Source of the DNA: Candidatus Colwellia aromaticivorans
Lineage (GTDB): Bacteria; Pseudomonadota; Gammaproteobacteria; Enterobacterales; Alteromonadaceae
Length of the DNA: 64,000 nt
Direction: 5' to 3'
Assembly: GCF_003333305.1 (NCBI RefSeq)
Contig: NZ_QOLD01000028.1
Location: 1-64,000 of the forward strand
Part shown: piece after piece, positions 1 to 64,000 of the stretch
Numbering within the stretch: the stretch's first letter is position 1
Layout of the letters: each line of letters begins with the position of its first letter
The notes under the pieces: model-generated
Told to the model about the DNA's origin: nothing
The model's input: the letters and a program-made list of their open reading frames with translations, nothing else
The model's database searches: none
Position numbers and translations under genes: made by a program

Positions 1-96
1 ATGTGGTATAACAGTAACCGACTACACTCTTACTTAGGGTATCAAAGCCCTAATGATTTTGAATTGAATATTAATGAGTTAGAAAAAGCGTCTTAA
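1..96 (+). mobile_element. IS3-family transposase (OrfB), C-terminal tail, cut by window start
   Basis: The open frame from the first base ends at a TAA at 94-96 and encodes about 31 residues. It contains YNSNRLHSYLGYQSPNDFE, the conserved end of the rve/DDE integrase domain of IS3-family OrfB transposases. Just downstream, about 101-126, the sequence ends in ttgaccaggtca, which looks like the right inverted repeat of such an element. The rest of the IS lies outside the window, so it cannot be told whether it is intact. Confidence 0.8.
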
Positions 97-637
97 CTAG
101 GGTGACTGAATTTACTTGACCAGGTCAGGTTGAACCTAAGCTTGGTAAAACCGAATTATAATAAATAGGCGTCTTTAGAAGCATTTTCTTTTCAGCCATG
201 GCAGCACTTGAGAAACTGCCTACAATTAACGTACTTAATAATAATAAAGGAAATTTTTTCATTGTTTTTTCTCCAGAAATGTTTAATACCACTTTCTATG
301 ACTATGTGTTCATTTCTACTGGTTAAAATAACCAATTAGTTTGTTATTTATTTAATAATTAAAGCAATTAGTTATTAAATAAATACCTTATATCTGACTA
401 TTTACCTGCGTATAAAATAGCTGACCTAATTAATAAAACGAGTATGATGAAAAGTTAAAGAGTGTATTTTGTTGAAAATTAGATGATTTCAATGTTTCAA
501 AAATCATCTTACTTATTGCCTTAACTAAGATATTAAAATAATGGAATCGGCGGAATCGGCGAATGCACGTATTTTTTCTACGTGTTTGTACTTAGTTTTG
601 TAATGAAAAATTTTAATTGGAATAGGAAAAATACATT
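97..637. other. Intergenic region, no firm gene
   Basis: After the presumed IS3 right end (to about 126) this stretch is AT-rich. A 42-codon frame at 198-326 starts with ATG but has no convincing Shine-Dalgarno sequence and no recognisable similarity. An AT-rich inverted repeat lies around 339-386, and a tandem ggaatcggc pair at about 543-560. The promoter of the following thioredoxin-fold gene must lie in the last 100 bases, but no clear -35/-10 pair could be assigned. Confidence 0.4.
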
Positions 638-1102
638 ATGTCTGAATTATTGGTTTCAAAATGGCTTAACACTAAAGGTGAAATATCATTGGATAACTTA
701 CGAGGCAATGTAGTCTTAGTTTATGTTTTTCAAATGTTATGTCCCGCTTGCATTCTTCACTCAATCCCACAGGCAAAAAAAGTACATCAGATGTTTGCTC
801 TAGAAAACTTACAAGTACTCGGCTTACATAGCGTATTTGAACACCATGATGCAATGGAAGAAAAAAGTTTACGTGCTTTTATGCATGAATTTAGAGTGAA
901 ATTCCCTGTTGGAATAGATAAAGCAAGTATCAGAACAAAGGGGATTATCCCACAAACCATGGAAAAGTATTCAATGCAAGGCACACCTAGTTTACTAATA
1001 TATGATAAAAACGGTGAGCTAAAACTGCAACATTTTGGTCATATGGATGATATGGAGCTAGGGGTTATAGTAGGAACTCTGATTTCAGGAGATATTAGTT
1101 AA
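638..1102 (+). CDS. TlpA/redoxin-like thioredoxin-fold protein
   Basis: A 154-residue protein with the layout of the TlpA/AhpC-TSA superfamily: a strand (VVLVYVFQ) followed by the CPAC redox motif at about residues 35-38, and later a GTPSLLIYDKNG segment that carries the cis-proline and the following beta strands of thioredoxin folds. No signal peptide is visible, so it is probably cytoplasmic, unlike classical TlpA/ResA. The family reduces disulfides or peroxides; the substrate cannot be read from sequence. The start has a good AGGAAA Shine-Dalgarno sequence about 8 bases upstream. It stands alone, between the IS remnant and a repeat element. Confidence 0.75.
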   Translation: MSELLVSKWLNTKGEISLDNLRGNVVLVYVFQMLCPACILHSIPQAKKVHQMFALENLQVLGLHSVFEHHDAMEEKSLRAFMHEFRVKFPVGIDKASIRTKGIIPQTMEKYSMQGTPSLLIYDKNGELKLQHFGHMDDMELGVIVGTLISGDIS

Positions 1103-1151
1103 CGTCTCTTGTATAAAGAAAAATATTTGGTAGAAGTAAACATCTCGTTTG

Positions 1152-1515
1152 TATACCCGTGTTACCTCAAAATGCGGAATTCAGCTGGAATTAGAAACGT
1201 CTTTAAGCAAGACATTGATTGAAGAGAATGGTTGTTCAGGACAATATGCTCCTGCATTGTCCATATAAGCTACATCCATGTAGCGCCATTGTCAAAATCA
1301 ATAACGCAGCATAAAACGTTTCTAAACCAGCCTTACGGGGATGTCTGAGCAAATCATGCTATTTGTTGCATCTATTTTTAAGGACGCTACATGGATGTAG
1401 CTTATTAGAGAATGCAGGAGCACATTCTCCTGAATAGCCCTTAATAAAAAGATGCGCCTTGATCATGAATCGCTCAGGCATCCTGAAACTCACATTTTGA
1501 ATTATCACGGGTATA
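1152..1515. repeat. Palindromic MITE-like repeat, family 1, copy 1
   Basis: A 364-bp non-coding element bounded by inverted ends: tatacccgtgttacctcaaa on the left matches the complement of the right end, ttttgaattatcacgggtata. Relatives lie at 53254-53518 and 63099-63386. Compared with the 53254 copy, this one carries two extra copies of a roughly 50-bp two-hairpin module (1236-1285, and inverted at 1385-1433) at mirror positions, so the element can fold into one long cruciform. It separates the redoxin gene from the convergent lut operon. No transposase gene is inside, and no parent element of this family is in the window. Confidence 0.7.
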
Positions 1516-1623
1516 TACTACTTACAGCCATCGATTATCGCAGTTTTATGATCCAAAAAAGCATCAACCAAACTGGAAAGTGCTTTTTGCTTGAGATGAT
1601 TTCCTATAATATCTACCTTGCTT

Positions 1624-2307
1624 TTATTGATCTTCGACAATAATAATATGTAAAACTTCAGGTCCATGAGCACCCTGAACTAACACTCCTTCTATATCGG
1701 TTGTGCCACTAACACCGGATATTAGACACATATTTCGCGGAGTCTCACCCTTTTTAGCAATCTCATTGGCGATAAGGGCATAGTCATCCATATAGTGAAG
1801 TATTTTCGATTTCGGAATAACAGCAATAAGGTACAAGGGTAAAAAATTGAGCAAGATGGGCATTTTGGGACTTGAATGAACAACAAACGATCCCGTTTCT
1901 GCAACACCATATTCTGCCCAGCATAAGCCAACCGTGTTATCGTTTTCAATATCACTATCCGTAGAGATACCTTCCCAATCCAGTTTTTCTAATTTATCGA
2001 TACCCTGTACTTTAATCTCTTGAGGTAGTGAGTGTTTGTCAAAAAATTGATTCACTGAATTAGGTAAATCATCCAGCGTCGAAATTTTTTCACAGCTAGT
2101 GCCGATAACTAACCCAGCTTCAATTCGAAGCACTAAAGCTTGCGTTGCATCTTCAGATAAAAGTTTTGGACGTGCGAATTCACTTTCTTTTAGGAGTTCA
2201 AACGCCTCTTGCTGAATGGTCTTCACGTCCATTGTGACGGTTGGCTTAGCATTTTTAATCGCACTAAATATCTTTGTTCTACTTAGTTCACTTTTTTGTT
2301 TATTCAT
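1624..2307 (-). CDS. lutC: Lactate utilization protein C (LUD domain)
   Basis: A 227-residue LUD-domain (DUF162/YkgG) protein. In the LutABC (LldEFG) iron-sulfur complex, LutC works with LutA and LutB in oxidation of L-lactate to pyruvate in the cytoplasm. Its features match the family: a C-terminal GVSGTTDIEGVLVQGAHGPE segment with the typical G-T-D-IE pattern, and the normal length of 200-240 residues. The start lies 3 bases after the lutB stop and is preceded by GGAGCG, so it is the last gene of the lutABC operon. Confidence 0.9.
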   Translation of the reverse strand: MNKQKSELSRTKIFSAIKNAKPTVTMDVKTIQQEAFELLKESEFARPKLLSEDATQALVLRIEAGLVIGTSCEKISTLDDLPNSVNQFFDKHSLPQEIKVQGIDKLEKLDWEGISTDSDIENDNTVGLCWAEYGVAETGSFVVHSSPKMPILLNFLPLYLIAVIPKSKILHYMDDYALIANEIAKKGETPRNMCLISGVSGTTDIEGVLVQGAHGPEVLHIIIVEDQ

Positions 2308-2310
2308 TCT

Positions 2311-3735
2311 TTACGCTCCGCCACTTTTGGCTTTTTTCATTTTTTTATATTGATGCATAAACGTGGTAGATCCTGGTTCAATCAAATCACGATTACGAGT
2401 CCAGCCTGAAGTAAAGGGCATATACTTAATCCACCCTTTACGGCTAAACACCTTCATGAAGATAACCCCGCAAGAAGAAAGTAATTGAAATAACCTTGGC
2501 CTTTTAGCCAACTCGGCGAAAGACTGTACAACAAAACGGTTTGTTAACGGTTCATATTTTTTCTGCCACGACTGTGCACGCAGCGAGCGCAATAATTTAG
2601 GCAGTGGAATATTAACCGGACAAACTTCTTCACAGCGACCATTCATCGTACAGGCATGCGTCTGTTTGTTTGCTACTTCAAGGCTGTCTAAATGAGGTGT
2701 TAGAACAGAGCCCATTGGCCCTGGATAAACTGAGCCATATGCATGACCACCAATATGCTTATATACCACACAATGATTCATACATGCTCCACAACGGATA
2801 CAACGCAACATTTCTTCCATGCCCTCAGCAAGCATTTTTGTACGGCCATTATCTACCAAAACTATATGGCATTCTTGTGGCCCATCAGCATCATTAGGCC
2901 TTTTAGATCCGTTATGGAAGGTGATGTATTGTGTTATTTCTGCCCCCGTAGCCGAGCGAGTTAACAATCGCAACAAAGGTACGGCGTGGGCCATTGAAGG
3001 GACTAGCTTTTCAATGCCTGCTGTCACTATATGGACTTTAGGCGGCGTTATTGTGAGCTCAGCATTACCTTCATTGGTGACAGTACAAGATGAACCACTA
3101 TCAGCCAGTAAGAAATTAGAGCCACTAATACCGATATCTGATGTTAAGAATTTATTACGAAGGTCGCGACGGGCACTTCTCACTAGATCAGTAATCTCTT
3201 CGGAATAGGTTGGATCTTCATGAAACTCTCTAAAGAGTTTTACCACATCTTCTCTACTGCGGTGCATCGCTGGCCAAACAATATGAGAAGGTGGATCACC
3301 GGCAAGCTGAATGATATGTTCGGCTAAATCCGTTTCAATTCGTTCCATTTCTGAATTATCGAAAGCATGTGTTAAGCCAATTTCTTCACCTAGCATAGAC
3401 TTACTTCGGGTAACTTTTTTAGCCTTGTGCTGACGACAGATATCTAAAACAATCTTCGACGCTTCTTCACCCGTACTCGCCCAATGAACAATAGTACCTT
3501 GAGCCAAAGCATTCTTCTCGAACTCAGCCAAGTAATGGTCCATATACTTAATGGTATGATCTTTGACTTTTTGTCCTTGCGACCGTGCATTCTCAAACTC
3601 GGGGAAATTAGCAACTGCTTCAGTGCGCTTTGTTTCGGCTTTATCCGTGGTTCGCCGAATAATCTTTTTTAAATCAGGCTGTGCTAAAGCCTTGCTAACG
3701 TTCTTGGTGAAATCTTCAGGTTTATTAACTTGCAT
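2311..3735 (-). CDS. lutB: Lactate utilization iron-sulfur protein B
   Basis: A 474-residue protein with an N-terminal LUD domain followed by a ferredoxin-like region. Two 4Fe-4S motifs are visible: CIRCGACMNHC at about residues 314-324, and CTMNGRCEEVCPVNIP at about residues 361-376. LutB is the electron-transferring subunit of the LutABC L-lactate oxidation complex. Length and domain order match LutB/LldF/YkgF. Its start overlaps the end of lutA by 11 bases and lutC follows after 3 bases, so translation is probably coupled. No lactate permease gene is adjacent. Confidence 0.93.
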   Translation of the reverse strand: MQVNKPEDFTKNVSKALAQPDLKKIIRRTTDKAETKRTEAVANFPEFENARSQGQKVKDHTIKYMDHYLAEFEKNALAQGTIVHWASTGEEASKIVLDICRQHKAKKVTRSKSMLGEEIGLTHAFDNSEMERIETDLAEHIIQLAGDPPSHIVWPAMHRSREDVVKLFREFHEDPTYSEEITDLVRSARRDLRNKFLTSDIGISGSNFLLADSGSSCTVTNEGNAELTITPPKVHIVTAGIEKLVPSMAHAVPLLRLLTRSATGAEITQYITFHNGSKRPNDADGPQECHIVLVDNGRTKMLAEGMEEMLRCIRCGACMNHCVVYKHIGGHAYGSVYPGPMGSVLTPHLDSLEVANKQTHACTMNGRCEEVCPVNIPLPKLLRSLRAQSWQKKYEPLTNRFVVQSFAELAKRPRLFQLLSSCGVIFMKVFSRKGWIKYMPFTSGWTRNRDLIEPGSTTFMHQYKKMKKAKSGGA

Positions 3736-4549
3736 CTTTGCCTCCTAAAATCTGTGGAGCTAAACCAGCCAAAACCTCAGCGGTATGTAATGCCTTTATC
3801 TCTTTGTGACCTTCTCGATTGAGCTTACCTGCTATATTCATTAAGCAGCCCATATCACCACCGAGCAGATAATCGGCCTCAGTAGCTAGAATGTTTTTGA
3901 CTTTTTCAGCGACGATCTCATTTGAAATATCCGAGTATTTCACACAAAATGTGCCACCAAAACCGCAGCATTCAGAATGACTATTTAGTGGCTTATGATC
4001 TAACCCCTTCACCTTTGACAACATCTTTCGGGGCTGTTCATATACATGAAGAGAACGATACCCAGAACAACTATCGTGATAAGTAAATGAACCATCAAGC
4101 TCAATACCACGGGGTTCGAAGTTACAAACATCAACCAAAAATGAAAGCAGTTCATGGGTTATACTTGCCAAATGCTTAGCCCTTGCAAGCCATTCAGGCT
4201 GATCTTTAAATACTTCTATAAAATTCTTTTTGATCATTGCTGCACATGAGCCAGAAGGAAGAACAACGTAATCAAAATTTTCAAATTGTTTAATCGTTTG
4301 ATAGGCAATCTGACGTGTTCCTTCATCATCTCCTGAATTGAATGCCGGCTGTCCGCAACAAGACTGTAGCTCTGGAACCTCAACAGTACAACCAGCCTGC
4401 TCAAGTAGTGTTATTGAAGCAAAGCCTATAGAAGGGCGCATGGTATTAACCAAGCAGGTAACAAAAAGACCTACTTTCTTTTCAGAGATATTTAGACACT
4501 CAATCGTATTTGGTTGAGTTCTACCAGCATTAGTAATTTTTTGAGACAT
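3725..4549 (-). CDS. lutA: Lactate utilization protein A, CCG-domain Fe-S oxidoreductase
   Basis: A 274-residue protein with two cysteine-rich CCG domains, seen as CCGQPAFNSG in the first half and ECCGFGGTFCVKY in the second. This is the LutA/LldE/YkgE family, related to the GlpC/HdrB subunits, and the first gene of the lutABC operon for L-lactate oxidation. The N-terminus is about 25 residues longer than usual for LutA; the conserved core begins near KKVGLFVTCLVNTMRP, so a start closer to residue 24 is possible. Promoter sequences should lie in or beyond the repeat element at 4580-4845. Confidence 0.92.
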   Translation of the reverse strand: MSQKITNAGRTQPNTIECLNISEKKVGLFVTCLVNTMRPSIGFASITLLEQAGCTVEVPELQSCCGQPAFNSGDDEGTRQIAYQTIKQFENFDYVVLPSGSCAAMIKKNFIEVFKDQPEWLARAKHLASITHELLSFLVDVCNFEPRGIELDGSFTYHDSCSGYRSLHVYEQPRKMLSKVKGLDHKPLNSHSECCGFGGTFCVKYSDISNEIVAEKVKNILATEADYLLGGDMGCLMNIAGKLNREGHKEIKALHTAEVLAGLAPQILGGKDAS

Positions 4550-4579
4550 TTACCCGCCCTTATAAACGAAGTTGACTTT

Positions 4580-4845
4580 AGGGTCTGTTGATCTTTCGAG
4601 ATTGTTTTTGCAGCTATTTGTTGGGTATTTATACAAGGCAGAGCCTTTGTCATGTGGTTGTTCCACATAAAAAGGCGATAACGCCGTAAAAATGACCAAC
4701 AAATGCTGTCCGAAGGATTCGGCTAAAAGCGCTTTACTCTTTGTTGAGTAGTATTTGCTTAGAGTGACTAGACTACACACTACTCGCCGCGATTAAAGCG
4801 CTTTTATCTCGAACAAAAATTAACCGCGAAAGTTCAACAGACCCT
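4580..4845. repeat. MITE-like element with AGGGTCTGTTGA ends
   Basis: A 266-bp element with inverted ends: agggtctgttgatctttcg on the left and the complement of cgaaagttcaacagaccct on the right. It holds no convincing gene; a 76-codon minus-strand frame inside is not protein-like. It lies between the divergent lutA and LysR genes and so sits in the shared control region. No clean target duplication was found at its borders. It resembles short non-autonomous repeats common in Alteromonadales genomes, but its parent element cannot be named from this window. Confidence 0.65.
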
Positions 4846-5005
4846 CTTAGTATATGAAAATAAACCACATACTTGATCTATTTAATAATAATTTTTACAA
4901 GATAACTAACATACCGTTAATCTTATTGTTAATATATACGTCATTTATTAATTTATTGTTTCCAAAAACGTCGTAATTGTTTTTAAGGTAAGCTCGGGGG
5001 AAAAT

Positions 5006-5908
5006 ATGGTCGGTGTAAATGAATTATTTTTATTTGTGTTAGTGGTTGAAGCTGGCTCTTTTAATAAAGCCGCAGCCATTGCTGGTATATCGACACCCGC
5101 ATTAAGTAAAAAAATATCTAAGTTAGAAAAAGATTTATCAGTGCAGCTTTTGTACAGAACTACCCGTAAGCTTAGTTTAAGTGAAGCAGGAGAAACTCTT
5201 TATCAACATGCAAAAAATATTAATCAACAAGTTAATGAGGCTATTGGTGCGGTAAGTAATTTCAGTGAAAAAATTTCAGGAGAAATAAAACTTAGTGTCC
5301 CTACTATTTCGGGGGAGTTACTCTTAGCTGAAATTGTTGCTGGTTTTTGTCATCAACACCCTGATATTAGTGTGAATATACGCCTTGAAAATGAATTTGC
5401 TGATTTGGTTAAAGAAGGATTAGACCTAGCTATTCGAACAGGATATTTAGAAAACTCTACATTAATCGCCAAACCACTCATTATTTCTCATTGGATAGTT
5501 TGCTGTTCACCAGAATATATTGAACAACATGGTAAACCAAATACTATTGATGACTTATTGACCCATAACTGTCTTGCTTATACAGGCCAAGCAAAAGGTT
5601 CTCACGATTGGCGTTTTGAGCAAGACGGTCAGGAGCAAAGTATTCGTATATCAGGCAACTTTGCTACCAATAATGCGCAAGCACTTAGAAAAGCAGCGCT
5701 TGCAGGGTATGGCATCGCTTATGTGCCACGATGCGGTGTTTATGAAGATTTACAAAGTGGAAAATTGATTGCGCTTTTGGCCGATTATAAGCCACGATAT
5801 TTAGGCGTATATGCTGTGTATTCTTACACGCGACATTTGCCAGCAAAAATTCGTTTATTGATAGATCATATTAAACAAGGCTATCAAAATAAGGCTGAGT
5901 ATTTTTAA
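5006..5908 (+). CDS. LysR-family transcriptional regulator
   Basis: A 300-residue protein with an N-terminal winged helix-turn-helix (residues about 5-62; FNKAAAIAGISTPALSKKIS is the helix-turn-helix core) and a LysR substrate-binding domain (about 88-290). ATG is preceded by a strong GGGGGAA Shine-Dalgarno sequence. The gene is divergent from lutABC, which makes it a candidate regulator of lactate use. Known lut operons are more often under GntR-family (LutR, LldR) control, so the link is only positional. It overlaps the 3' end of the convergent kinase-like gene by 4 bases. Confidence 0.9.
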   Translation: MVGVNELFLFVLVVEAGSFNKAAAIAGISTPALSKKISKLEKDLSVQLLYRTTRKLSLSEAGETLYQHAKNINQQVNEAIGAVSNFSEKISGEIKLSVPTISGELLLAEIVAGFCHQHPDISVNIRLENEFADLVKEGLDLAIRTGYLENSTLIAKPLIISHWIVCCSPEYIEQHGKPNTIDDLLTHNCLAYTGQAKGSHDWRFEQDGQEQSIRISGNFATNNAQALRKAALAGYGIAYVPRCGVYEDLQSGKLIALLADYKPRYLGVYAVYSYTRHLPAKIRLLIDHIKQGYQNKAEYF

Positions 5909-7662
5909 TCGTTATGTAAAAAGCGGTTGATCGCTATCTTTAATTGTTCTAATTTTATAGGATAGTTCAAGGTTAACCCCTCACTATTATTATCCTTGCC
6001 AAATTCAAGGAGCTCAATGGTTTGTAGTTTTAACCTTTGACACAGGTTGATTAATAACTTTTGTTGTAGTTTAGATTGATGACCAATAATAACCGCCGCA
6101 ATTTTGTTTCTATTTTCTGCACAGGTCGCCATTGCTTCTTTTGCATTAATTGCAGTTTTATAGGGTAAGTTAAGAAAGCGTAATTGATGTTCAATCGATA
6201 TTTGGTGTTGATTATCGCCTTCCACAAGCAAGATACTCTTTTCATTATAAAGCACGGGTAACTCGCTTTGCTTAATGACTTTTACCGGTATTTCAAAGCT
6301 AAAAACAGAGCCTTTTCCAGCAACGGAGTGGGCTGACATCTCACCATCAAGTAACTGACATAGCTCACGGCTGATGGCTAATCCAAGGCCGTTACCTAAA
6401 CTTTCAGCATCTGATTTACCTTGAATAAAGGGTTGAAAGATCATTTTCATATCATCTTGGTCGATACCAATGCCGGTATCAGAAACCGAAATATTAAGAA
6501 ATGCCTGCTCACCATGCATTTGGCTAGAAATTTTCAACTCAACCTGCCCTTGATCGCTAAACTTAAGCGCATTAGTTAATAAATTTAAGGTGATTTGGCT
6601 GAGCCGAACGGGATCCGTCTCGATTTTTGCAGGAACTTTGCTATCTATGGTACAAAAAATCTTCAGTCCTTTGATATGGGCATTAATTGCCAGCAGATGG
6701 ACGAGATCTTCAAAATGTTGTCTCACTTCAAACACTTCAACTTTTGGTTGTAGCTTGCCTTTTTCTAGTCGATAAACATCCACCAGGTCATTGAGCAAGT
6801 TAAGTAACCTGACACCTGATGAGCGGACGATAGAAAGTGAACGTAAATGCTCAGGATCATAGGTGTTTTTTTGGACACTTTCCAACAGTTTGAGCATGCC
6901 CTGTAAAGGGACTCTTAACTCCTGACTCATAGAAATAATAAATTTTGACTTTGCCTGGCTTGTGGCATTCACTTGCTTATTTGAAGTAACTAAAGCTTGA
7001 TTTTTTTGTTTGAGTTGTTTTGCTAACTGCTGATTGGAAAAGGTTAACGTTAAGTTTGTTTTTATATGATGATGCATGGCGGTAAAGTTGCCATATAAGA
7101 AAAAAGCGTGCAGTAAGACTAATATACTTAATATGTAGAAGATGTTGCTGCCAACTAGTATTAAGCCTAAAGAAAAGCCGCTAAATAATGGCAGCGAAAA
7201 TGCAATAAAGGATGATTTTATTGCCGATTGGCCTGCAACACTTTCCATGCTTATCGCGATTATTACTATGATTAACAACCATTGAAAGTCCTGTGGCAGG
7301 CTGGCTAAAAACACGCTACTGAAGCCTGCTAACGCACCGGTAATTACGTCGAGCATCAGCATGTACTTAAGCCAGCGAGAGTAGTTTAGGGTGGTACTCT
7401 TTTGCTGGCGAATTGTTTTATGAACCGTATTTCGAACCAAACTTAATACATAGATGGCAACAAGCCAGCTCCCTAATATTACGTGGTTGGTATGTGGCCA
7501 AAAAAGTACAGTTAAGATGCTGGCGGTCAGAGGAAAAACATAGATTACTTTATTTAAGCTCGAGACTAGCAACATTAAGCTTTGGTGCTGAATATATGCC
7601 TGTTGTTCTGGGCTAGGTGATGGAAGCGTATCTATTGTTTCTTCAGGTAGTTTGGAATTCAA
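5905..7662 (-). CDS. Membrane hybrid histidine kinase-like protein lacking the phospho-acceptor His and Asp
   Basis: A 585-residue protein with about six transmembrane segments (residues about 40-200), a coiled stretch (210-240), a HisKA-like region (about 238-305), a HATPase_c domain (about 345-460) and a receiver-like C-terminus (about 474-583). The ATP-binding boxes look intact (LLTNALKF, DTGIGID, GNGLGLAI). However, the H-box reads SMSQELRVPL, with Gln at residue 247 where histidine is expected. The receiver-like domain keeps VEGDN near its start but shows VIIGHQSK where the acceptor aspartate strand should be. It may act as an ATP-dependent sensor or scaffold without phosphotransfer. The start codon appears to be TTG. 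Confidence 0.85.
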   Translation of the reverse strand: MNSKLPEETIDTLPSPSPEQQAYIQHQSLMLLVSSLNKVIYVFPLTASILTVLFWPHTNHVILGSWLVAIYVLSLVRNTVHKTIRQQKSTTLNYSRWLKYMLMLDVITGALAGFSSVFLASLPQDFQWLLIIVIIAISMESVAGQSAIKSSFIAFSLPLFSGFSLGLILVGSNIFYILSILVLLHAFFLYGNFTAMHHHIKTNLTLTFSNQQLAKQLKQKNQALVTSNKQVNATSQAKSKFIISMSQELRVPLQGMLKLLESVQKNTYDPEHLRSLSIVRSSGVRLLNLLNDLVDVYRLEKGKLQPKVEVFEVRQHFEDLVHLLAINAHIKGLKIFCTIDSKVPAKIETDPVRLSQITLNLLTNALKFSDQGQVELKISSQMHGEQAFLNISVSDTGIGIDQDDMKMIFQPFIQGKSDAESLGNGLGLAISRELCQLLDGEMSAHSVAGKGSVFSFEIPVKVIKQSELPVLYNEKSILLVEGDNQHQISIEHQLRFLNLPYKTAINAKEAMATCAENRNKIAAVIIGHQSKLQQKLLINLCQRLKLQTIELLEFGKDNNSEGLTLNYPIKLEQLKIAINRFLHND

Positions 7663-7828
7663 ATTTTATCTCAGTTTTACAACAACTTATTCGATAGTGA
7701 TAGCTGCGTGATATATCGGCAATAACTATTGAAAACAAAACGATAGCATAAGAGCTTTTTGCGCTATTGTCTAACTTATTTAAATAAACAATAAGCGGCG
7801 AGCTACCCATTTATAAATCAAGGGATAT

Positions 7829-8065
7829 TTAAAATCCGCCATATTCAAGTTCATATTCAAGGTAAAGTACAATAATAAAATAAGTAACTGCTGCACCAAT
7901 AATGGAACCAAATACTGATGCCAATAGAAGCAGTTTAAATGGACTGATTTTGGTCAGCCGTATAGCAAATTTACCATTTGAAATCAGTCTTCTGTGCTTA
8001 ACCTTATAGGTTGTGTTATAGCGTTGTATCTGTAAGCGAATAATTAGCTCAGTAACAATCAACAT
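7829..8065 (-). CDS. Small putative membrane protein
   Basis: A 78-codon frame encoding a protein with a basic N-terminal half and one strong hydrophobic segment (LLLLASVFGSIIGAAVTYFI), ending in an acidic tail. No family recognised. Shine-Dalgarno support is weak, and the annotated start could be later. It lies between the kinase-like gene and the lysC leader, on the opposite strand from lysC. It could be a genuine small membrane protein or a chance frame. Confidence 0.4.
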   Translation of the reverse strand: MLIVTELIIRLQIQRYNTTYKVKHRRLISNGKFAIRLTKISPFKLLLLASVFGSIIGAAVTYFIIVLYLEYELEYGGF

Positions 8066-8144
8066 CTGATGTTATAATACACTTAGCGATATTCTCATTT
8101 TAAATGATTATTTACGTTAGGAAGTGGATCAATAAAATACTTTG

Positions 8145-8182
8145 TTAATTGCAATAGACGTCTAAGAGTCTATTGCAATTAA
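8145..8182. terminator. Perfect 15-bp inverted repeat between divergent genes
   Basis: Arms ttaattgcaatagac and gtctattgcaattaa flank an 8-base loop. Neither strand has a clear T-tract after the hairpin, so it may be a weak bidirectional terminator, a protein-binding palindrome or a repeat relic. It lies about 65 bases before the lysine riboswitch. Confidence 0.4.
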
Positions 8183-8246
8183 TGACTAAATCGGGTTTAA
8201 TACGCAGGTTATTTACAGGCACAGTTATCTGTTATTGCAAATAACA

Positions 8247-8447
8247 CCAGAAGAGGAGCGATAACTAGGTAAATAACGTTTGGAATCACACTCCATTAAG
8301 CGTTATTGAGGGAGATTATCGCCGAGGATATTAATCGAGTGAATGTTAATGTCCGGTCACTAAGGCTGAATCCTTAGGGCTGTCACCGGTAGCGCTTACT
8401 TTTCGGATGTATAAAAGTAAGCCTTAAACAAGGTGGAGAGCTTCTGG
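8247..8447 (+). promoter_or_regulatory. Lysine riboswitch (L box) upstream of lysC
   Basis: The closing helix P1 is visible as ccagaag (8247-8253) paired with cttctgg (8441-8447). Between them lie the conserved L-box blocks agaggagcg, atcgccgagg, ggctgaatcctt followed by gggctgtcaccgg, and ggtggagagcttctgg, in the same order as the E. coli lysC leader. Lysine binding to this RNA class represses lysC expression. The following bases can form a second partial hairpin (gctgaaaaagtt with aacttctcag, about 8447-8508), which may be the expression platform; no U-tract terminator is evident. The lysC start lies about 130 bases downstream. Confidence 0.9.
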
Positions 8448-8580
8448 CTGAAAAAGTTAACATTGCCCGCATCAACATACTATGCGTCAACCTAAAAACT
8501 TCTCAGTCATGCTCTTCCTGTATTAAATAGCGAATGATTGCCTTCAACTTATAAATCATCGCACTTAGGAAGAATTAACC

Positions 8581-9975
8581 ATGTTACAAAATGAATCATC
8601 TCAGCAAGTATCTAGTCAAAACCTACCCCTTACCGTAGCCAAATTTGGCGGCACCAGTGTTGCTGATTATCAAGCAATGCTACGTTGCGCACATATCATT
8701 AAAAATGATACTAGTAACCGTTTAGTCGTTGTTTCTGCAAGTGCTGGCGTTACCAACTATTTAGTACGCTTAAGTCAAGAAAGTGTGCCAAGTGATGAGC
8801 AAGTAGACATTATTGCTAATATTCGTGCGATTCAAGTCAATATAACTCAGCATTTAGCTAACGATGTAGAACAACACTTAAATGATGAAATAGATACCTT
8901 ACTTAATCAGCTTGCTGAACAGGCATTAAATCAATCTGTGCACCATAGTGTTAAACAAGCAGATGCTATTTTATCGTTTGGTGAGCAATTTAGTTCTCGC
9001 ATTTTTGCGCAAGTTTTACAATCTGTTGGTATCGATGGCGCCTATTTTAATGTTCAACAAGTGATGAAAACCAACAGCTTATATGGCAAGGCTGTGGTTG
9101 ATATAGAGCAATTAAGAACTGCTTGTAACGACATATTAGCGGTAAAGTTGCCACAACAAGTGTTGGTAACCCAAGGCTTTATTGGACAAGACGGTTTAGG
9201 TGAAACAACTACTTTAGGGCGTGGTGGTTCAGATTACAGTGCAGCATTACTGGCCGAAGCTTTAAATGCTAGTAACTTATCTATCTGGACTGATGTGGTA
9301 GGTATCTTTACTACAGATCCTCGCATCACCGAACAAGCAAGAGCTATTAAAGAAATTAGCTTTGGTGAAGCTGCTGAAATGGCTACTTTTGGGGCGAAAA
9401 TATTGCACCCCGCAACACTTATACCTGCGATGCGTCATAACATTCCGGTATTTGTTGGCTCAAGTAAAGAGCCTGAAAAAGGCGGCACACAAATAAAACA
9501 AAAAGTGGATTCTAATCCTGTTTATCGTTCAATCGCGCTTAGACGCGAGCAAACATTGGTGACAGTAAAAAGCCCTGCAATGTTACATGCCAGTGGTTTC
9601 TTAGCGCAAGTATTTGGTATTTTAGCTAAGCATGAACTCAGTGTTGATTTAATTACCACCAGTGAAATTAGTGTCGCGCTAACGTTTGATAACCCAAGTG
9701 GCTCAACACAAGCATTAATCACCTCTACTGTAGTAGAAGAGTTAGAGCAACTTTGTGAAGTAACGGTAGAACACGGCTTATCATTAGTGGCGGTTATTGG
9801 TAATGGTTTAAATTGTGCTAAAGGGATAGGGCAAAGTATCTTTCAAACGATTAATGACATCAATATACGATTGATTTGTCACGGTGCTAGCGCGAATAAT
9901 TTATGCTTTTTAGTCAATGAAAAAGATGCAAATCATGTGGTAGAAAAACTGCATAACGAGTTATTCTCTTTTTAA
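8581..9975 (+). CDS. lysC: Lysine-sensitive aspartokinase III
   Basis: A 464-residue monofunctional aspartate kinase, making L-aspartyl-4-phosphate, the first step of the lysine/threonine/methionine pathway. The kinase domain begins with VAKFGGTSVADY (the KFGGTSV phosphate loop), and TTLGRGGSDYSAALLAEAL is the typical ATP/aspartate site. Two C-terminal ACT domains (from about residue 310) are expected to bind lysine. The upstream lysine riboswitch and the LysC-type length (E. coli 449 residues) favour the lysine-regulated isozyme. AGGAAG precedes ATG by about 7 bases. No homoserine dehydrogenase domain is fused. Confidence 0.95.
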   Translation: MLQNESSQQVSSQNLPLTVAKFGGTSVADYQAMLRCAHIIKNDTSNRLVVVSASAGVTNYLVRLSQESVPSDEQVDIIANIRAIQVNITQHLANDVEQHLNDEIDTLLNQLAEQALNQSVHHSVKQADAILSFGEQFSSRIFAQVLQSVGIDGAYFNVQQVMKTNSLYGKAVVDIEQLRTACNDILAVKLPQQVLVTQGFIGQDGLGETTTLGRGGSDYSAALLAEALNASNLSIWTDVVGIFTTDPRITEQARAIKEISFGEAAEMATFGAKILHPATLIPAMRHNIPVFVGSSKEPEKGGTQIKQKVDSNPVYRSIALRREQTLVTVKSPAMLHASGFLAQVFGILAKHELSVDLITTSEISVALTFDNPSGSTQALITSTVVEELEQLCEVTVEHGLSLVAVIGNGLNCAKGIGQSIFQTINDINIRLICHGASANNLCFLVNEKDANHVVEKLHNELFSF

Positions 9976-10000
9976 TGAGCCTTTTTAACTAATAATCTAG

Positions 10001-10040
10001 AGACATTCCTGTAACAGATAACATTTGTGCAGGAATGTCT
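10001..10040 (+). terminator. Inverted repeat after lysC
   Basis: Eleven-base arms agacattcctg and caggaatgtct enclose an 18-base loop, 25 bases past the lysC stop. There is no T-run directly after the right arm, so it is at best a weak or Rho-assisted terminator. Confidence 0.35.
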
Positions 10041-10206
10041 TGAGCTTGCTTCTTTAACTGACCGGTGTTTGTTAGCTTTACTTCAACACACCATCCATCT
10101 CACTATAATGACGACTCATTAATCTTTTAGGCTATTAAAAGTCGAAAACATCATTTATTTCCTAATTTCTCATTCTCATTTCCAATAGCTCAAAGTTCAT
10201 AAAAAT

Positions 10207-10689
10207 TTATAATAGCTTTTTAATATCGGATTCAATATCTTCAGGCTTTGTCGATGGCGCATAGCGCTTAATTACCAAGCCTTCACGGTTGATAAGAAAC
10301 TTGGTAAAGTTCCACTTTATGCCTTCAGAGCCTAGAAGCCCAGGTGCTTGTGTTTTCAAATAATTAAACAAAGGGTGAGCATTGTCGCCATTAACGTCAA
10401 TTTTGCTAAACAGTGGGAATTTAATGTTAAAGCGTAAATCGCAAAACTGTTTTATCTCTTCATCACTACCACTTTCTTGTTGTTTAAATTGATTGCAAGG
10501 GAAGGCTAGAATCTCTAACCCTTGTGCTTGATGATCTTGATAAAGTGTTTGTAAGCCTTGGTATTGGGGGGTAAAACCACAATCACTCGCGGTATTGACA
10601 ATCAACATGACTTTACCTTGATAGCTTGCTAATTCAACCGACTCTCCAAGATTACTTTTAGCTGAAAACTGATAAATGTTGTTATCCAT
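10207..10689 (-). CDS. Glutathione peroxidase family protein (cysteine type)
   Basis: A 160-residue thiol peroxidase of the GPx family. The catalytic motif NTASDCGFTPQY has cysteine instead of selenocysteine; the second family motif AFPCNQF and the WNFTKFLI motif, which holds catalytic Trp and Asn, are present. Bacterial CysGPx proteins usually reduce hydroperoxides with thioredoxin. The reading frame stays open upstream to 10803, but the ATG at 10687-10689 has an AGGAG Shine-Dalgarno sequence 6 bases away and matches the usual family N-terminus, so this start is preferred. It is divergent from the DUF2999 gene. Confidence 0.92.
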   Translation of the reverse strand: MDNNIYQFSAKSNLGESVELASYQGKVMLIVNTASDCGFTPQYQGLQTLYQDHQAQGLEILAFPCNQFKQQESGSDEEIKQFCDLRFNIKFPLFSKIDVNGDNAHPLFNYLKTQAPGLLGSEGIKWNFTKFLINREGLVIKRYAPSTKPEDIESDIKKLL

Positions 10690-10863
10690 GGTGGCTCCTA
10701 CAGTAACTTTGGTTGTGCACAATTTAACTTTACTCAATTTAGTCTCTTTTTTTTGTAAATACAAAATATATATTAAGATAACTTTACCTATAGCATCTTT
10801 CATAACAAGACTAATTTGATTACCATAGGCGACATTAAATACAACACATCGGAAATAACGTTA

Positions 10864-11121
10864 ATGAACCCAATTATTCAAATGTTAAAAGAGTTAAATG
10901 TTAGTGAAGAAAAAATCAATGAACTTTTTCAAGCATTAACTGAGAACCCATTAATGGCAATGGCTGTTATTGGGCAGTTAGGTATTCCAAGTGAAAAATT
11001 ACAAGAAATAATGGGCATAGTAATGACCCAACCTAATTTAATTCAAGAAGCAGTAGAAGAATTAGGCTTAGATTTCTCTAAAGTTGAAGCTGCGAAAGAA
11101 AAATTAAAAGAAGGTTTATAA
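10864..11121 (+). CDS. DUF2999-like small protein
   Basis: An 85-residue, mostly helical acidic protein starting MNPIIQMLKELNVSEEKINE and ending with an ELGLDFSKVEAAKEKL helix. It resembles the DUF2999 family of Alteromonadales and Vibrionales, whose function is unknown. The frame is open 16 codons further upstream, but the ATG at 10864 fits the family start. The stop is 6 bases before the HopJ-like gene, suggesting co-transcription. The family assignment is from memory of its sequence pattern. Confidence 0.7.
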   Translation: MNPIIQMLKELNVSEEKINELFQALTENPLMAMAVIGQLGIPSEKLQEIMGIVMTQPNLIQEAVEELGLDFSKVEAAKEKLKEGL

Positions 11122-11127
11122 CTCGTC

Positions 11128-11493
11128 ATGAATGATACTAATAGCAGCAGTTTAGAGTCTTTTCTTGTGCAAGTTAAGCAACAAGAGCCTACTATAGAGT
11201 TTGAGCAAGTCATGCAGGTTATTACTGATAATTATCAATATCAGCCAGCACTTTTCACTAATGGTGAGCTTGTTAATGAAATGGGAACTAACGAAGGTTC
11301 TTGTAAAATTTTTTACTTTGCTCAGTTAAATCAATTGAGCCCACAACAAACGCTTGCTTGTTTTGGTCGTTATTATCGCGAGGATGTTTTAGCTAATCCA
11401 AATGGTAATGATCACGGAAATATTCGAAATTTTATGCAAACTGGTTGGCAGGGCATTGAATTTAAATCAGTTGCCTTATTACCGATAGAATAA
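11128..11493 (+). CDS. HopJ-like family protein
   Basis: A 121-residue protein matching the HopJ type III effector-like family (PF08888), with ALFTNGELVNEMGTNEGSCK and a C-terminal GNDHGNIRNFMQTGW block. Despite the name, the family is widespread in free-living marine gammaproteobacteria that lack type III secretion, and its role there is not established. It follows the DUF2999-like gene by 6 bases. No secretion signal is seen. Confidence 0.8.
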   Translation: MNDTNSSSLESFLVQVKQQEPTIEFEQVMQVITDNYQYQPALFTNGELVNEMGTNEGSCKIFYFAQLNQLSPQQTLACFGRYYREDVLANPNGNDHGNIRNFMQTGWQGIEFKSVALLPIE

Positions 11494-11568
11494 GTACCTG
11501 CTGAATAAGTTAATTTAGCGGAAATTATATTCAAGCAACTTCAAATCGTTTATATAAGGATCAGTTCA

Positions 11569-12450
11569 ATGAAAGTAGCATTTATAGGTTTAGGCGTAAT
11601 GGGTTATCCTATGGCTGGGCACTTACAAAAAGCCGGTCATGACGTTTGTGTATATAATCGTAACCAAGCAAAAGCAGAAAAGTGGCAGGCTGAATTTTCA
11701 GGTAAAACAGCTAAAACGCCAGCATTGGCGGCTAAAGAATGTGAAATAGTTTTTTGTTGTGTCGGTAATGATGATGATGTTCGTCAAGTGGTATTAGGTG
11801 AACAAGGTATATTGGCTGGTATGCCTAAGGGCAGTATTCTAGTTGATCACACGACAGCGTCTGCCAATATTGCGCGTGAGTTAGCTGAAATTGCCACGAA
11901 GCAAGAGCAACATTTTCTTGATGCACCCGTTTCTGGTGGTCAAGCCGGCGCAGAAAACGGTTTATTAACCGTAATGGTTGGCGGTAACGAAGCTATTTTT
12001 GGTAAAGTACAGCCCATTATGGATGCGTATGCCCGTTTTAGTCAGCTGATGGGTGATGTGGGTAGTGGGCAAATAGCCAAAATGGTGAATCAAATTTGTT
12101 TTGTTAACACTGTACAAGGTTTAGCTGAGGGATTAAATTTTGCACAAAAAGCAGGGTTAGATACTGATAAACTACTTGATACTATTGGGAAGGGAGCTGC
12201 AGGCTCTTGGCAAATGGATAACCGTGGTAAAACTATGTGCGCGCGTGAATTTGATTTTGGTTTTGCTGTTGATTGGGTAAGAAAAGATCTTGCCATTGCC
12301 TTTGAAGAAGCTGAAAAATTAGGTGCTGATTTAACCGTTACTAAACAACTCGATGGGTATTATCAAGAAATTCAAGAAAATGGTGGTAACCGTTGGGATA
12401 CTTCTAGCTTAATTAGCCGCTTCAAGGATCCAAGGTTTACAAAGTCATAA
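11569..12450 (+). CDS. NAD(P)-dependent beta-hydroxyacid dehydrogenase (3-hydroxyisobutyrate dehydrogenase-like)
   Basis: A 293-residue oxidoreductase. The N-terminal Rossmann motif GLGVMGYPMAGHL binds the nucleotide; an Asn rather than Asp at the end of the second strand (CVYNRNQAK) suggests NADP(H) preference. The substrate motif DAPVSGGQAGAENG and the catalytic lysine in GQIAKMVNQ are present, and the C-terminal helical domain is complete. The family includes 3-hydroxyisobutyrate dehydrogenase, tartronate semialdehyde reductase and succinic-semialdehyde reductases; the substrate here is open. The TAA stop lies within the 8-bp target duplication of the MITE directly downstream, so that insertion landed exactly at the gene end. 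Confidence 0.88.
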   Translation: MKVAFIGLGVMGYPMAGHLQKAGHDVCVYNRNQAKAEKWQAEFSGKTAKTPALAAKECEIVFCCVGNDDDVRQVVLGEQGILAGMPKGSILVDHTTASANIARELAEIATKQEQHFLDAPVSGGQAGAENGLLTVMVGGNEAIFGKVQPIMDAYARFSQLMGDVGSGQIAKMVNQICFVNTVQGLAEGLNFAQKAGLDTDKLLDTIGKGAAGSWQMDNRGKTMCAREFDFGFAVDWVRKDLAIAFEEAEKLGADLTVTKQLDGYYQEIQENGGNRWDTSSLISRFKDPRFTKS

Positions 12451-12455
12451 TTTTA

Positions 12456-12644
12456 CGTGCCTATGTAGATGGTTCAGGATCGTCATCCCCGTGATTTCTT
12501 AATCGGGGATCTAGTGTATTAAGCGCAATAGATCTTCGATAAGATACTTCGAAGATACGCTACATGGATGTAGTTTATTAGACAATGCAGGAGCATATTG
12601 TCCTGACGTATACAGTTACATCCTGAGTTAACTGCATAGCCATG
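12456..12644. repeat. IS1595-related MITE, copy A, with 8-bp target duplication
   Basis: A 189-bp non-coding element whose ends (cgtgcctatgtagatggttcagga and the complement of tcctgagttaactgcatagccatg) match the ends of the IS1595-family element at 13393-14371. Perfect 8-bp direct repeats taatttta flank it (12448-12455 and 12645-12652). The interior holds a gatcttcga/tcgaagat palindrome and one inverted copy of the two-hairpin module (12558-12606). It probably moves with the IS1595 transposase. Confidence 0.85.
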
Positions 12645-13392
12645 TAATTTTATAAAGTACATTATAATGCTATTTTTAGCTTATTTCACTAGCTCATGGG
12701 TGAAAAGGTGACACGTCACCTTAACGATGTAAACAGTCCAGCTCACCGCTTACGTTGTGGCGTGTGCGGTTGAGCCAATCATTTCTGATGCATCCATAAC
12801 AAGTACAACGGCATTTTCATCGCGGCTTAACACGATTGTTTGCAATTTAGGAATTTGACGAGCACCGACTACCGCCAAAAGAACTTTTTGATCGTTTTGT
12901 TCAATTAAGTTTTCACCCGTTAAAATAGTGCCGTCTCGGCCTAACTCTTCTGAAATTGCTAGCCCAATATTGTCGGTTTGGTTTGAAATTATATGGACTA
13001 CTTTTTCAGCTACCGCACCGGTTAGAATTTTATCGATAACTTTTGTTGTGACATAAATACCAATTAAACTCCACAATGCTAACTCCATATCTTTGAATAC
13101 TATGCCAACAGCGATAATGATAATCATATCGAAAAACATAATGACTTGCGCAGATCTAAATGAGGAATAACGGGCAACAATTTTTGCGACGATTGTAGTA
13201 CCGCCCGCTGATGCTTGGCCTTTCATCACTATGCCTATTCCTGCACCAATACACACACCGCCATAGATGGTAGATAGCAATATACTATCAATGGGTGGGA
13301 AAGAAATTATTCTTGGCAATAGTTCAACAAAGGTAGCTGTTAAAATAATGGCAATAACGGTGCGTACGGCGAAAAGAAAATCAATAAATTTA

Positions 13393-14371
13393 CATGCCTA
13401 TGCAGATAACTCAGGACTGGACTGAGCTATACTGTATATATAAACACACTGTATAGGTAGACATAATCATGAACATGCCAGAAGCAAGCTTTTTAGATTG
13501 GCAACAGCAGTTTAGTACAGAAGATGATTGTTTGAGATATTTACAACAAATGAAGTGGCCAAATGGTTTTATTTGTCCGAGCTGTGGCAATGATCATAGC
13601 TATGAGATTGTAAGTCGTCATTTATACGAATGTACACAATGTAGGAAGCAAACTTCAGTCACGGCAGGGACACTTTTTCATGGTAGTCGGCTCAGTTTAA
13701 TTCAATGGTTTTGGGCTATATATTTTATTGGTTCAGATAAAGGAAGTATATCGGCACTGAGACTAAGTAAATTAATAGAAGTTCATTGGCGAACCGCGAG
13801 ACTGATTTTGAAGAAACTTCGACGTGCTATGGGACACAGAGATAGTTTATATCAATTAAGTGGCACAATAGAGCTAGATGACGCCCTAATTGGTGGTCGA
13901 AAGAAAGGCAAACGAGGTCGTGGTGCAGCAGGAAAAAAGAATGTGATAATAGCCTGTGAAAGCAAGAAGAAAAAAGCAGGATTTATCGCAATGGAAGTGG
14001 TCGATAGTATTTGCCATCTTAGTGTTAATGAGTTTGTTAAAAAGAACTTGAAACGAGGTCAGAAAGTTCATTCTGATGCATTACCCGCATTGAATATTAT
14101 TGACCAAACACAAAACTATGAAGCAAGGGTGACACCAAGTTATTTGGTGGATGAATGGCTACCGTGGGTACACATAGCTATCGGTAATTTAAAAACGTTT
14201 TTGTTAGGCACATTCCATGGCGTATCAGGAAAATACCTACAAGAATACTTAGATGAGTTCTGTTATCGGTTCAATCGTCGATTTATCGAAAAACAGATAC
14301 CTAACCGATTGTTAAATTTGGCGATAATTCATTCGCCTGTAAAATCGACCTGAGCCAAGTGCATAGGCATG
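13393..14371 (+). mobile_element. IS1595-family insertion sequence, complete (979 bp)
   Basis: Terminal inverted repeats catgcctatgcagataactc on the left and the complement of gagccaagtgcataggcatg on the right bound the element. Perfect 8-bp target duplications taaattta flank it at 13385-13392 and 14372-14379; 8 bp is the size typical of IS1595-family elements. It carries one transposase gene, on the strand opposite to the yitT gene it interrupts. The same ends occur on three non-coding elements in this window. Confidence 0.95.
13469..14353 (+). CDS. IS1595-family (ISXO2-like) transposase
   Basis: A 294-residue transposase with an N-terminal zinc ribbon (CPSCGN at about residues 32-37 and CTQCRK at about 55-60), followed by the ISXO2-like DDE domain: ELDDALIGGRKKGKRG holds the first catalytic aspartate, HSDALPALN the second, and a C-terminal DEFCYRFNRRF block the third site typical of this family. 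The frame is intact and the element has perfect target duplications, so it is probably active or was recently. It could also act on the related MITEs at 12456, 33437 and 56841. Confidence 0.93.
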   Translation: MNMPEASFLDWQQQFSTEDDCLRYLQQMKWPNGFICPSCGNDHSYEIVSRHLYECTQCRKQTSVTAGTLFHGSRLSLIQWFWAIYFIGSDKGSISALRLSKLIEVHWRTARLILKKLRRAMGHRDSLYQLSGTIELDDALIGGRKKGKRGRGAAGKKNVIIACESKKKKAGFIAMEVVDSICHLSVNEFVKKNLKRGQKVHSDALPALNIIDQTQNYEARVTPSYLVDEWLPWVHIAIGNLKTFLLGTFHGVSGKYLQEYLDEFCYRFNRRFIEKQIPNRLLNLAIIHSPVKST

Positions 14372-14731
14372 TAAATTTAAGACCTGCAAGAACCAGTGGA
14401 ATATTGATTAACACCATGGTGAGTGACGTTGGAATACCGGTTAAATAATGAAATATAATCGATATACCAGGGGTGCCGCCTGTGGCGATATTGACAGGTA
14501 TCAGAAAAAAGGTAACACCAAAGGCCAGTAAATAAGAACCAAGTGAAATTAAGATTATATTTTTGAGCTCTTTCATACTGAATTGTTTATGTATCTATTT
14601 ACATTACATGTTAACGATATGGTATCACGAACGATTGAAAGGCGGGAGGTTATAGTGTGAATAGGGGGGAGATAACCGGGTAATTACATTGTAATTACCC
14701 GTTAGGAAAATTGGTCTGGCGGGGGTATTAC

Positions 14732-16210
14732 TTATCCTCCTTGCACATATTCATACAACGCTTTTAACACAGACATTTTACTTTTGTCTTCTTCATGCTC
14801 GTGCGCTAAATTTTCAATTTTTATCATAAACTCATCCAGATTTAAAATACCTTTGCCACCATACTGCAACTTGTTTTGGCAATATTGTTGCCAATGTTCT
14901 TGTTCTTCAGTCGTTAAGGTATGAGGGTAGTTACGTGCTCGGTATCGAGTTAACAGCACAGATAATCGTTCATCTTGGAATTTAAACGGATGGCTACCAA
15001 GTTGCTCAGGAGATAAGCCGCGTAAAATATCCATTTGAGTTTTATCACTGTGACTAAAGAAGTTGCCACCATATAACGCTTGCTCAGCATCAACATCTCT
15101 ATTATCGAAATCACTAATAGCAAAAACATCACTCAGTTTATCTCTTAGCTCCGCATGTTGTTTTAATATTGCTAAATTTTCTAAACAGTAATCACGTGGA
15201 ATTGCTAAACGCTCAGCGTTTTCTGGTAATAGTGTTTTCGCAGGGGCAATGACAGGGCACTTATTAATATGGATTAACTTAACGGGTATAGGTTTTTCAT
15301 CGGGTGCTAAATCATCGTAGCGAGTATATAAACGTGCTTTAATTTCTTCGCTGGTTAGCGTTAATAAGGGTTCAATATCTTGTGCCAAGTCGATACAGAT
15401 CACCGCATTTTTATTCACCGGATGATAACTAATAGGCGCAAACCAACTGGTACAACCATGCAGCGATGATATTTTACTTGAGGTATGAACGACCGGTGTC
15501 ATGTCTGCCACGTTAAGTAATTCAGCCACTTGTTTTTTACTTTTTAAGTTAAAAATAAAATCATAAAGTTTTGGCTGCTTTTCTTTTATTAATTTGGCCA
15601 TCGCAATAGTAGCATAAACATCAGACATAGCATCATGCGCTGATTCATGGCTAATACCATTCGCTTTAGTGAGTAACTCTAAACGAAAACTCACCACCTG
15701 TTCACCATCACGGTCAATAGTAGGCCAATTTATGCCTTCAGGGCGAAGTGCATAACAGGCGCGAACCATATCAATAATATCCCAACGACTATTACCATTT
15801 TGCCATTCACGGGCATAAGGGTCGAAAAAATTACGGTAGAAAAGGTAGCGCGACACCTCATCATCAAAGCGTATATTGTTATAACCAGCCACACACGTAT
15901 CAGGCACACTAAATAACGCATTAATTCGACTAGCAAATTCAGCTTCGGTTAACCCTTCACGCTGCGCTTTTTGAGGCGTAATACCCGTTACTAAACAAGC
16001 CTCTGGATGAGGCAGGTAATCTTGCGGTGGTTGGCAATAAAACATTTCAGGCTCGCCAATGATATTGAGATCTAAATCTGTCCTGATCCCCGCAAACTGA
16101 GAAGGCTTATCTACTTTGGGTGAAATGCCCCAAGTTTCATAATCGTGCCAGAGAATGCTCGGCTGGTTTGTTATGTTTTGATTTGAAGTGTTTTGTTTCA
16201 TTTTATCCAT
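14732..16210 (-). CDS. sbcB: Exodeoxyribonuclease I
   Basis: A protein of about 492 residues with the DEDDh 3'-5' exonuclease domain: WHDYETWG supplies the first acidic pair, GYNNIRFDDE the second, and SAHDAMSDVYA the final His/Asp. The SH3-like and helical exonuclease C-terminal domains follow. ExoI degrades single-stranded DNA in mismatch repair and recombination. E. coli SbcB is 475 residues. The open frame begins at a TTG at 16219; the ATG at 16208-16210 and another three codons later are better start candidates, although no strong Shine-Dalgarno sequence is visible for any of them. Confidence 0.95.
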   Translation of the reverse strand: MDKMKQNTSNQNITNQPSILWHDYETWGISPKVDKPSQFAGIRTDLDLNIIGEPEMFYCQPPQDYLPHPEACLVTGITPQKAQREGLTEAEFASRINALFSVPDTCVAGYNNIRFDDEVSRYLFYRNFFDPYAREWQNGNSRWDIIDMVRACYALRPEGINWPTIDRDGEQVVSFRLELLTKANGISHESAHDAMSDVYATIAMAKLIKEKQPKLYDFIFNLKSKKQVAELLNVADMTPVVHTSSKISSLHGCTSWFAPISYHPVNKNAVICIDLAQDIEPLLTLTSEEIKARLYTRYDDLAPDEKPIPVKLIHINKCPVIAPAKTLLPENAERLAIPRDYCLENLAILKQHAELRDKLSDVFAISDFDNRDVDAEQALYGGNFFSHSDKTQMDILRGLSPEQLGSHPFKFQDERLSVLLTRYRARNYPHTLTTEEQEHWQQYCQNKLQYGGKGILNLDEFMIKIENLAHEHEEDKSKMSVLKALYEYVQGG

Positions 16211-16302
16211 GTAAAACAATTGATTAGTTTTTATTTTGTGAGCTAATGTATCTTTTCATCTTTTATTGTTCGCCAGTGTTTTACCTTGTTTGTGTGATAT
16301 AA

Positions 16303-16560
16303 ATAGGTTCTATTTCCTTTCAATATCGTTACAGATTTCAGGCTATTCCTAAGCGGTTAACACTAGGTCGATTTCCTGATCTGACTTTAGCACAGGCAAG
16401 GGATAAAATCCCATAATTACGGCAGTTGTTAAAAAATGGTAAAGATCCCATTGTAGAGCTAAAGAGAATAGCTGCACCAACAGGTGCAACACTTGACGAT
16501 TGCGTACATTCATTTTTAGAACGACATGTTGTTAAGCTTCGTTCAAACAAACAAAATTAA
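16303..16560 (+). pseudogene. P4-type integrase N-terminal remnant (DUF4102), decayed
   Basis: The frame reads RFQAIPKRLTLGRFPDLTLA followed by QARDKIP, a stop at 16411-16413, then LRQLLKNGKDP and TLDDCVHSFLERH up to a stop at 16558-16560. This is the N-terminal arm-binding domain typical of P4/tRNA-type tyrosine recombinases (pattern RLTLGRYPDLSLAEAR...LLxxGxDP). It has an internal stop, no clear start, and lacks the whole catalytic domain, so it is a dead fragment. It lies about 420 bases before the first eCIS gene and may be a scar of island integration. No tRNA gene is adjacent. Confidence 0.75.
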
Positions 16561-16978
16561 TATAACAACGTCCGCTTTTAGCGAGCAGAACAACTAAAGA
16601 TCAACTGATAGCGAATGACTTCAAAACACAGAAAAGAAGTTTAAAAATTAAGAGTTTTTCACATTATATGAAAAAGCTTACAAATTAATAGTTGTAAATT
16701 TGAGTTTTTTATTTTGTTTTCTTGAAATTTTTTTATATTAAATTTGCAAAATGGTCATACACGTCTAACCTTTAAATAGTTGTACTGCGGTTCCTATCTA
16801 GAATGAGATGAATAACAATTGATGTGATGTTCGATGGAATGAGTGTTGTAAATATTAGTAGTCACTTGTCGTTAATTTCCCTAATTCAATTGATGAATAT
16901 CAATTCTGATATTTTGAGTTAATCAAAAACTTATAATCGCAGTCTTCGTTGCTCACTTGGCAAATGGATTAGTCTTTT
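16561..16978 (+). promoter_or_regulatory. Probable eCIS operon leader/promoter region
   Basis: A 418-bp AT-rich non-coding stretch between the integrase scar and the first structural gene. It must contain the promoter for the 23-kb eCIS gene set because all following genes are co-directional. No confident -35/-10 box, operator or riboswitch could be read, and the first gene lacks a clear Shine-Dalgarno sequence. Confidence 0.4.
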
Positions 16979-17548
16979 ATGTTAGATAAAGCATTGTTTT
17001 TTTTCGCGGATGAATTAAATTCCTATCTTCAGGCTCGTACGGGTTTGCTTGGTACAAAAGTAAAAGTTAGCGCAATTGTTAATGAAGATGGAAAATATGT
17101 GATGGATGCTGAGTCTATTGCTATTACCATTTTAAATATCGAAGAAGAAACTATCATCAAAGATCATCAGCGACAGCATGTTTATCAATCTGGGCAACAT
17201 AAGGTATTAAATCCGAGATTGAATTTAAATCTAATGGTGATGTTTTCGGCCAAATTCGCTGTTTATGATCAAGCGCTTAAATATATAAGTCATGTATTAA
17301 CTTTCTTTCAAAATAACAATAGTTTTTCTTCTAATACTTATCCAGCTCTCGATCAAACAGTAAAGAAATTAAATATTGAATTACAAAGGCTTAGCTTTGA
17401 TGAGTTGAATCAAGTTTGGGCCTTTATCGGCGGTAAACAGCTGCCGTCTGTTATTTATAAAGTTAGGATGATAGCCATACAAGATCAAATACAAAACGAC
17501 ATTCAACAACCCATTACCGTTATTGATTCAACGGTTAATGTGGTTTAA
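16979..17548 (+). CDS. cis16: eCIS tail terminator/cap protein, DUF4255 (Pvc16/Afp16-like)
   Basis: A 189-residue DUF4255 (Pvc16_N) protein, with ALFFFADELNSYLQARTG at the N-terminus and NPRLNLNLMVMFSAKFAVYDQALKYI in the middle. In the Afp and PVC particles this family caps the far end of the sheath-tube and ends its growth. It opens the cluster, 27 bases before the next gene, as in many eCIS loci. ATG is used, without a strong ribosome site. Confidence 0.88.
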   Translation: MLDKALFFFADELNSYLQARTGLLGTKVKVSAIVNEDGKYVMDAESIAITILNIEEETIIKDHQRQHVYQSGQHKVLNPRLNLNLMVMFSAKFAVYDQALKYISHVLTFFQNNNSFSSNTYPALDQTVKKLNIELQRLSFDELNQVWAFIGGKQLPSVIYKVRMIAIQDQIQNDIQQPITVIDSTVNVV

Positions 17549-17575
17549 CTGGCTTTATTTAGTCAAGGAGGCAAA

Positions 17576-18583
17576 ATGTCTGTTCAATTTAAAACCTTAT
17601 TTAGTGTAAAGTTATTACATGAATATTACGCAGACATATTTGCAGATTTAATTCTTGTAGTGCCTGAAGCAACGGCAATAGTTTTAAAAAATGGCAAAAT
17701 ACTCGTTAGAGAGTTGGATGGTGTTTATCATTTTTTGTGTGAATTTCAAGAAAACAACATACCTGTAATCGAACTGTTGAATCAGTCATTACAGTTTGGT
17801 TTAAAATTATCTAATCCATATTTCTTTAATTTTACAGATATTGCACATGACAAAGCTGTGTCACTATACAACAATTCTTCTCTAACATCTTCATTAAACA
17901 TAGCCGCTAGCGTTATACCTACGGGACGTTTTTTAACACATTTCATTAGTCATGAAGATAGGCCTGTAACGCTATCGTTGGAAAGTATAAAGGGTAATGT
18001 TATATCAACAGAAACAATTACAAGTGAACACACAAGAAATCATTGTTCATTTGAGTTTGAAAATGCTTTATTTGGGGCTTATCGAGTTAAAGAGACCTAC
18101 CCAGAGACGAATGAAGTTATAAACTATTATTATCATCAAGAAATTTTCGTTCAACCCATTTTTTCATTAATAGAAATCAAAATTGACAGTAGTTTTTACA
18201 CGTCTCCCCCAGAGTTCACTATTCAATTTGACGCAAAAAAAGAAAAGCTAAATTACTACATTATTGCTGATAAATATTCCCCGACTGATTTTTTGAATTT
18301 ACAGATAACCGATACAGGTTTTGTTAAAGATAGTCGAAGTGAAGTCACATTTGAACGCGTAGAAACTGATAACTTTGGACCCACAGAGTTTAAAGAGAAT
18401 TTACTTGGTAAGCCTGATAGTAAAGTCACGTTATTTAGATCATTAAACAAAGTTAACCGACAACATAAATCAAGAAAAAATATACAGCTCAGTTTAAATG
18501 GGCAAATGCTAATTTCAAATTTGCCCGCACCAGGGCAAGAAAAAACTCAAGCGAATTTCATTATTCATCTTGCTAACCCATAG
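17576..18583 (+). CDS. eCIS-associated protein of unknown fold, possible cap adaptor
   Basis: A 335-residue protein with mixed alpha/beta character, no signal peptide and no transmembrane segment. No family recognised. AAGGAGG lies 5 bases before its ATG, the strongest ribosome site in the cluster. It sits between the terminator and the sheath gene, 11 bases before the latter. In some eCIS types (for example AlgoCIS) a second cap-adaptor protein (Cis16B) accompanies the terminator; by position this could be its equivalent, but that is inference. It could also be a structural decoration or regulator. Confidence 0.7.
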   Translation: MSVQFKTLFSVKLLHEYYADIFADLILVVPEATAIVLKNGKILVRELDGVYHFLCEFQENNIPVIELLNQSLQFGLKLSNPYFFNFTDIAHDKAVSLYNNSSLTSSLNIAASVIPTGRFLTHFISHEDRPVTLSLESIKGNVISTETITSEHTRNHCSFEFENALFGAYRVKETYPETNEVINYYYHQEIFVQPIFSLIEIKIDSSFYTSPPEFTIQFDAKKEKLNYYIIADKYSPTDFLNLQITDTGFVKDSRSEVTFERVETDNFGPTEFKENLLGKPDSKVTLFRSLNKVNRQHKSRKNIQLSLNGQMLISNLPAPGQEKTQANFIIHLANP

Positions 18584-18594
18584 GAGACATTCGA

Positions 18595-20007
18595 ATGTCG
18601 ACATACAAAACGCCAGGTGTATACATAAAAGAGATTTCGACATTTCCGCCTTCAGTGGCAGAAGTGGAGACAGCAGTACCTGCTTTTATAGGCTATACAG
18701 AAAAGGCGGATAAGAACGGCGATGGTTTAACATTAAAACCGACAAAAATATTTTCTTTAAGAGAATACGAGCAATACTTTGGTGGCCCTAAAGATGACGA
18801 AATAGCTTTAACCGTCAGCGAAAAGGATGATGGTAGTTTTAATGTAGAGTCCTTCGTAGAGCCAACATTAAAATATATTATGTATTTTAGTCTGAAAATG
18901 TTTTTTAATAATGGTGGTGGGCAGTGCTACATCATTTCCGTTGGCGACTATACCGGAACGGGAATTGAAATAGGTACTAATACCAAAGTGGGTCTAAAAA
19001 ACGGTCTTGATGCGCTTAAAAATGAAGACGAACCTACCTTGATTGTTATACCAGAATCAATCAAGTTATCGACAACGGCAAGTTATGAAGCGTTAACACA
19101 AGCGGTATTATTGCAATGCAACACCTTGCAAGACCGTTTTGCTGTCTTTGACATTTACAAAGGTGGTGAATTGCTTGACCCTGCTGCCCAATTAGCTAAT
19201 AGAGCCTTTTATGGAAACAATCATCTAAAATATGGCGCAACCTACTATCCATTTTTAAAAACGTCACTTAATTACGCTGTAAATGAAGGCGAAACAAACG
19301 TTAAAATCACTTATCCTTCTGATGCAGAGCCTCCCGCAACCACTAAAACTGACGATCTCAAAACACTTAATGGTGTTAACACTGCTTTATACAATTTTGT
19401 TTTAGGTAAATTGAAAGAACGCTTTGTCGTGCTTCCTGCGTCTCCGGCGGTTGTTGGTGTTTATGCCTCTGTTGACTCTAACAGGGGAGTATGGAAAGCG
19501 CCTGCCAATGTGAGTCTAGCGAATGTAATTGAACCTGTTGTGAAAATAGATAATGCAATTCAAGATGGTCTGAATGTTGATGCAACTACAGGTAAATCTA
19601 TTAATGCAATTCGCTCATTTATGGGCAAAGGTACCCTGGTTTGGGGTGCTAGAACATTAGCGGGTAACGATAATGAATGGCGATACATTCCTGTAAGACG
19701 CTTTTTTAATATGGTTGAGGAGTCTATAAGAAAATCAACTTATTGGGCTGTTTTTGAGCCAAACGACGCCAATACGTGGACTAAAATTCGCGGCATGATT
19801 GAAGCCTATTTGACGCAAAAATGGCGTGACGGTGCCTTAGTAGGAGCAACGCCAGATGATGCATTTTTCGTTCGTTGTGGACTCGGCATAACAATGGACT
19901 CACAAGATATATTAGAAGGCCGTTTGAACGTAGAAATAGGGATGGCTGTTGCAAGGCCTGCAGAATTTATCATTCTTAAATTCTCGCACAAATTACAAAC
20001 GTCGTAA
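18595..20007 (+). CDS. cis2: eCIS contractile tail sheath protein
   Basis: A 470-residue phage tail sheath family protein. The N-terminus YKTPGVYIKEISTFPPSVAEVETAVPAFIGYT is classic for sheath subunits, written here with its hallmark pieces TPGVYIKE and VPAFIGYT. The C-terminal conserved core includes WRYIPVRRFFNMVEESI and the final beta-strands (VEIGMAVARPAEFIILKF). It polymerises around the tube and contracts to drive it outwards. Only one sheath gene is present, unlike Afp/PVC, which have three paralogues. AGGAGA precedes the ATG. Confidence 0.96.
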   Translation: MSTYKTPGVYIKEISTFPPSVAEVETAVPAFIGYTEKADKNGDGLTLKPTKIFSLREYEQYFGGPKDDEIALTVSEKDDGSFNVESFVEPTLKYIMYFSLKMFFNNGGGQCYIISVGDYTGTGIEIGTNTKVGLKNGLDALKNEDEPTLIVIPESIKLSTTASYEALTQAVLLQCNTLQDRFAVFDIYKGGELLDPAAQLANRAFYGNNHLKYGATYYPFLKTSLNYAVNEGETNVKITYPSDAEPPATTKTDDLKTLNGVNTALYNFVLGKLKERFVVLPASPAVVGVYASVDSNRGVWKAPANVSLANVIEPVVKIDNAIQDGLNVDATTGKSINAIRSFMGKGTLVWGARTLAGNDNEWRYIPVRRFFNMVEESIRKSTYWAVFEPNDANTWTKIRGMIEAYLTQKWRDGALVGATPDDAFFVRCGLGITMDSQDILEGRLNVEIGMAVARPAEFIILKFSHKLQTS

Positions 20008-20042
20008 ACGCTAGTTAATTTACAAAAATCGGAGTAATTATT

Positions 20043-20477
20043 ATGCCAGAACTTTATCCATTGCCGGCGTTTCATTTCATCGTGGAATGGGGCGGAATTA
20101 GAGTTGGTTTTTCAGAGGTGTCGGGCTTAACACAAGAAGTACAGCCCATAGAATATCGAGATGGTATGTCGCCAACATTTTCAACAATTAAAATGCCAGG
20201 TCTTAAAAAGTTTTCAAATGTAACATTGAAAAGAGGCATTATTAAACACGACAACGATTTTGCACAATGGTTATCTACGGTGAAGTTAAACAAAGTAGAA
20301 AGGCGCGATATTGTGGTCAGTTTGCTGGATGAAGAACATGTTCCTGTGATGGTTTGGAAAATTAACAGCGCCTTTCCGGTTAAAGTTGAGGGGCCAAGCT
20401 TGAAGGCATCAGGAAATGAGGTAGCAACAGAGTCTATAGAATTGGCGCATGAAGGACTAACCGTTCAAAACGATTAG
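20043..20477 (+). CDS. cis1: eCIS inner tube protein, Cis1-type
   Basis: A 144-residue T4 gp19-like tube protein. Family marks are the N-terminal PAFHFIVEWGG, the GFSEVSGLTQEVQPIEYRDG strand-loop, and LKRGIIKHDNDFAQWL. Stacked hexamers of it form the rigid inner tube through which cargo is loaded. ATG is preceded by CGGAG. A second, divergent tube gene follows after 61 bases. Confidence 0.95.
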   Translation: MPELYPLPAFHFIVEWGGIRVGFSEVSGLTQEVQPIEYRDGMSPTFSTIKMPGLKKFSNVTLKRGIIKHDNDFAQWLSTVKLNKVERRDIVVSLLDEEHVPVMVWKINSAFPVKVEGPSLKASGNEVATESIELAHEGLTVQND

Positions 20478-20538
20478 GACTTGATACAAAGTTTGGTTAC
20501 CAAATTGAACATGTAAACTAATATAGATAGAGGTATAT

Positions 20539-20985
20539 GTGGCAAATTATGTGCCGCCTGTTGGCTTTCATTTCAGAGTAGAAGTATTAGGACTTAGTCC
20601 TAATGATAGTGATATTCGCTTTTCAGATGTAAGTGGTCTGTCTACTGAATTGTCAACGGAAGAAGTTGCTGAGGGGGGAGAAAATAGGTTTCTACAAAAA
20701 TACCCTGTTCAAACAAAGTATACCGATTTAGTGTTAAAACGTGGTCTATTGAAAAGCTCTAAAGTAACTGAATGGATTGAAGAATGTATTCAGCAATTAA
20801 ATATTACCCCAAAAAATATCGATATTATGTTACTTGATGAAGATCATACGCCCCTAATGGCTTGGCATTTAGTTAACGCCTATCCAGTAAAGTGGACAGT
20901 GAGTGATTTTTCTGCAAGAAACAATGCAATTGTGGTTGAAACTCTCCAACTTTATTATCAATATTTTAAAGTGGATAGGGGATAA
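20539..20985 (+). CDS. cis5: eCIS second tube protein, Cis5-type (tube initiator)
   Basis: A 148-residue protein of the same gp19/T4-tube fold as its upstream neighbour: VGFHFRVEVLGL, RFSDVSGLSTELSTEEVAEGG and LKRGLLKSSKVTEWIEE. In Afp/PVC the Cis5 paralogue sits between the hub and the main tube and nucleates tube assembly. The start is GTG with AGAGG five bases upstream; an overlapping ATG at 20537 is in another frame. The GTG start may lower its yield relative to the main tube protein, which fits a low-copy role. Confidence 0.88.
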   Translation: MANYVPPVGFHFRVEVLGLSPNDSDIRFSDVSGLSTELSTEEVAEGGENRFLQKYPVQTKYTDLVLKRGLLKSSKVTEWIEECIQQLNITPKNIDIMLLDEDHTPLMAWHLVNAYPVKWTVSDFSARNNAIVVETLQLYYQYFKVDRG

Positions 20986-20990
20986 AAATC

Positions 20991-21146
20991 ATGCCATTAA
21001 TTATTGATGAGGTGGTTATTTCTGTCGAAGTAAATGGCGCTGGAAATAAACCTACACAAAATTTAAATAAAGAAATGACACAAGATCTCATCGAAGAATG
21101 TGTCGAAAAAGTTTTAGAAATATTAAAGGAAAAAGAAGAACGATAA
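20991..21146 (+). CDS. DUF5908-like small eCIS protein
   Basis: A 51-residue frame starting MPLIIDEVVISVEVNG and ending in a charged helix (EECVEKVLEILKEKEER). The N-terminal MPxxIxEVVIxxxV pattern and its position between tube and LysM genes match the small DUF5908 proteins found in eCIS clusters, whose role is unknown. It starts 5 bases after the tube-gene stop and ends 12 bases before the LysM gene. Confidence 0.7.
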   Translation: MPLIIDEVVISVEVNGAGNKPTQNLNKEMTQDLIEECVEKVLEILKEKEER

Positions 21147-21158
21147 GTAGGGTGTTAT

Positions 21159-21824
21159 ATGTCTGGTGAATTAGAAAAGTTGCGTATAGAAGCATATGAA
21201 ACAGAGGATTACCAAGATGACCCGCCTCCTATTGTATTCAACGCTTATATTAATCCTAAAGAAATAACATTGGGATATGAAATTGAATATGACGAAAAAC
21301 AAGGAGCAGGAACAACAAACAGTCGCATGGAGTTTAGTAAAGCAAAGCCAGGCGATTTAGCACTGACGTTTTTCATAGATGGCACAGGCGCAAACGGAAC
21401 AAAAATTGATGTTCAAGCAAAAATCAAAGAACTTCAATTAGTCACGGGGTACAACGGTGTTATTCATCGGTCAAACTATCTGAAAGTGGCGTGGGGAACA
21501 ATGCAAGTGAAACGATGCATACTTAAATCGTTATCTATTGCTTATAAAATGTTTAAGCCAAATGGTGAGCCGTTACGTGCCTTAGTCACAGCAAATTTTA
21601 CAGATAATTCTGATGATGAAACGCGTATTGCGTTAAGTCGGGATAAGTCTCCAGATTTAACACATGTCAGAACGGTTAAGGCAAGTGATACATTAACGCG
21701 AATGTGTTATGAAATTTATGGCGATTCAAAATACTACATCGATATTGCGCGTATAAATCAAATCAGTAATTTCAGAAAACTTGAAACGGGAAAACAACTT
21801 GTCTTTCCGCCATTAGCCAAATAG
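21159..21824 (+). CDS. cis7: eCIS LysM-domain baseplate hub protein, Cis7-type
   Basis: A 221-residue protein with an N-terminal region like Afp7/Pvc7 (PPPIVFNAYINPKEITLGYE, later RMEFSKAKPGDLALTFFIDG) and a C-terminal LysM domain (about residues 168-218, HVRTVKASDTLTRMCYEIYG to GKQLVFPP). The family clamps the hub to the inner baseplate. Length and domain order match Cis7. A 116-base gap follows before the spike gene's apparent start. Confidence 0.92.
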   Translation: MSGELEKLRIEAYETEDYQDDPPPIVFNAYINPKEITLGYEIEYDEKQGAGTTNSRMEFSKAKPGDLALTFFIDGTGANGTKIDVQAKIKELQLVTGYNGVIHRSNYLKVAWGTMQVKRCILKSLSIAYKMFKPNGEPLRALVTANFTDNSDDETRIALSRDKSPDLTHVRTVKASDTLTRMCYEIYGDSKYYIDIARINQISNFRKLETGKQLVFPPLAK

Positions 21825-21940
21825 GAATAGCCATAAAAAAAGCGGTAAAGTACTTTAATTTTAACCTGACGATATTTGTTTGTATTGGTATAAACACGCA
21901 TAAACATGAAATAAAAGCGTGTGTTCAATAGGAGAGAATT

Positions 21941-23686
21941 ATTAACATTCAACGTAGAATACCTGTCGATACCGCGCATCGTGAGTTTATCGTTAAGGTT
22001 AATGGAAGTATTGTTTCACGTAAGCTGAACTTGTTATCAGTTGCCGTGAATTCTGCTGCGAATAAAATTCCTAGTGCTCGACTGGTTTACCAAGACGGCT
22101 CAGCGAATAAGGGAACATTTTCTCTTTCTGAACAAGATTTGTTTATTCCTGGTAATGACATAGAAATTAGCGCTGGCAATGTCAACGAAACTACAGTCGT
22201 TTTTTTAGGTATTGTCGTTAAACACACAATAAAAGTTAAGCAAAATAAAGGTTCAACACTCGTTGTAGAGTGTAAAAATAAAGTCTGTAGATTAGCTGCG
22301 GATAGAACAAATCATTATTTTTATGAACAATCTGATAGTGACATCATTGAGCAACTTCTAGCAAATGCAGCACTGCAGAATATTGAAGTTTCTTCTTCAA
22401 TTATTACCCACCCAGAGATAGTGCAATATAACGCAACAGATTGGGATTTTTGTTTATTACGAGCCCAAGTGAGCGGGCTACTAATCATACTTAATGCCGA
22501 TAAAAGCGAAGTAAGACCTGCAAAAATATCAAATGATGTTATTTGCGAACTTGAATTTGGTGCAACCATTATAGAGGCTGATTTAAGCATAGATGGTCGT
22601 AATCAGTACAGAGGTATTAAATCGTCTAGTTGGAGCCAATCTAGTCAAGAAGTTATTGAAAAAGAGGCGAGTGATCCTCGTTTTACATCTCCCGGTAATT
22701 TAGATGCATCAAGCTTATCTGACACCTTGAACCTCTCATTTTTACAACAAAAACATCCAACGATAAGTGAAGATGAAGCACAGCAATGGGCGGATGCAAG
22801 TTGGCTATATTCGCAAATAAATCGAGTTTCGGGGCTTGTAAAGTGTCAAGGCATGTCTGCAGTAAAAACAGGCGATAGCGTTAAATTAGTTGGTCTAGGA
22901 GAACGCTTTAACGGTGATGCCTTTGTAACAGGTGTACGCCACGACTTTGGAGCGACACAAGGTTGGCAAACCTATCTTCAGTTTGGTGGTGTTGAGTGGT
23001 TAAACGTAACTCAGAAAGTAGTAGACCAACCAAATGCTGCAGGGTTAATTCCAGGCGTTAATGGCTTACAAATTGGCATTGTTGTCAGTAATGATGACCC
23101 TAATGGGGAATGTCGAGTACAAGTGAGAATGCCTTTAATAAGTGCGGACGAAAATGGTACTTGGGCACGGCTTGCTACATTAGATGCTGGCGAAGAACGT
23201 GGTTTTTATTTTTACCCCGAAATAGGAGATGAAGTCGTAATTGGTTTTTTTGCCAATGATCCTAGACAAGCTGTGGTGTTGGGAATGTTGCACAGTAGTG
23301 CGAAAACAGCACCGATAACACCGAATGATGACAACCATGAAAAAGGCTATGTCAGTCGTGAAGAAATGAAAATGACGTTTGATGATGAAAATATTGATAT
23401 GACATTTTCAACACCTGCGGGTAACAACATAAGACTTACCGAACAAGAAGGAGGTATTGTCATTGAAGATCAAAATGGCAGTGTCATTAAATTAATCGAT
23501 AGTGATGTCACCATTGAAAGTGCAGGAAATTTAACATTAAAAGCAGCTCAAGATATTAAAATTGAATCAGGCGTAAATACTGAAATAATGGCATCAAGTG
23601 AAACTAAAATATCGGGAAATGCTGGCTGTGCACTAGAAAGCTCAGGCATCACTGAAGTTAAAGGTTCATTAGTAAAAATTAATTAG
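21941..23686 (+). CDS. cis8: eCIS VgrG/gp27-gp5-like spike protein, Cis8-type, apparent AUU start
   Basis: A spike of about 581 residues: gp27-like hub domains (1-340), a gp5-type OB fold (about 360-450; LQIGIVVSNDDPNGECRVQV and WARLATLDAGEERGFYFYPE) and a C-terminal beta-helix needle with repeated IE/IK strands. The conserved Cis8 N-terminus QRRIPVDTAHREFIVKVNG lies in frame upstream of the first conventional start (TTG at 22031), yet no ATG or GTG exists there. ATT at 21941, with GGAG at 21931-21934 and a 6-base spacer, is the best start. The frame is closed upstream at 21929-21931. A mutated ATG is the alternative. Three copies form the piercing tip under the PAAR cap. Confidence 0.9.
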   Translation: MNIQRRIPVDTAHREFIVKVNGSIVSRKLNLLSVAVNSAANKIPSARLVYQDGSANKGTFSLSEQDLFIPGNDIEISAGNVNETTVVFLGIVVKHTIKVKQNKGSTLVVECKNKVCRLAADRTNHYFYEQSDSDIIEQLLANAALQNIEVSSSIITHPEIVQYNATDWDFCLLRAQVSGLLIILNADKSEVRPAKISNDVICELEFGATIIEADLSIDGRNQYRGIKSSSWSQSSQEVIEKEASDPRFTSPGNLDASSLSDTLNLSFLQQKHPTISEDEAQQWADASWLYSQINRVSGLVKCQGMSAVKTGDSVKLVGLGERFNGDAFVTGVRHDFGATQGWQTYLQFGGVEWLNVTQKVVDQPNAAGLIPGVNGLQIGIVVSNDDPNGECRVQVRMPLISADENGTWARLATLDAGEERGFYFYPEIGDEVVIGFFANDPRQAVVLGMLHSSAKTAPITPNDDNHEKGYVSREEMKMTFDDENIDMTFSTPAGNNIRLTEQEGGIVIEDQNGSVIKLIDSDVTIESAGNLTLKAAQDIKIESGVNTEIMASSETKISGNAGCALESSGITEVKGSLVKIN

Positions 23687-23708
23687 TAAAAATTAATTAG
23701 TATTGAAT
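23686..23708 (+). repeat. 14-bp tandem duplication at the spike gene stop
   Basis: The sequence agtaaaaattaatt is repeated in tandem across the end of the spike gene (about 23671-23699), so that a second in-frame-looking tail follows the stop. It has no evident function and is probably replication slippage. Confidence 0.5.
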
Positions 23709-23761
23709 TAAAAATCAGTAATGAATGAACAGTAATACATATTCATGAGTAAGGATATTTT

Positions 23762-24040
23762 ATGGCGTTTGCAGCACGGGTTGGAGATACAACAAATCAT
23801 GGTGGAACCGTAATTGGGCCCGGTAACGCTACGGTACTTATTGGAGGAAAACCAGCAGCCGTATTAGGAGATATACATATTTGCAGCTTGCCGCCGAATG
23901 GACATCAACCAACGGCGAGTCCTTTTATTTTAGGAAGCCCTTCAGTGCTAATTGGAAATATGCCAGCAGTAAGAACATCTGACAGCTGTATTTGCGGTGC
24001 AATGCCAGTTGTAGGTGAACCAACGGTAATCATTGGTTAA
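23762..24040 (+). CDS. cis10: eCIS PAAR-repeat spike tip, Cis10-type
   Basis: A 92-residue PAAR protein: AARVGDTTNHGGTVIGPG at the N-terminus, then repeated VLIGGKPAAVLGD and VLIGNMPAVRTSD units, with His/Cys residues (THGG, HICS, SCICG) positioned to bind the metal at the cone tip. It caps the spike trimer. Size and position right after the spike gene are as in Afp10/Pvc10. No toxin extension is fused. Confidence 0.94.
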   Translation: MAFAARVGDTTNHGGTVIGPGNATVLIGGKPAAVLGDIHICSLPPNGHQPTASPFILGSPSVLIGNMPAVRTSDSCICGAMPVVGEPTVIIG

Positions 24041-24088
24041 ATAGAACAGCTTTGTAAAGTATGAATTAATCAAAATGAGATAGACGAT

Positions 24089-24514
24089 ATGAATCAAGGT
24101 AAATCATCATTTTTAGGTAGAGGTTGGAGTTTTCCACCTCAATTTTTAGCACAATCTGGTGAAGTGTTAATGACGGCTGATGAAGAGGACATTGTCGCTA
24201 GCCTTAATATTTTACTTGGTACTACCGTTGGCGAGCGTATTTTATATCCTAAGTACGGCTTGAATTTACGAAACATGCTGTTTGAACCTATAAGTACAAC
24301 AGCAAAAACATTGCTAGAAGAGCGAATAGAGATAGTTTTACTTGTTCACGAAGCGAGAATTAATGTGCTTAGTGTAAATATTGGTCTTGAGCAAATGATA
24401 GAAGGGAAAATGGTTATCGAAATTGAGTACGTCATACAGGCAACTAATTCACGTTTTAACTTAGTTTATCCCTACTACCTACATGACGGAAATGCCGTTG
24501 AAAAAGTTTTTTAG
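24089..24514 (+). CDS. cis9: eCIS baseplate wedge protein gp25/GPW, Cis9-type
   Basis: A 141-residue gp25-like protein with LGRGWSFPPQF at the N-terminus and the motif EEDIVASLNILLGTTVGERI, which contains the conserved E-R pair near the gp25 active-like site, followed by YPKYGLNLRN. gp25 proteins link the baseplate wedge to the first sheath ring. ATG start; in the usual order between PAAR and baseplate J. Confidence 0.93.
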   Translation: MNQGKSSFLGRGWSFPPQFLAQSGEVLMTADEEDIVASLNILLGTTVGERILYPKYGLNLRNMLFEPISTTAKTLLEERIEIVLLVHEARINVLSVNIGLEQMIEGKMVIEIEYVIQATNSRFNLVYPYYLHDGNAVEKVF

Positions 24515-24540
24515 TTAAAAGAAAAAGGAAAAGTAATCTC

Positions 24541-24594
24541 ATGTTGAAGGTTAAGGCGAAAAAACTCGTTAAAGTCATCAATAAAGTCGATTAA
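24541..24594 (+). CDS. 17-codon leader-like frame coupled to baseplate J
   Basis: A minimal frame, MLKVKAKKLVKVINKVD, preceded by an AAAAGGAAAAG ribosome site. Its TAA shares its last base with the ATG of the baseplate J gene (TAATG), which lacks its own Shine-Dalgarno sequence. This layout suggests translational coupling by ribosome restart. The peptide is basic and resembles no family. It could instead be the relic of a longer gene. Confidence 0.45.
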   Translation: MLKVKAKKLVKVINKVD

Positions 24595-27500
24595 TGATGA
24601 CAAAACAAAGTATTGTTAAATCAGTATTAAGGGCAAGTGGGCAGAGTCAATCTGAGCGCACAGCTGTTGCTTTGTCTTCAGATTACGTCGCTATTGACGC
24701 ATGGACAAAATCTGAATTGATGGACTATATGCAAGCATTTGCCAAGCATATAAATTTTTATCAAGACGATAGTGAAATTCCTTCGGGTGACTGGCAATCA
24801 TTCTTCCCTTTCCCATTAACAAATTCTCAACAATTTATTGAACAACAAGCACCAAACGTAACGCCTCATATGGCTTTACTTCAAGCTTTTGTTGAACTCT
24901 ATAAATACCCTCAACAACAAATTAATCAACTAACCGATACTCATTTAGATTTTTATTACAAAACCGTCTTAAGAATGACGCCAAAGTCTGCAATAAATGA
25001 CAAAGTTTATCTTGTTTTAGGCTTAAAGAAAAATAGCCCGATAACACTGATTGAACCTTCACATAGTTTTAGTGCGGGTAAAGATAATTTAGGGGTAGAA
25101 AGGCTCTATAAACCGACTAAAAGTCATATTGTTAATCATGCCTTGGTTTCATCAATAAGAAGCGTTTTTATTGATCCTTTTGATAATAAAATTAAGCATG
25201 CACCCATAGCAAACTCTCAAGATGGATTAGGAAAAAAACTAACAACAGAAAATGGAAGTTGGCATGGCTTTGGACAAAGTGAATTGCCGTTAGGTGCCAG
25301 TGGGTTTGCCTTATCATCCAATGTATTACTGTTATCTGAAGGCGAACGAACAATAACAGTAAAAATAAAATTATCTGAATTAACGGTTGCTAGCTTCTTA
25401 ATCAATCAATTAGCCAGTCAATTGGCAAATACTTTTCTGGTCTCATTTTCGGGCGATAAAGGCTGGTCAGAACCCATCATTATTACGCCAGAACTATCTG
25501 GAAGCATGCTGGAGCTAGTTGTTGTCGTCGCCAAAGAAGATGATCCAATTTCACCCTATTTAGACAGTATTCATGACTTCAATTTCGAAACATCAGACCC
25601 TGTGATGCAAATATGGGTAAACCAAGAAAGTAGCGCTATTTCATATTCAGAATTGGCAAAATTACAAATAGAAACTATTCAAATATTCACTAAAGTAAAA
25701 GGGGCAAAGCAGCTTAAAGTAGAAAATGATTTAGGAAAACTCAATGCCAACAAATCGTTTATGCCCTTTGGCGCTCAACCATACAAAGACATGAGGTTGT
25801 ATGTCGGCTGTGACGAAGCATTGGACAAAAAGCTCTCATTTATTGCTCTCAACATTCAGTGGCAAGATGCACCAACTAGTTTTACTAAGCATTATCGCCA
25901 TTACAAAACACCTGTGAAAAATTCCATTTTTAAAGTTTCGATTACTTTTACCGATGCGGGTAGTTGGCAAGAGTCCGTTGTTAATCGACCTTTGTTCGAC
26001 ACTCGAGATGCTAGCGAGATAATGACAATATCCTTTGGTCGAGGCATAAGAGAAAAGGTGGATTTAGCGTCTCAAAATCAAAAGATTGCTGTCGCATTGG
26101 CACATTCAAATCAACAATGGGTAAAATCTACTGCCGTTAAATTGTTATTAAAGCAACCGACGTTATCACGATTTATTAAAGCCTCCGTTTTGAAAGATAA
26201 TGCACGTCGAAATACTATCGTCGTTTCAAAACGTCCGGTGAAAACAAATAGTAATACTAGAACAGTAACTGATTTTACTGAGGGGTTTATCACGTTATCA
26301 CTAGAGCGAGATTTTTTGCATGAAGAATATAGACAACAAACAATTAAAAATGCATTAGCTTTTAGTAAGAATAACCATAAAACACCTATCATTTTAAATG
26401 AGCCTTATACACCGTCAATTGCCAATATATCGTTAGATTACAGTGCTTATACCGATGTAATTGAGATGGATGATGAAGATATTACCGCTTTTGCAAGCGA
26501 TGAGACGATGTTCTTTCATCTTAGTTATGCGGGTCAACATCGTGAACATAGTTTTATTCGAAACCAATTTGAATTTTTAACAGATAAAAGCGTATCACTT
26601 GTACCTGAGTCTAAATATAACGGCGAGTTACTCATTGGAGTGAGTAATTTGAGCCCTAGTGACAGCATTAATTTATTGGTGACACTTGCAGAAGGAAGCG
26701 CAGACCCTGAAGTAGAAAGAGCAGTAATAGAGTGGTCAGTATTATCCAACAACTATTGGAAACCATTAAATGAGCAAGAATTAGTTGAAGACAAGACTAA
26801 CAACTTCTTAACAACTGGCATTATTAACCTTGTAATTCCTTCACTAGCAACCGTTGAAAATTCAATTCTTCCTAGCCCAAATATTTGGTTGAAAGCGGGA
26901 CTAATTGGAAGCGTTAAAGCTGTTTGCGATATTATTGATATTCAAGCGAACGGTGTTGAAGTTGTCTTTTGTGAACAACAAAATAGTGAAGAACATCTAA
27001 AAATCCCTTTACAGGCAGGTACAATTGCTAAACTTAAAACACCAATAGCTAGCGTTAAATCGGTAAGCCAACCAATTGCCTCCTTCGGCGGAAAGCCAAA
27101 AGAAACAGACACGACTTTTAGGACGAGAACGTCTGAAAGATTACGTCATAAAAATCGAGCATTAACCATTTGGGACATTGAACGAATTCTACTCGAAGAG
27201 TTTCCCTTCGTTTATAAGGTGAAATGTTTACCGCATTCAACGCCTAATAATTGGAGTTCTCCAGGGCATGTCACAGCAATTATAATCCCCAATTTATATA
27301 ATCAAAATGCTGTCGATCCTTTTCGACCTAAAGTTAGCAGTCAAACATTATCAGTCGCTGAGAATTTATTGGCTTCTATTGGGACTATGCAAGTTCAATA
27401 TCACGTTACTAACCCTCGATATTATCAAATAAAAATTGGTTTTGGCGTCAAGTTAAAATTGGGGTTTGAATTTAATTATTATTCACAACTACTCAATCAA

Positions 27501-27764
27501 AAAATAATTGAATTTTTAACGCCATGGATGAGAGAAACCGATAAAGATATATATTTTGGCGGTATTGTCTATAAATCAGAAATATTAGATTTCATTGAAG
27601 AATTATCGTTTGTTGATTACCTCACTGATTTTACGTTAATGGGCTACGAAAATGATCAAACATTACTGAATAACAATCTGAAAGATGCAAGCAATATAAG
27701 TGTTACAGAGCCAGATATGATAATGGTTTCAGCAAAAGAGCATGATATTTACCAAGTGGAATAA
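24594..27764 (+). CDS. cis11: eCIS baseplate J-like wedge protein, Cis11-type
   Basis: A 1056-residue protein of the baseplate J/gp47-related Afp11/Pvc11 group. The C-terminal third carries the recognisable baseplate J region: ASFGGKPKETDTTFRTRTSE (the FGG.pxEtd..f..R..e motif), then RALTIWDIERILLEEFP and the conserved YQIKIGFGVKLK and YFGGIVYKSEILDFIE segments. Together with Cis12 it makes the six baseplate wedges that trigger sheath contraction. Its start overlaps the upstream minigene stop. Confidence 0.92.
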   Translation: MMTKQSIVKSVLRASGQSQSERTAVALSSDYVAIDAWTKSELMDYMQAFAKHINFYQDDSEIPSGDWQSFFPFPLTNSQQFIEQQAPNVTPHMALLQAFVELYKYPQQQINQLTDTHLDFYYKTVLRMTPKSAINDKVYLVLGLKKNSPITLIEPSHSFSAGKDNLGVERLYKPTKSHIVNHALVSSIRSVFIDPFDNKIKHAPIANSQDGLGKKLTTENGSWHGFGQSELPLGASGFALSSNVLLLSEGERTITVKIKLSELTVASFLINQLASQLANTFLVSFSGDKGWSEPIIITPELSGSMLELVVVVAKEDDPISPYLDSIHDFNFETSDPVMQIWVNQESSAISYSELAKLQIETIQIFTKVKGAKQLKVENDLGKLNANKSFMPFGAQPYKDMRLYVGCDEALDKKLSFIALNIQWQDAPTSFTKHYRHYKTPVKNSIFKVSITFTDAGSWQESVVNRPLFDTRDASEIMTISFGRGIREKVDLASQNQKIAVALAHSNQQWVKSTAVKLLLKQPTLSRFIKASVLKDNARRNTIVVSKRPVKTNSNTRTVTDFTEGFITLSLERDFLHEEYRQQTIKNALAFSKNNHKTPIILNEPYTPSIANISLDYSAYTDVIEMDDEDITAFASDETMFFHLSYAGQHREHSFIRNQFEFLTDKSVSLVPESKYNGELLIGVSNLSPSDSINLLVTLAEGSADPEVERAVIEWSVLSNNYWKPLNEQELVEDKTNNFLTTGIINLVIPSLATVENSILPSPNIWLKAGLIGSVKAVCDIIDIQANGVEVVFCEQQNSEEHLKIPLQAGTIAKLKTPIASVKSVSQPIASFGGKPKETDTTFRTRTSERLRHKNRALTIWDIERILLEEFPFVYKVKCLPHSTPNNWSSPGHVTAIIIPNLYNQNAVDPFRPKVSSQTLSVAENLLASIGTMQVQYHVTNPRYYQIKIGFGVKLKLGFEFNYYSQLLNQKIIEFLTPWMRETDKDIYFGGIVYKSEILDFIEELSFVDYLTDFTLMGYENDQTLLNNNLKDASNISVTEPDMIMVSAKEHDIYQVE

Positions 27765-27813
27765 TACGTAATTAACACCGTACGTTTTACTGTTAATTCA
27801 AATAGGAATTGGT

Positions 27814-30510
27814 ATGGATAAAGAGCTTAAGATAACTAAAAACGATAAGCGTAAAGTTGCGCTGGATTATCGTGCGTTATTTTCTGAGGGCATTGCACAT
27901 GTTCGACATCTTGCTAGCGACATTTGGACTGACTATAACGCTCATGATCCCGGTGTAACGGTGTTAGAAGTATTAAGCTATGCGTTAACCGATCTGAGCT
28001 TGCGTGCAGAATTACCCATTCAAGATTTACTCGCGTTAAATGAATCAGAGGAAAACGCCTCTAAAACTAATAATGAATATATGGCTAGTCAGTTCTTATC
28101 AGCGCGTAGGATTCTACCTAATAGACCGTTAACAGAACTCGATTATCGAAAACTTATTATAGATCTACCAGGCATTAGAAATGCGTGGATATATCCCGCT
28201 CAAACTCAGTTCTACGCAGATAAAATAAACAAAAAACTGTTATTTGAAAATACCTTTCATCAAAATGTTGAACCAGTGCTACTTAAAGGGCTTTATAACA
28301 TAAAGCTAGAGTTAGAAAGTAGACTTAAAAAAGCTGAGAAGCAAAAGGTAATTGAGCAAGTTCGACAATTGTTACATGAAAATAGAAACCTATGTGAAGA
28401 TTTTCTCGATATTGGAGAAGTTAAAACACAAAGCTTTTTAATCTGCGGTGAAATTGAAATATCTCCTAATGCAGATGTTGTAGAAATTAATGCTCAAATA
28501 AATAGCCAAATAACTAATTATCTATCCCCGAATATTAAAAACTATACCTTGAATGAAGCCTTAGATTTAACAAATGAATTTGGTGAGAAATATACAACAG
28601 ACGAATTATTTTCAGGACCGGCTTTACGATGTGGATTCATTTTGGATGAGCATCTCACTGAAACTAACTTAAAAGAACAACTTTATTTGTCCGACGTTAT
28701 TAGCATTATTATGGATATTATGGGAGTAGTGTCAGTACGAGACATTATTGTTAATCCTACTGCATTGAAGAAATCTTTAGAAAATAAATGGATAGTACAA
28801 ATAAAAGACAAGCATCGAGCCGTATTAAATTATGAAAAATCGTCATTGTTATTTTACAAAAAAGGCTATCCAGTAAAAGCTGATAAAGCCGCGACAATAA
28901 AACGTTCAAAGGAGCTGGCGATTAGTTTACAAACTAAGTCAGTATTACCTATTGATGAAGATATAAAAATTCCCTTGGGAGAGAATAGAAATAGTTCTAA
29001 TTACTATCCATTTAAATATCATTTCCCTGAAGTTTATGGTATTTCAGAAAATGGTTTACCTTCAAGCGCTAATGAAGAAAGAAAATCACAAGCTTTGCAG
29101 CTTGAAGGTTACTTACTTTTTATAGAGCAAATATTGGGGAATTATCTGTCTCAATTATCGCAATTACCTCAACTTTTTTCTAGTGATGAGAATATTTCGC
29201 AAACGTATTTTTCTCAATCAATTAAAGGCTACGACAAGCTTTATGCTACTGATGAACCTCAAGAATTACTAGACAATACTTTAGCGGATAAAGACAAACA
29301 AACTGTTAGAAAAAATCTGTTTTTAGACCATTTGATATCACGTTTTGCAGAAGATTTTACCGATATAGCAGATGTGTTATATAGCAACTTTTCTTTAAGT
29401 GAACAACAGCTTATAGAACAGAAGTGTCAATTTTTGAATCGCTACGATGTGATCAGTAAAGACAGAGGACTCGCGTACAACTATACATTACTCGATGAAG
29501 ACAAAATTTGGAATACTGATAATATTTCGGGATTTGAAAAACGTATTTCAGCTTTGCTAGGTATAGATAATTGGAACCGAAGAGATTTGGCAAATATTAC
29601 ATTTGAAAGCCATAGCCAAATCGTAGAAGCAACTGAAGGTGAAGAAATTAACACATTTAGGTTCAGGTTCAGAAGTACGATTGACGATAGTATTTTATTG
29701 AGTAGTAGTACCAATTATCAAAACAAAGAGGACGCACAAAAAGAACTTGATCACGTGCTTGAAGTTGGTGCTGACGCTAATAGTTATGAACGATTATTAA
29801 CCGAAGAAAATCCCCCTAGGCATTATTTTAATGTTGTTGATGCCACTGGAGAAGTAATTGCAAGACGTATCGAGTACTTCACTTCAAAAGATGAAATGAA
29901 TGCTGAAATCACAAAGGTTAAAACGACTATTCGACAGATCTATAGTTTAGAAGGCATGCACGTAATTGAAAATATATTATTACGACCTACGTCAAAAGAA
30001 GATCCTTTATTACCCATTTGTGTAGACGATAACTGTGAGGGATGTGCTGATCTTGATCCTTATTCATACAGACTACAGATTATTTTGCCCGCATATGGCG
30101 AACGCTTTGAGGATATTGATTTTAGGGAGTTTTCTGAAGATCTTATTCGAAATGAAATTCCAGCACATATTATGGCAAAAATTTGTTGGATAAGTAAAAA
30201 ATCGATGTCTGAATTTCAAATTCATTATAAAAAATGGTTGTCCCTTAAAGCGACTCAGTTTGCTCAAACATTTGATAGTAATACCACTAGTAACACAACA
30301 ACTAGTGGTATATCAGATAGCGAGCCAGTAGATACCACTTTAGCGGTTGATTTACAGGAACAAAGTGAAATTTTATCAAAATTTATTAACGCATTATTTA
30401 ACACTAAAAATGTGTATTACAAAGAACGCCTCCACGATTGTGAAGGTGAAGATAACTCATTATTTGTATTAGGGCGAAGCACATTGGGCAGTATTGATCC
30501 TAAAGAGTAA
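27814..30510 (+). CDS. cis12: eCIS baseplate wedge protein, Cis12-type
   Basis: An 898-residue protein with the family's N-terminal signature: VALDYRALFSEGIAHVRHLA, then WTDYNAHDPGVTVLEVLSYA and LTDLSLRAELPI. This GHNDPGITLLE-like segment is shared by Afp12/Pvc12 wedge subunits and gp53/gp6-like proteins. A C-terminal low-complexity Ser/Thr stretch (about residues 830-845) interrupts an otherwise folded sequence. It follows Cis11 by 49 bases and ends 24 bases before the next gene, consistent with one operon. Confidence 0.88.
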   Translation: MDKELKITKNDKRKVALDYRALFSEGIAHVRHLASDIWTDYNAHDPGVTVLEVLSYALTDLSLRAELPIQDLLALNESEENASKTNNEYMASQFLSARRILPNRPLTELDYRKLIIDLPGIRNAWIYPAQTQFYADKINKKLLFENTFHQNVEPVLLKGLYNIKLELESRLKKAEKQKVIEQVRQLLHENRNLCEDFLDIGEVKTQSFLICGEIEISPNADVVEINAQINSQITNYLSPNIKNYTLNEALDLTNEFGEKYTTDELFSGPALRCGFILDEHLTETNLKEQLYLSDVISIIMDIMGVVSVRDIIVNPTALKKSLENKWIVQIKDKHRAVLNYEKSSLLFYKKGYPVKADKAATIKRSKELAISLQTKSVLPIDEDIKIPLGENRNSSNYYPFKYHFPEVYGISENGLPSSANEERKSQALQLEGYLLFIEQILGNYLSQLSQLPQLFSSDENISQTYFSQSIKGYDKLYATDEPQELLDNTLADKDKQTVRKNLFLDHLISRFAEDFTDIADVLYSNFSLSEQQLIEQKCQFLNRYDVISKDRGLAYNYTLLDEDKIWNTDNISGFEKRISALLGIDNWNRRDLANITFESHSQIVEATEGEEINTFRFRFRSTIDDSILLSSSTNYQNKEDAQKELDHVLEVGADANSYERLLTEENPPRHYFNVVDATGEVIARRIEYFTSKDEMNAEITKVKTTIRQIYSLEGMHVIENILLRPTSKEDPLLPICVDDNCEGCADLDPYSYRLQIILPAYGERFEDIDFREFSEDLIRNEIPAHIMAKICWISKKSMSEFQIHYKKWLSLKATQFAQTFDSNTTSNTTTSGISDSEPVDTTLAVDLQEQSEILSKFINALFNTKNVYYKERLHDCEGEDNSLFVLGRSTLGSIDPKE

Positions 30511-30534
30511 CAATGAATATTCAAGGTGATCGTT

Positions 30535-33339
30535 ATGGCAATTATTTTAAGTAGTCTCGCAAAATTAGCGAATGATTATACGGTCTTTAATAAAGACCAA
30601 GTACTGTCGGATGAACAGCTCAATAGTTTATCCAAATATTTTGATGATCAAGACCGATTAACACGCGTTAATTTAATTGGTGTTGGTTTGGTTTGTGGTT
30701 GTAATATTGAAATGCAGGGCAATTCAATTGTCATGAGTAAAGGCTTAGCGATCACAACAGATGGCGACCTTATTAATATAGAAAAAGCGACATCATATTC
30801 AGCATTTAAACCCTTTGGTATAGATCAACCCAAGTACAATCGCTTCTATATTAATAAAACTAAAATGCTCACCTTGTTTGAACTTGTGCAAAATGAAGTG
30901 GGAGACAGCTTAACAAAGCCAATAAAAAACTTTTCAACAAGTTCAGGCTTTCAACTAAGTGATATGGTTGCGCTTCTGTTTCAGCAAACCTATATCAAAG
31001 ATCATGATTTATGCACAGGTACTGATTGTGACAACCACAGCCAAAACTACATTACTAAAACTAAAGTTCTACTGGTACCACAATCAGAAGTTAAACTTTT
31101 AGCACCAAAAATACAAACAGCACACAATGTGGCTAAGCTTTTTCCCCGCATTGATATGCCAAGAGTTATTTTTAATAAAAGTCGATCTACCGTTAAAAAA
31201 GTAATAGCAGAGTATAAAAAGCAAAATAATTTAGCCATTAATCAATTAGGTAAAACTTTACCATTATTATGGAAACATGCTGGGTTTTTAATGTCGACTT
31301 CAATGCGGTCAGATTTAAGTAGTTCTTGGATACAGACAATGAAAAGTATTAACCAAAGCTTTTCAAATACCGATGGCAATGTTCAGTATTTTTATAGTTT
31401 TCTACAAGATCTTTGTGAAGTTTGGAATGAATTAAAAGAAGTAATGTTGTCTGATAAGTCGTTATGCAGCCCAGCGACGAACGCGTTTGAAAAACATATT
31501 TTGCTAGGACAAATTTTAGGCATAAGAAATTCAAGAATAACGCCAAATATAAATTTGGGCACAAGAGACACGATAAGATTAGATACAGGTATTGATCTTA
31601 ATCCATTTGATTTAGATAATTTTATTATTGAACGTTCTAGCCTTGCTAAATCTGTTATTCGCCATGGATTTTATCCATCTGGTGCACAGCAACAAGATTC
31701 TCAACGAGCTAGAATTCAATTCTTAATTCATAAACTTAATGCGTTAATTAGTGAGTTTACTGTCCCTAAAACCGGAGATATTAAAATCACCCCAAGTTTG
31801 TGCAGAACGCATCCTCAATCTAAACGAGCAATACCTTGGTACTTTAGGCTTTCTGTTAATTCTCGTACATTAAAATTTTGGAACTTTTCAACTTACCAAA
31901 CGAACGATTTACCTTCCTTAAGCTCATACCATAGTGATGAAACAGGTGCTAAAGGTGCTGCTGCACAGCCACTTGCTTTTAATATAGAAGATAAAGATTT
32001 CTTTCGAATAGAAGGGCATATAGGTAAGAAAGCGACAGAAGTTCAGGCAGAATTAGAAAAAACACGTTTGGAATTTAATTTACCATTTTCTATTGTATCT
32101 ATTCTTTTAGATAAAGATTCTAGGCGGCTAATCGGTAAGACAGGTACGGGCTATAGTGATTTACATCGTTTGCATGCGCTTTATCGAAAAGATCTCGTGT
32201 TTCGATTAGACGAAGTTAAAGACTTTAGTTTAGGTTTTAAAAACAAACTATTTACCTCTGTCGACAATGGTGATGTTACCGATGATGATTGTAACGACAG
32301 TATTGGGGTAAAAACATTAGCGACTAGTCGGATGGCTGATGTTGAAGTGGGTGTTAAAGAAGTAAAAGTAGGCCTAGATTTAGGTTATCAAGCGTATAAG
32401 AAAAATACTGCGTGGATTGGAAGTTTTAATCAGTTGATGACTAAATCAACCCAATTTAAATCTGACTTTGGTAAAGTCGCTAAAACAGAATTCTCGACAC
32501 CGGTAGACGGTTTAATTGTCGATTCAAAACCACGATGGTTACCTTGGTTAGATGTGATTATTAAAGACAAAGACGATAAAGCGGATACAAAAAAAATGTT
32601 CGAAACCTTTGTTAATAATCACCCTGGACTTGAATCGACAGGAGGTGTTAGAAGAGGGGGAACGTTTGTCATCGTTTATGACGATAAAGGTCACGTCGTT
32701 AGTGATTTAAGTTTATCAAAATGTATTGAAGAAAAAATAGAAGTTGAATCTGAACCTGTATTACCACGTCCAATTACAGGGCCGTTCATTAATAACGGAA
32801 TTAATATTTATAAAAGTCCTAGAAATTTTGTTAATGGAAAAATCAATGACTTTTCCAGTCGGTTTACGGAAGAAATTCAGTCAAAATTCAATGTTGGGAC
32901 AGCATATGCGAGTGCAATGCGAGATTCAATCAATGTGTTATCAACATCATTTATCCGACCCGATTTAGGCGTTCTTGCGCCCGGCAATGTTATTGGTACT
33001 GGTCCGAATATCCTATTACCAGGCTTGGTAAAAGATCGAGAAATTTTGATTAGTAAAACAAGAGAACTTGAATTGTTAAAACTAAGTGAAGTATCTGCTA
33101 GTCCAGCTGAAAAACAAAGATTAGCCCCCGAAATTAAGAAAGTAGAAGACGAAATGTCTGCAGACATGAAAGCTATTTTAATTAAGATTTCGACTGCAGA
33201 TAACACTATATCATCCACGGATATCGCAGAAGCATTAAATACAGTTGAATTGAGTAATAAGACTGTCGGTGCAGCTACTAAATTGAATGATAGCGAGTTA
33301 ACGTCAGCAAGAAAAATAGTAGATGCCAGATTCACTTAA
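30535..33339 (+). CDS. Large eCIS structural protein of unknown role (possible fibre or baseplate accessory)
   Basis: A 934-residue protein. Its N-terminus (YTVFNKDQVLSDEQLNSLSK, then LTRVNLIGVGLVCGC) resembles the opening domain of large proteins found after Cis12 in many eCIS loci, where it precedes variable C-terminal parts. The last 170 residues are helical and coil-like. No carbohydrate-binding or adenovirus-fibre-like repeat is obvious, and no other fibre gene exists in the cluster, so this is the best candidate for a peripheral baseplate or receptor-binding part. ATG at 30535 with AAGGTGA upstream is preferred over a GTG nine bases earlier. Confidence 0.7.
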   Translation: MAIILSSLAKLANDYTVFNKDQVLSDEQLNSLSKYFDDQDRLTRVNLIGVGLVCGCNIEMQGNSIVMSKGLAITTDGDLINIEKATSYSAFKPFGIDQPKYNRFYINKTKMLTLFELVQNEVGDSLTKPIKNFSTSSGFQLSDMVALLFQQTYIKDHDLCTGTDCDNHSQNYITKTKVLLVPQSEVKLLAPKIQTAHNVAKLFPRIDMPRVIFNKSRSTVKKVIAEYKKQNNLAINQLGKTLPLLWKHAGFLMSTSMRSDLSSSWIQTMKSINQSFSNTDGNVQYFYSFLQDLCEVWNELKEVMLSDKSLCSPATNAFEKHILLGQILGIRNSRITPNINLGTRDTIRLDTGIDLNPFDLDNFIIERSSLAKSVIRHGFYPSGAQQQDSQRARIQFLIHKLNALISEFTVPKTGDIKITPSLCRTHPQSKRAIPWYFRLSVNSRTLKFWNFSTYQTNDLPSLSSYHSDETGAKGAAAQPLAFNIEDKDFFRIEGHIGKKATEVQAELEKTRLEFNLPFSIVSILLDKDSRRLIGKTGTGYSDLHRLHALYRKDLVFRLDEVKDFSLGFKNKLFTSVDNGDVTDDDCNDSIGVKTLATSRMADVEVGVKEVKVGLDLGYQAYKKNTAWIGSFNQLMTKSTQFKSDFGKVAKTEFSTPVDGLIVDSKPRWLPWLDVIIKDKDDKADTKKMFETFVNNHPGLESTGGVRRGGTFVIVYDDKGHVVSDLSLSKCIEEKIEVESEPVLPRPITGPFINNGINIYKSPRNFVNGKINDFSSRFTEEIQSKFNVGTAYASAMRDSINVLSTSFIRPDLGVLAPGNVIGTGPNILLPGLVKDREILISKTRELELLKLSEVSASPAEKQRLAPEIKKVEDEMSADMKAILIKISTADNTISSTDIAEALNTVELSNKTVGAATKLNDSELTSARKIVDARFT

Positions 33340-33436
33340 CAAGGTAGGTTTATTTCAGCTGTTAATTATTCATATAAAAGCTTAAAAATGGAAGCTTATA
33401 CCCGGCAGCTTAGAAAGGTACTTTAATAATTTTTAA

Positions 33437-33646
33437 CATGGCTATGTAGATAACTCAGGAGCCAGTAAAAATAGATTTAAAACGTCATTCCAGCGGTGTT
33501 TTAGGCTGACGTGGCATGGATGCCACTTATTAGACTATGCATGAAGCACATCGTCCTGAATCCAAACCAAAAACAACTGGATCCTCGATAAGATGCTTCG
33601 AGGATGACGACTATCAGTAAACTCCTGAGCCAAGTACATAAGCACT
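33437..33646. repeat. IS1595-related MITE, copy B, inside the eCIS gene set
   Basis: A 210-bp element with ends catggctatgtagataactc and the complement of gagccaagtacataagcact, matching the IS1595 ends. Perfect 8-bp duplications atttttaa flank it (33429-33436 and 33647-33654). It contains a diverged two-hairpin module (33511-33559) whose second stem has changed to gtggca/tgccac but still pairs. It separates the structural genes from the tape-measure/ATPase/cargo genes and leaves only about 12 bases of native leader before the tape-measure gene. Confidence 0.85.
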
Positions 33647-33666
33647 ATTTTTAATGAGCGTGATAA

Positions 33667-35256
33667 ATGCAAAATCATCATTTGAGTAAATTGATTATCA
33701 CAACGACAACGGCCTCCGAATCGGAAGGTTTTGCATTAAGACGTCTACTCAAAGAAAATTGGCAACAACTACTGCCTGATTTAACAGAGTCTTTTGATGA
33801 ATTTTGTGCTGATGATGAAGTTATTCATTTACCAAAAATAGCCATATCGCTTGAAGTAGATTCAATGCATTCTCTAGTGTCAGATATGCCCATCACAGAC
33901 AACGAATACTTAAAAGACCAAATTAAAACACAAGTAATGCAACAGGTTCAGGAATTTAAAGCGGCATATAATGGCAGGCAGAATGAAACTGTTTTTTATG
34001 GTGAATGTTTTGATAATAATAGTAATGTTAATAATGAACATATAGAGAGGCTTAAAAATCAGACAAACACAAATAAAATGAGTAATGGCTTGTTAACTTG
34101 GCAAGATGTTAAATCTTATTTAAATAACGGGCAATTACCTTGGCATATTATGCAAGAAGAGTCTGTAAAAAATTTGGTGAAGAGAGATAATTCTCAATCG
34201 CTACATTCATCAATACAATCGTTAATAAAACAGAATATTAATGCCTGTATTACTGGTTTATATGAAGAGCATTCACCACAAACTATCAATAGGTTGGTTC
34301 AGTTGTGTGATGATATTTTACGTAAAAGTATTTTTGATTATTTAGTAGATCACGCTTTATCCAAATCTAATCTATTGAAGAATGAAGAAGTCGGCGAAGC
34401 GCGACAAAATAGTCAAGCATTGGTCTCTATTTGTGAAGAGATAATCAATAAATCCACTAATCCAATTGATTTAACAAGCGCGTTGTTTACTAGCTTACTA
34501 AGTGGCAACTCTGAAACAAACACCGTAAATAGTATAATTATTCAAGACTCTATTTTAGAAACTTTAATACCCAAAGCAGCCAAACAGTTTAATACCTCTG
34601 AAAATGTGCTGTCTACGTTATCGTCAGCAATCCTACCTAAATCTAACGATTATAAAAGTGCAAAAATTCACCGGACAAATCAAGGTATAACTCAAGTCCT
34701 AAAAACCGACAAGGTTAAAGCGTTAGAGAACTCTTCAGACGATGATTTATTTAAAAATGCTACACAGGTTCTATTTGCCGGTAGTATTATATTGTATCCC
34801 TATTTAACCATATTTTTTAAAGACTTAGATTATTTATCTGAAGATAAAACGATTAAAAATAACAAACAAAATAGTGCTGTGACATTGATGGTTTATTTGT
34901 TAACGGGCAAAGAACAGGCTTTTGATTATCAATTGCATTTCATTAAATGGCTACTGGGTATTCCAATTGGTGCATTAATATCTATTGAAGAAAACTCATT
35001 GACTGAAAATGAAAAAGCATTGGCAGATACTGTATTGCTATCGCTTAAATCACATTGGTCAGTATTGAAAAATACGTCAATTAGCACTATTCGAGAATCA
35101 TTTTTACAACGGTCAGGCATGATGAAGCTCGATGACGAGCAATGTCATTTACATATCGAGCGTAAAGGCATTGATGTATTAATTGACCAAATTCCATTTT
35201 CACTTTCAATAATTAGGCTGGCATGGATAAAGCAACCGATAATCGTCACTTGGTAG
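33667..35256 (+). CDS. cis14: eCIS tape measure protein, Cis14-type
   Basis: A 529-residue protein of the contractile injection system tape-measure family. The C-terminal signature is clear: FLQRSGMMKLDDEQCHLHIE, then IDVLIDQIPFSLSIIRLAW and the final IVTW, matching the family pattern (F..R.G.l......l..e....DvLld.lPw.......pWm..p..v.W). The N-terminal L.K.II...T..SE.EGFALRRLL segment also fits. Tape measure length sets particle length; 529 residues is modest. Asn-rich patches occur in the middle. It overlaps the ATPase gene by 34 bases in another frame. Confidence 0.85.
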   Translation: MQNHHLSKLIITTTTASESEGFALRRLLKENWQQLLPDLTESFDEFCADDEVIHLPKIAISLEVDSMHSLVSDMPITDNEYLKDQIKTQVMQQVQEFKAAYNGRQNETVFYGECFDNNSNVNNEHIERLKNQTNTNKMSNGLLTWQDVKSYLNNGQLPWHIMQEESVKNLVKRDNSQSLHSSIQSLIKQNINACITGLYEEHSPQTINRLVQLCDDILRKSIFDYLVDHALSKSNLLKNEEVGEARQNSQALVSICEEIINKSTNPIDLTSALFTSLLSGNSETNTVNSIIIQDSILETLIPKAAKQFNTSENVLSTLSSAILPKSNDYKSAKIHRTNQGITQVLKTDKVKALENSSDDDLFKNATQVLFAGSIILYPYLTIFFKDLDYLSEDKTIKNNKQNSAVTLMVYLLTGKEQAFDYQLHFIKWLLGIPIGALISIEENSLTENEKALADTVLLSLKSHWSVLKNTSISTIRESFLQRSGMMKLDDEQCHLHIERKGIDVLIDQIPFSLSIIRLAWIKQPIIVTW

Positions 35257-36605
35257 GTAGTATTTTTAATAATGCTGCTGAGTTACAAGCAGAAATAAAT
35301 TGGTTTATTCAATTTGTTGATGTACGAATGCGTATCTATTTTTCATCTGATCCGCAAAACAAAAAAACAGGTGATATTCCAGTTAAGGCGCCGAAGTTAA
35401 CTAAAGGTAAGTCGAGTTATGCTTTGATGATTAATCGTTTAGGACTATCTGATGAAGAACGTTTAATTTTAATACTTGCCTTAGTACCTTTTATAAAGCC
35501 GGAGTTGTTTGATATTTTTCTTACAAAAAACAACCTTATTGAAAGCGGATATACCGAATTTGGAGGGCTTCAAGCACAGGGACACAATGGTTTTTTACCG
35601 ACAATAGAAACGGCATTGTTTATTTTATCAGGGCAAGAATTAGAAAAACGGTTTGAATTAATGGCTTTATTTGAAAATGATGGCCTTTTGTTTACCAGTG
35701 GATTAATGACATTACATTTACAAAATGCCAATGAACCTTGGACGACAAGCTTATTACAAGTAAATCGCGAGACATTAAATCAACTAACCATAGGTAATGA
35801 CTTTCAACCTGATTTCAATAGTAACTTCCCAGCAAGGCTAATCACTACTTCGTTAACGTGGGATGATTTAATTTTACCTTTACATGTGAAAAATCAGTTG
35901 GATGAGGTTGTCGCGTGGTCTAAATACGGCAAAGTATTGCTTGACGAGTGGGGGATGTCAGGGAAAATATCATCAGGTTTTACGGGCTTGTTTTATGGAC
36001 CGTCAGGAACAGGTAAAACACTTGCGGCAACTCTGCTAGCAGGGCATTGTGATAAAACATGTTACAAAATTGACCTGAGTATGATCGTCTCAAAATACAT
36101 AGGAGAGACAGAAAAAAATCTTTCTCGAATATTTGATTCTGCAGAAAATAGAAATTGGATGTTGTTTTTTGATGAAGCGGATGCCTTATTTGGTAAAAGG
36201 ACTACCGTAAGTGACGCTCACGACAGGTATGCAAATCAAGAAGTTAGTTACTTGTTACAACGCATTGAAACTTACTCTGGCATTGTTATATTAGCTTCAA
36301 ATTTTAAAAGCAATATCGACGAAGCATTTTTAAGACGCTTCCAAGCGGTAATCGAGTTTTCAATACCTTCAGTAAAAGAACGTTATGACATTTGGAAAAA
36401 GGCAGTGTCTAGTAAAGCAATATTAGCGGATGATATTGATCTAATGGAAATCTCAGAAAAATATGAAATTACCGGTGGTACCATCGTAAATATCGTTCGT
36501 TTTGCTTCGTTAAAAGCACTGTCAAATGATCGTAATACTATTTTTTTGGAGGATCTTGTTGAAGGTGTACGTCGTGAGTTTTCTAAACTTGGGCGTCATT
36601 TGTAA
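35223..36605 (+). CDS. cis15: eCIS AAA+ ATPase, Cis15-type
   Basis: A 460-residue AAA+ ATPase with an N-terminal helical domain (1-200) followed by the ATPase core: Walker A GPSGTGKT at about 259-266, Walker B MLFFDEADALFG at about 312-323, sensor-1 ILASNFKSN and arginine-finger region DEAFLRRF. Afp15/Pvc15 ATPases help cargo loading or particle assembly in the cytoplasm. It overlaps the tape-measure gene and precedes the cargo candidate by 54 bases, a usual place for it. Confidence 0.94.
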   Translation: MDKATDNRHLVGSIFNNAAELQAEINWFIQFVDVRMRIYFSSDPQNKKTGDIPVKAPKLTKGKSSYALMINRLGLSDEERLILILALVPFIKPELFDIFLTKNNLIESGYTEFGGLQAQGHNGFLPTIETALFILSGQELEKRFELMALFENDGLLFTSGLMTLHLQNANEPWTTSLLQVNRETLNQLTIGNDFQPDFNSNFPARLITTSLTWDDLILPLHVKNQLDEVVAWSKYGKVLLDEWGMSGKISSGFTGLFYGPSGTGKTLAATLLAGHCDKTCYKIDLSMIVSKYIGETEKNLSRIFDSAENRNWMLFFDEADALFGKRTTVSDAHDRYANQEVSYLLQRIETYSGIVILASNFKSNIDEAFLRRFQAVIEFSIPSVKERYDIWKKAVSSKAILADDIDLMEISEKYEITGGTIVNIVRFASLKALSNDRNTIFLEDLVEGVRREFSKLGRHL

Positions 36606-36659
36606 AATTTAAGAGTGAGAATCAGAGTAATAGTTTATTCAATTTGATTAGAGGTATTA

Positions 36660-39600
36660 ATGTCTAAGAATGTTGTTAGGAAACAAAAGACAATTACCAA
36701 ATCACAGCAGCCATCTACAGCCAATGTATTTCGCTCAGCTGCTGTCAGAATCAACTCGCCTACCAAAGTACAAACAGCTAAAACATCTTCACCAAACGAC
36801 TCTGAAGAAAAAGAGGCAGACAGCACGGCACAAAAAGTGATGCGAATGTCGGCGCCATACGCAAACGTAAGTTTAAATCACTCCTTAACTGCAGATATTC
36901 ACAAGCAAGAATTGAAAAATGAAGCGAGGCAGGATGAAACACCGACTATAAAAAGAAAGTCGCTACCGCCATCAATTGCGTGTTTTAAAAGTTATGCGTT
37001 ATTAAGAAAAGACAGCTTAAGAACAGAGAGTGTAGGTGAAGCTGACAATGAAAAAGAAAACGATGCAAGCTCAATCACTAGAAAGGAATTAAATCGAGAA
37101 AAAGAAACAGAAGAAAAAGATATTCTAAAAAGATCGTCTGACAAAGAAGGTAAAAGCAAAGAAGAAGATGTTGTCGCGAGACAATCGTCGGAATCAAGTG
37201 ATGGTTCTTCAGAAATAAAAAACGATACGATGAGTAACATCAACGCAAGTATGTCGGGTGGCCAACCATTACCCTCAGACGTTCGTCATTTTATGGAACC
37301 ACGATTTAAAGCCGACTTTAGCAAAGTAAGAATACATACCGATACAAATTCTGCCAATTTAAATCGTCAAGTTAATGCTAAAGCCTTTGCCATTAAGAAT
37401 CATGTGTTTTTCGGTAAAGATCAATTTAAGCCTGATTCAGATGATGGTAAAGAACTGATTGCACATGAATTAACACATACTATTCAGCAAGGTGGTGCAA
37501 TTCAACGCAAAAGTAATGTAGAAATAAAAGGACGAGCAGAGCCGTCAGTACAACGGTTAGGCATTAGTAGTGCCCGAAATTACTTTGCTAAAAAAGCCAA
37601 ACACATAATGGGCTTTACATTATTAACATTGATCTTAAAAAGAAATCCTATCAATGGGAAAACGGTTAATCGAACTCCCACTAATATGTTAAAAGCAGCG
37701 ATTGAACTTATGCCCGGTGGTGGCTTTATAACTGAAGCATTACAAAGTCACGGATTACTGTCAAAAATAGCAAACTGGGTAGTAAAACAAGTGAGTGGCT
37801 TAGTATCAATATATGAATCGATAAAACAAAGTATTAAAGACTTTTTAAATAGTTTAGGTGTTACAGATATTGCAAGGCCGGGCAATGTATGGCGAAGGGC
37901 GAAGAAACTTGTGACTGATCCTATCGCTAGAGTCAAAGCTTTTATAAGAGCTTTAGTCGCAGGTATTATCAGAATTGTTAAAGCCGCTATTTTAAATCCG
38001 GTTTCCAAAGTATTGTCTAAAATAAAAGGTTGGTCACTATTAACAGCTGTCCTTGGGAAGAATCCTGTTACAGGTAAAAGTGTCATTGGTACGGCTGACA
38101 TACTCATTGGTGGATTTATGAAATTCATCGGTCAGCAAGCAGTATGGGAAAACTTGAAAAAGGCTAAAGCCGTTCCACGCGCATGGACATGGTTCAAAGG
38201 CACATTGTCTGGTGTTGTACGTTTCGTTACGCTCATTCCAGTAACCTTCTTTAAAGTACTATCGTCACTTGAATTTAAAGATATATTGAATATTCCTGCA
38301 GTTATCAAACGAGTCATTGGTGTATTTGGTCGCTTCGCTATTAACTTCATTATGTGGGCGGGTAAGCAAGTAAAAGAACTATTGCTAATTATTATTTCTA
38401 CCGTTGCTCCGGGGATTATGCCATTTCTGAAAAAAGCAGGTAAGTCATTTCTGTCTATTGTAAAAAATCCAATTAGATTTTTAATGAATCTTATTAAAGC
38501 AGGTAAAAGAGGTTTTTGGCTTTTTGCAAAAAACTTTGTCAAACATTTAAGTAGTTCCTTAATACAATGGCTTACTGGCGCGATGTCAGGTGCGAATATT
38601 TATATTCCTAAAGCATTTAACTTAAAAGAAATTGTTAAATTTATCCTAAGTGTTTTAGGTATTACTTGGGAAAACATAAAAACAAAATTAGTAAAACGTG
38701 TTGGGCCTGCCGCCGTGTCTGCAATGGAAAAAGGATTTGAATTAGTACACACATTAATTAAAGAAGGACCGGGTGCTTTATGGCAAAAAATCGTCGAAAG
38801 CGTTGGCAATCTTAAAGAATCAATTATGGCGCAAATTCAACGCTACATTAAAACCAAGGTTGTACAAGTTGCTATTGGAAAAATTGCGTCACTGTTGACG
38901 CCTGCAGGCGCTTTTATACAAGCCATATTGGCTATTTACAATACGATTATGTTTTTGATTAAACGCTTAAAAGCTATTATTCTGGTTGTGCGTTCGTTTG
39001 TAAACTCTATTGCATCTATTGCTATTGGTAAAATCAAACCAGCGGCCAAACGCATTGAAAATACAATGGCGGGTATGTTGACGTTAGTGATAAGTTTTCT
39101 CGCTCGATTTGCTGGGTTAGGCGATGTTGCTGATAAAGTGAAAGAAATTATTGAAAGTATACGGAAACCCATAGAAGCAACAATGGAAAAACTTGCCGAT
39201 TGGGTGGTAGATAAGGCAAGAAAACTAGGGCGTTTTGTTGCTCAAAAAGGTGTGCCGAAAGATGCAAACACAAGGCTTAAACTCGGTATGAAACATGCTC
39301 AAAAAATAGCGGGGAAATTGCCAACCAACTCGTTAAGTGAAAATGTAATTTTGTTAGCATTAAAAGCAATAAAAATACGATATGGTTTTCAGCAGCTTAA
39401 AGCCTATAAAAAAGAGGGAGTATGGTGGATTGAAGGAAAAATAAATCCGAGTTTAGCGGTAATGGTGACTAATATGCCGAATAAGGTAAATATAGCGTCA
39501 CCTTCTGGAGAAATATTAATAACCAATTACTCGAGAAAAAGCCGAAAAGGCACATTTGAGCGAGCAATATTCTCAGGGCAATCAACACTTGCCCAGCTGC

Positions 39601-40208
39601 ATTATACGTCAACAACTTCAGGCGAGAAGAAAGATGATTTAGGTGCAAATAAAGTGAATTTAAATTACACCATCGCTGCGGCTAACGACTTATATGGTGC
39701 GCCATCAAAATTTAAAGCGCTCGACAGAAAAGAGCCAGATGAAGATGAAAAATACGCTAAACGTCGATCTGCTTTTCCTAAAAATATGCAAAGTTGGTGG
39801 ACCGATCAACCCCTTAGAGATGCACCTAGAATTCAAACTTTAAAAGACAAGGGGTTACTTGATACAGACGACAGTCTTACTAGGGGAGCATATAAGTGGA
39901 AGTACATTCATTCAAAATTAGATGACAAATATAAAGTTAATTTTAATGAGACTGTTAATAAAGAAAATATGATTAGGCTAATTAATTCAATTAAAGACAA
40001 GTCTATTAAAGATGAACTGGAACAAAAATGGAAAGAAAGATGGGGTAAAAGTACACATATCCATCACATTACACCAATAAATTTTAATGGGCGAAATAGT
40101 TTGAAAAATTTCATCCCATTAAAAGCTGAGAAACACGTTGGTAGTGATGGTGTTCATCCTCAATTTTGGGTACCGTTAAAAAAATTCTTAATGAACATAC
40201 GTAAGTGA
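36660..40208 (+). CDS. eCIS cargo candidate: DUF4157 protein with C-terminal HNH-like nuclease
   Basis: An 1182-residue protein. Residues 1-190 are disordered and rich in Lys, Glu and Ser, with EKEADSTAQKVMRM at about 50-63, the segment that commonly precedes eCIS-associated domains. DUF4157 (about 203-280) ends with the zinc-protease-like HELTH at 269-273. The long middle is lysine- and aliphatic-rich, helical and partly repeated (LLTLILKRNPINGKT versus LLTAVLGKNPVTGKS). The last 60 residues contain IHHITPINFNGRNSLKNFIP and a later His, a HNH/LHH-type nuclease pattern. It is probably a toxin loaded in the tube. No immunity-like gene follows. Confidence 0.82.
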   Translation: MSKNVVRKQKTITKSQQPSTANVFRSAAVRINSPTKVQTAKTSSPNDSEEKEADSTAQKVMRMSAPYANVSLNHSLTADIHKQELKNEARQDETPTIKRKSLPPSIACFKSYALLRKDSLRTESVGEADNEKENDASSITRKELNREKETEEKDILKRSSDKEGKSKEEDVVARQSSESSDGSSEIKNDTMSNINASMSGGQPLPSDVRHFMEPRFKADFSKVRIHTDTNSANLNRQVNAKAFAIKNHVFFGKDQFKPDSDDGKELIAHELTHTIQQGGAIQRKSNVEIKGRAEPSVQRLGISSARNYFAKKAKHIMGFTLLTLILKRNPINGKTVNRTPTNMLKAAIELMPGGGFITEALQSHGLLSKIANWVVKQVSGLVSIYESIKQSIKDFLNSLGVTDIARPGNVWRRAKKLVTDPIARVKAFIRALVAGIIRIVKAAILNPVSKVLSKIKGWSLLTAVLGKNPVTGKSVIGTADILIGGFMKFIGQQAVWENLKKAKAVPRAWTWFKGTLSGVVRFVTLIPVTFFKVLSSLEFKDILNIPAVIKRVIGVFGRFAINFIMWAGKQVKELLLIIISTVAPGIMPFLKKAGKSFLSIVKNPIRFLMNLIKAGKRGFWLFAKNFVKHLSSSLIQWLTGAMSGANIYIPKAFNLKEIVKFILSVLGITWENIKTKLVKRVGPAAVSAMEKGFELVHTLIKEGPGALWQKIVESVGNLKESIMAQIQRYIKTKVVQVAIGKIASLLTPAGAFIQAILAIYNTIMFLIKRLKAIILVVRSFVNSIASIAIGKIKPAAKRIENTMAGMLTLVISFLARFAGLGDVADKVKEIIESIRKPIEATMEKLADWVVDKARKLGRFVAQKGVPKDANTRLKLGMKHAQKIAGKLPTNSLSENVILLALKAIKIRYGFQQLKAYKKEGVWWIEGKINPSLAVMVTNMPNKVNIASPSGEILITNYSRKSRKGTFERAIFSGQSTLAQLHYTSTTSGEKKDDLGANKVNLNYTIAAANDLYGAPSKFKALDRKEPDEDEKYAKRRSAFPKNMQSWWTDQPLRDAPRIQTLKDKGLLDTDDSLTRGAYKWKYIHSKLDDKYKVNFNETVNKENMIRLINSIKDKSIKDELEQKWKERWGKSTHIHHITPINFNGRNSLKNFIPLKAEKHVGSDGVHPQFWVPLKKFLMNIRK

Positions 40209-40282
40209 AAGAAATAATTTCATTAGCAAACTATTATACAAATCACTCTATAATTAAAGTAAACAAGCAGCCATAAAAGGTG

Positions 40283-40546
40283 TTAGCTGCTCTTATAAAC
40301 ATGTGTTCTGTTAGCTACTTTAACGACATTTACAACAAGCAGACTATCTTTAATCTCATATATTATGCGATATAAACCTTGTCGAACTCTATAGCTTTCT
40401 TTGCTTGATAACCTTATACACCCTTCACCGCGCGGATTCTCAGCTAAAGAATCAATTTTACTTAAAATTTTTTGTATATCGCTTTTCGGTATAACTCGTA
40501 AATCTTTAGTTACAGACTTTTTAAAGGTGATTTTATATTTTGCCAT
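40283..40546 (-). CDS. RelE/ParE-family toxin
   Basis: An 87-residue protein with the RelE/ParE fold pattern: YKITFKKSVTKDLRVIPKSD at the N-terminus, then a basic core (RLSSKESYRVRQGLYRIIYE) and a last strand ending VVKVANRTHVYKS. RelE toxins cut mRNA on the ribosome and ParE toxins poison gyrase; the sequence alone does not decide. It overlaps its antitoxin gene by 14 bases, antitoxin first, the normal order. The pair is convergent with the eCIS cargo gene. Confidence 0.9.
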   Translation of the reverse strand: MAKYKITFKKSVTKDLRVIPKSDIQKILSKIDSLAENPRGEGCIRLSSKESYRVRQGLYRIIYEIKDSLLVVNVVKVANRTHVYKSS

Positions 40547-40766
40547 GTGACTTCAAATCGTTTAGCAGATCCTCATAAGATATCTCAGGCTCGTTAGCTC
40601 TTTGTGATACCGCAGCTAAATCTTCTTGGTCTTCACGCATTAATAATCGAACAGCTTCATCGATCAGCTCAGAAATAGATAAGTGTGCAGAGGCTGCGCG
40701 CATTTTTAAAGCTTGATGTATGTCAGGTTCAAAATAAACAGTCGAACGTTTAGATAAGTTACTCAT
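40533..40766 (-). CDS. Ribbon-helix-helix antitoxin
   Basis: A 77-residue protein beginning MSNLSKRSTVYFEPDIHQAL. The N-terminal beta strand (STVYFEPDIHQALKMRA) and the following two helices form a ribbon-helix-helix DNA-binding domain; the acidic C-terminus (EPEISYEDLLNDLKSHGK) would wrap the RelE-like toxin. Such antitoxins repress their own operon. The frame is open to an ATG at 40799, but the later ATG agrees with the family start. Confidence 0.88.
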   Translation of the reverse strand: MSNLSKRSTVYFEPDIHQALKMRAASAHLSISELIDEAVRLLMREDQEDLAAVSQRANEPEISYEDLLNDLKSHGKI

Positions 40767-40963
40767 GGTAATAGCCCATTGATTCAATAACAACATCATA
40801 GCACCATAACGTCACCGAACATTGAGGAGCAACTAACTCCCTATTATTACATTTAGGGCAAGACCATTTATCATGCTTCATATTTTAATCTCCTTATTAG
40901 AATTACCAGCCGGTCATTGATAGAAATTTAACGCCAAAATCACCACAGTAACGAGTAAGTGGT

Positions 40964-42079
40964 CTAATTCTGCTCTTTTATCATCCATAACCCGAACAGG
41001 ACATTGTTAAATTGGTAGGTTCCTTCATCCAACTTCTGTATTTCATCCGATTTCATTAAAGATGATATTGCCTGATTAAGCCTTTGCTTAGTGACATGAT
41101 GTTTATCAAGATTTTCTTGCGCATACACTTTGCCTTCTACTGCGCTAGCAATCGCTCTAAGCCCTTTCTTTTGTTGCCCTCTGAACATGAGAAACTTTTC
41201 TGTAAAGTCGGCTTTATGCTCATTTACCATGCGATTAATTACGTCAATGGCATCGTCCATAGAGGGGCTGAAGACTTTGTTTGCATAGAAATCAAAACAG
41301 GTTTGTAGTATTAGTCGGGTTTGGCCTCTAAGGGTTTCATACAGCCAAGTGAAAGCATAGTCACCAAACTTGCCATTGAGTTTTTCTTCGCAATACGCTT
41401 GCAGCAATGTAGGGTCAATGCCCTCTACTGAAATCGGTGTTGTCATTCCATACCAAGGCTGCTTTGGCGCATTGAGCAGCGATTTAAGCATGCTCTTCTT
41501 AGAACCTGAGAAGATGAAGCTGACGTTTTGGTTTGACTGCGAGATAGCGCGAAGCATAGCGTCTATCTTAACGTTTTTGATATCAGCCACTTGCTGGAAT
41601 TCATCAAAGGCAATAACCGCATGGGTGCATTTGCTGAACTGACAGTATTGATCGATTAAATTAAATGCAGAGGCGAGCAACTGCTTAAAATCCTGCGTTT
41701 GAAAGCTTGGCTTCATGGCAAAAGACTCACCCGATTTGGTCGGTGAGAAGGATACACCATCAATACTCGTGAAAAGCTTCATTAGCTTTCCTGATTGCTT
41801 GCGTAAGGTAGTCGGTGTGGCTTCTTCTACGGCTTTATACAGCAGGGCAGCGAAGTCCATCTCATCAACTGCTGAATAGATATCAAGGTAAATGGGTAAG
41901 ATTGTACTGGGCATCTCAGCGAATACCTTTTGAATTAAGCTGGTTTTGCCGTATCTCCGGTCGCCATAAATGATGACGTTCGCTTTGCCTTCGATTAAGG
42001 TGGATAGTCTCTTGATTTCTCCTACGCGGCCACAAAAGTCATCAGGTGAGACGATTTTATCTATTCTGAAAGGATTCAT
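40964..42079 (-). CDS. AAA-family ATPase, archaeal-type (ATPase_2-like)
   Basis: A protein of about 371 residues starting MNPFRIDKIVSPDDFCGRVG. The phosphate loop is YGDRRYGKTSL and Walker B VIAFDEFQQVA, with a later SGSKKSML sensor-like segment; the C-terminus is a winged-helix-like domain. This is the single-component ATPase_2/MNS-type group, often found in mobile or defence regions, of unknown purpose. ATG at 42079 has AAAGGTG upstream; a more distant in-frame start at 42121 is less likely. It stands between the toxin-antitoxin pair and the helicase gene. Confidence 0.85.
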   Translation of the reverse strand: MNPFRIDKIVSPDDFCGRVGEIKRLSTLIEGKANVIIYGDRRYGKTSLIQKVFAEMPSTILPIYLDIYSAVDEMDFAALLYKAVEEATPTTLRKQSGKLMKLFTSIDGVSFSPTKSGESFAMKPSFQTQDFKQLLASAFNLIDQYCQFSKCTHAVIAFDEFQQVADIKNVKIDAMLRAISQSNQNVSFIFSGSKKSMLKSLLNAPKQPWYGMTTPISVEGIDPTLLQAYCEEKLNGKFGDYAFTWLYETLRGQTRLILQTCFDFYANKVFSPSMDDAIDVINRMVNEHKADFTEKFLMFRGQQKKGLRAIASAVEGKVYAQENLDKHHVTKQRLNQAISSLMKSDEIQKLDEGTYQFNNVLFGLWMIKEQN

Positions 42080-42121
42080 ATTGAGTACACCTTTTCGTTT
42101 ACTATAGGTAAAGTGTAGCAC

Positions 42122-42441
42122 GGTACGTACTTAAGCACACCTAAAGTAAATAATATCATTTACTCAAGGTAATTAAGGTGAGTCGCCACGTACAGTTATG
42201 AGCTTGGAGATACCTGTCTGATGTTAATTTGGAGCTACCTGTCTGATGTTAATTAAGTCCTGACATTTTGAATTACTAAATAAATAACGAAGTAGTTGCT
42301 CATTTTAACAAGTAAAAACCATCACATAGTGAGTGATATTGGTATCGCACGTGTATTATCATTTTTACCTTCATACAGCACTAATGATAGAATATTCATT
42401 CTCGTGTTTTTTGCTTTTTAATCTCTAGGTTTGTGTTGTAA
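42122..42441. other. Intergenic region with a 25-bp tandem repeat
   Basis: A 320-bp stretch between the divergent ATPase and helicase genes that must hold both promoters. At 42204-42253 a 25-base unit (starting ttggag, ending gatgttaat) is present twice in tandem with one mismatch. A further fragment, taagtcctgacattttgaat, follows. No gene is seen. Confidence 0.6.
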
Positions 42442-45378
42442 ATGGAATGTATATCTTCAAGTTTTTTTTGCCGGTTTATTGGTATCCCAACAGAAATAAA
42501 AATCAGTGATAATGGTGTAGCTATTGTAATTGAAAGTCGTTTGATCAACATAAAATGGGAAGAACTTATTGTTCCGCCTACATTTCATCTGAGTTTTTTT
42601 GGACAAATAATTTCATTTAAAACAGTAAAGCATACCTATACTATTACCATGCTTGCTTATAACGCTAAGCGACTGCATAAAAATAATTGCGAGCGACTTT
42701 GGGCATTGGCCAACATTAAACGTGTTGAAACTTTTTTAACAACGATAAAAAATAACACCACTAACCGCTATTTACGACAATCAACCATTGACCATATTAA
42801 ATTGGGCGCGAATCAAGAGATTAAACGTTGGCTCCCATGGATTAAATCAAGCGACATAGGTAAAACACTACCAAAGGTTACTGAACAGCTACAACTGTTA
42901 TCGAATTACCAACGTTGGCAAACGCAGGAAATAGCGAATTGTCGTGAAAACTATATCAACAGACAACTTCAAGCGTATAAAGTGTTTTTTGATAAGGTCG
43001 AGTCTAACCCTTTAACACAACATCAGCGCAGAGCCTGTATTATCGATAATGATAATAACTTATTGCTAGCGGGGGCAGGCACAGGAAAAACCAGTGTTAT
43101 GGTTGGCCGAGCAGGTTATTTACTAACTAGCTTACAAGCTAAGAGTAACGAGATTTTACTATTAGCTTATGGCCGTAAAGCGGCTGATGAAATGGATGAA
43201 CGAATCAAAGATAAGTTATCAACGGATAAAATTAGCGCCAGCACCTTTCATAGTTTAGGGCTAAATATTATTGCCCAAGTTGAGGGCGGTAAACCTAGCT
43301 TATCGGTATTGGCAGAAGATGCAAAAGCAAAATCTAAGTGGATCCAAACATGCTTTGAAAAGCTGATTAATGAGCATAAGCAATATCGTCATCTTATCAT
43401 CGAATATTTCAGCAAGTATTATTATGTTGAACGAAACGATTTTGACTTTAATAGCCTTGGCGAGTATTACCAGTATTTAACCGACAATGATATTCGTAGC
43501 TTAAAAGGGGATAAGGTTAAAAGCTTTGGCGAGCTTTATATTGCCAATTGGCTATTTAACCATGGTATAGAATACCAATATGAGGCTAGTTATATTCATG
43601 ATGTGAAAACAATAGAGCGTAGACAATACCAACCAGACTTTTTCCTTTCTGAGTTAAATGTTTATATTGAATATTATGGGGTAGATGAGAATGGAGATAC
43701 AGCGCCTTTTATCGATAAAAACGAATACCATGCAGGAATTCAATGGAAACGAAATATTCATAATGAATATGGAACTCATTGTCTTGAAGTTACTTATGCA
43801 CAGCATAAAAAAGGAGAGTTACTTAGCAATTTAGAAACGTTTTTCAACACCCAACAAGTTGAAGTTGAATTACTACCAGATGACGTAATACTGGCAAGCT
43901 TAAAAGAAACAGGACGAATAACAGTACTTGCTGAAATGTTTTGTCAGTTAGTAGGGTTATATAAAGCAGCTTGTTTAGATTCAACGCTAGAGAGCACTTT
44001 AAAAGATAAGATCATCGCTAATTCTGCTGATCCAAAGCAGACAGCAAAAGCATTGGCGTTACTTAAACCCATTTTAACGCTCTATGAACAATACTTAACA
44101 TCACGCGATGAAATTGATTTTGAAGATATGATCAATAAAGCAATAGCCTATGTTCAAGCAGGTAAGTTTCAATCGCCATGGCGTTATATCATGGTAGATG
44201 AGTTTCAAGATATATCAGAGCCAAGGGCACGGTTAGTGAAAGCGTTACGCGATAATAATAAAGCATGCTCTGTTTTTGCCGTGGGTGATGATTGGCAGGC
44301 TATTTATCGATTTAGTGGTGCTGATTTTACCTTAACGACTGAGTTTGCAAAATATTTTGGCGCAACTACTCATGCAGAATTAGACTTAACCTTTCGATTT
44401 AATAACCAAATTGGCAAAGTCGCTAGCGATTTTATCAGTAAAAACCCAGCACAAATTAATAAAACAATTAAATCATTAAAGCAAGTTAACGCGCCTGCGG
44501 TGTCACTGCTAAAACGAGAAAATGCTCCTTTCAACTCTTCAAACAAAAATATTATTGATGAAATGGCCAATGGCGCTATTGATGATGTTTTAGCCGCTAT
44601 TTCAGCTAAAGTTTGTAAACCTGTTACCGTCTATTTATTAGCGCGTTTTTGGTTTCTTTTACCCAATAAAACTGACATTAATAGATTAAATAATCAATAC
44701 CCGTTACTCAGTATTGAGGCTCAATCATTTCATGCATCAAAAGGAAAAGAGGCCGACTTTGTTATTATTGTTGGCATGAAAAAAGGCGTTCATGGTTTTC
44801 CTTCCGAAAAAGTAACCCCCGCACTACTTGATGCATTACTCGCGAAAAAAGAAGCTTTTTCTCATGCCGAAGAACGACGATTATTTTATGTTGCGTTAAC
44901 AAGAGCTAAAGATAGAGCCTACATTATTGCCGATATGACCGATGCAAGTAGCTTTGTTAAAGAGCTTGTGGATGAACATCAAATTGAACTTGATGAGTTT
45001 GGTAGTACAGCCAGTCAATTATTTATAGACGACATAAACTGTTTAATTTGTGAAACAGGTGTACTAAAAAAACGCACTGGCCAATTTGGTGCTTTTTATT
45101 CATGTTCTCATTTTCCCCGCTGCGAGCATAAAGAAAAGCCTTGTACCAAGTGTGAAAGCCCAATGACACGAAAGCGCCATCTAGGCTTTAAGCTTTATTT
45201 AAATGATTCATGTCAAAACTTGATACCGACTTGTGAAAAATGTAATGCAGAAATGGTATTGCGATCAAGTAAAAATGGCGAATTTTGGGGATGTAGAAAC
45301 TATAAAGGCAATGAACCAATGAGCTGTAAAAATGGTATTGATGAATCAAAAATGAATTGGCCAGCATTGGTTGAATAA
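42442..45378 (+). CDS. helD: Helicase IV (UvrD-like) with inserted PD-(D/E)XK nuclease and C-terminal zinc ribbons
   Basis: A 978-residue superfamily 1 helicase; E. coli HelD is 684. It keeps HelD's N-terminal domain, Walker A LLAGAGTGKTSVMVGRAGYL (about 210), QILLLAYGRKAADEMDERI-like motif Ia, DEFQDIS (about 585), VFAVGDDWQAIYRFSGAD and the FHASKGKEAD and YVALTRAKDRAY motifs. Inserted at about 355-455 is a PD-(D/E)XK-type nuclease pattern: SFGELYIANWLFNHGIEYQYE, then YQPDFFL and YIEYYG. Residues about 866-965 carry CxxC pairs of topoisomerase-type zinc ribbons. HelD unwinds 3'-5' and acts in recombination; the nuclease insertion suggests combined processing. Confidence 0.9.
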   Translation: MECISSSFFCRFIGIPTEIKISDNGVAIVIESRLINIKWEELIVPPTFHLSFFGQIISFKTVKHTYTITMLAYNAKRLHKNNCERLWALANIKRVETFLTTIKNNTTNRYLRQSTIDHIKLGANQEIKRWLPWIKSSDIGKTLPKVTEQLQLLSNYQRWQTQEIANCRENYINRQLQAYKVFFDKVESNPLTQHQRRACIIDNDNNLLLAGAGTGKTSVMVGRAGYLLTSLQAKSNEILLLAYGRKAADEMDERIKDKLSTDKISASTFHSLGLNIIAQVEGGKPSLSVLAEDAKAKSKWIQTCFEKLINEHKQYRHLIIEYFSKYYYVERNDFDFNSLGEYYQYLTDNDIRSLKGDKVKSFGELYIANWLFNHGIEYQYEASYIHDVKTIERRQYQPDFFLSELNVYIEYYGVDENGDTAPFIDKNEYHAGIQWKRNIHNEYGTHCLEVTYAQHKKGELLSNLETFFNTQQVEVELLPDDVILASLKETGRITVLAEMFCQLVGLYKAACLDSTLESTLKDKIIANSADPKQTAKALALLKPILTLYEQYLTSRDEIDFEDMINKAIAYVQAGKFQSPWRYIMVDEFQDISEPRARLVKALRDNNKACSVFAVGDDWQAIYRFSGADFTLTTEFAKYFGATTHAELDLTFRFNNQIGKVASDFISKNPAQINKTIKSLKQVNAPAVSLLKRENAPFNSSNKNIIDEMANGAIDDVLAAISAKVCKPVTVYLLARFWFLLPNKTDINRLNNQYPLLSIEAQSFHASKGKEADFVIIVGMKKGVHGFPSEKVTPALLDALLAKKEAFSHAEERRLFYVALTRAKDRAYIIADMTDASSFVKELVDEHQIELDEFGSTASQLFIDDINCLICETGVLKKRTGQFGAFYSCSHFPRCEHKEKPCTKCESPMTRKRHLGFKLYLNDSCQNLIPTCEKCNAEMVLRSSKNGEFWGCRNYKGNEPMSCKNGIDESKMNWPALVE

Positions 45379-45404
45379 ATAACGATAAATATTAGAGATG
45401 ATTA

Positions 45405-46076
45405 ATGCAATTACTTTACTCAACAAGCAAAGCGCTAGACAAATGGTTAAAAACTGAATTACCGACTTTAGCGGGGATCCAGAAGGGCAGAAATACTATT
45501 ACATCTGATGCCAATACCTTTAGTTGGCAGCTACATATTATTGACAACCGCTATAGATCCGCTGAGAAAACGATTATAGCAACCGAAGCGTATAGTCGCT
45601 TTACCTGCTTTTTGCCGGTACTCATGCCACTTACGTTAGCTGAATTACATCAACAACTAACAATGCAATGGCAAGCGATGTTCATCGAGATGATCAGAGC
45701 CCAACAACTATTAGCCAATAGTGATGCTGTTTTATTATTAAGTCAGTTAGATGAGCTGAAATTTGATATTCGTTGGACTAAAAATACCGACTTAAGCATT
45801 AATGGCCATATAACCGACGCCGCCTTATGGGTAACACAAACGTTAGCAGAGCAAAGACTAGATACGATGCCATTAGCACTCGCAGAAGATTTAGCCATAT
45901 ACCTTAATGGTCAGGTTAAGCGTATTAAACAGCGCAAAGAAAAGTTTGTACCTTTATCTAGGCTTTTTGAGTATTGCCAACAAATTACTGCATTAACGGG
46001 TAATGAAGTGCCTGAGCCCAATTCAGCGGTAACTTTACCTGACAATGTTATAAGGTTTGGTGATTATAAAAAATAA
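45405..46076 (+). CDS. Protein of unknown function downstream of helD
   Basis: A 223-residue soluble protein with no recognised family, signal peptide or membrane segment. It is mostly helical, with a hydrophobic middle (FTCFLPVLMPLTLAELHQQL) and a basic patch near residue 185 (QVKRIKQRKEKF). It starts 26 bases after the helicase stop, so it is probably co-transcribed with it and a functional partner. Composition is like its neighbours. Confidence 0.75.
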   Translation: MQLLYSTSKALDKWLKTELPTLAGIQKGRNTITSDANTFSWQLHIIDNRYRSAEKTIIATEAYSRFTCFLPVLMPLTLAELHQQLTMQWQAMFIEMIRAQQLLANSDAVLLLSQLDELKFDIRWTKNTDLSINGHITDAALWVTQTLAEQRLDTMPLALAEDLAIYLNGQVKRIKQRKEKFVPLSRLFEYCQQITALTGNEVPEPNSAVTLPDNVIRFGDYKK

Positions 46077-46090
46077 CAACAAACTCAGTA

Positions 46091-46330
46091 TTAAAATGTA
46101 TGGTTGTTAATGTCATTGTTAAATAAAGAGTCTTTTAGAGCGCAAGCTTTTCCAGCAAAATAGCCTGCTTTTACATGGTAATGAATATTGTATTTATCTC
46201 TGTAAGCGAAGCTATAATCATCTGATTTTTTAGTCATGAATTCAAATAACCCTTTATTTAAAGCAGTACCGAAGATGTTTGACCTCAAGTCATTGTATAT
46301 TAAGCCATACTTTTCAACATTGCCAACCAT
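46091..46330 (-). CDS. Small hypothetical protein
   Basis: A 79-codon frame with no recognised family. It has many aromatic residues and a C-terminal HYHVKAGYFAGKACALKDSL segment. It lies on the opposite strand, between the helicase partner gene and the methyltransferase-nuclease gene. Ribosome-site support is weak, so it may be a chance frame. Confidence 0.35.
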   Translation of the reverse strand: MVGNVEKYGLIYNDLRSNIFGTALNKGLFEFMTKKSDDYSFAYRDKYNIHYHVKAGYFAGKACALKDSLFNNDINNHTF

Positions 46331-46700
46331 AATTTAATCAACTCAACTCTAATGTTTTTTGTCTGCTCATTATAGTAACTTCACTATCAGTCAATCCAAT
46401 AGTTAGCTTACTGGGGACATATAATTAGATGAATATATTGGAATTACATGGGCACTAGAGTCGGCTAAAGCTAAAGCAATCACTCCTATAGCAGCTGTGC
46501 CAATGAACTTCCTTGTATTGACCTGTATTTACACCATTATTGAGGGTGATAAACTGTACTAATTAATGTTAAATAAGTTAATCACTTATATAGAAATTCG
46601 TTGACAATCTATTACACCTAAAGCAATCTTGGTGTTTCAGAATGTATCTATTTATGAGTAATATTTTGATTCTATAAAGTAAAACACAAGGATGGGTTAA
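46331..46700 (+). other. Intergenic region upstream of the methyltransferase-HNH gene
   Basis: A 370-bp AT-rich region without a gene. A TTGACA-like box (cgttgacaat at about 46602) is followed by AT-rich sequence that could form a promoter for the gene at 46701, but no clear -10 box is set at the correct distance. Short broken frames occur but none looks real. Confidence 0.35.
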
Positions 46701-48536
46701 TTGACACGACAGTTTTATAACGACAATGCTAATGAACTAGCCCAGCAATACCTGTCAAAATCATTTAAAGAGGTACATCAAAGCTGGTGTCAACTTCTGC
46801 CTGCTATTATCGAGAACCCTAATACACGTATTCTCGATATAGGTGCAGGAGCCGGCCGTGATGCTAAACATATAGCGCAACTTGCCGCGCAAACTCACGG
46901 TGATAAAAACAACACTCAAATATATGCAGTTGAACCAGCAAGCATACTTGCAGAGCTTGGCGCAGGCCAAACCACAGGCCTTAAAGTAAAGTGGCTGTCT
47001 GATTCTTTACCCGTATTAAACACTATAACCAAGCAAGAAGTGAGCTTTGATTTAATCCTATTAAGCGCAGTTTGGATGCATATTCCTGTAAGCGAGCGTG
47101 CTCGTTCAATTCGTAAATTAGCTAACCTACTTAAACCCGGCGGTAAATTGGTTATTACGCTTCGTCATGGACAAACAGATGAAGAGCGTAAAGAACGTAA
47201 AATGCATACGGTATGCGCTGATGAATTAAAACGCTTAGCAACCGATGTAGGTCTATTCACTATATTAGAAACCCAAAAAGAAGACGATAAACTGGGTAGA
47301 GAACACGTTTCTTGGCAAACAGTGGTATTACAGCTACCCGATGATGGCACCGGTGCTTTCCCATTTATACGCCATGTAGCAATTAATGATGGTAAATCTG
47401 CCACTCATAAACTGGCCTTGTTAAGAGTATTATTACGCATTGCGGATGGACATCCCGGTGCAGTTTTACGCAGAGAGTCATCACCATTTGGTGAGCGGGT
47501 TATTTTACCGGTCGGCTTAGTTGCGCTTTATTGGTGTCACCAATATAAAGACTTAATTGATGACCGCAAAATTTTTCAAACACCGAATAAAAACCCCAAT
47601 ATGGGTTTTATGAAAGCTGACGGCTGGCATAAATTAACCAAGTTTAAATCTGCTGATTATCGTATTGGTAATTTATTTAAGGGCGATGCTGCAGTTGCGC
47701 TACATAAAACAATTTCAGCGGCAGTAAGCAATATCAAAACAATGCCATGTCGTTATATCAAATTGCCCAATAGTGATAACACCGTATTTGAAGTGTCGAG
47801 CAAAACAGTAAAAGCTAAAGACAGCATTTTTCTTGATTTACAAACCCTTGAGCAGTGGGGCGAATTTTCATTGCCAGAGTCTACTTGGTTAGCGTTCAAT
47901 CGTTACGCTTGCTGGATTGAACCTGTATTAGTAAGCGAATGGGTAAAAACTATGGCGAGTTATTCAGGCAATGCTCAATATAAATCGCCTGAAAATCAAT
48001 ACCATTTGTACCAATCCTTAAATTGGGAAGAGCCTAAACGCACAACAACCGAAGTGCGTAAACGTTTTGAGCAGATCAGGGAGAACTTGTCGCAAAAAGA
48101 GCAGCAAGAACACATGCAATGTGTATGGTCGGCAAAATCATTAAAACACAAGTACGATATTGATCACAGCTTGCCTTTTGCTCGTTGGCCTAATAATGAT
48201 TTATGGAACTTACTACCAACCGATAGCCAAATAAATAATCAAAAAAGTGATCGACTACCAACAGAGCAGAAACTGAAACAGGCAAAAGAAAGAATTCAAC
48301 ATTGGTGGCAAACTGCTTGGCTTGCTCCTTCAGTCTTAGAACCATCATCCTCACTTATAAAAGATCCCTCAGCTATCGTCAAAAATGAGCAGAGCCAAAG
48401 TCAACGGTTTTTCGCTGAGGCAAATTTGGCATTACCGGGGTTAAGTTCTGATAACTCGTCAGTAGATGATTTATTTGAAGCTTTGATTATGCAACGTGGG
48501 CGATTGAAAGAAATGCAGCAGTTGAGGGAGTGGTGA
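46701..48536 (+). CDS. SAM-dependent methyltransferase fused to an HNH nuclease
   Basis: A 611-residue two-part protein. Residues 1-215 are a class I methyltransferase with motif I ILDIGAGAGRDAKHIAQ (44-60), a later acidic strand ending in AVEPA, and LLKPGGKLVITLRHG; there is no NPPY/DPPY motif of DNA adenine/cytosine-N4 enzymes. Residues 220-460 are a linking region of unknown fold. Residues about 470-540 hold an HNH endonuclease: KHKYDIDHSLPFARWPNNDL, then WNLLPTDSQINNQKSDRLP. The start appears to be TTG with AAGGATG upstream. One chain combining methylation and DNA cleavage in an accessory region suggests a restriction or defence role, but the methylation target is unknown. Confidence 0.82.
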   Translation: MTRQFYNDNANELAQQYLSKSFKEVHQSWCQLLPAIIENPNTRILDIGAGAGRDAKHIAQLAAQTHGDKNNTQIYAVEPASILAELGAGQTTGLKVKWLSDSLPVLNTITKQEVSFDLILLSAVWMHIPVSERARSIRKLANLLKPGGKLVITLRHGQTDEERKERKMHTVCADELKRLATDVGLFTILETQKEDDKLGREHVSWQTVVLQLPDDGTGAFPFIRHVAINDGKSATHKLALLRVLLRIADGHPGAVLRRESSPFGERVILPVGLVALYWCHQYKDLIDDRKIFQTPNKNPNMGFMKADGWHKLTKFKSADYRIGNLFKGDAAVALHKTISAAVSNIKTMPCRYIKLPNSDNTVFEVSSKTVKAKDSIFLDLQTLEQWGEFSLPESTWLAFNRYACWIEPVLVSEWVKTMASYSGNAQYKSPENQYHLYQSLNWEEPKRTTTEVRKRFEQIRENLSQKEQQEHMQCVWSAKSLKHKYDIDHSLPFARWPNNDLWNLLPTDSQINNQKSDRLPTEQKLKQAKERIQHWWQTAWLAPSVLEPSSSLIKDPSAIVKNEQSQSQRFFAEANLALPGLSSDNSSVDDLFEALIMQRGRLKEMQQLREW

Positions 48537-48579
48537 ATGTTAAATTTTGATCGGCTCTATGTATTTGAAAGAGGATTTT

Positions 48580-48830
48580 ATGGGTACTTAAAAAACTCAT
48601 GTTAATAAAACCACTGCGGAAACTAAATCAGTAGGTTATGAGTATCAAATGAATGAAAGCAACAGAGGTGGTGTAGCTGCAAAAAAGGCTTCTACTTTCA
48701 AGATTATGTGGTTACTCTTTTGGCTACTGAGATGTTAATTGATAGTCATATATCAGGTATCGGGTGCAAAGAGGGGGACGATGTAGAAATACTCCATTCA
48801 GACAATAGCGTTGGCTCTAAGATGCATTAA
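48580..48830 (+). pseudogene. Broken N-terminal fragment resembling DUF4297/Cap4-type nuclease
   Basis: From ATG at 48580 (after AGAGGA) the frame has an early stop at 48589, continues as NESNRGGVAAKK, and at the A-run 48681-48686 must shift by -1 to continue as GFYFQDYVVTLLATEMLIDS, then GIGCKEGDDVEILHSDNS, before stopping at 48828-48830. The GG.A.KGF.YQDY..LLA.EML pattern resembles the start of DUF4297/Cap4-like dsDNA nucleases of defence systems. With a stop, a frameshift and loss of the rest, it is best read as a relic. The shift site is A AAA AAG, the classical slippery heptamer. Confidence 0.45.
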
Positions 48831-49543
48831 TTCACAGCCAGAAACTCCTAGAAACTCCCAGAAATTTCTGTGTTTCTTTACTGGTTAGCCAAGTGGTATT
48901 TTCTTGCGTATCTTTCATACTGTTTAGGGCTCTGCTTGAGGTTTACACGAGCTATAGTTTACTTTTTAAATGCCCATGTTATCTTTTGCTGATCAAAATA
49001 TACCTTATAGTTTTGAGGTTATCATTGCTTATTATGCTGAAATGGAAAAATATGGATAATGATGGTAAATATGGAGTAGTTACTTTAAACGTCGTGAATA
49101 AGCTTAATATCACACAATAAAATGATCCCTGTTACGCATGGAGTTACACTGCTGTTACGGTTTTACTACTCAGTTAAATTCCAGAAAAATAGCTGTCTGC
49201 GCACTGCATTTTGGGGTTATGTGAAGGAGGGAAAGTCAATGGAATTGAACCTGCTAATTATACTAACTCTAAGCCATAAACCCTAGCTGAGACTAAACTC
49301 CTTTAATATCGTTAGCCCTATGAAGCTAAACCAAGCCAAACCAAAAAGGGTATTGATGAAAAAAACAGCCATTATAATAAATATTTGATATTGTTCTCCT
49401 CACTCTTACTGTATAATGCGCGACCTTATTATTTTGAGTATTTTTTGTGGATTGCTGGGATATTTTATCTGTTAAAAATGATAATCAGCACCATTTAATA
49501 ATCAATTATTCAGTATTTGTTAGCAAAAATTTAGGAATACCCT
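48831..49543. other. Gene-free region
   Basis: A 713-bp stretch. A 75-codon hydrophobic frame at 48893-49120 lacks a ribosome site and looks like chance. Short duplicated phrases such as gaaactcctagaaactccc (about 48841) occur. The last 150 bases are likely the promoter region of the ABC-F gene. No repeat family member was recognised. Confidence 0.4.
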
Positions 49544-51148
49544 TTGATCACTACATCGAACATTACAATGCAATTTGGCGCTGAACCGTTATTTGAAAAC
49601 ATCTCTGCTAAATTTGGCAACGGTCACCGCTATGGTTTAATCGGCGCAAATGGCTGTGGTAAGTCTACATTTATGAAGATACTCAGTGGCGAGTTAACAC
49701 CTAGCTCAGGCAATGTATCGGTTAGTACGGGTAACAAGGTAAGTACTTTAGGCCAAGATCAGTTCGCGTTTGAAGAATACAGTGTTATTGATACTGTGAT
49801 CATGGGTGATATGCCGTTATGGAAAGTTAAACAAGAACGTGACGCAATATATGCACAAGCTGAAATGAGTGAAGCTGATGGTATGCGCGCAGGTGAACTA
49901 GAAAGCGAGTTTGCTGAAATGGACGGTTACACTGCTGAAAGTCGTGCGGGTGAAATATTATTGGAAGCGGGTATTGACGAATCATTTCATTATGGTTCAA
50001 TGCAACAAGTAGCTCCGGGTTGGAAATTACGTGTTCTTCTTGCCCAAGCGCTGTTTGCTAATCCTGATATTTTATTACTTGATGAGCCAACCAATAACTT
50101 GGATATTCATACCATCAGTTGGTTAGAAGGTGAGCTAAACAAACGTAAATGCACCATGATTATCATTTCGCATGATAGACATTTTCTTAATTCTGTTTGT
50201 ACCCATATGGCCGATATTGATTACGGTGAATTACGTGTTTACCCAGGTAATTATGAATTCTTCCTAGAACAGTCAGGTTTATTACGTGAGCAGTTATTAT
50301 CGGGTAATGTTAAAAAAGCTGAAGAAATTGCAGAGCTACAAGACTTTGTTAACCGTTTTGGAGCGAATGCTTCAAAAGCAAAACAAGCAAGTTCTCGTGC
50401 TAAAAAAATGGATAAAATTAAACTTGATGATGTGAAATCATCAAGTCGTATCACCCCTAAAATTGCTTTTGCACCGGGTAAAAAAATGCACCGTCAAGCA
50501 TTAGAACTTGAAAAACTTGGTCATGGCTTTGATGGCAGAGTGTTATTTGAAAAGGGTGACTTATTGCTAAAAGCTGGTGCCAAATTAGCTATTATCGGCG
50601 AAAACGGTGTAGGAAAAACGACGTTATTACGCTGTTTAATGAGCGAGTTATCGCACAATGAAGGCGTGATAAAATGGTCAGAAAATGCATCAGTTGGTTA
50701 TTGCCCACAAGACAGCGGCATATTTTTTGATAATGACTTAACACTAATGGATTGGATGTCACAATGGCGTAGACCGTGTCATAACGATTTAAGTGTTCGT
50801 GGTATGTTAGGCCGTTTATTGTTTACCGATGACGACGCTAATAAAAAAGCACGTAATTGTTCTGGTGGAGAGAAAAACCGTTTGTTATTTGGTAAGTTGA
50901 TGATGGCTGATATCAATGTTTTGATTATGGATGAACCAACTAACCACATGGATATCGAAGCGATTGATGCACTAAATAATGCGTTAAAAGACTTTGAAGG
51001 TACCTTAATTTTTGTTAGCCATGACCGTGAGTTCGTTTCAAGTTTGGCAACTCGTATTATCGATATTAAAGATAAAAAATTAGTTAGCTTTGAAGGTTCG
51101 TTAGATGAGTATCTTGCGAGTCAAATTAATACGCAGAAAGTTGCTTAA
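49544..51148 (+). CDS. ybiT: ABC-F family ATPase, YbiT-like
   Basis: A 534-residue protein with two ABC domains and no membrane segment. First Walker [10 protein letters not shown] and signature close to [15 protein letters not shown]; second Walker [10 protein letters not shown] and signature [16 protein letters not shown]; both Walker B strands end in DEPTN. The N-terminus ([20 protein letters not shown]) matches E. coli YbiT closely. ABC-F proteins act on ribosomes; YbiT is linked to rescue at particular stalls, but its exact role is less settled. The start is TTG, with AGGA upstream. Confidence 0.92.
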
Positions 51149-51211
51149 CTCTTTTAATAAAATGAGAAATAGAGAGCTTATTATTTATCAATTTTACAGT
51201 ATAACGTTGTT

Positions 51212-52069
51212 ATGAAAATACCAAAACGTATCCAACCACTCGTCGATGACGGCTTAGTTGATGAAGTCATTAGTCAACTAATGAGTGGCAAAGAAGCCAC
51301 TGTTTTTATGGTTCGCTGTGGCGGAGAAATTCGCTGTGCCAAAGTTTATAAAGAAGCCAATAAGCGTAGCTTTAAAAAAGCGGCTCAATACCAAGAAGGT
51401 AGAAAAAGTCGAAATAGCCGACGTGCTCGAGCCATGGAAAAAGGCTCTAAGTATGGTCGTAATCAACAAGAGGAAGCATGGCAAAATGCTGAAGTGGATG
51501 CGCTGTATACAGTGGCAGAAGCTGGCGTTCGAGTGCCTCACCCTTTTGGCTGTTTTGAAGGCGTTTTGCTAATGGAGCTAATCACCGACGAAGCCGGAGA
51601 TGTTGCGCCGCGATTAAATGACGTGGTTATGTCAAAAGAGCAAGCCATTGAAGATCACCAATTAGTGATGAACTATGTTTTGCGTATGCTATGTGCCGGT
51701 ATTGTTCATGGTGATTTATCAGAGTTTAATGTACTCGTTGATGAATATGGCCCTGTTATCATTGATTTACCTCAAGCCGTAGATGCCTCAGCAAATAATA
51801 ATGCTAAAGCGATGCTAATGCGTGATGTAGAGAATATCACTCATTACTATGGCCAATTTGCACCTGAGTTGCTATTAAGTAAATATGCTCAAGAAATGTG
51901 GGCCTTGTATGAAAGTGGCGAATTAACTTTCGAAACACAACTGACAGGGTTATTTAAAGAAAACACTATTTCTGCAGATGTTGATAACGTGATTGAAGAA
52001 ATCAAAGCCGCCTTTATGGAAGAGCAAGATCGCCTACAACGTATAGCCGAAGCGAATGAAATAGATTAG
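51212..52069 (+). CDS. RIO-type serine protein kinase
   Basis: A 285-residue RIO1-like kinase. Visible elements are the nucleotide loop ISQLMSGKEATVFMVR, the lysine strand CAKVYKEA, the catalytic loop HGDLSEFNVLVDE and the metal-binding IIDLPQAVD. Bacterial RIO proteins of this type (for example Pseudomonas PA4780-like) autophosphorylate on serine; their substrates are little known. It follows ybiT by 63 bases and is closed by a strong terminator, so the two may share a transcript. Confidence 0.9.
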   Translation: MKIPKRIQPLVDDGLVDEVISQLMSGKEATVFMVRCGGEIRCAKVYKEANKRSFKKAAQYQEGRKSRNSRRARAMEKGSKYGRNQQEEAWQNAEVDALYTVAEAGVRVPHPFGCFEGVLLMELITDEAGDVAPRLNDVVMSKEQAIEDHQLVMNYVLRMLCAGIVHGDLSEFNVLVDEYGPVIIDLPQAVDASANNNAKAMLMRDVENITHYYGQFAPELLLSKYAQEMWALYESGELTFETQLTGLFKENTISADVDNVIEEIKAAFMEEQDRLQRIAEANEID

Positions 52070-52110
52070 TAAGTATTTTTAAATAGTGAGTTGGAAAGCA
52101 TATGTTATTT

Positions 52111-52142
52111 AAGGCGAATCAGAAATGATTCGCCTTTTTTAT
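52111..52142 (+). terminator. Rho-independent terminator after the RIO kinase gene
   Basis: The stem aaggcgaatca / tgattcgcctt with a gaaa loop is followed directly by a T-run. This is a textbook intrinsic terminator, 41 bases after the stop codon. Confidence 0.93.
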
Positions 52143-52223
52143 TACGACAACTATAATTATAACTACAGGTACACCCCATTAATTTTTATACTTAATCTAA
52201 TCGCTCGTATTTTTGATTTCAAC

Positions 52224-52423
52224 ATGAAAAACACGTTCAAAAAAACGTTAACATTAATAATTGTATTGTTATTTTATTCTTTGTTTTTGTATACTTAATC
52301 GATTTTATTTCTAATGCCGGTTATTTGTTGTTTTTCAACGGTTTTTCATTGGTTGTTGAAATATTTTTCGCAATATTATTTGTTTTAGTGCTCTCGATAT
52401 TATCAACAACTATCTATTTATAA
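52224..52423 (+). pseudogene. Possible frameshifted small membrane protein
   Basis: ATG at 52224 opens a frame, KNTFKKTLTLIIVLLFYSLF, that stops at 52296-52298. The next frame continues with another hydrophobic run (LIDFISNAGYLLFF, then VVEIFFAILFVLVLSIL) to a stop at 52421-52423. Joined by a one-base shift in the T-rich run, these would make a two-helix membrane protein of about 66 residues. No family is recognised, and AT-rich DNA easily gives such hydrophobic frames, so this is tentative. Confidence 0.25.
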
Positions 52424-52435
52424 AGTGGAGTTTTC

Positions 52436-53248
52436 ATGATAACCAGTGATACCAATAATGTAGCTTCACCACTTAGCGCCTATGCATTACGACAGCTGAT
52501 CCGTATGGGAGACTTTACCCGTAATACCTCTGGATTTGCCCAAGGTTGCGTGCAGGGTAATATCGTTATCTTACCTAAAGATTGGGCTGGCGATTTTTTA
52601 CAATTTTGTCAATTTAATCCAAAACCTTGCCCGTTAATTGGCATGTCAACCAATGCGGGTGATTTTCTATTACCTGAGCTTGGTCAAGATATTGATATTC
52701 GTAGTGATGTACCTGGTTATCGTTTGTTTGATAATGGAGTGTTAAAGCAAGAGTTAACCGATATAAAACACCTGTGGCGTGATGATTTAGTGACTTTTGT
52801 TTTAGGGTGTTCCTTTTCTTTTGAAGAAGCGCTTATTGCTGACGGACTTGAAATTCGTAACATTAGCGAAAGTAAAAATGTGCCCATGTATCGTACTAAT
52901 ATAGCCTGTAAATCGGCAGGGCGCTTTAGTGGTGAAACAGTCGTAAGCATGCGCCCTATGTTGGCCAAAGATGCGATACGTGCGATACAAATTTGTAGTC
53001 GTTTTCCGTCAGTGCATGGCGCACCAATACATTTTGGTGATCCTAAATTGATTGGTATTGATGATATCAATACCCCCGACTATGGTGATGCGGTAACGAT
53101 TAACGAACATGAAGTACCTGTTTTTTGGGCTTGTGGGGTTACACCTCAACTGGCATTAGAGCAAACTAAACCGCCATTTTGTATTACCCATAGTCCGGGA
53201 AAAATGTTAGTGACTGATATTGTAAACTCAACACTAGCGGTACTGTAA
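52436..53248 (+). CDS. DUF1445 / D-glutamate cyclase-like protein (putative hydro-lyase family)
   Basis: A 270-residue member of the DUF1445 family, annotated in databases as putative hydro-lyase or D-glutamate cyclase. Family marks: [45 protein letters not shown] and [12 protein letters not shown] with a C-terminal PGKMLVTD. In vertebrates this domain is joined to a DUF4392 domain in DGLUCY, which converts D-glutamate to 5-oxo-D-proline. Here the DUF4392 partner is encoded separately at 55988-56836, with pxpABC between them, which supports the D-glutamate/5-oxoproline reading. GTGGAG precedes the ATG. Confidence 0.88.
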
Positions 53249-53253
53249 GACTT

Positions 53254-53518
53254 TATACTCATGTTACCTCGAAATACTCGTTTCAGCGAGAATTTAAAGG
53301 CTTATAGGCAAGGCATTGATTGAAGATAATGGTTATTCCTTGTTAAAATCAATAACGCCGTATATAAGCCTTTAAAACTCGCCCTTCGGGGACGCCTGAG
53401 TAAATCATGCTCGTCGTTGCTCCTTTTTTTAAGGGAACAACCATTAATAAAAATAAGCGCCTTGATCATGAATTGCTCAGGCGACCTGAAACAGACATTT
53501 TGAAGTATCATGAGTATA
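53254..53518. repeat. Palindromic MITE-like repeat, family 1, copy 2
   Basis: A 265-bp element with inverted ends tatactcatgttacctcgaaa and the complement of ttttgaagtatcatgagtata. It aligns with the 1152-1515 element over the whole length but lacks both copies of the two-hairpin module, so it is the simpler form. It lies between the DUF1445 gene and pxpA, inside what should be one functional gene set. Confidence 0.72.
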
Positions 53519-53531
53519 TATAGGAAAGAAG

Positions 53532-54257
53532 ATGAAATTAAATTGTGATTTAGGTGAAAGCTTTGGTAGTTGGTCTATGGGATTAGACGAACAGGTAATG
53601 CCTCACATAGATCAAGCCAATATTGCCTGTGGATTTCATGCTGGCGATCCCTTAGTGATGCAAAAAACCCTCGAATTAGCGAAAGCTCACCATGTAACTG
53701 TTGGTGCTCATCCGGGTTATCCTGATCTTGTTGGTTTTGGTCGCCGTTCTATGAATTGCTCTACCGATGAAATTATTGCGCTCGTTACTTATCAAGTTGC
53801 CGCTATTGACGGTGTTGCTAAATCGTTAGGACTTGAGCTTGAATATGTTAAACCTCATGGCGCTTTATACAATGACATGATGGTAAATAAAAATGTGCGT
53901 GAGGCGATACTTAACGCACTATCAAAGTACCACAAACCGCTTAAGTTAATGTTACAAGCAACGCCACAAATTGAACAGCATAAAACAGAAGCTAAAACCT
54001 TTGGTATTGATATTTTAAGTGAAGCGTTTGCAGACCGATGTTATGCCGATGATGGCAAGTTATTATCACGTAGCAAAGTAGGAGCAGTGCATAATAAAGA
54101 CATGATGCTTGCCCAAGTTAAACAGTTAAAAGAGCAAGGTTGCGTTACGACGGTTAATGGTAATGTTTTAGTGTTAAATGCTGATAGTTTATGTGTTCAT
54201 GGTGATAATATTGAAGGTGTTCAGGCTATTGAGGCAATTAGGGAGCTGATAGGTTAA
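53532..54257 (+). CDS. pxpA: 5-oxoprolinase subunit A (LamB/YcsF family)
   Basis: A 241-residue LamB/YcsF protein: KLNCDLGESFGSW at the N-terminus, MPHIDQANIACGFHAGDPLV, GAHPGYPDLVGFGRR and VKPHGALYN are all family hallmarks with conserved Asp, His and Cys residues. With PxpB and PxpC it forms the ATP-dependent bacterial 5-oxoprolinase that opens 5-oxoproline to glutamate. AGGAAAG precedes the ATG. The stop codon overlaps the pxpB start by one base. Confidence 0.95.
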   Translation: MKLNCDLGESFGSWSMGLDEQVMPHIDQANIACGFHAGDPLVMQKTLELAKAHHVTVGAHPGYPDLVGFGRRSMNCSTDEIIALVTYQVAAIDGVAKSLGLELEYVKPHGALYNDMMVNKNVREAILNALSKYHKPLKLMLQATPQIEQHKTEAKTFGIDILSEAFADRCYADDGKLLSRSKVGAVHNKDMMLAQVKQLKEQGCVTTVNGNVLVLNADSLCVHGDNIEGVQAIEAIRELIG

Positions 54258-55000
54258 TGCTCGAAAATATTAATATTCATATCGCCGGTGAAAACGCCTT
54301 AATTGTCTATTTTAGTGAGCAAGGTGGTGGCGAAGTTAATGCAAATGTTTCAGCTAAAGTTCAGCAAGCAGAACAGCTTATACGTAAAGCTATGGAACAA
54401 GAATTAGCCCATGATATTATTGATTTAGTAGCATCATACGCATCCTTGATGGTGATGTTTAATATGATGAGTACAGATCACCATCAAATACGAAATAAAC
54501 TACGTACACTGTTACAAAGCCTTAATGATAACTCGAAAGATCAATGTGCTGCGGATGAAGCTACTATAGTTGAATTGCCCGTTTATTATAGTCATGAATC
54601 TGGTCCTGATTTATCTGTTATTGCTCAGCGTGCTCAATTAACCGTTGAACAGGTTATCGAAATTCATCAAGTGCAAGAGTATCGCGTTTATGCCATAGGT
54701 TTTGCCCCCGGTTTTGCTTACTTAGGTGAAGTAGATGAACGTATTGCGGCGCCAAGGTTGAGCACACCTAGAATGAAAGTACCTAAAGGGGCTGTTGCTA
54801 TTGCCGATAGACAAACGGCAGTTTATCCGAGTGTTTCTCCCGGTGGTTGGAATATTATCGGTCTTTGTCCTATTAATATGTTTGATGCGAAAGCAAGCCC
54901 AACTATGCCAGTCAAAGTTGGTGACAGGGTGAAATTTAAAGCTATTTCTAAAGATGAATTTCTAACTTTAGGCGGAGTGTTAGAGGTGAGTTATGAGTAA
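54257..55000 (+). CDS. pxpB: 5-oxoprolinase subunit B (KipI-like)
   Basis: A 247-residue protein of the KipI/allophanate hydrolase subunit 1 family: ENALIVYFSEQ near the N-terminus and the C-terminal cyclophilin-like domain with YAIGFAPGFAYLGEVDERI, PRLSTPRMKVPKGAVAIAD and SPGGWNIIGLCP. It pairs with PxpC. It overlaps pxpA by one base and pxpC by 8 bases, so the three are translationally coupled. Confidence 0.94.
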   Translation: MLENINIHIAGENALIVYFSEQGGGEVNANVSAKVQQAEQLIRKAMEQELAHDIIDLVASYASLMVMFNMMSTDHHQIRNKLRTLLQSLNDNSKDQCAADEATIVELPVYYSHESGPDLSVIAQRAQLTVEQVIEIHQVQEYRVYAIGFAPGFAYLGEVDERIAAPRLSTPRMKVPKGAVAIADRQTAVYPSVSPGGWNIIGLCPINMFDAKASPTMPVKVGDRVKFKAISKDEFLTLGGVLEVSYE

Positions 55001-55961
55001 GCCATCATTAACACAGGGTTTTTTAGTTGAACAAGCAGGTGTGTTAAGTCTTATTCAAGATGCCGGTCGTTTTGGTGCTTTTAATATTGGTTTAACAAAT
55101 GGCGGCCCTGTAGATTTACCAGCATTTAAATGGGCAAATCGTCTATGTGGCAACAAGTTAAACTCAACAGCAATTGAAATAAATATAGGCGGTTTAACCT
55201 TAACGGCACAAATTGATACCACCCTTGCGGTTACGGGGGCTAACATGCCGCTAACCATTAATGGGGAAAAGAAATCGTTATGGCGTAGTTATCACGTAAA
55301 AGCGGGTGATGTAATTGCTTTAGGTTTTGCAGCTCAAGGTGTGCGTTGCTATTTAGCGGTTGCAGGTGGCTTTAGTCTTGCGCCAAGTTTTGGTAGCACA
55401 GCTACCGTTTGTCGTGAAGGTATTGGCGGTTTACATGGCGGCAAGCTAGAGGCAGGAGATGTGTTAGTTTGTGCTAGACGTAACATACATAATAACCTAA
55501 AGAAAAACTTGTCATTAGAAGATAAATTAATCCCTACTTATACTGATGAAGTAATATTACACACAATACCAAGCTATCAACAAAAATACTTTAGCTCACA
55601 CCAACAACGGTTGTTCTTTTCTAATGAATATACCGTGAGTAAAAGCTTTGATCGTATGGGATATAGATTAGAAGGGCAGGCAATAGCGTGTGATATTGAT
55701 GGTATTTTATCGGAAGGTATTTGCCATGGTGCAGTCCAAATTCCCGCTGATGGTCAACCCATTGTTTTGCTAAATGATAGACAAACCATTGGCGGTTATC
55801 CCAAAATTGGCGCAGTTTCTTCGATCGATACGGCTAAATTAGGGCAATTAAACCAAGGTGGAAAAGTACGCTTTGAACCCATTAGTATGGAACAGGCTCA
55901 CAACCTATTTCATTTAAATTTAAGTCGTTTTAATCGTACAGAATTAGTTGTTTGTGATTAA
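54993..55961 (+). CDS. pxpC: 5-oxoprolinase subunit C (KipA-like, biotin-independent)
   Basis: A 322-residue KipA/allophanate hydrolase subunit 2 protein: LSLIQDAGRFGAFNIGLTNG with GPVDLPAFKWANRL, then TVCREGIGGLHGGKLEAGD, RMGYRLEG, and the C-terminal SEGICHGAVQIPADGQPIVL and DRQTIGGYPKIGAV. All match PxpC. Together with PxpA and PxpB it should hydrolyse 5-oxoproline with ATP. The next gene, DUF4392, follows after 26 bases. Confidence 0.95.
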   Translation: MSKPSLTQGFLVEQAGVLSLIQDAGRFGAFNIGLTNGGPVDLPAFKWANRLCGNKLNSTAIEINIGGLTLTAQIDTTLAVTGANMPLTINGEKKSLWRSYHVKAGDVIALGFAAQGVRCYLAVAGGFSLAPSFGSTATVCREGIGGLHGGKLEAGDVLVCARRNIHNNLKKNLSLEDKLIPTYTDEVILHTIPSYQQKYFSSHQQRLFFSNEYTVSKSFDRMGYRLEGQAIACDIDGILSEGICHGAVQIPADGQPIVLLNDRQTIGGYPKIGAVSSIDTAKLGQLNQGGKVRFEPISMEQAHNLFHLNLSRFNRTELVVCD

Positions 55962-55987
55962 GTCTGGAATAAATTGAGACTATTTTA

Positions 55988-56836
55988 ATGAATAAACAAG
56001 CTTTACATGAACAATCGCTTAGCGAACAAATAGAAAATATGCTTGTTGAGCGTAATTTACGAGGTATGAAAAACTTACAAACTCAGCTTAGTGCAGGTTA
56101 TTGCTTACGTGCCGCTCAAGTAATGCGTGACATCAAAGGTACGGTACTTATTGGTACGGGTTTTCCTGTAGAAGACACGTTTGAAACGGATGGGCCGGTT
56201 GGCGCATTAATTTTATATCGCGCGCTGGAATTTTTAGGAGCAACGCCTGTACTGGTTTGCGGCACTCAGATGGCAACGGCTTTTCAGCATGATTACCGAA
56301 CTTGTATGATCAGTGTGGGTAATAAAGATATTGGCTTATTGGAAGCAAAACGTGCCTTAGCACATTTTCAACCACAAGCTATTATTTCAATAGAGTGCCC
56401 TGGTTTAGCTGAAAATGGTTGTTATCATAATATGCGGGCTGAAGATATTAGTGCCCGAGCTGCCTGCTTTGATTTTTTTATGGATGAAGCAAATTGTCCA
56501 ACCATTGCAATTGGTGATGGTGGTAATGAAATTGGTATGGGTAATGTTAAAGCGTTTTTAGCTGAGCTAGATATCATTCCTGCGGTAACTGAGTGTGATG
56601 AATTGATCATTAGTGACGTTTCAAATTGGGGCGTTTATGGCATTTTAGCGTTCTTAAGTATTTGGTCTAATCATGATTTATTAAATGAGACTAGCCCAGA
56701 GAAAATATTAAAATATATTTCAAATTTAGGCAGCGTAGATGGTGTTACCCGTAAAAATGAATTAACAGAAGATAGCCTACCTGTAGCGGAAGGTATTGCT
56801 TTGATTAAGCGAATTAGAACATTAATTGGTTATTAA
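55988..56836 (+). CDS. DUF4392 / D-glutamate cyclase-like C-terminal domain protein
   Basis: A 282-residue DUF4392 protein: VLIGTGFPVEDTFETDGPVG near the N-terminus, IISIECPGLAENGCYHNMRA, and IAIGDGGNEIGMGNV. In DGLUCY this is the C-terminal half of mitochondrial D-glutamate cyclase. Its neighbour set (DUF1445 protein, pxpABC, D-amino-acid transaminase) indicates D-glutamate turnover through 5-oxoproline. The TAA stop is part of the 8-bp target duplication of the MITE that follows. Confidence 0.88.
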   Translation: MNKQALHEQSLSEQIENMLVERNLRGMKNLQTQLSAGYCLRAAQVMRDIKGTVLIGTGFPVEDTFETDGPVGALILYRALEFLGATPVLVCGTQMATAFQHDYRTCMISVGNKDIGLLEAKRALAHFQPQAIISIECPGLAENGCYHNMRAEDISARAACFDFFMDEANCPTIAIGDGGNEIGMGNVKAFLAELDIIPAVTECDELIISDVSNWGVYGILAFLSIWSNHDLLNETSPEKILKYISNLGSVDGVTRKNELTEDSLPVAEGIALIKRIRTLIGY

Positions 56837-56840
56837 TATA

Positions 56841-57076
56841 CTTGCCTATGTACATGGCTCAGGACGTCATCCCCGTGGTGTTTTTGCCTACAGGACGTAG
56901 GTACTTAGCTTTGGTCTGGAACCACAAAGCTGAATCGGGGTTCCAGTTTCTAAAAAGTGATGGATCTTCGATCAAAGACTTCGAAGATACGCTACATGGA
57001 TGTAGTTTATTAGACAATGCAGGAGCATATTGTCCTGACGTTTACTGCAAGCTCCTGAGTTAACTACATAGGCATG
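56841..57076. repeat. IS1595-related MITE, copy C, with 8-bp target duplication
   Basis: A 236-bp element with ends cttgcctatgtacatggctc and the complement of gagttaactacataggcatg, as in the IS1595 element at 13393. Perfect duplications ttaatata flank it (56833-56840, 57077-57084). It contains one inverted two-hairpin module (56990-57038). A 73-codon frame across it is not a gene. Like copy A it sits at the stop codon of the upstream gene. Confidence 0.85.
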
Positions 57077-57091
57077 TTAATATATGTATAC

Positions 57092-57133
57092 CCGTTCCAC
57101 TTGAAGATGCACGAGCATCTTCAAGTGGAACGG
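57092..57133. repeat. Perfect 19-bp inverted repeat upstream of the transaminase gene
   Basis: Arms ccgttccacttgaagatgc and gcatcttcaagtggaacgg enclose the 4-base loop acga. It lies 28 bases before the D-amino-acid transaminase start and just after a MITE. There is no T-tract after it. It may be a REP-like element, a transcript-end hairpin or a regulator of the following gene. Confidence 0.6.
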
Positions 57134-57160
57134 TTATAGTAGAATTATAGGAAACTTAGA

Positions 57161-58021
57161 ATGAGCACAGTGTTTTTAAATGGCAACTATATGCCTATTG
57201 AAGAAGCCAAAATTTCCCCCCTAGATCGTGGTTTTTTATTTGGCGACGGCATATATGAATTGATCCCGTCATATTTTGGTAAAATGGTTGGTTTTCAAGG
57301 TCATATAAACCGTATTAATGATGGACTTAATGCGATTGGAATTGAGTTAAATTGGAGTGATGCACAATGGCAAGAATTGTGTGACACCTTAAGTAAAAAA
57401 AATGGTGCTGGCCCATTAGGCATTTATTTACATGTGAGTCGCGGTACAGATACTAAACGTTTTCATGCTTTTCCAAAAAATATTACTCCGACGGTATTTG
57501 CAATGGCTTTTGAAATTCCTGTCCCTAAAACACCAGATTTAGCCACAGTAGGCAAAGGTTATGCGTTGATTAGTAGTGAAGATTTACGTTGGAAACGTTG
57601 TCAAATAAAATCAACTTCGTTACTCGGCAATGTTTTACATTTTCAAGAAGCTTATGCAGCAGGTAGCCAAGAAACCTTACTTTATAATAGTAATAACGAA
57701 TTAACGGAAGCTAGTTCATCTAATATTTTTATTGTTAAAGAAGGTGTTATTGCTACGCCTATTGAAGATAATCAAATTTTGCCCGGTATAACTCGTCGCT
57801 TAGTTATTGATATATTGGCTAAAGATGGTTCTTTGTCTCTTGAAGAGCGAGTTATTACTCTTGATGAAGTTAACGCGGCAGATGAGATTTGGATCACGAG
57901 CTCATCTAAAGAAATTGTCCCTGTTACTCAGCTTGACAGTAAAGTGGTAGGTGATGGTAACGTTGGATTAGTTTGGCTAAAAGCAGCGACTTTATACTCG
58001 AAAAACAAATTTTCTTATTAA
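57161..58021 (+). CDS. dat: D-amino-acid transaminase (class IV PLP)
   Basis: A 286-residue fold-type IV PLP enzyme: N-terminal VFLNGNYMPIEEAKISPLDR, GFLFGDGIYE, then the cofactor lysine in CQIKSTSLLGNVL, ELTEASSSNIFIV and the phosphate-binding GITRRLVIDIL. The DLRWKRCQIKS context and the lack of extra branched-chain features favour D-alanine/D-glutamate transamination, although branched-chain and aminodeoxychorismate lyase relatives are similar. Its place next to D-glutamate cyclase-like and 5-oxoprolinase genes supports a D-amino-acid role. AGGAAAC precedes ATG by about 8 bases. Confidence 0.88.
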   Translation: MSTVFLNGNYMPIEEAKISPLDRGFLFGDGIYELIPSYFGKMVGFQGHINRINDGLNAIGIELNWSDAQWQELCDTLSKKNGAGPLGIYLHVSRGTDTKRFHAFPKNITPTVFAMAFEIPVPKTPDLATVGKGYALISSEDLRWKRCQIKSTSLLGNVLHFQEAYAAGSQETLLYNSNNELTEASSSNIFIVKEGVIATPIEDNQILPGITRRLVIDILAKDGSLSLEERVITLDEVNAADEIWITSSSKEIVPVTQLDSKVVGDGNVGLVWLKAATLYSKNKFSY

Positions 58022-58321
58022 TTTTTTGACTTGAACGTTAAACTTGATCCTATGCCAGTGTCATGAAAACGAGGTCTCTTGCGGCCGATAAATTAATAAA
58101 ATCCCATGAAAAATTGGTGTTTTTCAACAGAGTTATCTACATTTAGAGTATGGTAATTCTTTTATATTTGTGCACCAACGGTCATCATCATAATAGCGTG
58201 TTCGACGATCACTGGTTTAGGTTCAAATTTCTGTGTGAATAAACCGACGGTATGATGTACCGACAAGCCAAGGGTGAATAGATATATTATCTTTTGTTTA
58301 ATGCTTAATACTTAAGGATTT
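58022..58321 (+). other. Intergenic region upstream of the CBS gene
   Basis: A 300-bp stretch with no gene, repeat family member or clear terminator. The promoter of the CBS gene is expected in its last 100 bases (an AAGGA ribosome site is seen just before the start), but no definite -35/-10 pair was read. Confidence 0.4.
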
Positions 58322-58759
58322 ATGATGGAGTCTCTAAAAGTTCAAGAATATATGAACCATTATCCAGTTACTTTTACAGCAGACATGGGTGTAGAAGAAG
58401 CATCTCTGCGCTTTTTAAAAACCAAACAAATTGGCGGTCCAGTTATTGATAATATGGGTAAGCTAATTGGCTTTTTATCTGAAAGTGATATCTTAGCCAA
58501 AATGCTCGAAACCATTTATCATAATGAACATATTGCAGATGTTGCCGACTTAATGCGTAAAGACGTCTTAACAATGAAGCCTTACGATAGCGTTATGGAA
58601 TTGGGGCAATTAATGTTGAAAAACAAGCCAAAGGTTTATCCGGTAATTGATGATGACGGTAATCTATTGGGTACTATTTGTCGTAATGATGTTTTACATG
58701 CGATAGACAGGCATTTACGCGCTAATTTGAAAGCAGGTAAAACCCATGCAGCTCACTAA
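58322..58759 (+). CDS. CBS-domain pair protein
   Basis: A 145-residue protein made of two CBS motifs (about residues 6-62 and 75-130), including GGPVIDNMGKLIGFLSESDI and YPVIDDDGNLLGTICRNDVL. Stand-alone CBS pairs bind adenine nucleotides and sense energy state or regulate partners; the partner is unknown. Single gene with its own promoter region; ATGATG start after AAGGA. Confidence 0.9.
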   Translation: MMESLKVQEYMNHYPVTFTADMGVEEASLRFLKTKQIGGPVIDNMGKLIGFLSESDILAKMLETIYHNEHIADVADLMRKDVLTMKPYDSVMELGQLMLKNKPKVYPVIDDDGNLLGTICRNDVLHAIDRHLRANLKAGKTHAAH

Positions 58760-58784
58760 CAACGATTTATGTAACTGATAAACC

Positions 58785-58863
58785 TCCTCCTTTGAGGACG
58801 GCTAAGCAAAACATGCTTATCGATACATCTGTATTTAATAAATACGATTAAATACAGATGTAT
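58785..58863. repeat. Family 1 repeat remnant plus 15-bp hairpin
   Basis: The stretch gaggacggctaagcaaaaca with tgcttatcg resembles the centre of the family 1 repeats (gggacgcctgagtaaatcat). It is followed by a perfect 15-bp inverted repeat, atacatctgtattta / taaatacagatgtat (58823-58863), with an 11-base loop. It may end the CBS transcript, but no T-tract follows. Confidence 0.5.
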
Positions 58864-58987
58864 CTTGAACGTGTACCGCCCAAGCGTTCTGAAGCTCGCT
58901 TATTGAAGTGGCTTGGGTATATGCAATATACCTGATAAAATAGACTTTATATGTTGTTCTGTCCTTTTTTGAGTAGTAGAGTCTAGT

Positions 58988-61900
58988 TTGCTTTCTGATA
59001 ATCCCCCCGTTAAAACACCCAATGTTCAAGCTTTATTTGATCTTTTAACTCAAGTTAAAAAATCAGATTTACCACGATTAAAAAAACAATTATTGCATCA
59101 TAAACGAATTATCAGCCAGCTAAAGTCGTCTGATAATTCAGCCGTAGCTAAGCTTGAGCAACAAGCAAAGCACCTTGACCGAACGGCAAAAGCAATTGAG
59201 CAATCGATCACTGAAAAGCAGCAAAAATTACAAAACGTACCTAAGGTAAGTTATCCAGATGGTTTACCTATTAGCGAAAATGCTGAGCTAATTTCTCAGA
59301 CCATTAGTAATAATCAAGTGGTGATTATTGCCGGTGAGACGGGCTCAGGTAAAACCACACAAATTCCAAAAATTTGTCTGGCGTTAGGTCGTGGTGTTGA
59401 TGGACTTATTGGTCATACTCAGCCGCGCAGAATTGCCGCTAGAACAGTGGCAAACCGTATCGCTGAAGAGCTTAATACCAAATTGGGTGAGCAGGTAGGT
59501 TATAAAGTTCGTTTTAACGATCAAGTGAGTAGTCATAGTTATATAAAACTAATGACAGACGGTATTTTATTGGCGGAAATGCAAAAAGATCGATTACTTC
59601 GCCAATACGACACCATCATTATTGATGAGGCGCATGAACGCAGTTTAAATATTGATTTTATTTTAGGTTATTTGCGACAAATTTTACCAAAGCGTCCCGA
59701 TTTAAAAGTTATTGTTACCTCAGCAACCATCGACCCTCAACGCTTTGCTAATCATTTTGCTGATAAATCAGGTAAACCAGCCCCTGTTATCGAAGTTTCT
59801 GGCAGAACTTATCCGGTGGAAATGCGTTACCGACCTTTAAATGAAAGCTCTCAACAAGGTAGCAGTGATGAAAAGCAGCTTTCATCTACTGACGGCTCTT
59901 ATGAAGGTAAAGATATCATTAGCGGTATCCTCGATGCGGTTGATGAGTTATCTGAAATTACCCATGCTAGTCAAGGGCAAGGGGATATTCTTATTTTCCT
60001 TAATGGCGAACGAGAAATTCGTGATACTGCACTTGCGTTAAATAAAGCCAATTTACGTCATACGCAAATTCTTCCACTTTATGCCCGCTTAACCATTAGC
60101 GAACAAAATAGAATTTTCAAACCCCATACTGGCCGAAATATAGTACTTGCAACCAACGTTGCCGAAACATCTTTAACAGTACCGGGCATTAAATATGTTA
60201 TTGACCCAGGTACTGCCCGCATTTCTCGCTACAGTTATCGTACAAAAGTACAGCGTTTACCCATAGAAGCCATTTCACAAGCCAGTGCTAATCAAAGAGC
60301 AGGGCGTTGTGGTCGTGTGTCATCGGGTATTTGTATACGTTTGTACAGTGAAGATGATTATCTTAATAGACCAGAATTTACTGATCCTGAAATATTGCGT
60401 ACTAATTTAGCGACCGTTATTTTACAAATGCTGGCGTTAGATCTAGGTGAAATTGGTAATTTCCCTTTTGTTGAGCCACCAGACAATAGAAACATTAATG
60501 ATGGTGTTAAATTACTAGAAGAACTGGCAGCGATAGACAATACGGTTAATAGTAATAACCGTCATACGCAATTAACAAAATCAGGACGATTGTTATCCAA
60601 ATTTGCGATAGATCCTCGTTTAGCAAAAATGGTATTAACGGCGATTGACTTAGGTTGTGTTGAACAAGTGTTGATTATTGTTAGCGCACTTAGTATTCAA
60701 GATCCCCGTGAAAGGCCGCACGAAAAGCAGCAAGCCGCTGATGAAAAACACAACCGCTTTAAAGACAAACAGTCAGATTTTATTAGTCTGCTTAATTTAT
60801 GGCAGTATGTTAATGGCCAGCAGAGAGATTTATCGCAAAACCATTTTAGAAAACTATGTCAGCGCGAGTTTTTATCTTATGTGCGTTTACGTGAATGGCA
60901 GGATATTTTTAGCCAACTTAAATTAACGTTAAAAGAACAAAAGATATCGCTCACGTCTGTTGATTATCAATTCTCGGTTGCTGAGATAGGTAATGACAAT
61001 AATCAGAAAAAACAAGAGGCTAATATTCCATCAAGCCTAGTATCTGTACATCAGGCATTACTTTCTGGTTTATTGAGTCATTTAGGGCAGCAAGACGAAA
61101 ACAGAGAATTTAAAGGCGCTCGTGGTAGTAAGTTCTTTATTTTTCCAGGATCAGCGCTAGCGAAAAAACCGCCAAAGTGGTTAATGTCAGCAGAGCTTGT
61201 TGAAACTAGCCGTTTATTTGCTCGCATGAATGCCCGTATAGATCCCCTGTGGATAGAGCCATTAGCCGAACATTTATTAAAGCGTAGTTATAGTGAGCCT
61301 CACTGGGAGAAGAAACAAGGGGCTGTAATGGCCTTTGAACAGGTCAGCCTTTATGGGTTGAGCATTGTTACTAAGCGTAAAATTAACTTCAATAAAATTG
61401 AACCTGATACTTGTAGAGAGCTGTTTATTCGTGAAGCGCTTGTTAATGGTGATTGTGTTATTAAAGAAAAGTTTTTAACAGAAAACCAAACCTTAGTTAC
61501 CAGTATTGAAGCGTTAGAACAAAAAGCGCGCCGTAAAGATTTTCTGATTGATGAGCAGCAGCTTGTTGAATTTTATGCTGATAAATTACCTGAAACGGTT
61601 ATTTGTCAACGTAGCTTTTTAGCTTGGTGGAAAAAGGCAAAACAAAAAAATAGTCAGTTACTTAATTTCACTAAAGAATTTCTACTTAATGAATCATCAA
61701 ATGAGTTATCAATTAAAGAATACCCTGATACATGGCAGCAAGGTAATTTAACCCTACCGTTAGCATATCATTTTAGCCCAGGTGATGCGGATGATGGTAT
61801 TAGTGTGATTATTCCTATCACTATGTTAAATCAGTGCCAAAATGAAGGTTTTGACTGGCTAATTCCAGCACTTCGTTATGATTTAGTGGTGGCATTAATT

Positions 61901-63097
61901 AAGGCCTTGCCAAAAGCATTACGACGTAACTTTGTGCCAGCGCCTAATTATGCAGAAGCTTGTTTAGCGAATATGAACGCCGCGCAAGGAAACTTAGTTG
62001 ATGCCTTAGCTAAGCAACTATTACGTATGACAGGCGTAAGATTACCTGAAGATGCTTGGCATGAAGTTGAGTTACCACTGCACTTAACGATGAATTTTCA
62101 AATTGTTAATGAAAAAGGACAATTATTAAAGCAGGGGCGAGATCTTAATTTACTAAAAGCTGAACTCCAAGGAAAAGTTAAAGCGTCAATTAAACAAGTG
62201 GCCGAGAAGGGCATTGAAAAAAGTAAATTAATTCAATGGGATTTTGGTAATTTAGCGCAAAGTTATGAGAAAAAAGTAGCAAATATAACTATTAAAGCGT
62301 TTCCTGCTTTGGTCGATCATAACAGCAGTGTTGCTATTGAATTATTTGAACAACAAGAACACGCTGAGCAAGCTATGTTGAATGGTATTAGTCGTTTAAT
62401 TTTATTAAATATACCTTCGCCACTAAAATATTTACAAGAAAAACTGCCCAATAAAGCTAAGCTAGGTTTGTATTTTAATCCTTTTGGCTCTATTGCTGAT
62501 TTATTGCAAGACTGTATTCAAGCTGCTTGTGTTTATTTAGTTAAGCAATACTTACAAAATAATAAATTAGAGCACTTACCACGAACTGAAAGTGATTTTG
62601 ACTTAATACGAGATTATGTCCGTGCAGAAATTTCAGATTGTGTACTAATAGCCGCTATTAAAGTAGAGCAAGCATTGAACTTAAGACACGATGTCGCTAA
62701 AAAGTTAAAGGGAAGCGTACCGCTAAATGTTATTCAGTCTCATGGTGATGTAAAACAGCAAAGTGGCAGTTTAGTTTTTAAAGGTTTTGTAAATGCTTCA
62801 GGTATCGAGAAGTTAGATGATATTATTCGATACCTAAAAGGAATAGTCCGTCGTTTAGAGAAATTACCAATAGATCCTAATCAAGACAGATTAAAGCTCA
62901 TTGATGTAAATAAAGCGGTTGATAAATATAACAGTGTGTTGTCAGCACAGCGAAAAGACAAACCCATAGCACAAGATATTTTAGCGACTAAGTGGATGAT
63001 CGAAGAATTACGAATTTCATTATTCGCTCAAAATTTAGGTACAGCACAGCCGATATCATTGAAACGAATCTTTAATCACCTAAAAAGCTTTTCATAG
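58988..63097 (+). CDS. hrpA: ATP-dependent RNA helicase HrpA
   Basis: A 1369-residue DEAH-box helicase (E. coli HrpA 1300). Motifs in order: GETGSGKTTQIPKI (Walker A), TQPRRIAARTVANRIAEEL, DEAHERSLNIDF (DEAH), VTSATIDPQRF, NVAETSLTVPGIKYVIDPG and QRAGRCGRV. HA2 and OB domains and a long DUF3418 C-terminus follow. HrpA acts on mRNA and, in E. coli, helps resolve collided ribosomes. The start appears to be TTG at 58988; the frame is closed upstream by TGA at 58970-58972, so no ATG alternative exists before residue about 116. Confidence 0.95.
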   Translation: MLSDNPPVKTPNVQALFDLLTQVKKSDLPRLKKQLLHHKRIISQLKSSDNSAVAKLEQQAKHLDRTAKAIEQSITEKQQKLQNVPKVSYPDGLPISENAELISQTISNNQVVIIAGETGSGKTTQIPKICLALGRGVDGLIGHTQPRRIAARTVANRIAEELNTKLGEQVGYKVRFNDQVSSHSYIKLMTDGILLAEMQKDRLLRQYDTIIIDEAHERSLNIDFILGYLRQILPKRPDLKVIVTSATIDPQRFANHFADKSGKPAPVIEVSGRTYPVEMRYRPLNESSQQGSSDEKQLSSTDGSYEGKDIISGILDAVDELSEITHASQGQGDILIFLNGEREIRDTALALNKANLRHTQILPLYARLTISEQNRIFKPHTGRNIVLATNVAETSLTVPGIKYVIDPGTARISRYSYRTKVQRLPIEAISQASANQRAGRCGRVSSGICIRLYSEDDYLNRPEFTDPEILRTNLATVILQMLALDLGEIGNFPFVEPPDNRNINDGVKLLEELAAIDNTVNSNNRHTQLTKSGRLLSKFAIDPRLAKMVLTAIDLGCVEQVLIIVSALSIQDPRERPHEKQQAADEKHNRFKDKQSDFISLLNLWQYVNGQQRDLSQNHFRKLCQREFLSYVRLREWQDIFSQLKLTLKEQKISLTSVDYQFSVAEIGNDNNQKKQEANIPSSLVSVHQALLSGLLSHLGQQDENREFKGARGSKFFIFPGSALAKKPPKWLMSAELVETSRLFARMNARIDPLWIEPLAEHLLKRSYSEPHWEKKQGAVMAFEQVSLYGLSIVTKRKINFNKIEPDTCRELFIREALVNGDCVIKEKFLTENQTLVTSIEALEQKARRKDFLIDEQQLVEFYADKLPETVICQRSFLAWWKKAKQKNSQLLNFTKEFLLNESSNELSIKEYPDTWQQGNLTLPLAYHFSPGDADDGISVIIPITMLNQCQNEGFDWLIPALRYDLVVALIKALPKALRRNFVPAPNYAEACLANMNAAQGNLVDALAKQLLRMTGVRLPEDAWHEVELPLHLTMNFQIVNEKGQLLKQGRDLNLLKAELQGKVKASIKQVAEKGIEKSKLIQWDFGNLAQSYEKKVANITIKAFPALVDHNSSVAIELFEQQEHAEQAMLNGISRLILLNIPSPLKYLQEKLPNKAKLGLYFNPFGSIADLLQDCIQAACVYLVKQYLQNNKLEHLPRTESDFDLIRDYVRAEISDCVLIAAIKVEQALNLRHDVAKKLKGSVPLNVIQSHGDVKQQSGSLVFKGFVNASGIEKLDDIIRYLKGIVRRLEKLPIDPNQDRLKLIDVNKAVDKYNSVLSAQRKDKPIAQDILATKWMIEELRISLFAQNLGTAQPISLKRIFNHLKSFS

Positions 63098-63098
63098 T

Positions 63099-63386
63099 TA
63101 TACCAATTGAAGTAATGAATAAATCATTCAGCGAGAATTAAAAGGTGTAGAGGCAGCAGGTTCATAGTTCCAGACTGAACCTAAGCACCTACATCAGGAG
63201 AATGTGCGTCCTGCATTCTCTAATAAGGTACTTCCTGTACCGTCATGTAGGCAAGGCATTGATTGAAGAGAATGGTTGTTCAGGAGAATATGCTCCTGCA
63301 TTCTCTAATAAGCTTCATCCATGTAGCGCCATTGTCGAAATTAATAACGCCGCATATATACCTTTTAAACTCGCCCTTGGGAGCTT
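63099..63386. repeat. Palindromic repeat, family 1, copy 3 (truncated)
   Basis: A left end tatacc with cattcagcgagaattaaaagg, then two forward two-hairpin modules (63194-63251 and 63280-63328) around the shared phrase gcaaggcattgattgaagag. It aligns with the left half of the 53254 copy as far as actcgccctt and then stops, where a different inverted repeat begins at 63387. Lies just after hrpA. Confidence 0.65.
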
Positions 63387-63470
63387 GTCAGGAAAGTGAT
63401 AACCTCACAAATTTGTTGGATATAGAGTGACTATATACGCACAAATTTTGCTTGTTCTAACTTCCCTGAC
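63387..63470. repeat. 84-bp inverted-repeat element abutting the family 1 copy
   Basis: Ends gtcaggaaagt and acttccctgac are inverted repeats with one mismatch; the interior includes cacaaatttg and cacaaatttt phrases around a tatagagtgactata palindrome. It starts exactly where the family 1 copy is truncated and may be a small transposon-derived element that replaced its right half. Confidence 0.45.
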
Positions 63471-63708
63471 ACTGCTCTGAATTAATTCATGCATTATTTC
63501 ATTTGGGTATTAATTGACACATAGGCTTAAGCTACGTATAAATAACGAAACGGTTTTTTATTTGATTATTTAATTATAATTCACCTTACGTTAACTGTTT
63601 CGTCATTTCGTAGGTTGTTATACGGATCTTTTGTGTTTGTTTTGAAAGTATTAATCAACAAAGCATAAGGATGACAGTAGGTGATAGTTATATTACATTG
63701 GAGTACGA

Positions 63709-64000
63709 ATGATAAATTATGATGACAAACGTGATTTTTACCGCATGATGCTAAACAGCGAGGTAATTGTTACCATTATTGATGATGAGGCTAATAGCCA
63801 AATAACAGCTACTTGTCGAGATTTAAGTGCTACTGGTATGGCAATTGAAATAGAACACCCATTGGCAATATCTACCCATGTAAAAATTAAACTAGACTCA
63901 GCATCGGATCTAGTGCAAGACCTTGATATTCTGGGTAAAGTAGTGAGGGTAGATGAAGAATGTGAAGGGTGTTATCTAGTTGGAATTGCTATAGAGGAAT
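63709..64000 (+). CDS. PilZ-domain protein, 5' part, cut by window end
   Basis: The first 97 codons of a protein starting MINYDDKRDFYRMMLNSEV. The segment RDFYRM is the RxxxR-like c-di-GMP switch region, and CRDLSATGMAIEIE matches the D/NxSxxG motif of PilZ domains, so it should bind cyclic di-GMP. The end lies outside the window. ATG follows GGAG by about 6 bases. The 5' context, 63471-63708, is AT-rich and must hold its promoter; nothing else was recognised there. Confidence 0.88.
   Translation, partial: MINYDDKRDFYRMMLNSEVIVTIIDDEANSQITATCRDLSATGMAIEIEHPLAISTHVKIKLDSASDLVQDLDILGKVVRVDEECEGCYLVGIAIEE

Follow-up and report, generated by a model that had tools for sequence, protein, structure and literature searches.

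The described machines closest to the locus reported here are AlgoCIS of Algoriphagus machipongonensis (PDB 7adz/7aeb/7aef/9wt0) and the tCIS of Anabaena PCC 7120 (PDB 7b5h/7b5i). AlgoCIS has one sheath protein (PMC8894135), a cap and cap adaptor, a plug, a cage-bearing Cis11, a Cis12, and an Alg19-type fibre; this fibre is described as mediating binding to bacteria (PMC13314943), and firing on cells needs a C268-C1000 disulfide in Alg11. The tCIS of the cyanobacterium has membrane anchors, one of which, All3316, lies by gene number between Cis11 and Cis12 (PMC8894136). Afp and PVC share the overall eCIS gene logic, but have three sheaths and a two-domain Pvc16. As for cargo, a precedent is Tme of Streptomyces davawensis, an effector described as having a C-terminal nuclease (PMC11126660).

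We analyzed a 64,000-nucleotide stretch of Candidatus Colwellia aromaticivorans DNA (the window), in which 16 co-directional open genes occupy positions 16979 to 40208 of the + strand with no internal stop. These parts, whose order and homology are evident from sequence or fold, and a mobile element lying among them are as follows:

16979 to 17548, + strand: cap or tail terminator, 189 aa, single domain, Alg16A type (Pvc16_N PF14065, E 7.3e-31)
17576 to 18583, + strand: predicted cap adaptor, Alg16B/Cis16B type, 335 aa (SalCis16b by phmmer, E 0.003; Foldseek fold match)
18595 to 20007, + strand: contractile sheath, 470 aa (Phage_sheath_1C PF17482, E 3.2e-15)
20043 to 20477, + strand: inner tube protein 1 (Phage_T4_gp19, E 7e-48)
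20539 to 20985, + strand: inner tube protein 2 or tube initiator, GTG start (Phage_T4_gp19, E 1e-45)
20991 to 21146, + strand: plug (Alg6/DUF5908), 51 aa (PF19265, E 5.6e-14)
21159 to 21824, + strand: tube initiator or hub with putative LysM, Alg7 type (CIS_tube PF19266, E 6.5e-44)
21941 to 23686, + strand: VgrG-like spike, Alg8 type, start inferred (Phage_base_V, E 3.9e-26)
23762 to 24040, + strand: PAAR spike tip, Alg10 type (PF05488, E 2.6e-20)
24089 to 24514, + strand: gp25-like sheath initiator, Alg9 type (PF04965, E 8.7e-18)
24594 to 27764, + strand: baseplate Cis11 with spike-cage region, 1056 aa (Alg11, 1050 aa, E 5e-125)
27814 to 30510, + strand: baseplate Cis12, 898 aa (Alg12, 933 aa, E 1.7e-135, residues 2-893)
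30526 to 33339, + strand: tail fibre, Alg19/Cis19 family, 937 aa (9wt0_a, E 3.3e-56; 7b5h_AA, E 4e-32)
33434 to 33645, no strand: MITE with IS1595-like ends between fibre and tape measure, 212 bp (repeat matches)
33667 to 35256, + strand: tape measure or length control, CIS_TMP (PF19268, E 7e-70)
35223 to 36605, + strand: AAA+ ATPase, Pvc15 type by position (PF00004, E 3.8e-26)
36660 to 40208, + strand: cargo with eCIS_core/DUF4157, HELTH at 269, helical trunk to about residue 850, and a putative C-terminal HNH nuclease (PF13699, E 1.5e-30)

Sheath, tube, spike, gp25, baseplate J, terminator, AAA+, and CIS_TMP genes that all run in one direction mark an eCIS-type cluster in a gammaproteobacterium, as a preliminary description of this DNA had proposed. 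Every gene class listed there was recovered in order by Pfam or PDB matches, and profile searches of the kind it suggested, run with Pfam, found eCIS-type families. Pfam is weak for baseplate J (E 8e-4) and the sheath domain PF04984 (E 2e-5), both under cut-off, but solved structures match both proteins firmly (E 5e-125 and 8e-141, respectively). We largely confirm and extend that description, correcting what it said of the fibre and of the single sheath. Its gene set makes the cluster a contractile injection system with one sheath, belonging to the AlgoCIS/tCIS group and not a phage tail. It is probably a structurally complete AlgoCIS-type member, of the clade (Ib) that has a cap adaptor, a plug, a spike cage, and a downward fibre. 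The machine type is already known; this locus adds another example.

Among solved structures, the sheath best resembles those of AlgoCIS (E 8e-141) and Anabaena (All3325, E 5e-139), with a weaker match to Pvc3 (E 8.5e-68). A genome-wide search with PF04984 found no other sheath; this one scored 25.9 bits, below the cut-off of 31.4. Paralogous sheaths like those of Afp and PVC were not seen. The single sheath had been presented as a peculiarity, but AlgoCIS, as described in PMC8894135, likewise has one. The gene at 17576-18583, previously unnamed, is by its model a cap adaptor: the AlphaFold prediction (pLDDT 88) matched 7b5i_AB (E 1.5e-16, TMq 0.59, 13% identity) and 7adz_1A (E 9.9e-11, TMq 0.42, 13% identity) in Foldseek, the latter chain being presumably Alg16B from its length of 284. 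The plug resembles both Asl3322 (E 2.5e-4) and Alg6 (E 4.9e-4). In the hub, residues 160-219 match an endolysin family, which, together with the Alg7 layout given in PMC8894135, suggests a LysM domain.

Cis11 aligns with Alg11 in two collinear stretches, which span residues 278-489 and 548-643 of a cage domain whose limits are given as 278-643 (PMC8894135); a spike-cage extension is therefore predicted. The C268-C1000 disulfide is not conserved; it is a trait of AlgoCIS itself and is not established as a clade Ib marker. The earlier statement that there is no dedicated fibre gene is wrong, because 30526-33339 encodes an Alg19 homolog (E 3e-56), also homologous to All3314 of Anabaena. Its start may alternatively be the ATG at 30535; the C-terminal Ig-rich part of Alg19 is missing. 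Homologous frames of similar size occur in clusters of the clade, and we found no fibre relatives in viral contigs.

Kinship with the tCIS raises the alternative of a membrane-anchored system, tCIS- or T6SSiv-like, that fires from within its producer or the producer's ghost. The sole complete 16-gene match on one contig is cyanobacterial (Nostoc), the fibre is homologous to tCIS Cis19 (All3314), T6SSiv also has a spike cage according to PMC8894135, and Cis11 and Cis12 each have one hydrophobic segment (KD 1.79 and 2.02). The Cis12 segment, however, falls within a stretch that also aligns with the non-anchored Alg12, and no fibre segment exceeds KD 1.6. With 437 aa fewer than All3315, Cis12 lacks the tCIS extension (All3315 residues 610-1100, limits as given in PMC8894136). 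The Cis11 and Cis12 genes are separated by 49 bp, a gap that fits no ORF and leaves no room for an All3316-type anchor; ORF inspection at this expected place revealed no Cis13 anchor. We therefore consider anchoring unlikely and favor a free particle, since the tCIS anchors were not seen.

The spike gene lacks an ATG, GTG, or TTG start; the first canonical start inside it is at 22031, but the conserved N terminus extends upstream to about 21941. There, an ATT occupies the position of the relatives' ATG, preceded by a Shine-Dalgarno-like AGGAGAG at 21930. The true start thus appears to be this ATT, a very rare start signal. Of 124 distinct relatives, two carry it as well, each from the window's clade: the sister cluster G090, whose spike is 39% identical to that of the window, and a Geobacteraceae cluster. 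Because two distant relatives share it, the ATT is not a fresh lesion. Each particle needs just three copies of the spike hub, and initiation factor 3 acts on the AUU start of infC. We tentatively suggest, as a possibility we would not yet back over its opposite, that a retained AUU start sets spike-hub translation and so caps or gates particle number, perhaps through initiation factor 3. Should the AUU start prove genuine, the start codon of a component required in few copies would govern the assembly of an injection machine.

The MITE, whose ends resemble IS1595 arms, has a 99% identical copy on contig C6; genome-wide it has 46 matches, a tally that includes the element itself as well as fragments. 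Its insertion inside the operon is recent. A hidden gene in the 327-bp gap between fibre and tape measure is not favored: the MITE makes up 212 bp of it, and in G090 the flanking frames overlap there. A 286-bp gap at the same position in Nostoc counts against dismissing such a gene. The young MITE, the ATT start, and a 202-bp relic of a cargo end in the sister genome could be read as signs of a decaying cluster that no longer yields particles. That reading is highly unlikely in our estimation: all 16 frames are open, the MITE interrupts no coding frame, and the ATT is shared as noted above. A functional particle is plausible from the genes; the operon-internal MITE and noncanonical spike start are caveats.

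The cluster sits in an island, with these features at or near its ends:

16431 to 42401, no strand: island of about 26 kb missing from this site in the sister genome G016 (blastn synteny)
16303 to 16413, + strand: tyrosine-integrase relic, Arm-DNA-binding domain and then a stop (PF13356, E 1.5e-7)
40283 to 40799, - strand: ParE-like toxin and RHH antitoxin pair in the right part of the island (PF05016, E 5e-9; PF20605, E 4e-6)
40964 to 42121, - strand: ATPase_2 family protein at the right end of the island (PF01637, E 2.3e-9)

By blastn, G016 is syntenic with 14372-16430 and 42402-45362 and has other genes between; sequence like the integrase relic lies at the same junction. Across 39 genomes of the genus, just one had a tape-measure marker above its cut-off. 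Placing the sheath phylogenetically, another suggested check, put it in an eight-row clade (100/99) spanning four phyla, which G090 joined on later addition; Algoriphagus species sheaths fall in a different clade. Since a tight sheath clade spans four phyla and the island is mostly missing from the sampled genus, there is strong evidence that AlgoCIS-type machines move as whole cassettes, and horizontal acquisition is the best explanation for the cluster's presence. Codon usage gave no clear sign of transfer: codon distances and GC3 values of island and flank genes overlap to a large extent. A search with the RfaH/ops element pattern yielded 5 near-matches against 3.1 expected by chance, none ahead of the operon.

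Sheath, spike, and gp25 also match phage tail families, as a prophage tail module or R-type tailocin would. Such an origin is vanishingly unlikely and we reject it. Searched against 50,697 phage records, the tape measure matched none at E 1e-3; the cap, plug, CIS_TMP, AAA+, and eCIS_core genes are of eCIS type; G016 retains the synteny without the cluster; and a Pfam scan of 13 of the 27 flank ORFs (ORFs of at least 120 aa outside the island) found no capsid or terminase, the genes whose discovery would have spoken against the preliminary description.

The cargo is Tme-like in architecture: DUF4157, a conserved helical trunk, and an exchanged C terminus. Residues 201-850 are conserved among relatives, and conservation falls after 851. 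The C terminus is probably an HNH nuclease: PF01844 scored under its cut-off (E 0.005-0.008; 17.3 bits against 21.4) and Cas8f-HNH matched weakly (E 0.004), but H-H ... N ... H residues are invariant in three tails, that of the window and both homologs found. The full-length model was poor (pLDDT 46) and was kept out of the fold search. We found no cargo match in the genomes with the two most similar sheaths (L041 and L042), no relatives of the tail among plasmids, phages, and viral contigs, and no recognizable immunity gene beside the cargo.

Taken together, the locus is probably a horizontally acquired, complete AlgoCIS-type eCIS that delivers one large Tme-like effector with a DNA-cutting end. 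We infer the following course. The sixteen proteins would build a sheath-tube syringe; the effector may be loaded into the tube with the help of its DUF4157 domain and of the AAA+ protein. Lysis of some producers would release the particles; no lysis gene was recognized among the island's annotated ORFs, judged by annotation. The particles would attach to a target with their short Alg19-type fibres and spike cage and then contract, and the hydrophobic helical trunk might give the C-terminal HNH domain access to target DNA, which it would cut. Bacteria are somewhat favored as targets because AlgoCIS binds bacteria.

Tme is described as active in producer physiology (PMC11126660), and its architectural likeness to the cargo, like the lack of a visible adjoining immunity gene, would suit an intracellular, self-acting system as in Streptomyces, with the nuclease turned on producer or kin (programmed death, DNA release). 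This is improbable: the locus has a fibre gene, conserved across the clade, for which a wholly intracellular system would have no use.

Several observations count against delivery by a free particle, our best explanation: the HNH scores under cut-off, the poor cargo model, and the lack of an L041/L042 cargo match; also the failure to recognize an immunity gene, the MITE splitting the operon, the lack of a canonical spike start, and the unconserved Alg11 disulfide.

Compared with its relatives in the sheath clade (Nostoc foliaceum, Pseudanabaena sp. lw0831, Variovorax, two Bacteroidota MAGs, a Geobacteraceae MAG, and G090), the locus shows near-identical gene order and, where a cargo was found, a conserved trunk. 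Nostoc foliaceum has the same 16 genes in the same order on a single contig; Variovorax, Pseudanabaena (two contigs), and G090 have 15 of 16, PAAR not being found. Cyanobacterial sheaths of the clade carry an insert relative to that of the window. Fibre frames measure 890-1002 aa in the six clusters with a whole frame (stop to stop, hence upper limits). Cargo tails differ from the window's except in G090, and wherever a tail could be given a name it resembles a DNA-attacking enzyme; no cargo match came from the Geobacteraceae genome or from one of the Bacteroidota genomes. With its short fibres and conserved trunk bearing exchanged ends, the clade is a clean comparison set for cargo loading and delivery. 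The locus itself contributes a well-preserved machine of the AlgoCIS type from a genus in which most other sampled members have none.

Against AlgoCIS, to which sheath, Cis11, and Cis12 match at E < 1e-120, the window's sheath is shorter (470 versus 692 aa), as is its fibre (937 versus 1443 aa, without the Ig-rich end), and its Cis11 lacks the C268-C1000 disulfide. With the tCIS it shares the cap adaptor fold and homologous sheath, plug, Cis11, Cis12, and Cis19, but All3315 (Cis12) has 1335 aa against 898 and the host here is not a cyanobacterium. Tme, described in PMC11126660 and likened here by architecture, shares DUF4157, a hydrophobic trunk, and a C-terminal nuclease, but its terminal domain is EndA-like instead of HNH-like, and its gene position and CIS lineage also differ.

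The cluster at 16979-40208 is a genuine, complete contractile injection system (CIS) of an already known kind, in a genus where such machines are rare. All 16 of its genes run in the same direction without internal stops. Pfam assigns the cap, sheath, two gp19 tubes, CIS_tube hub, spike, PAAR, gp25, CIS_TMP, AAA+ and eCIS_core proteins, with a weak match for baseplate J; together with the open frames, these assignments bear out the gene classes and co-direction listed in the preliminary description. The 51-aa plug is DUF5908 by Pfam and also matches Alg6 of AlgoCIS, the CIS of Algoriphagus machipongonensis; the baseplate proteins Cis11 and Cis12 match Alg11 (E = 5e-125) and Alg12 (E = 2e-135). 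In line with the single sheath described there, searches of the whole assembly turned up no second sheath and just one DUF4157 protein. The window is the beginning of a 143-kb contig.

The same description had found no dedicated fibre gene, a claim contradicted by the frame at 30526-33339: its residues 10-331, 376-530 and 690-768 are collinear with residues 4-333, 339-489 and 769-849 of the AlgoCIS fibre Alg19 (PDB 9wt0), and it also aligns with All3314 of Anabaena. Unlike Alg19, it is ∼500 residues shorter, and nothing matched past Alg19 residue 849. Whole fibre frames in six clusters of the window's clade (G090, which belongs to a different genus in the same family; Pseudanabaena; Nostoc; two Variovorax; one Bacteroidia MAG) measure 890-1002 aa from stop to stop, and thus a short fibre is common in the clade; frames outside it reach 1159-1589 aa. 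The cap adaptor, 17576-18583, likewise missing from that description, had no match in the Pfam scan. When its structure model (pLDDT 88, built with 7 aligned rows) was compared with known folds, the Anabaena cap complex ranked first (E = 1.5e-16) and an AlgoCIS 7adz chain second (E = 9.9e-11), with moderate TM-scores by query length (0.59 and 0.42, respectively). Ig-like background begins only at 8e-5, behind both cap matches.

The start codon of the spike is an unexpected feature that is open to testing. The conserved N terminus extends 5' of the first ATG/GTG/TTG, at 22031; upstream, the frame has a TAG at 21929 and then no canonical start until 22031. ATT codons occur in frame at 21938 and 21941, just downstream of AGGAGAG, and 21941 is in register with relatives, ten of which have ATG at exactly the equivalent codon. 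We counted 124 distinct spike relatives after excluding alignments that start past residue 35 or have E above 1e-30, frames of <350 aa, frames running off the locus and repeated copies; 121 of them offer a canonical start after the upstream stop and before the first aligned residue. Two others, from a Geobacteraceae genome (L041) and from G090 (L166), have ATT at the same place with a Shine-Dalgarno sequence; the third, L219, is a distant sequence without ATT there. Clade members L042, L045, L114 and L120 start with ATG, so ATT is not clade-wide. Because the window and G090 spikes are only 39% identical, ATT has either persisted for long or been gained repeatedly. infC has an AUU start, controlled by IF3. 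Our literature search returned no paper joining an AUU start codon with contractile, or a non-canonical start codon with contractile injection.

The cluster lies in an island, 16431-42401. Synteny with G016, whose helicase gene is the closest in the genus (84%), runs up to 16430, an IS1595 element excepted, and resumes at 42402; between these blocks G016 carries 3.8 kb including a HipBA-type pair. At the left junction, a tyrosine-integrase gene piece is kept in both genomes (PF13356, E = 1.5e-7 for the window piece). No lysis gene was recognised among the annotated ORFs of the island, nor an immunity gene beside the cargo. Within the genus, one genome in 39 scored above the PF19268 (CIS_TMP) cutoff (two if E up to 0.001 is allowed), and within the family 38 in 395; a search with the spike matched 36 of the 395, the window's genome alone from its genus. 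Mobile elements and repeats are as follows.

13385-14379, IS1595-type element with 31-nt inverted ends, absent at the same place in G016; its ends are similar to those of the operon MITE
33434-33645, MITE of 212 bp with IS1595-like ends, between fibre and tape measure; a 99% identical copy is on contig C6
1152-1518, 12498-12653, 53253-53520, 56930-57085 and 63248-63375, dispersed repeats shared by several sites in the window, some of which recur in related genomes

Farther right, 46701-48536 encodes a methyltransferase domain fused to HNH_4 (PF13395, E = 1.3e-7); PADLOC reports mad2 (6e-13) and, weakly, Cas9, and the product is possibly a defence protein.

Scanning a five-sheath alignment against genome contigs yielded at least 578 relatives, of which the best 80 were used. 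The sheath phylogeny proposed earlier, an 85-row tree, places the window in a starred 8-row clade (support 100/99) that covers four phyla. Its other rows are the cyanobacteria Nostoc and Pseudanabaena (Cyanobacteriota), a pair of Variovorax (Pseudomonadota), a pair of Bacteroidota MAGs and one Geobacteraceae MAG (Thermodesulfobacteriota); the sheaths of Algoriphagus fall outside it. In a joined tree of seven proteins, G090 is the sister of the window (97/99). Gene order is kept 16/16 in Nostoc foliaceum. The clusters of Variovorax, G090 and Pseudanabaena yielded no PAAR match, and the Pseudanabaena genes are split over two contig ends. The sheath frames of Pseudanabaena (L114, 9989-11896, 636 aa) and Nostoc (L120, 9989-12100, 704 aa) have an apparent in-frame insert in a variable region, which the window sheath lacks. 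Algoriphagus marincola (L160, 4026-7216) has two sheath-like frames in tandem.

Anabaena particles, according to PMC8894136, are anchored in thylakoids via Cis13 (All3316, with a transmembrane helix) and a Cis12 extension (residues 610-1100), and deletion of the helix set them free. Cis12 of Anabaena has 1335 aa, whereas that of the window has 898; the Cis11-Cis12 gap is 49 bp, the fibre has no hydrophobic segment over KD 1.6, and Cis11 and Cis12 have one each. A free particle is favoured over a membrane-anchored one. Two caveats apply to the machine: the MITE lies inside its operon, and the Alg11 disulfide C268-C1000, described as essential for AlgoCIS firing on cells in PMC13314943, has no counterpart in the window Cis11, whose cysteines are at 406, 778, 793 and 878 only.

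The cargo, 36660-40208, matched in 11 of 13 genomes searched, the exceptions being the Geobacteraceae genome and one Bacteroidota genome, which are nearest by sheath identity. Per 50-residue bin, its trunk (residues 201-850) is 28-70% identical to those of Pseudanabaena, Nostoc, Nitrospira and two Variovorax, and 4-52% to those of a Bacteroidia MAG, Ignavibacteriales and Algoriphagus. Identity drops to 13-33% at the 851 bin and does not recover, apart from the 901 bin of Nitrospira (36%) and of Nostoc (32% over 31 residues). Only the G090 cargo aligns right through the C-terminal part (42.7% over 117-1181), and of the 92 plasmid records that matched, none covers 80% of the protein. Among eight relative tails, Pfam names two firmly (Ntox15, 1.5e-22; Endonuclea_NS_2, 2.6e-8) and one weakly, as a deaminase (SsdA_C, 0.0084); two more gave nothing but weak matches in unrelated families (DUF603, 0.0017; Mtd_N, 0.079), and the remaining three had no match. 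The window tail matches HNH below the Pfam cutoff (E = 0.005 to 0.008); it has two homologues among the 395 family genomes, one being the tail of the G090 cargo and the other a relic of 70 residues in G016, and all three share HH, N and H residues. Their three-row profile matches Cas8f-HNH (E = 0.004), and the cargo is probably an HNH nuclease. In G016 (L164, 19669-19894), a 202-bp relic of a cargo 3' end (87.6% nucleotide identity) lies ∼68 kb away from the helicase gene, which in the window borders the island. Two IMG/VR "viral" contigs (L176 and L177) probably stem from bacterial eCIS clusters that were misbinned as virus, because both match the eCIS ATPase and cargo; on a third (L178, 2-10592), three consecutive open frames match the cargo. 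The cargo has six hydrophobic peaks over KD 1.6. By architecture it is likened to Tme, which has the same layout in PMC11126660; its authors already term Tme-like effectors a family, and a related class is described in PMC13277306.
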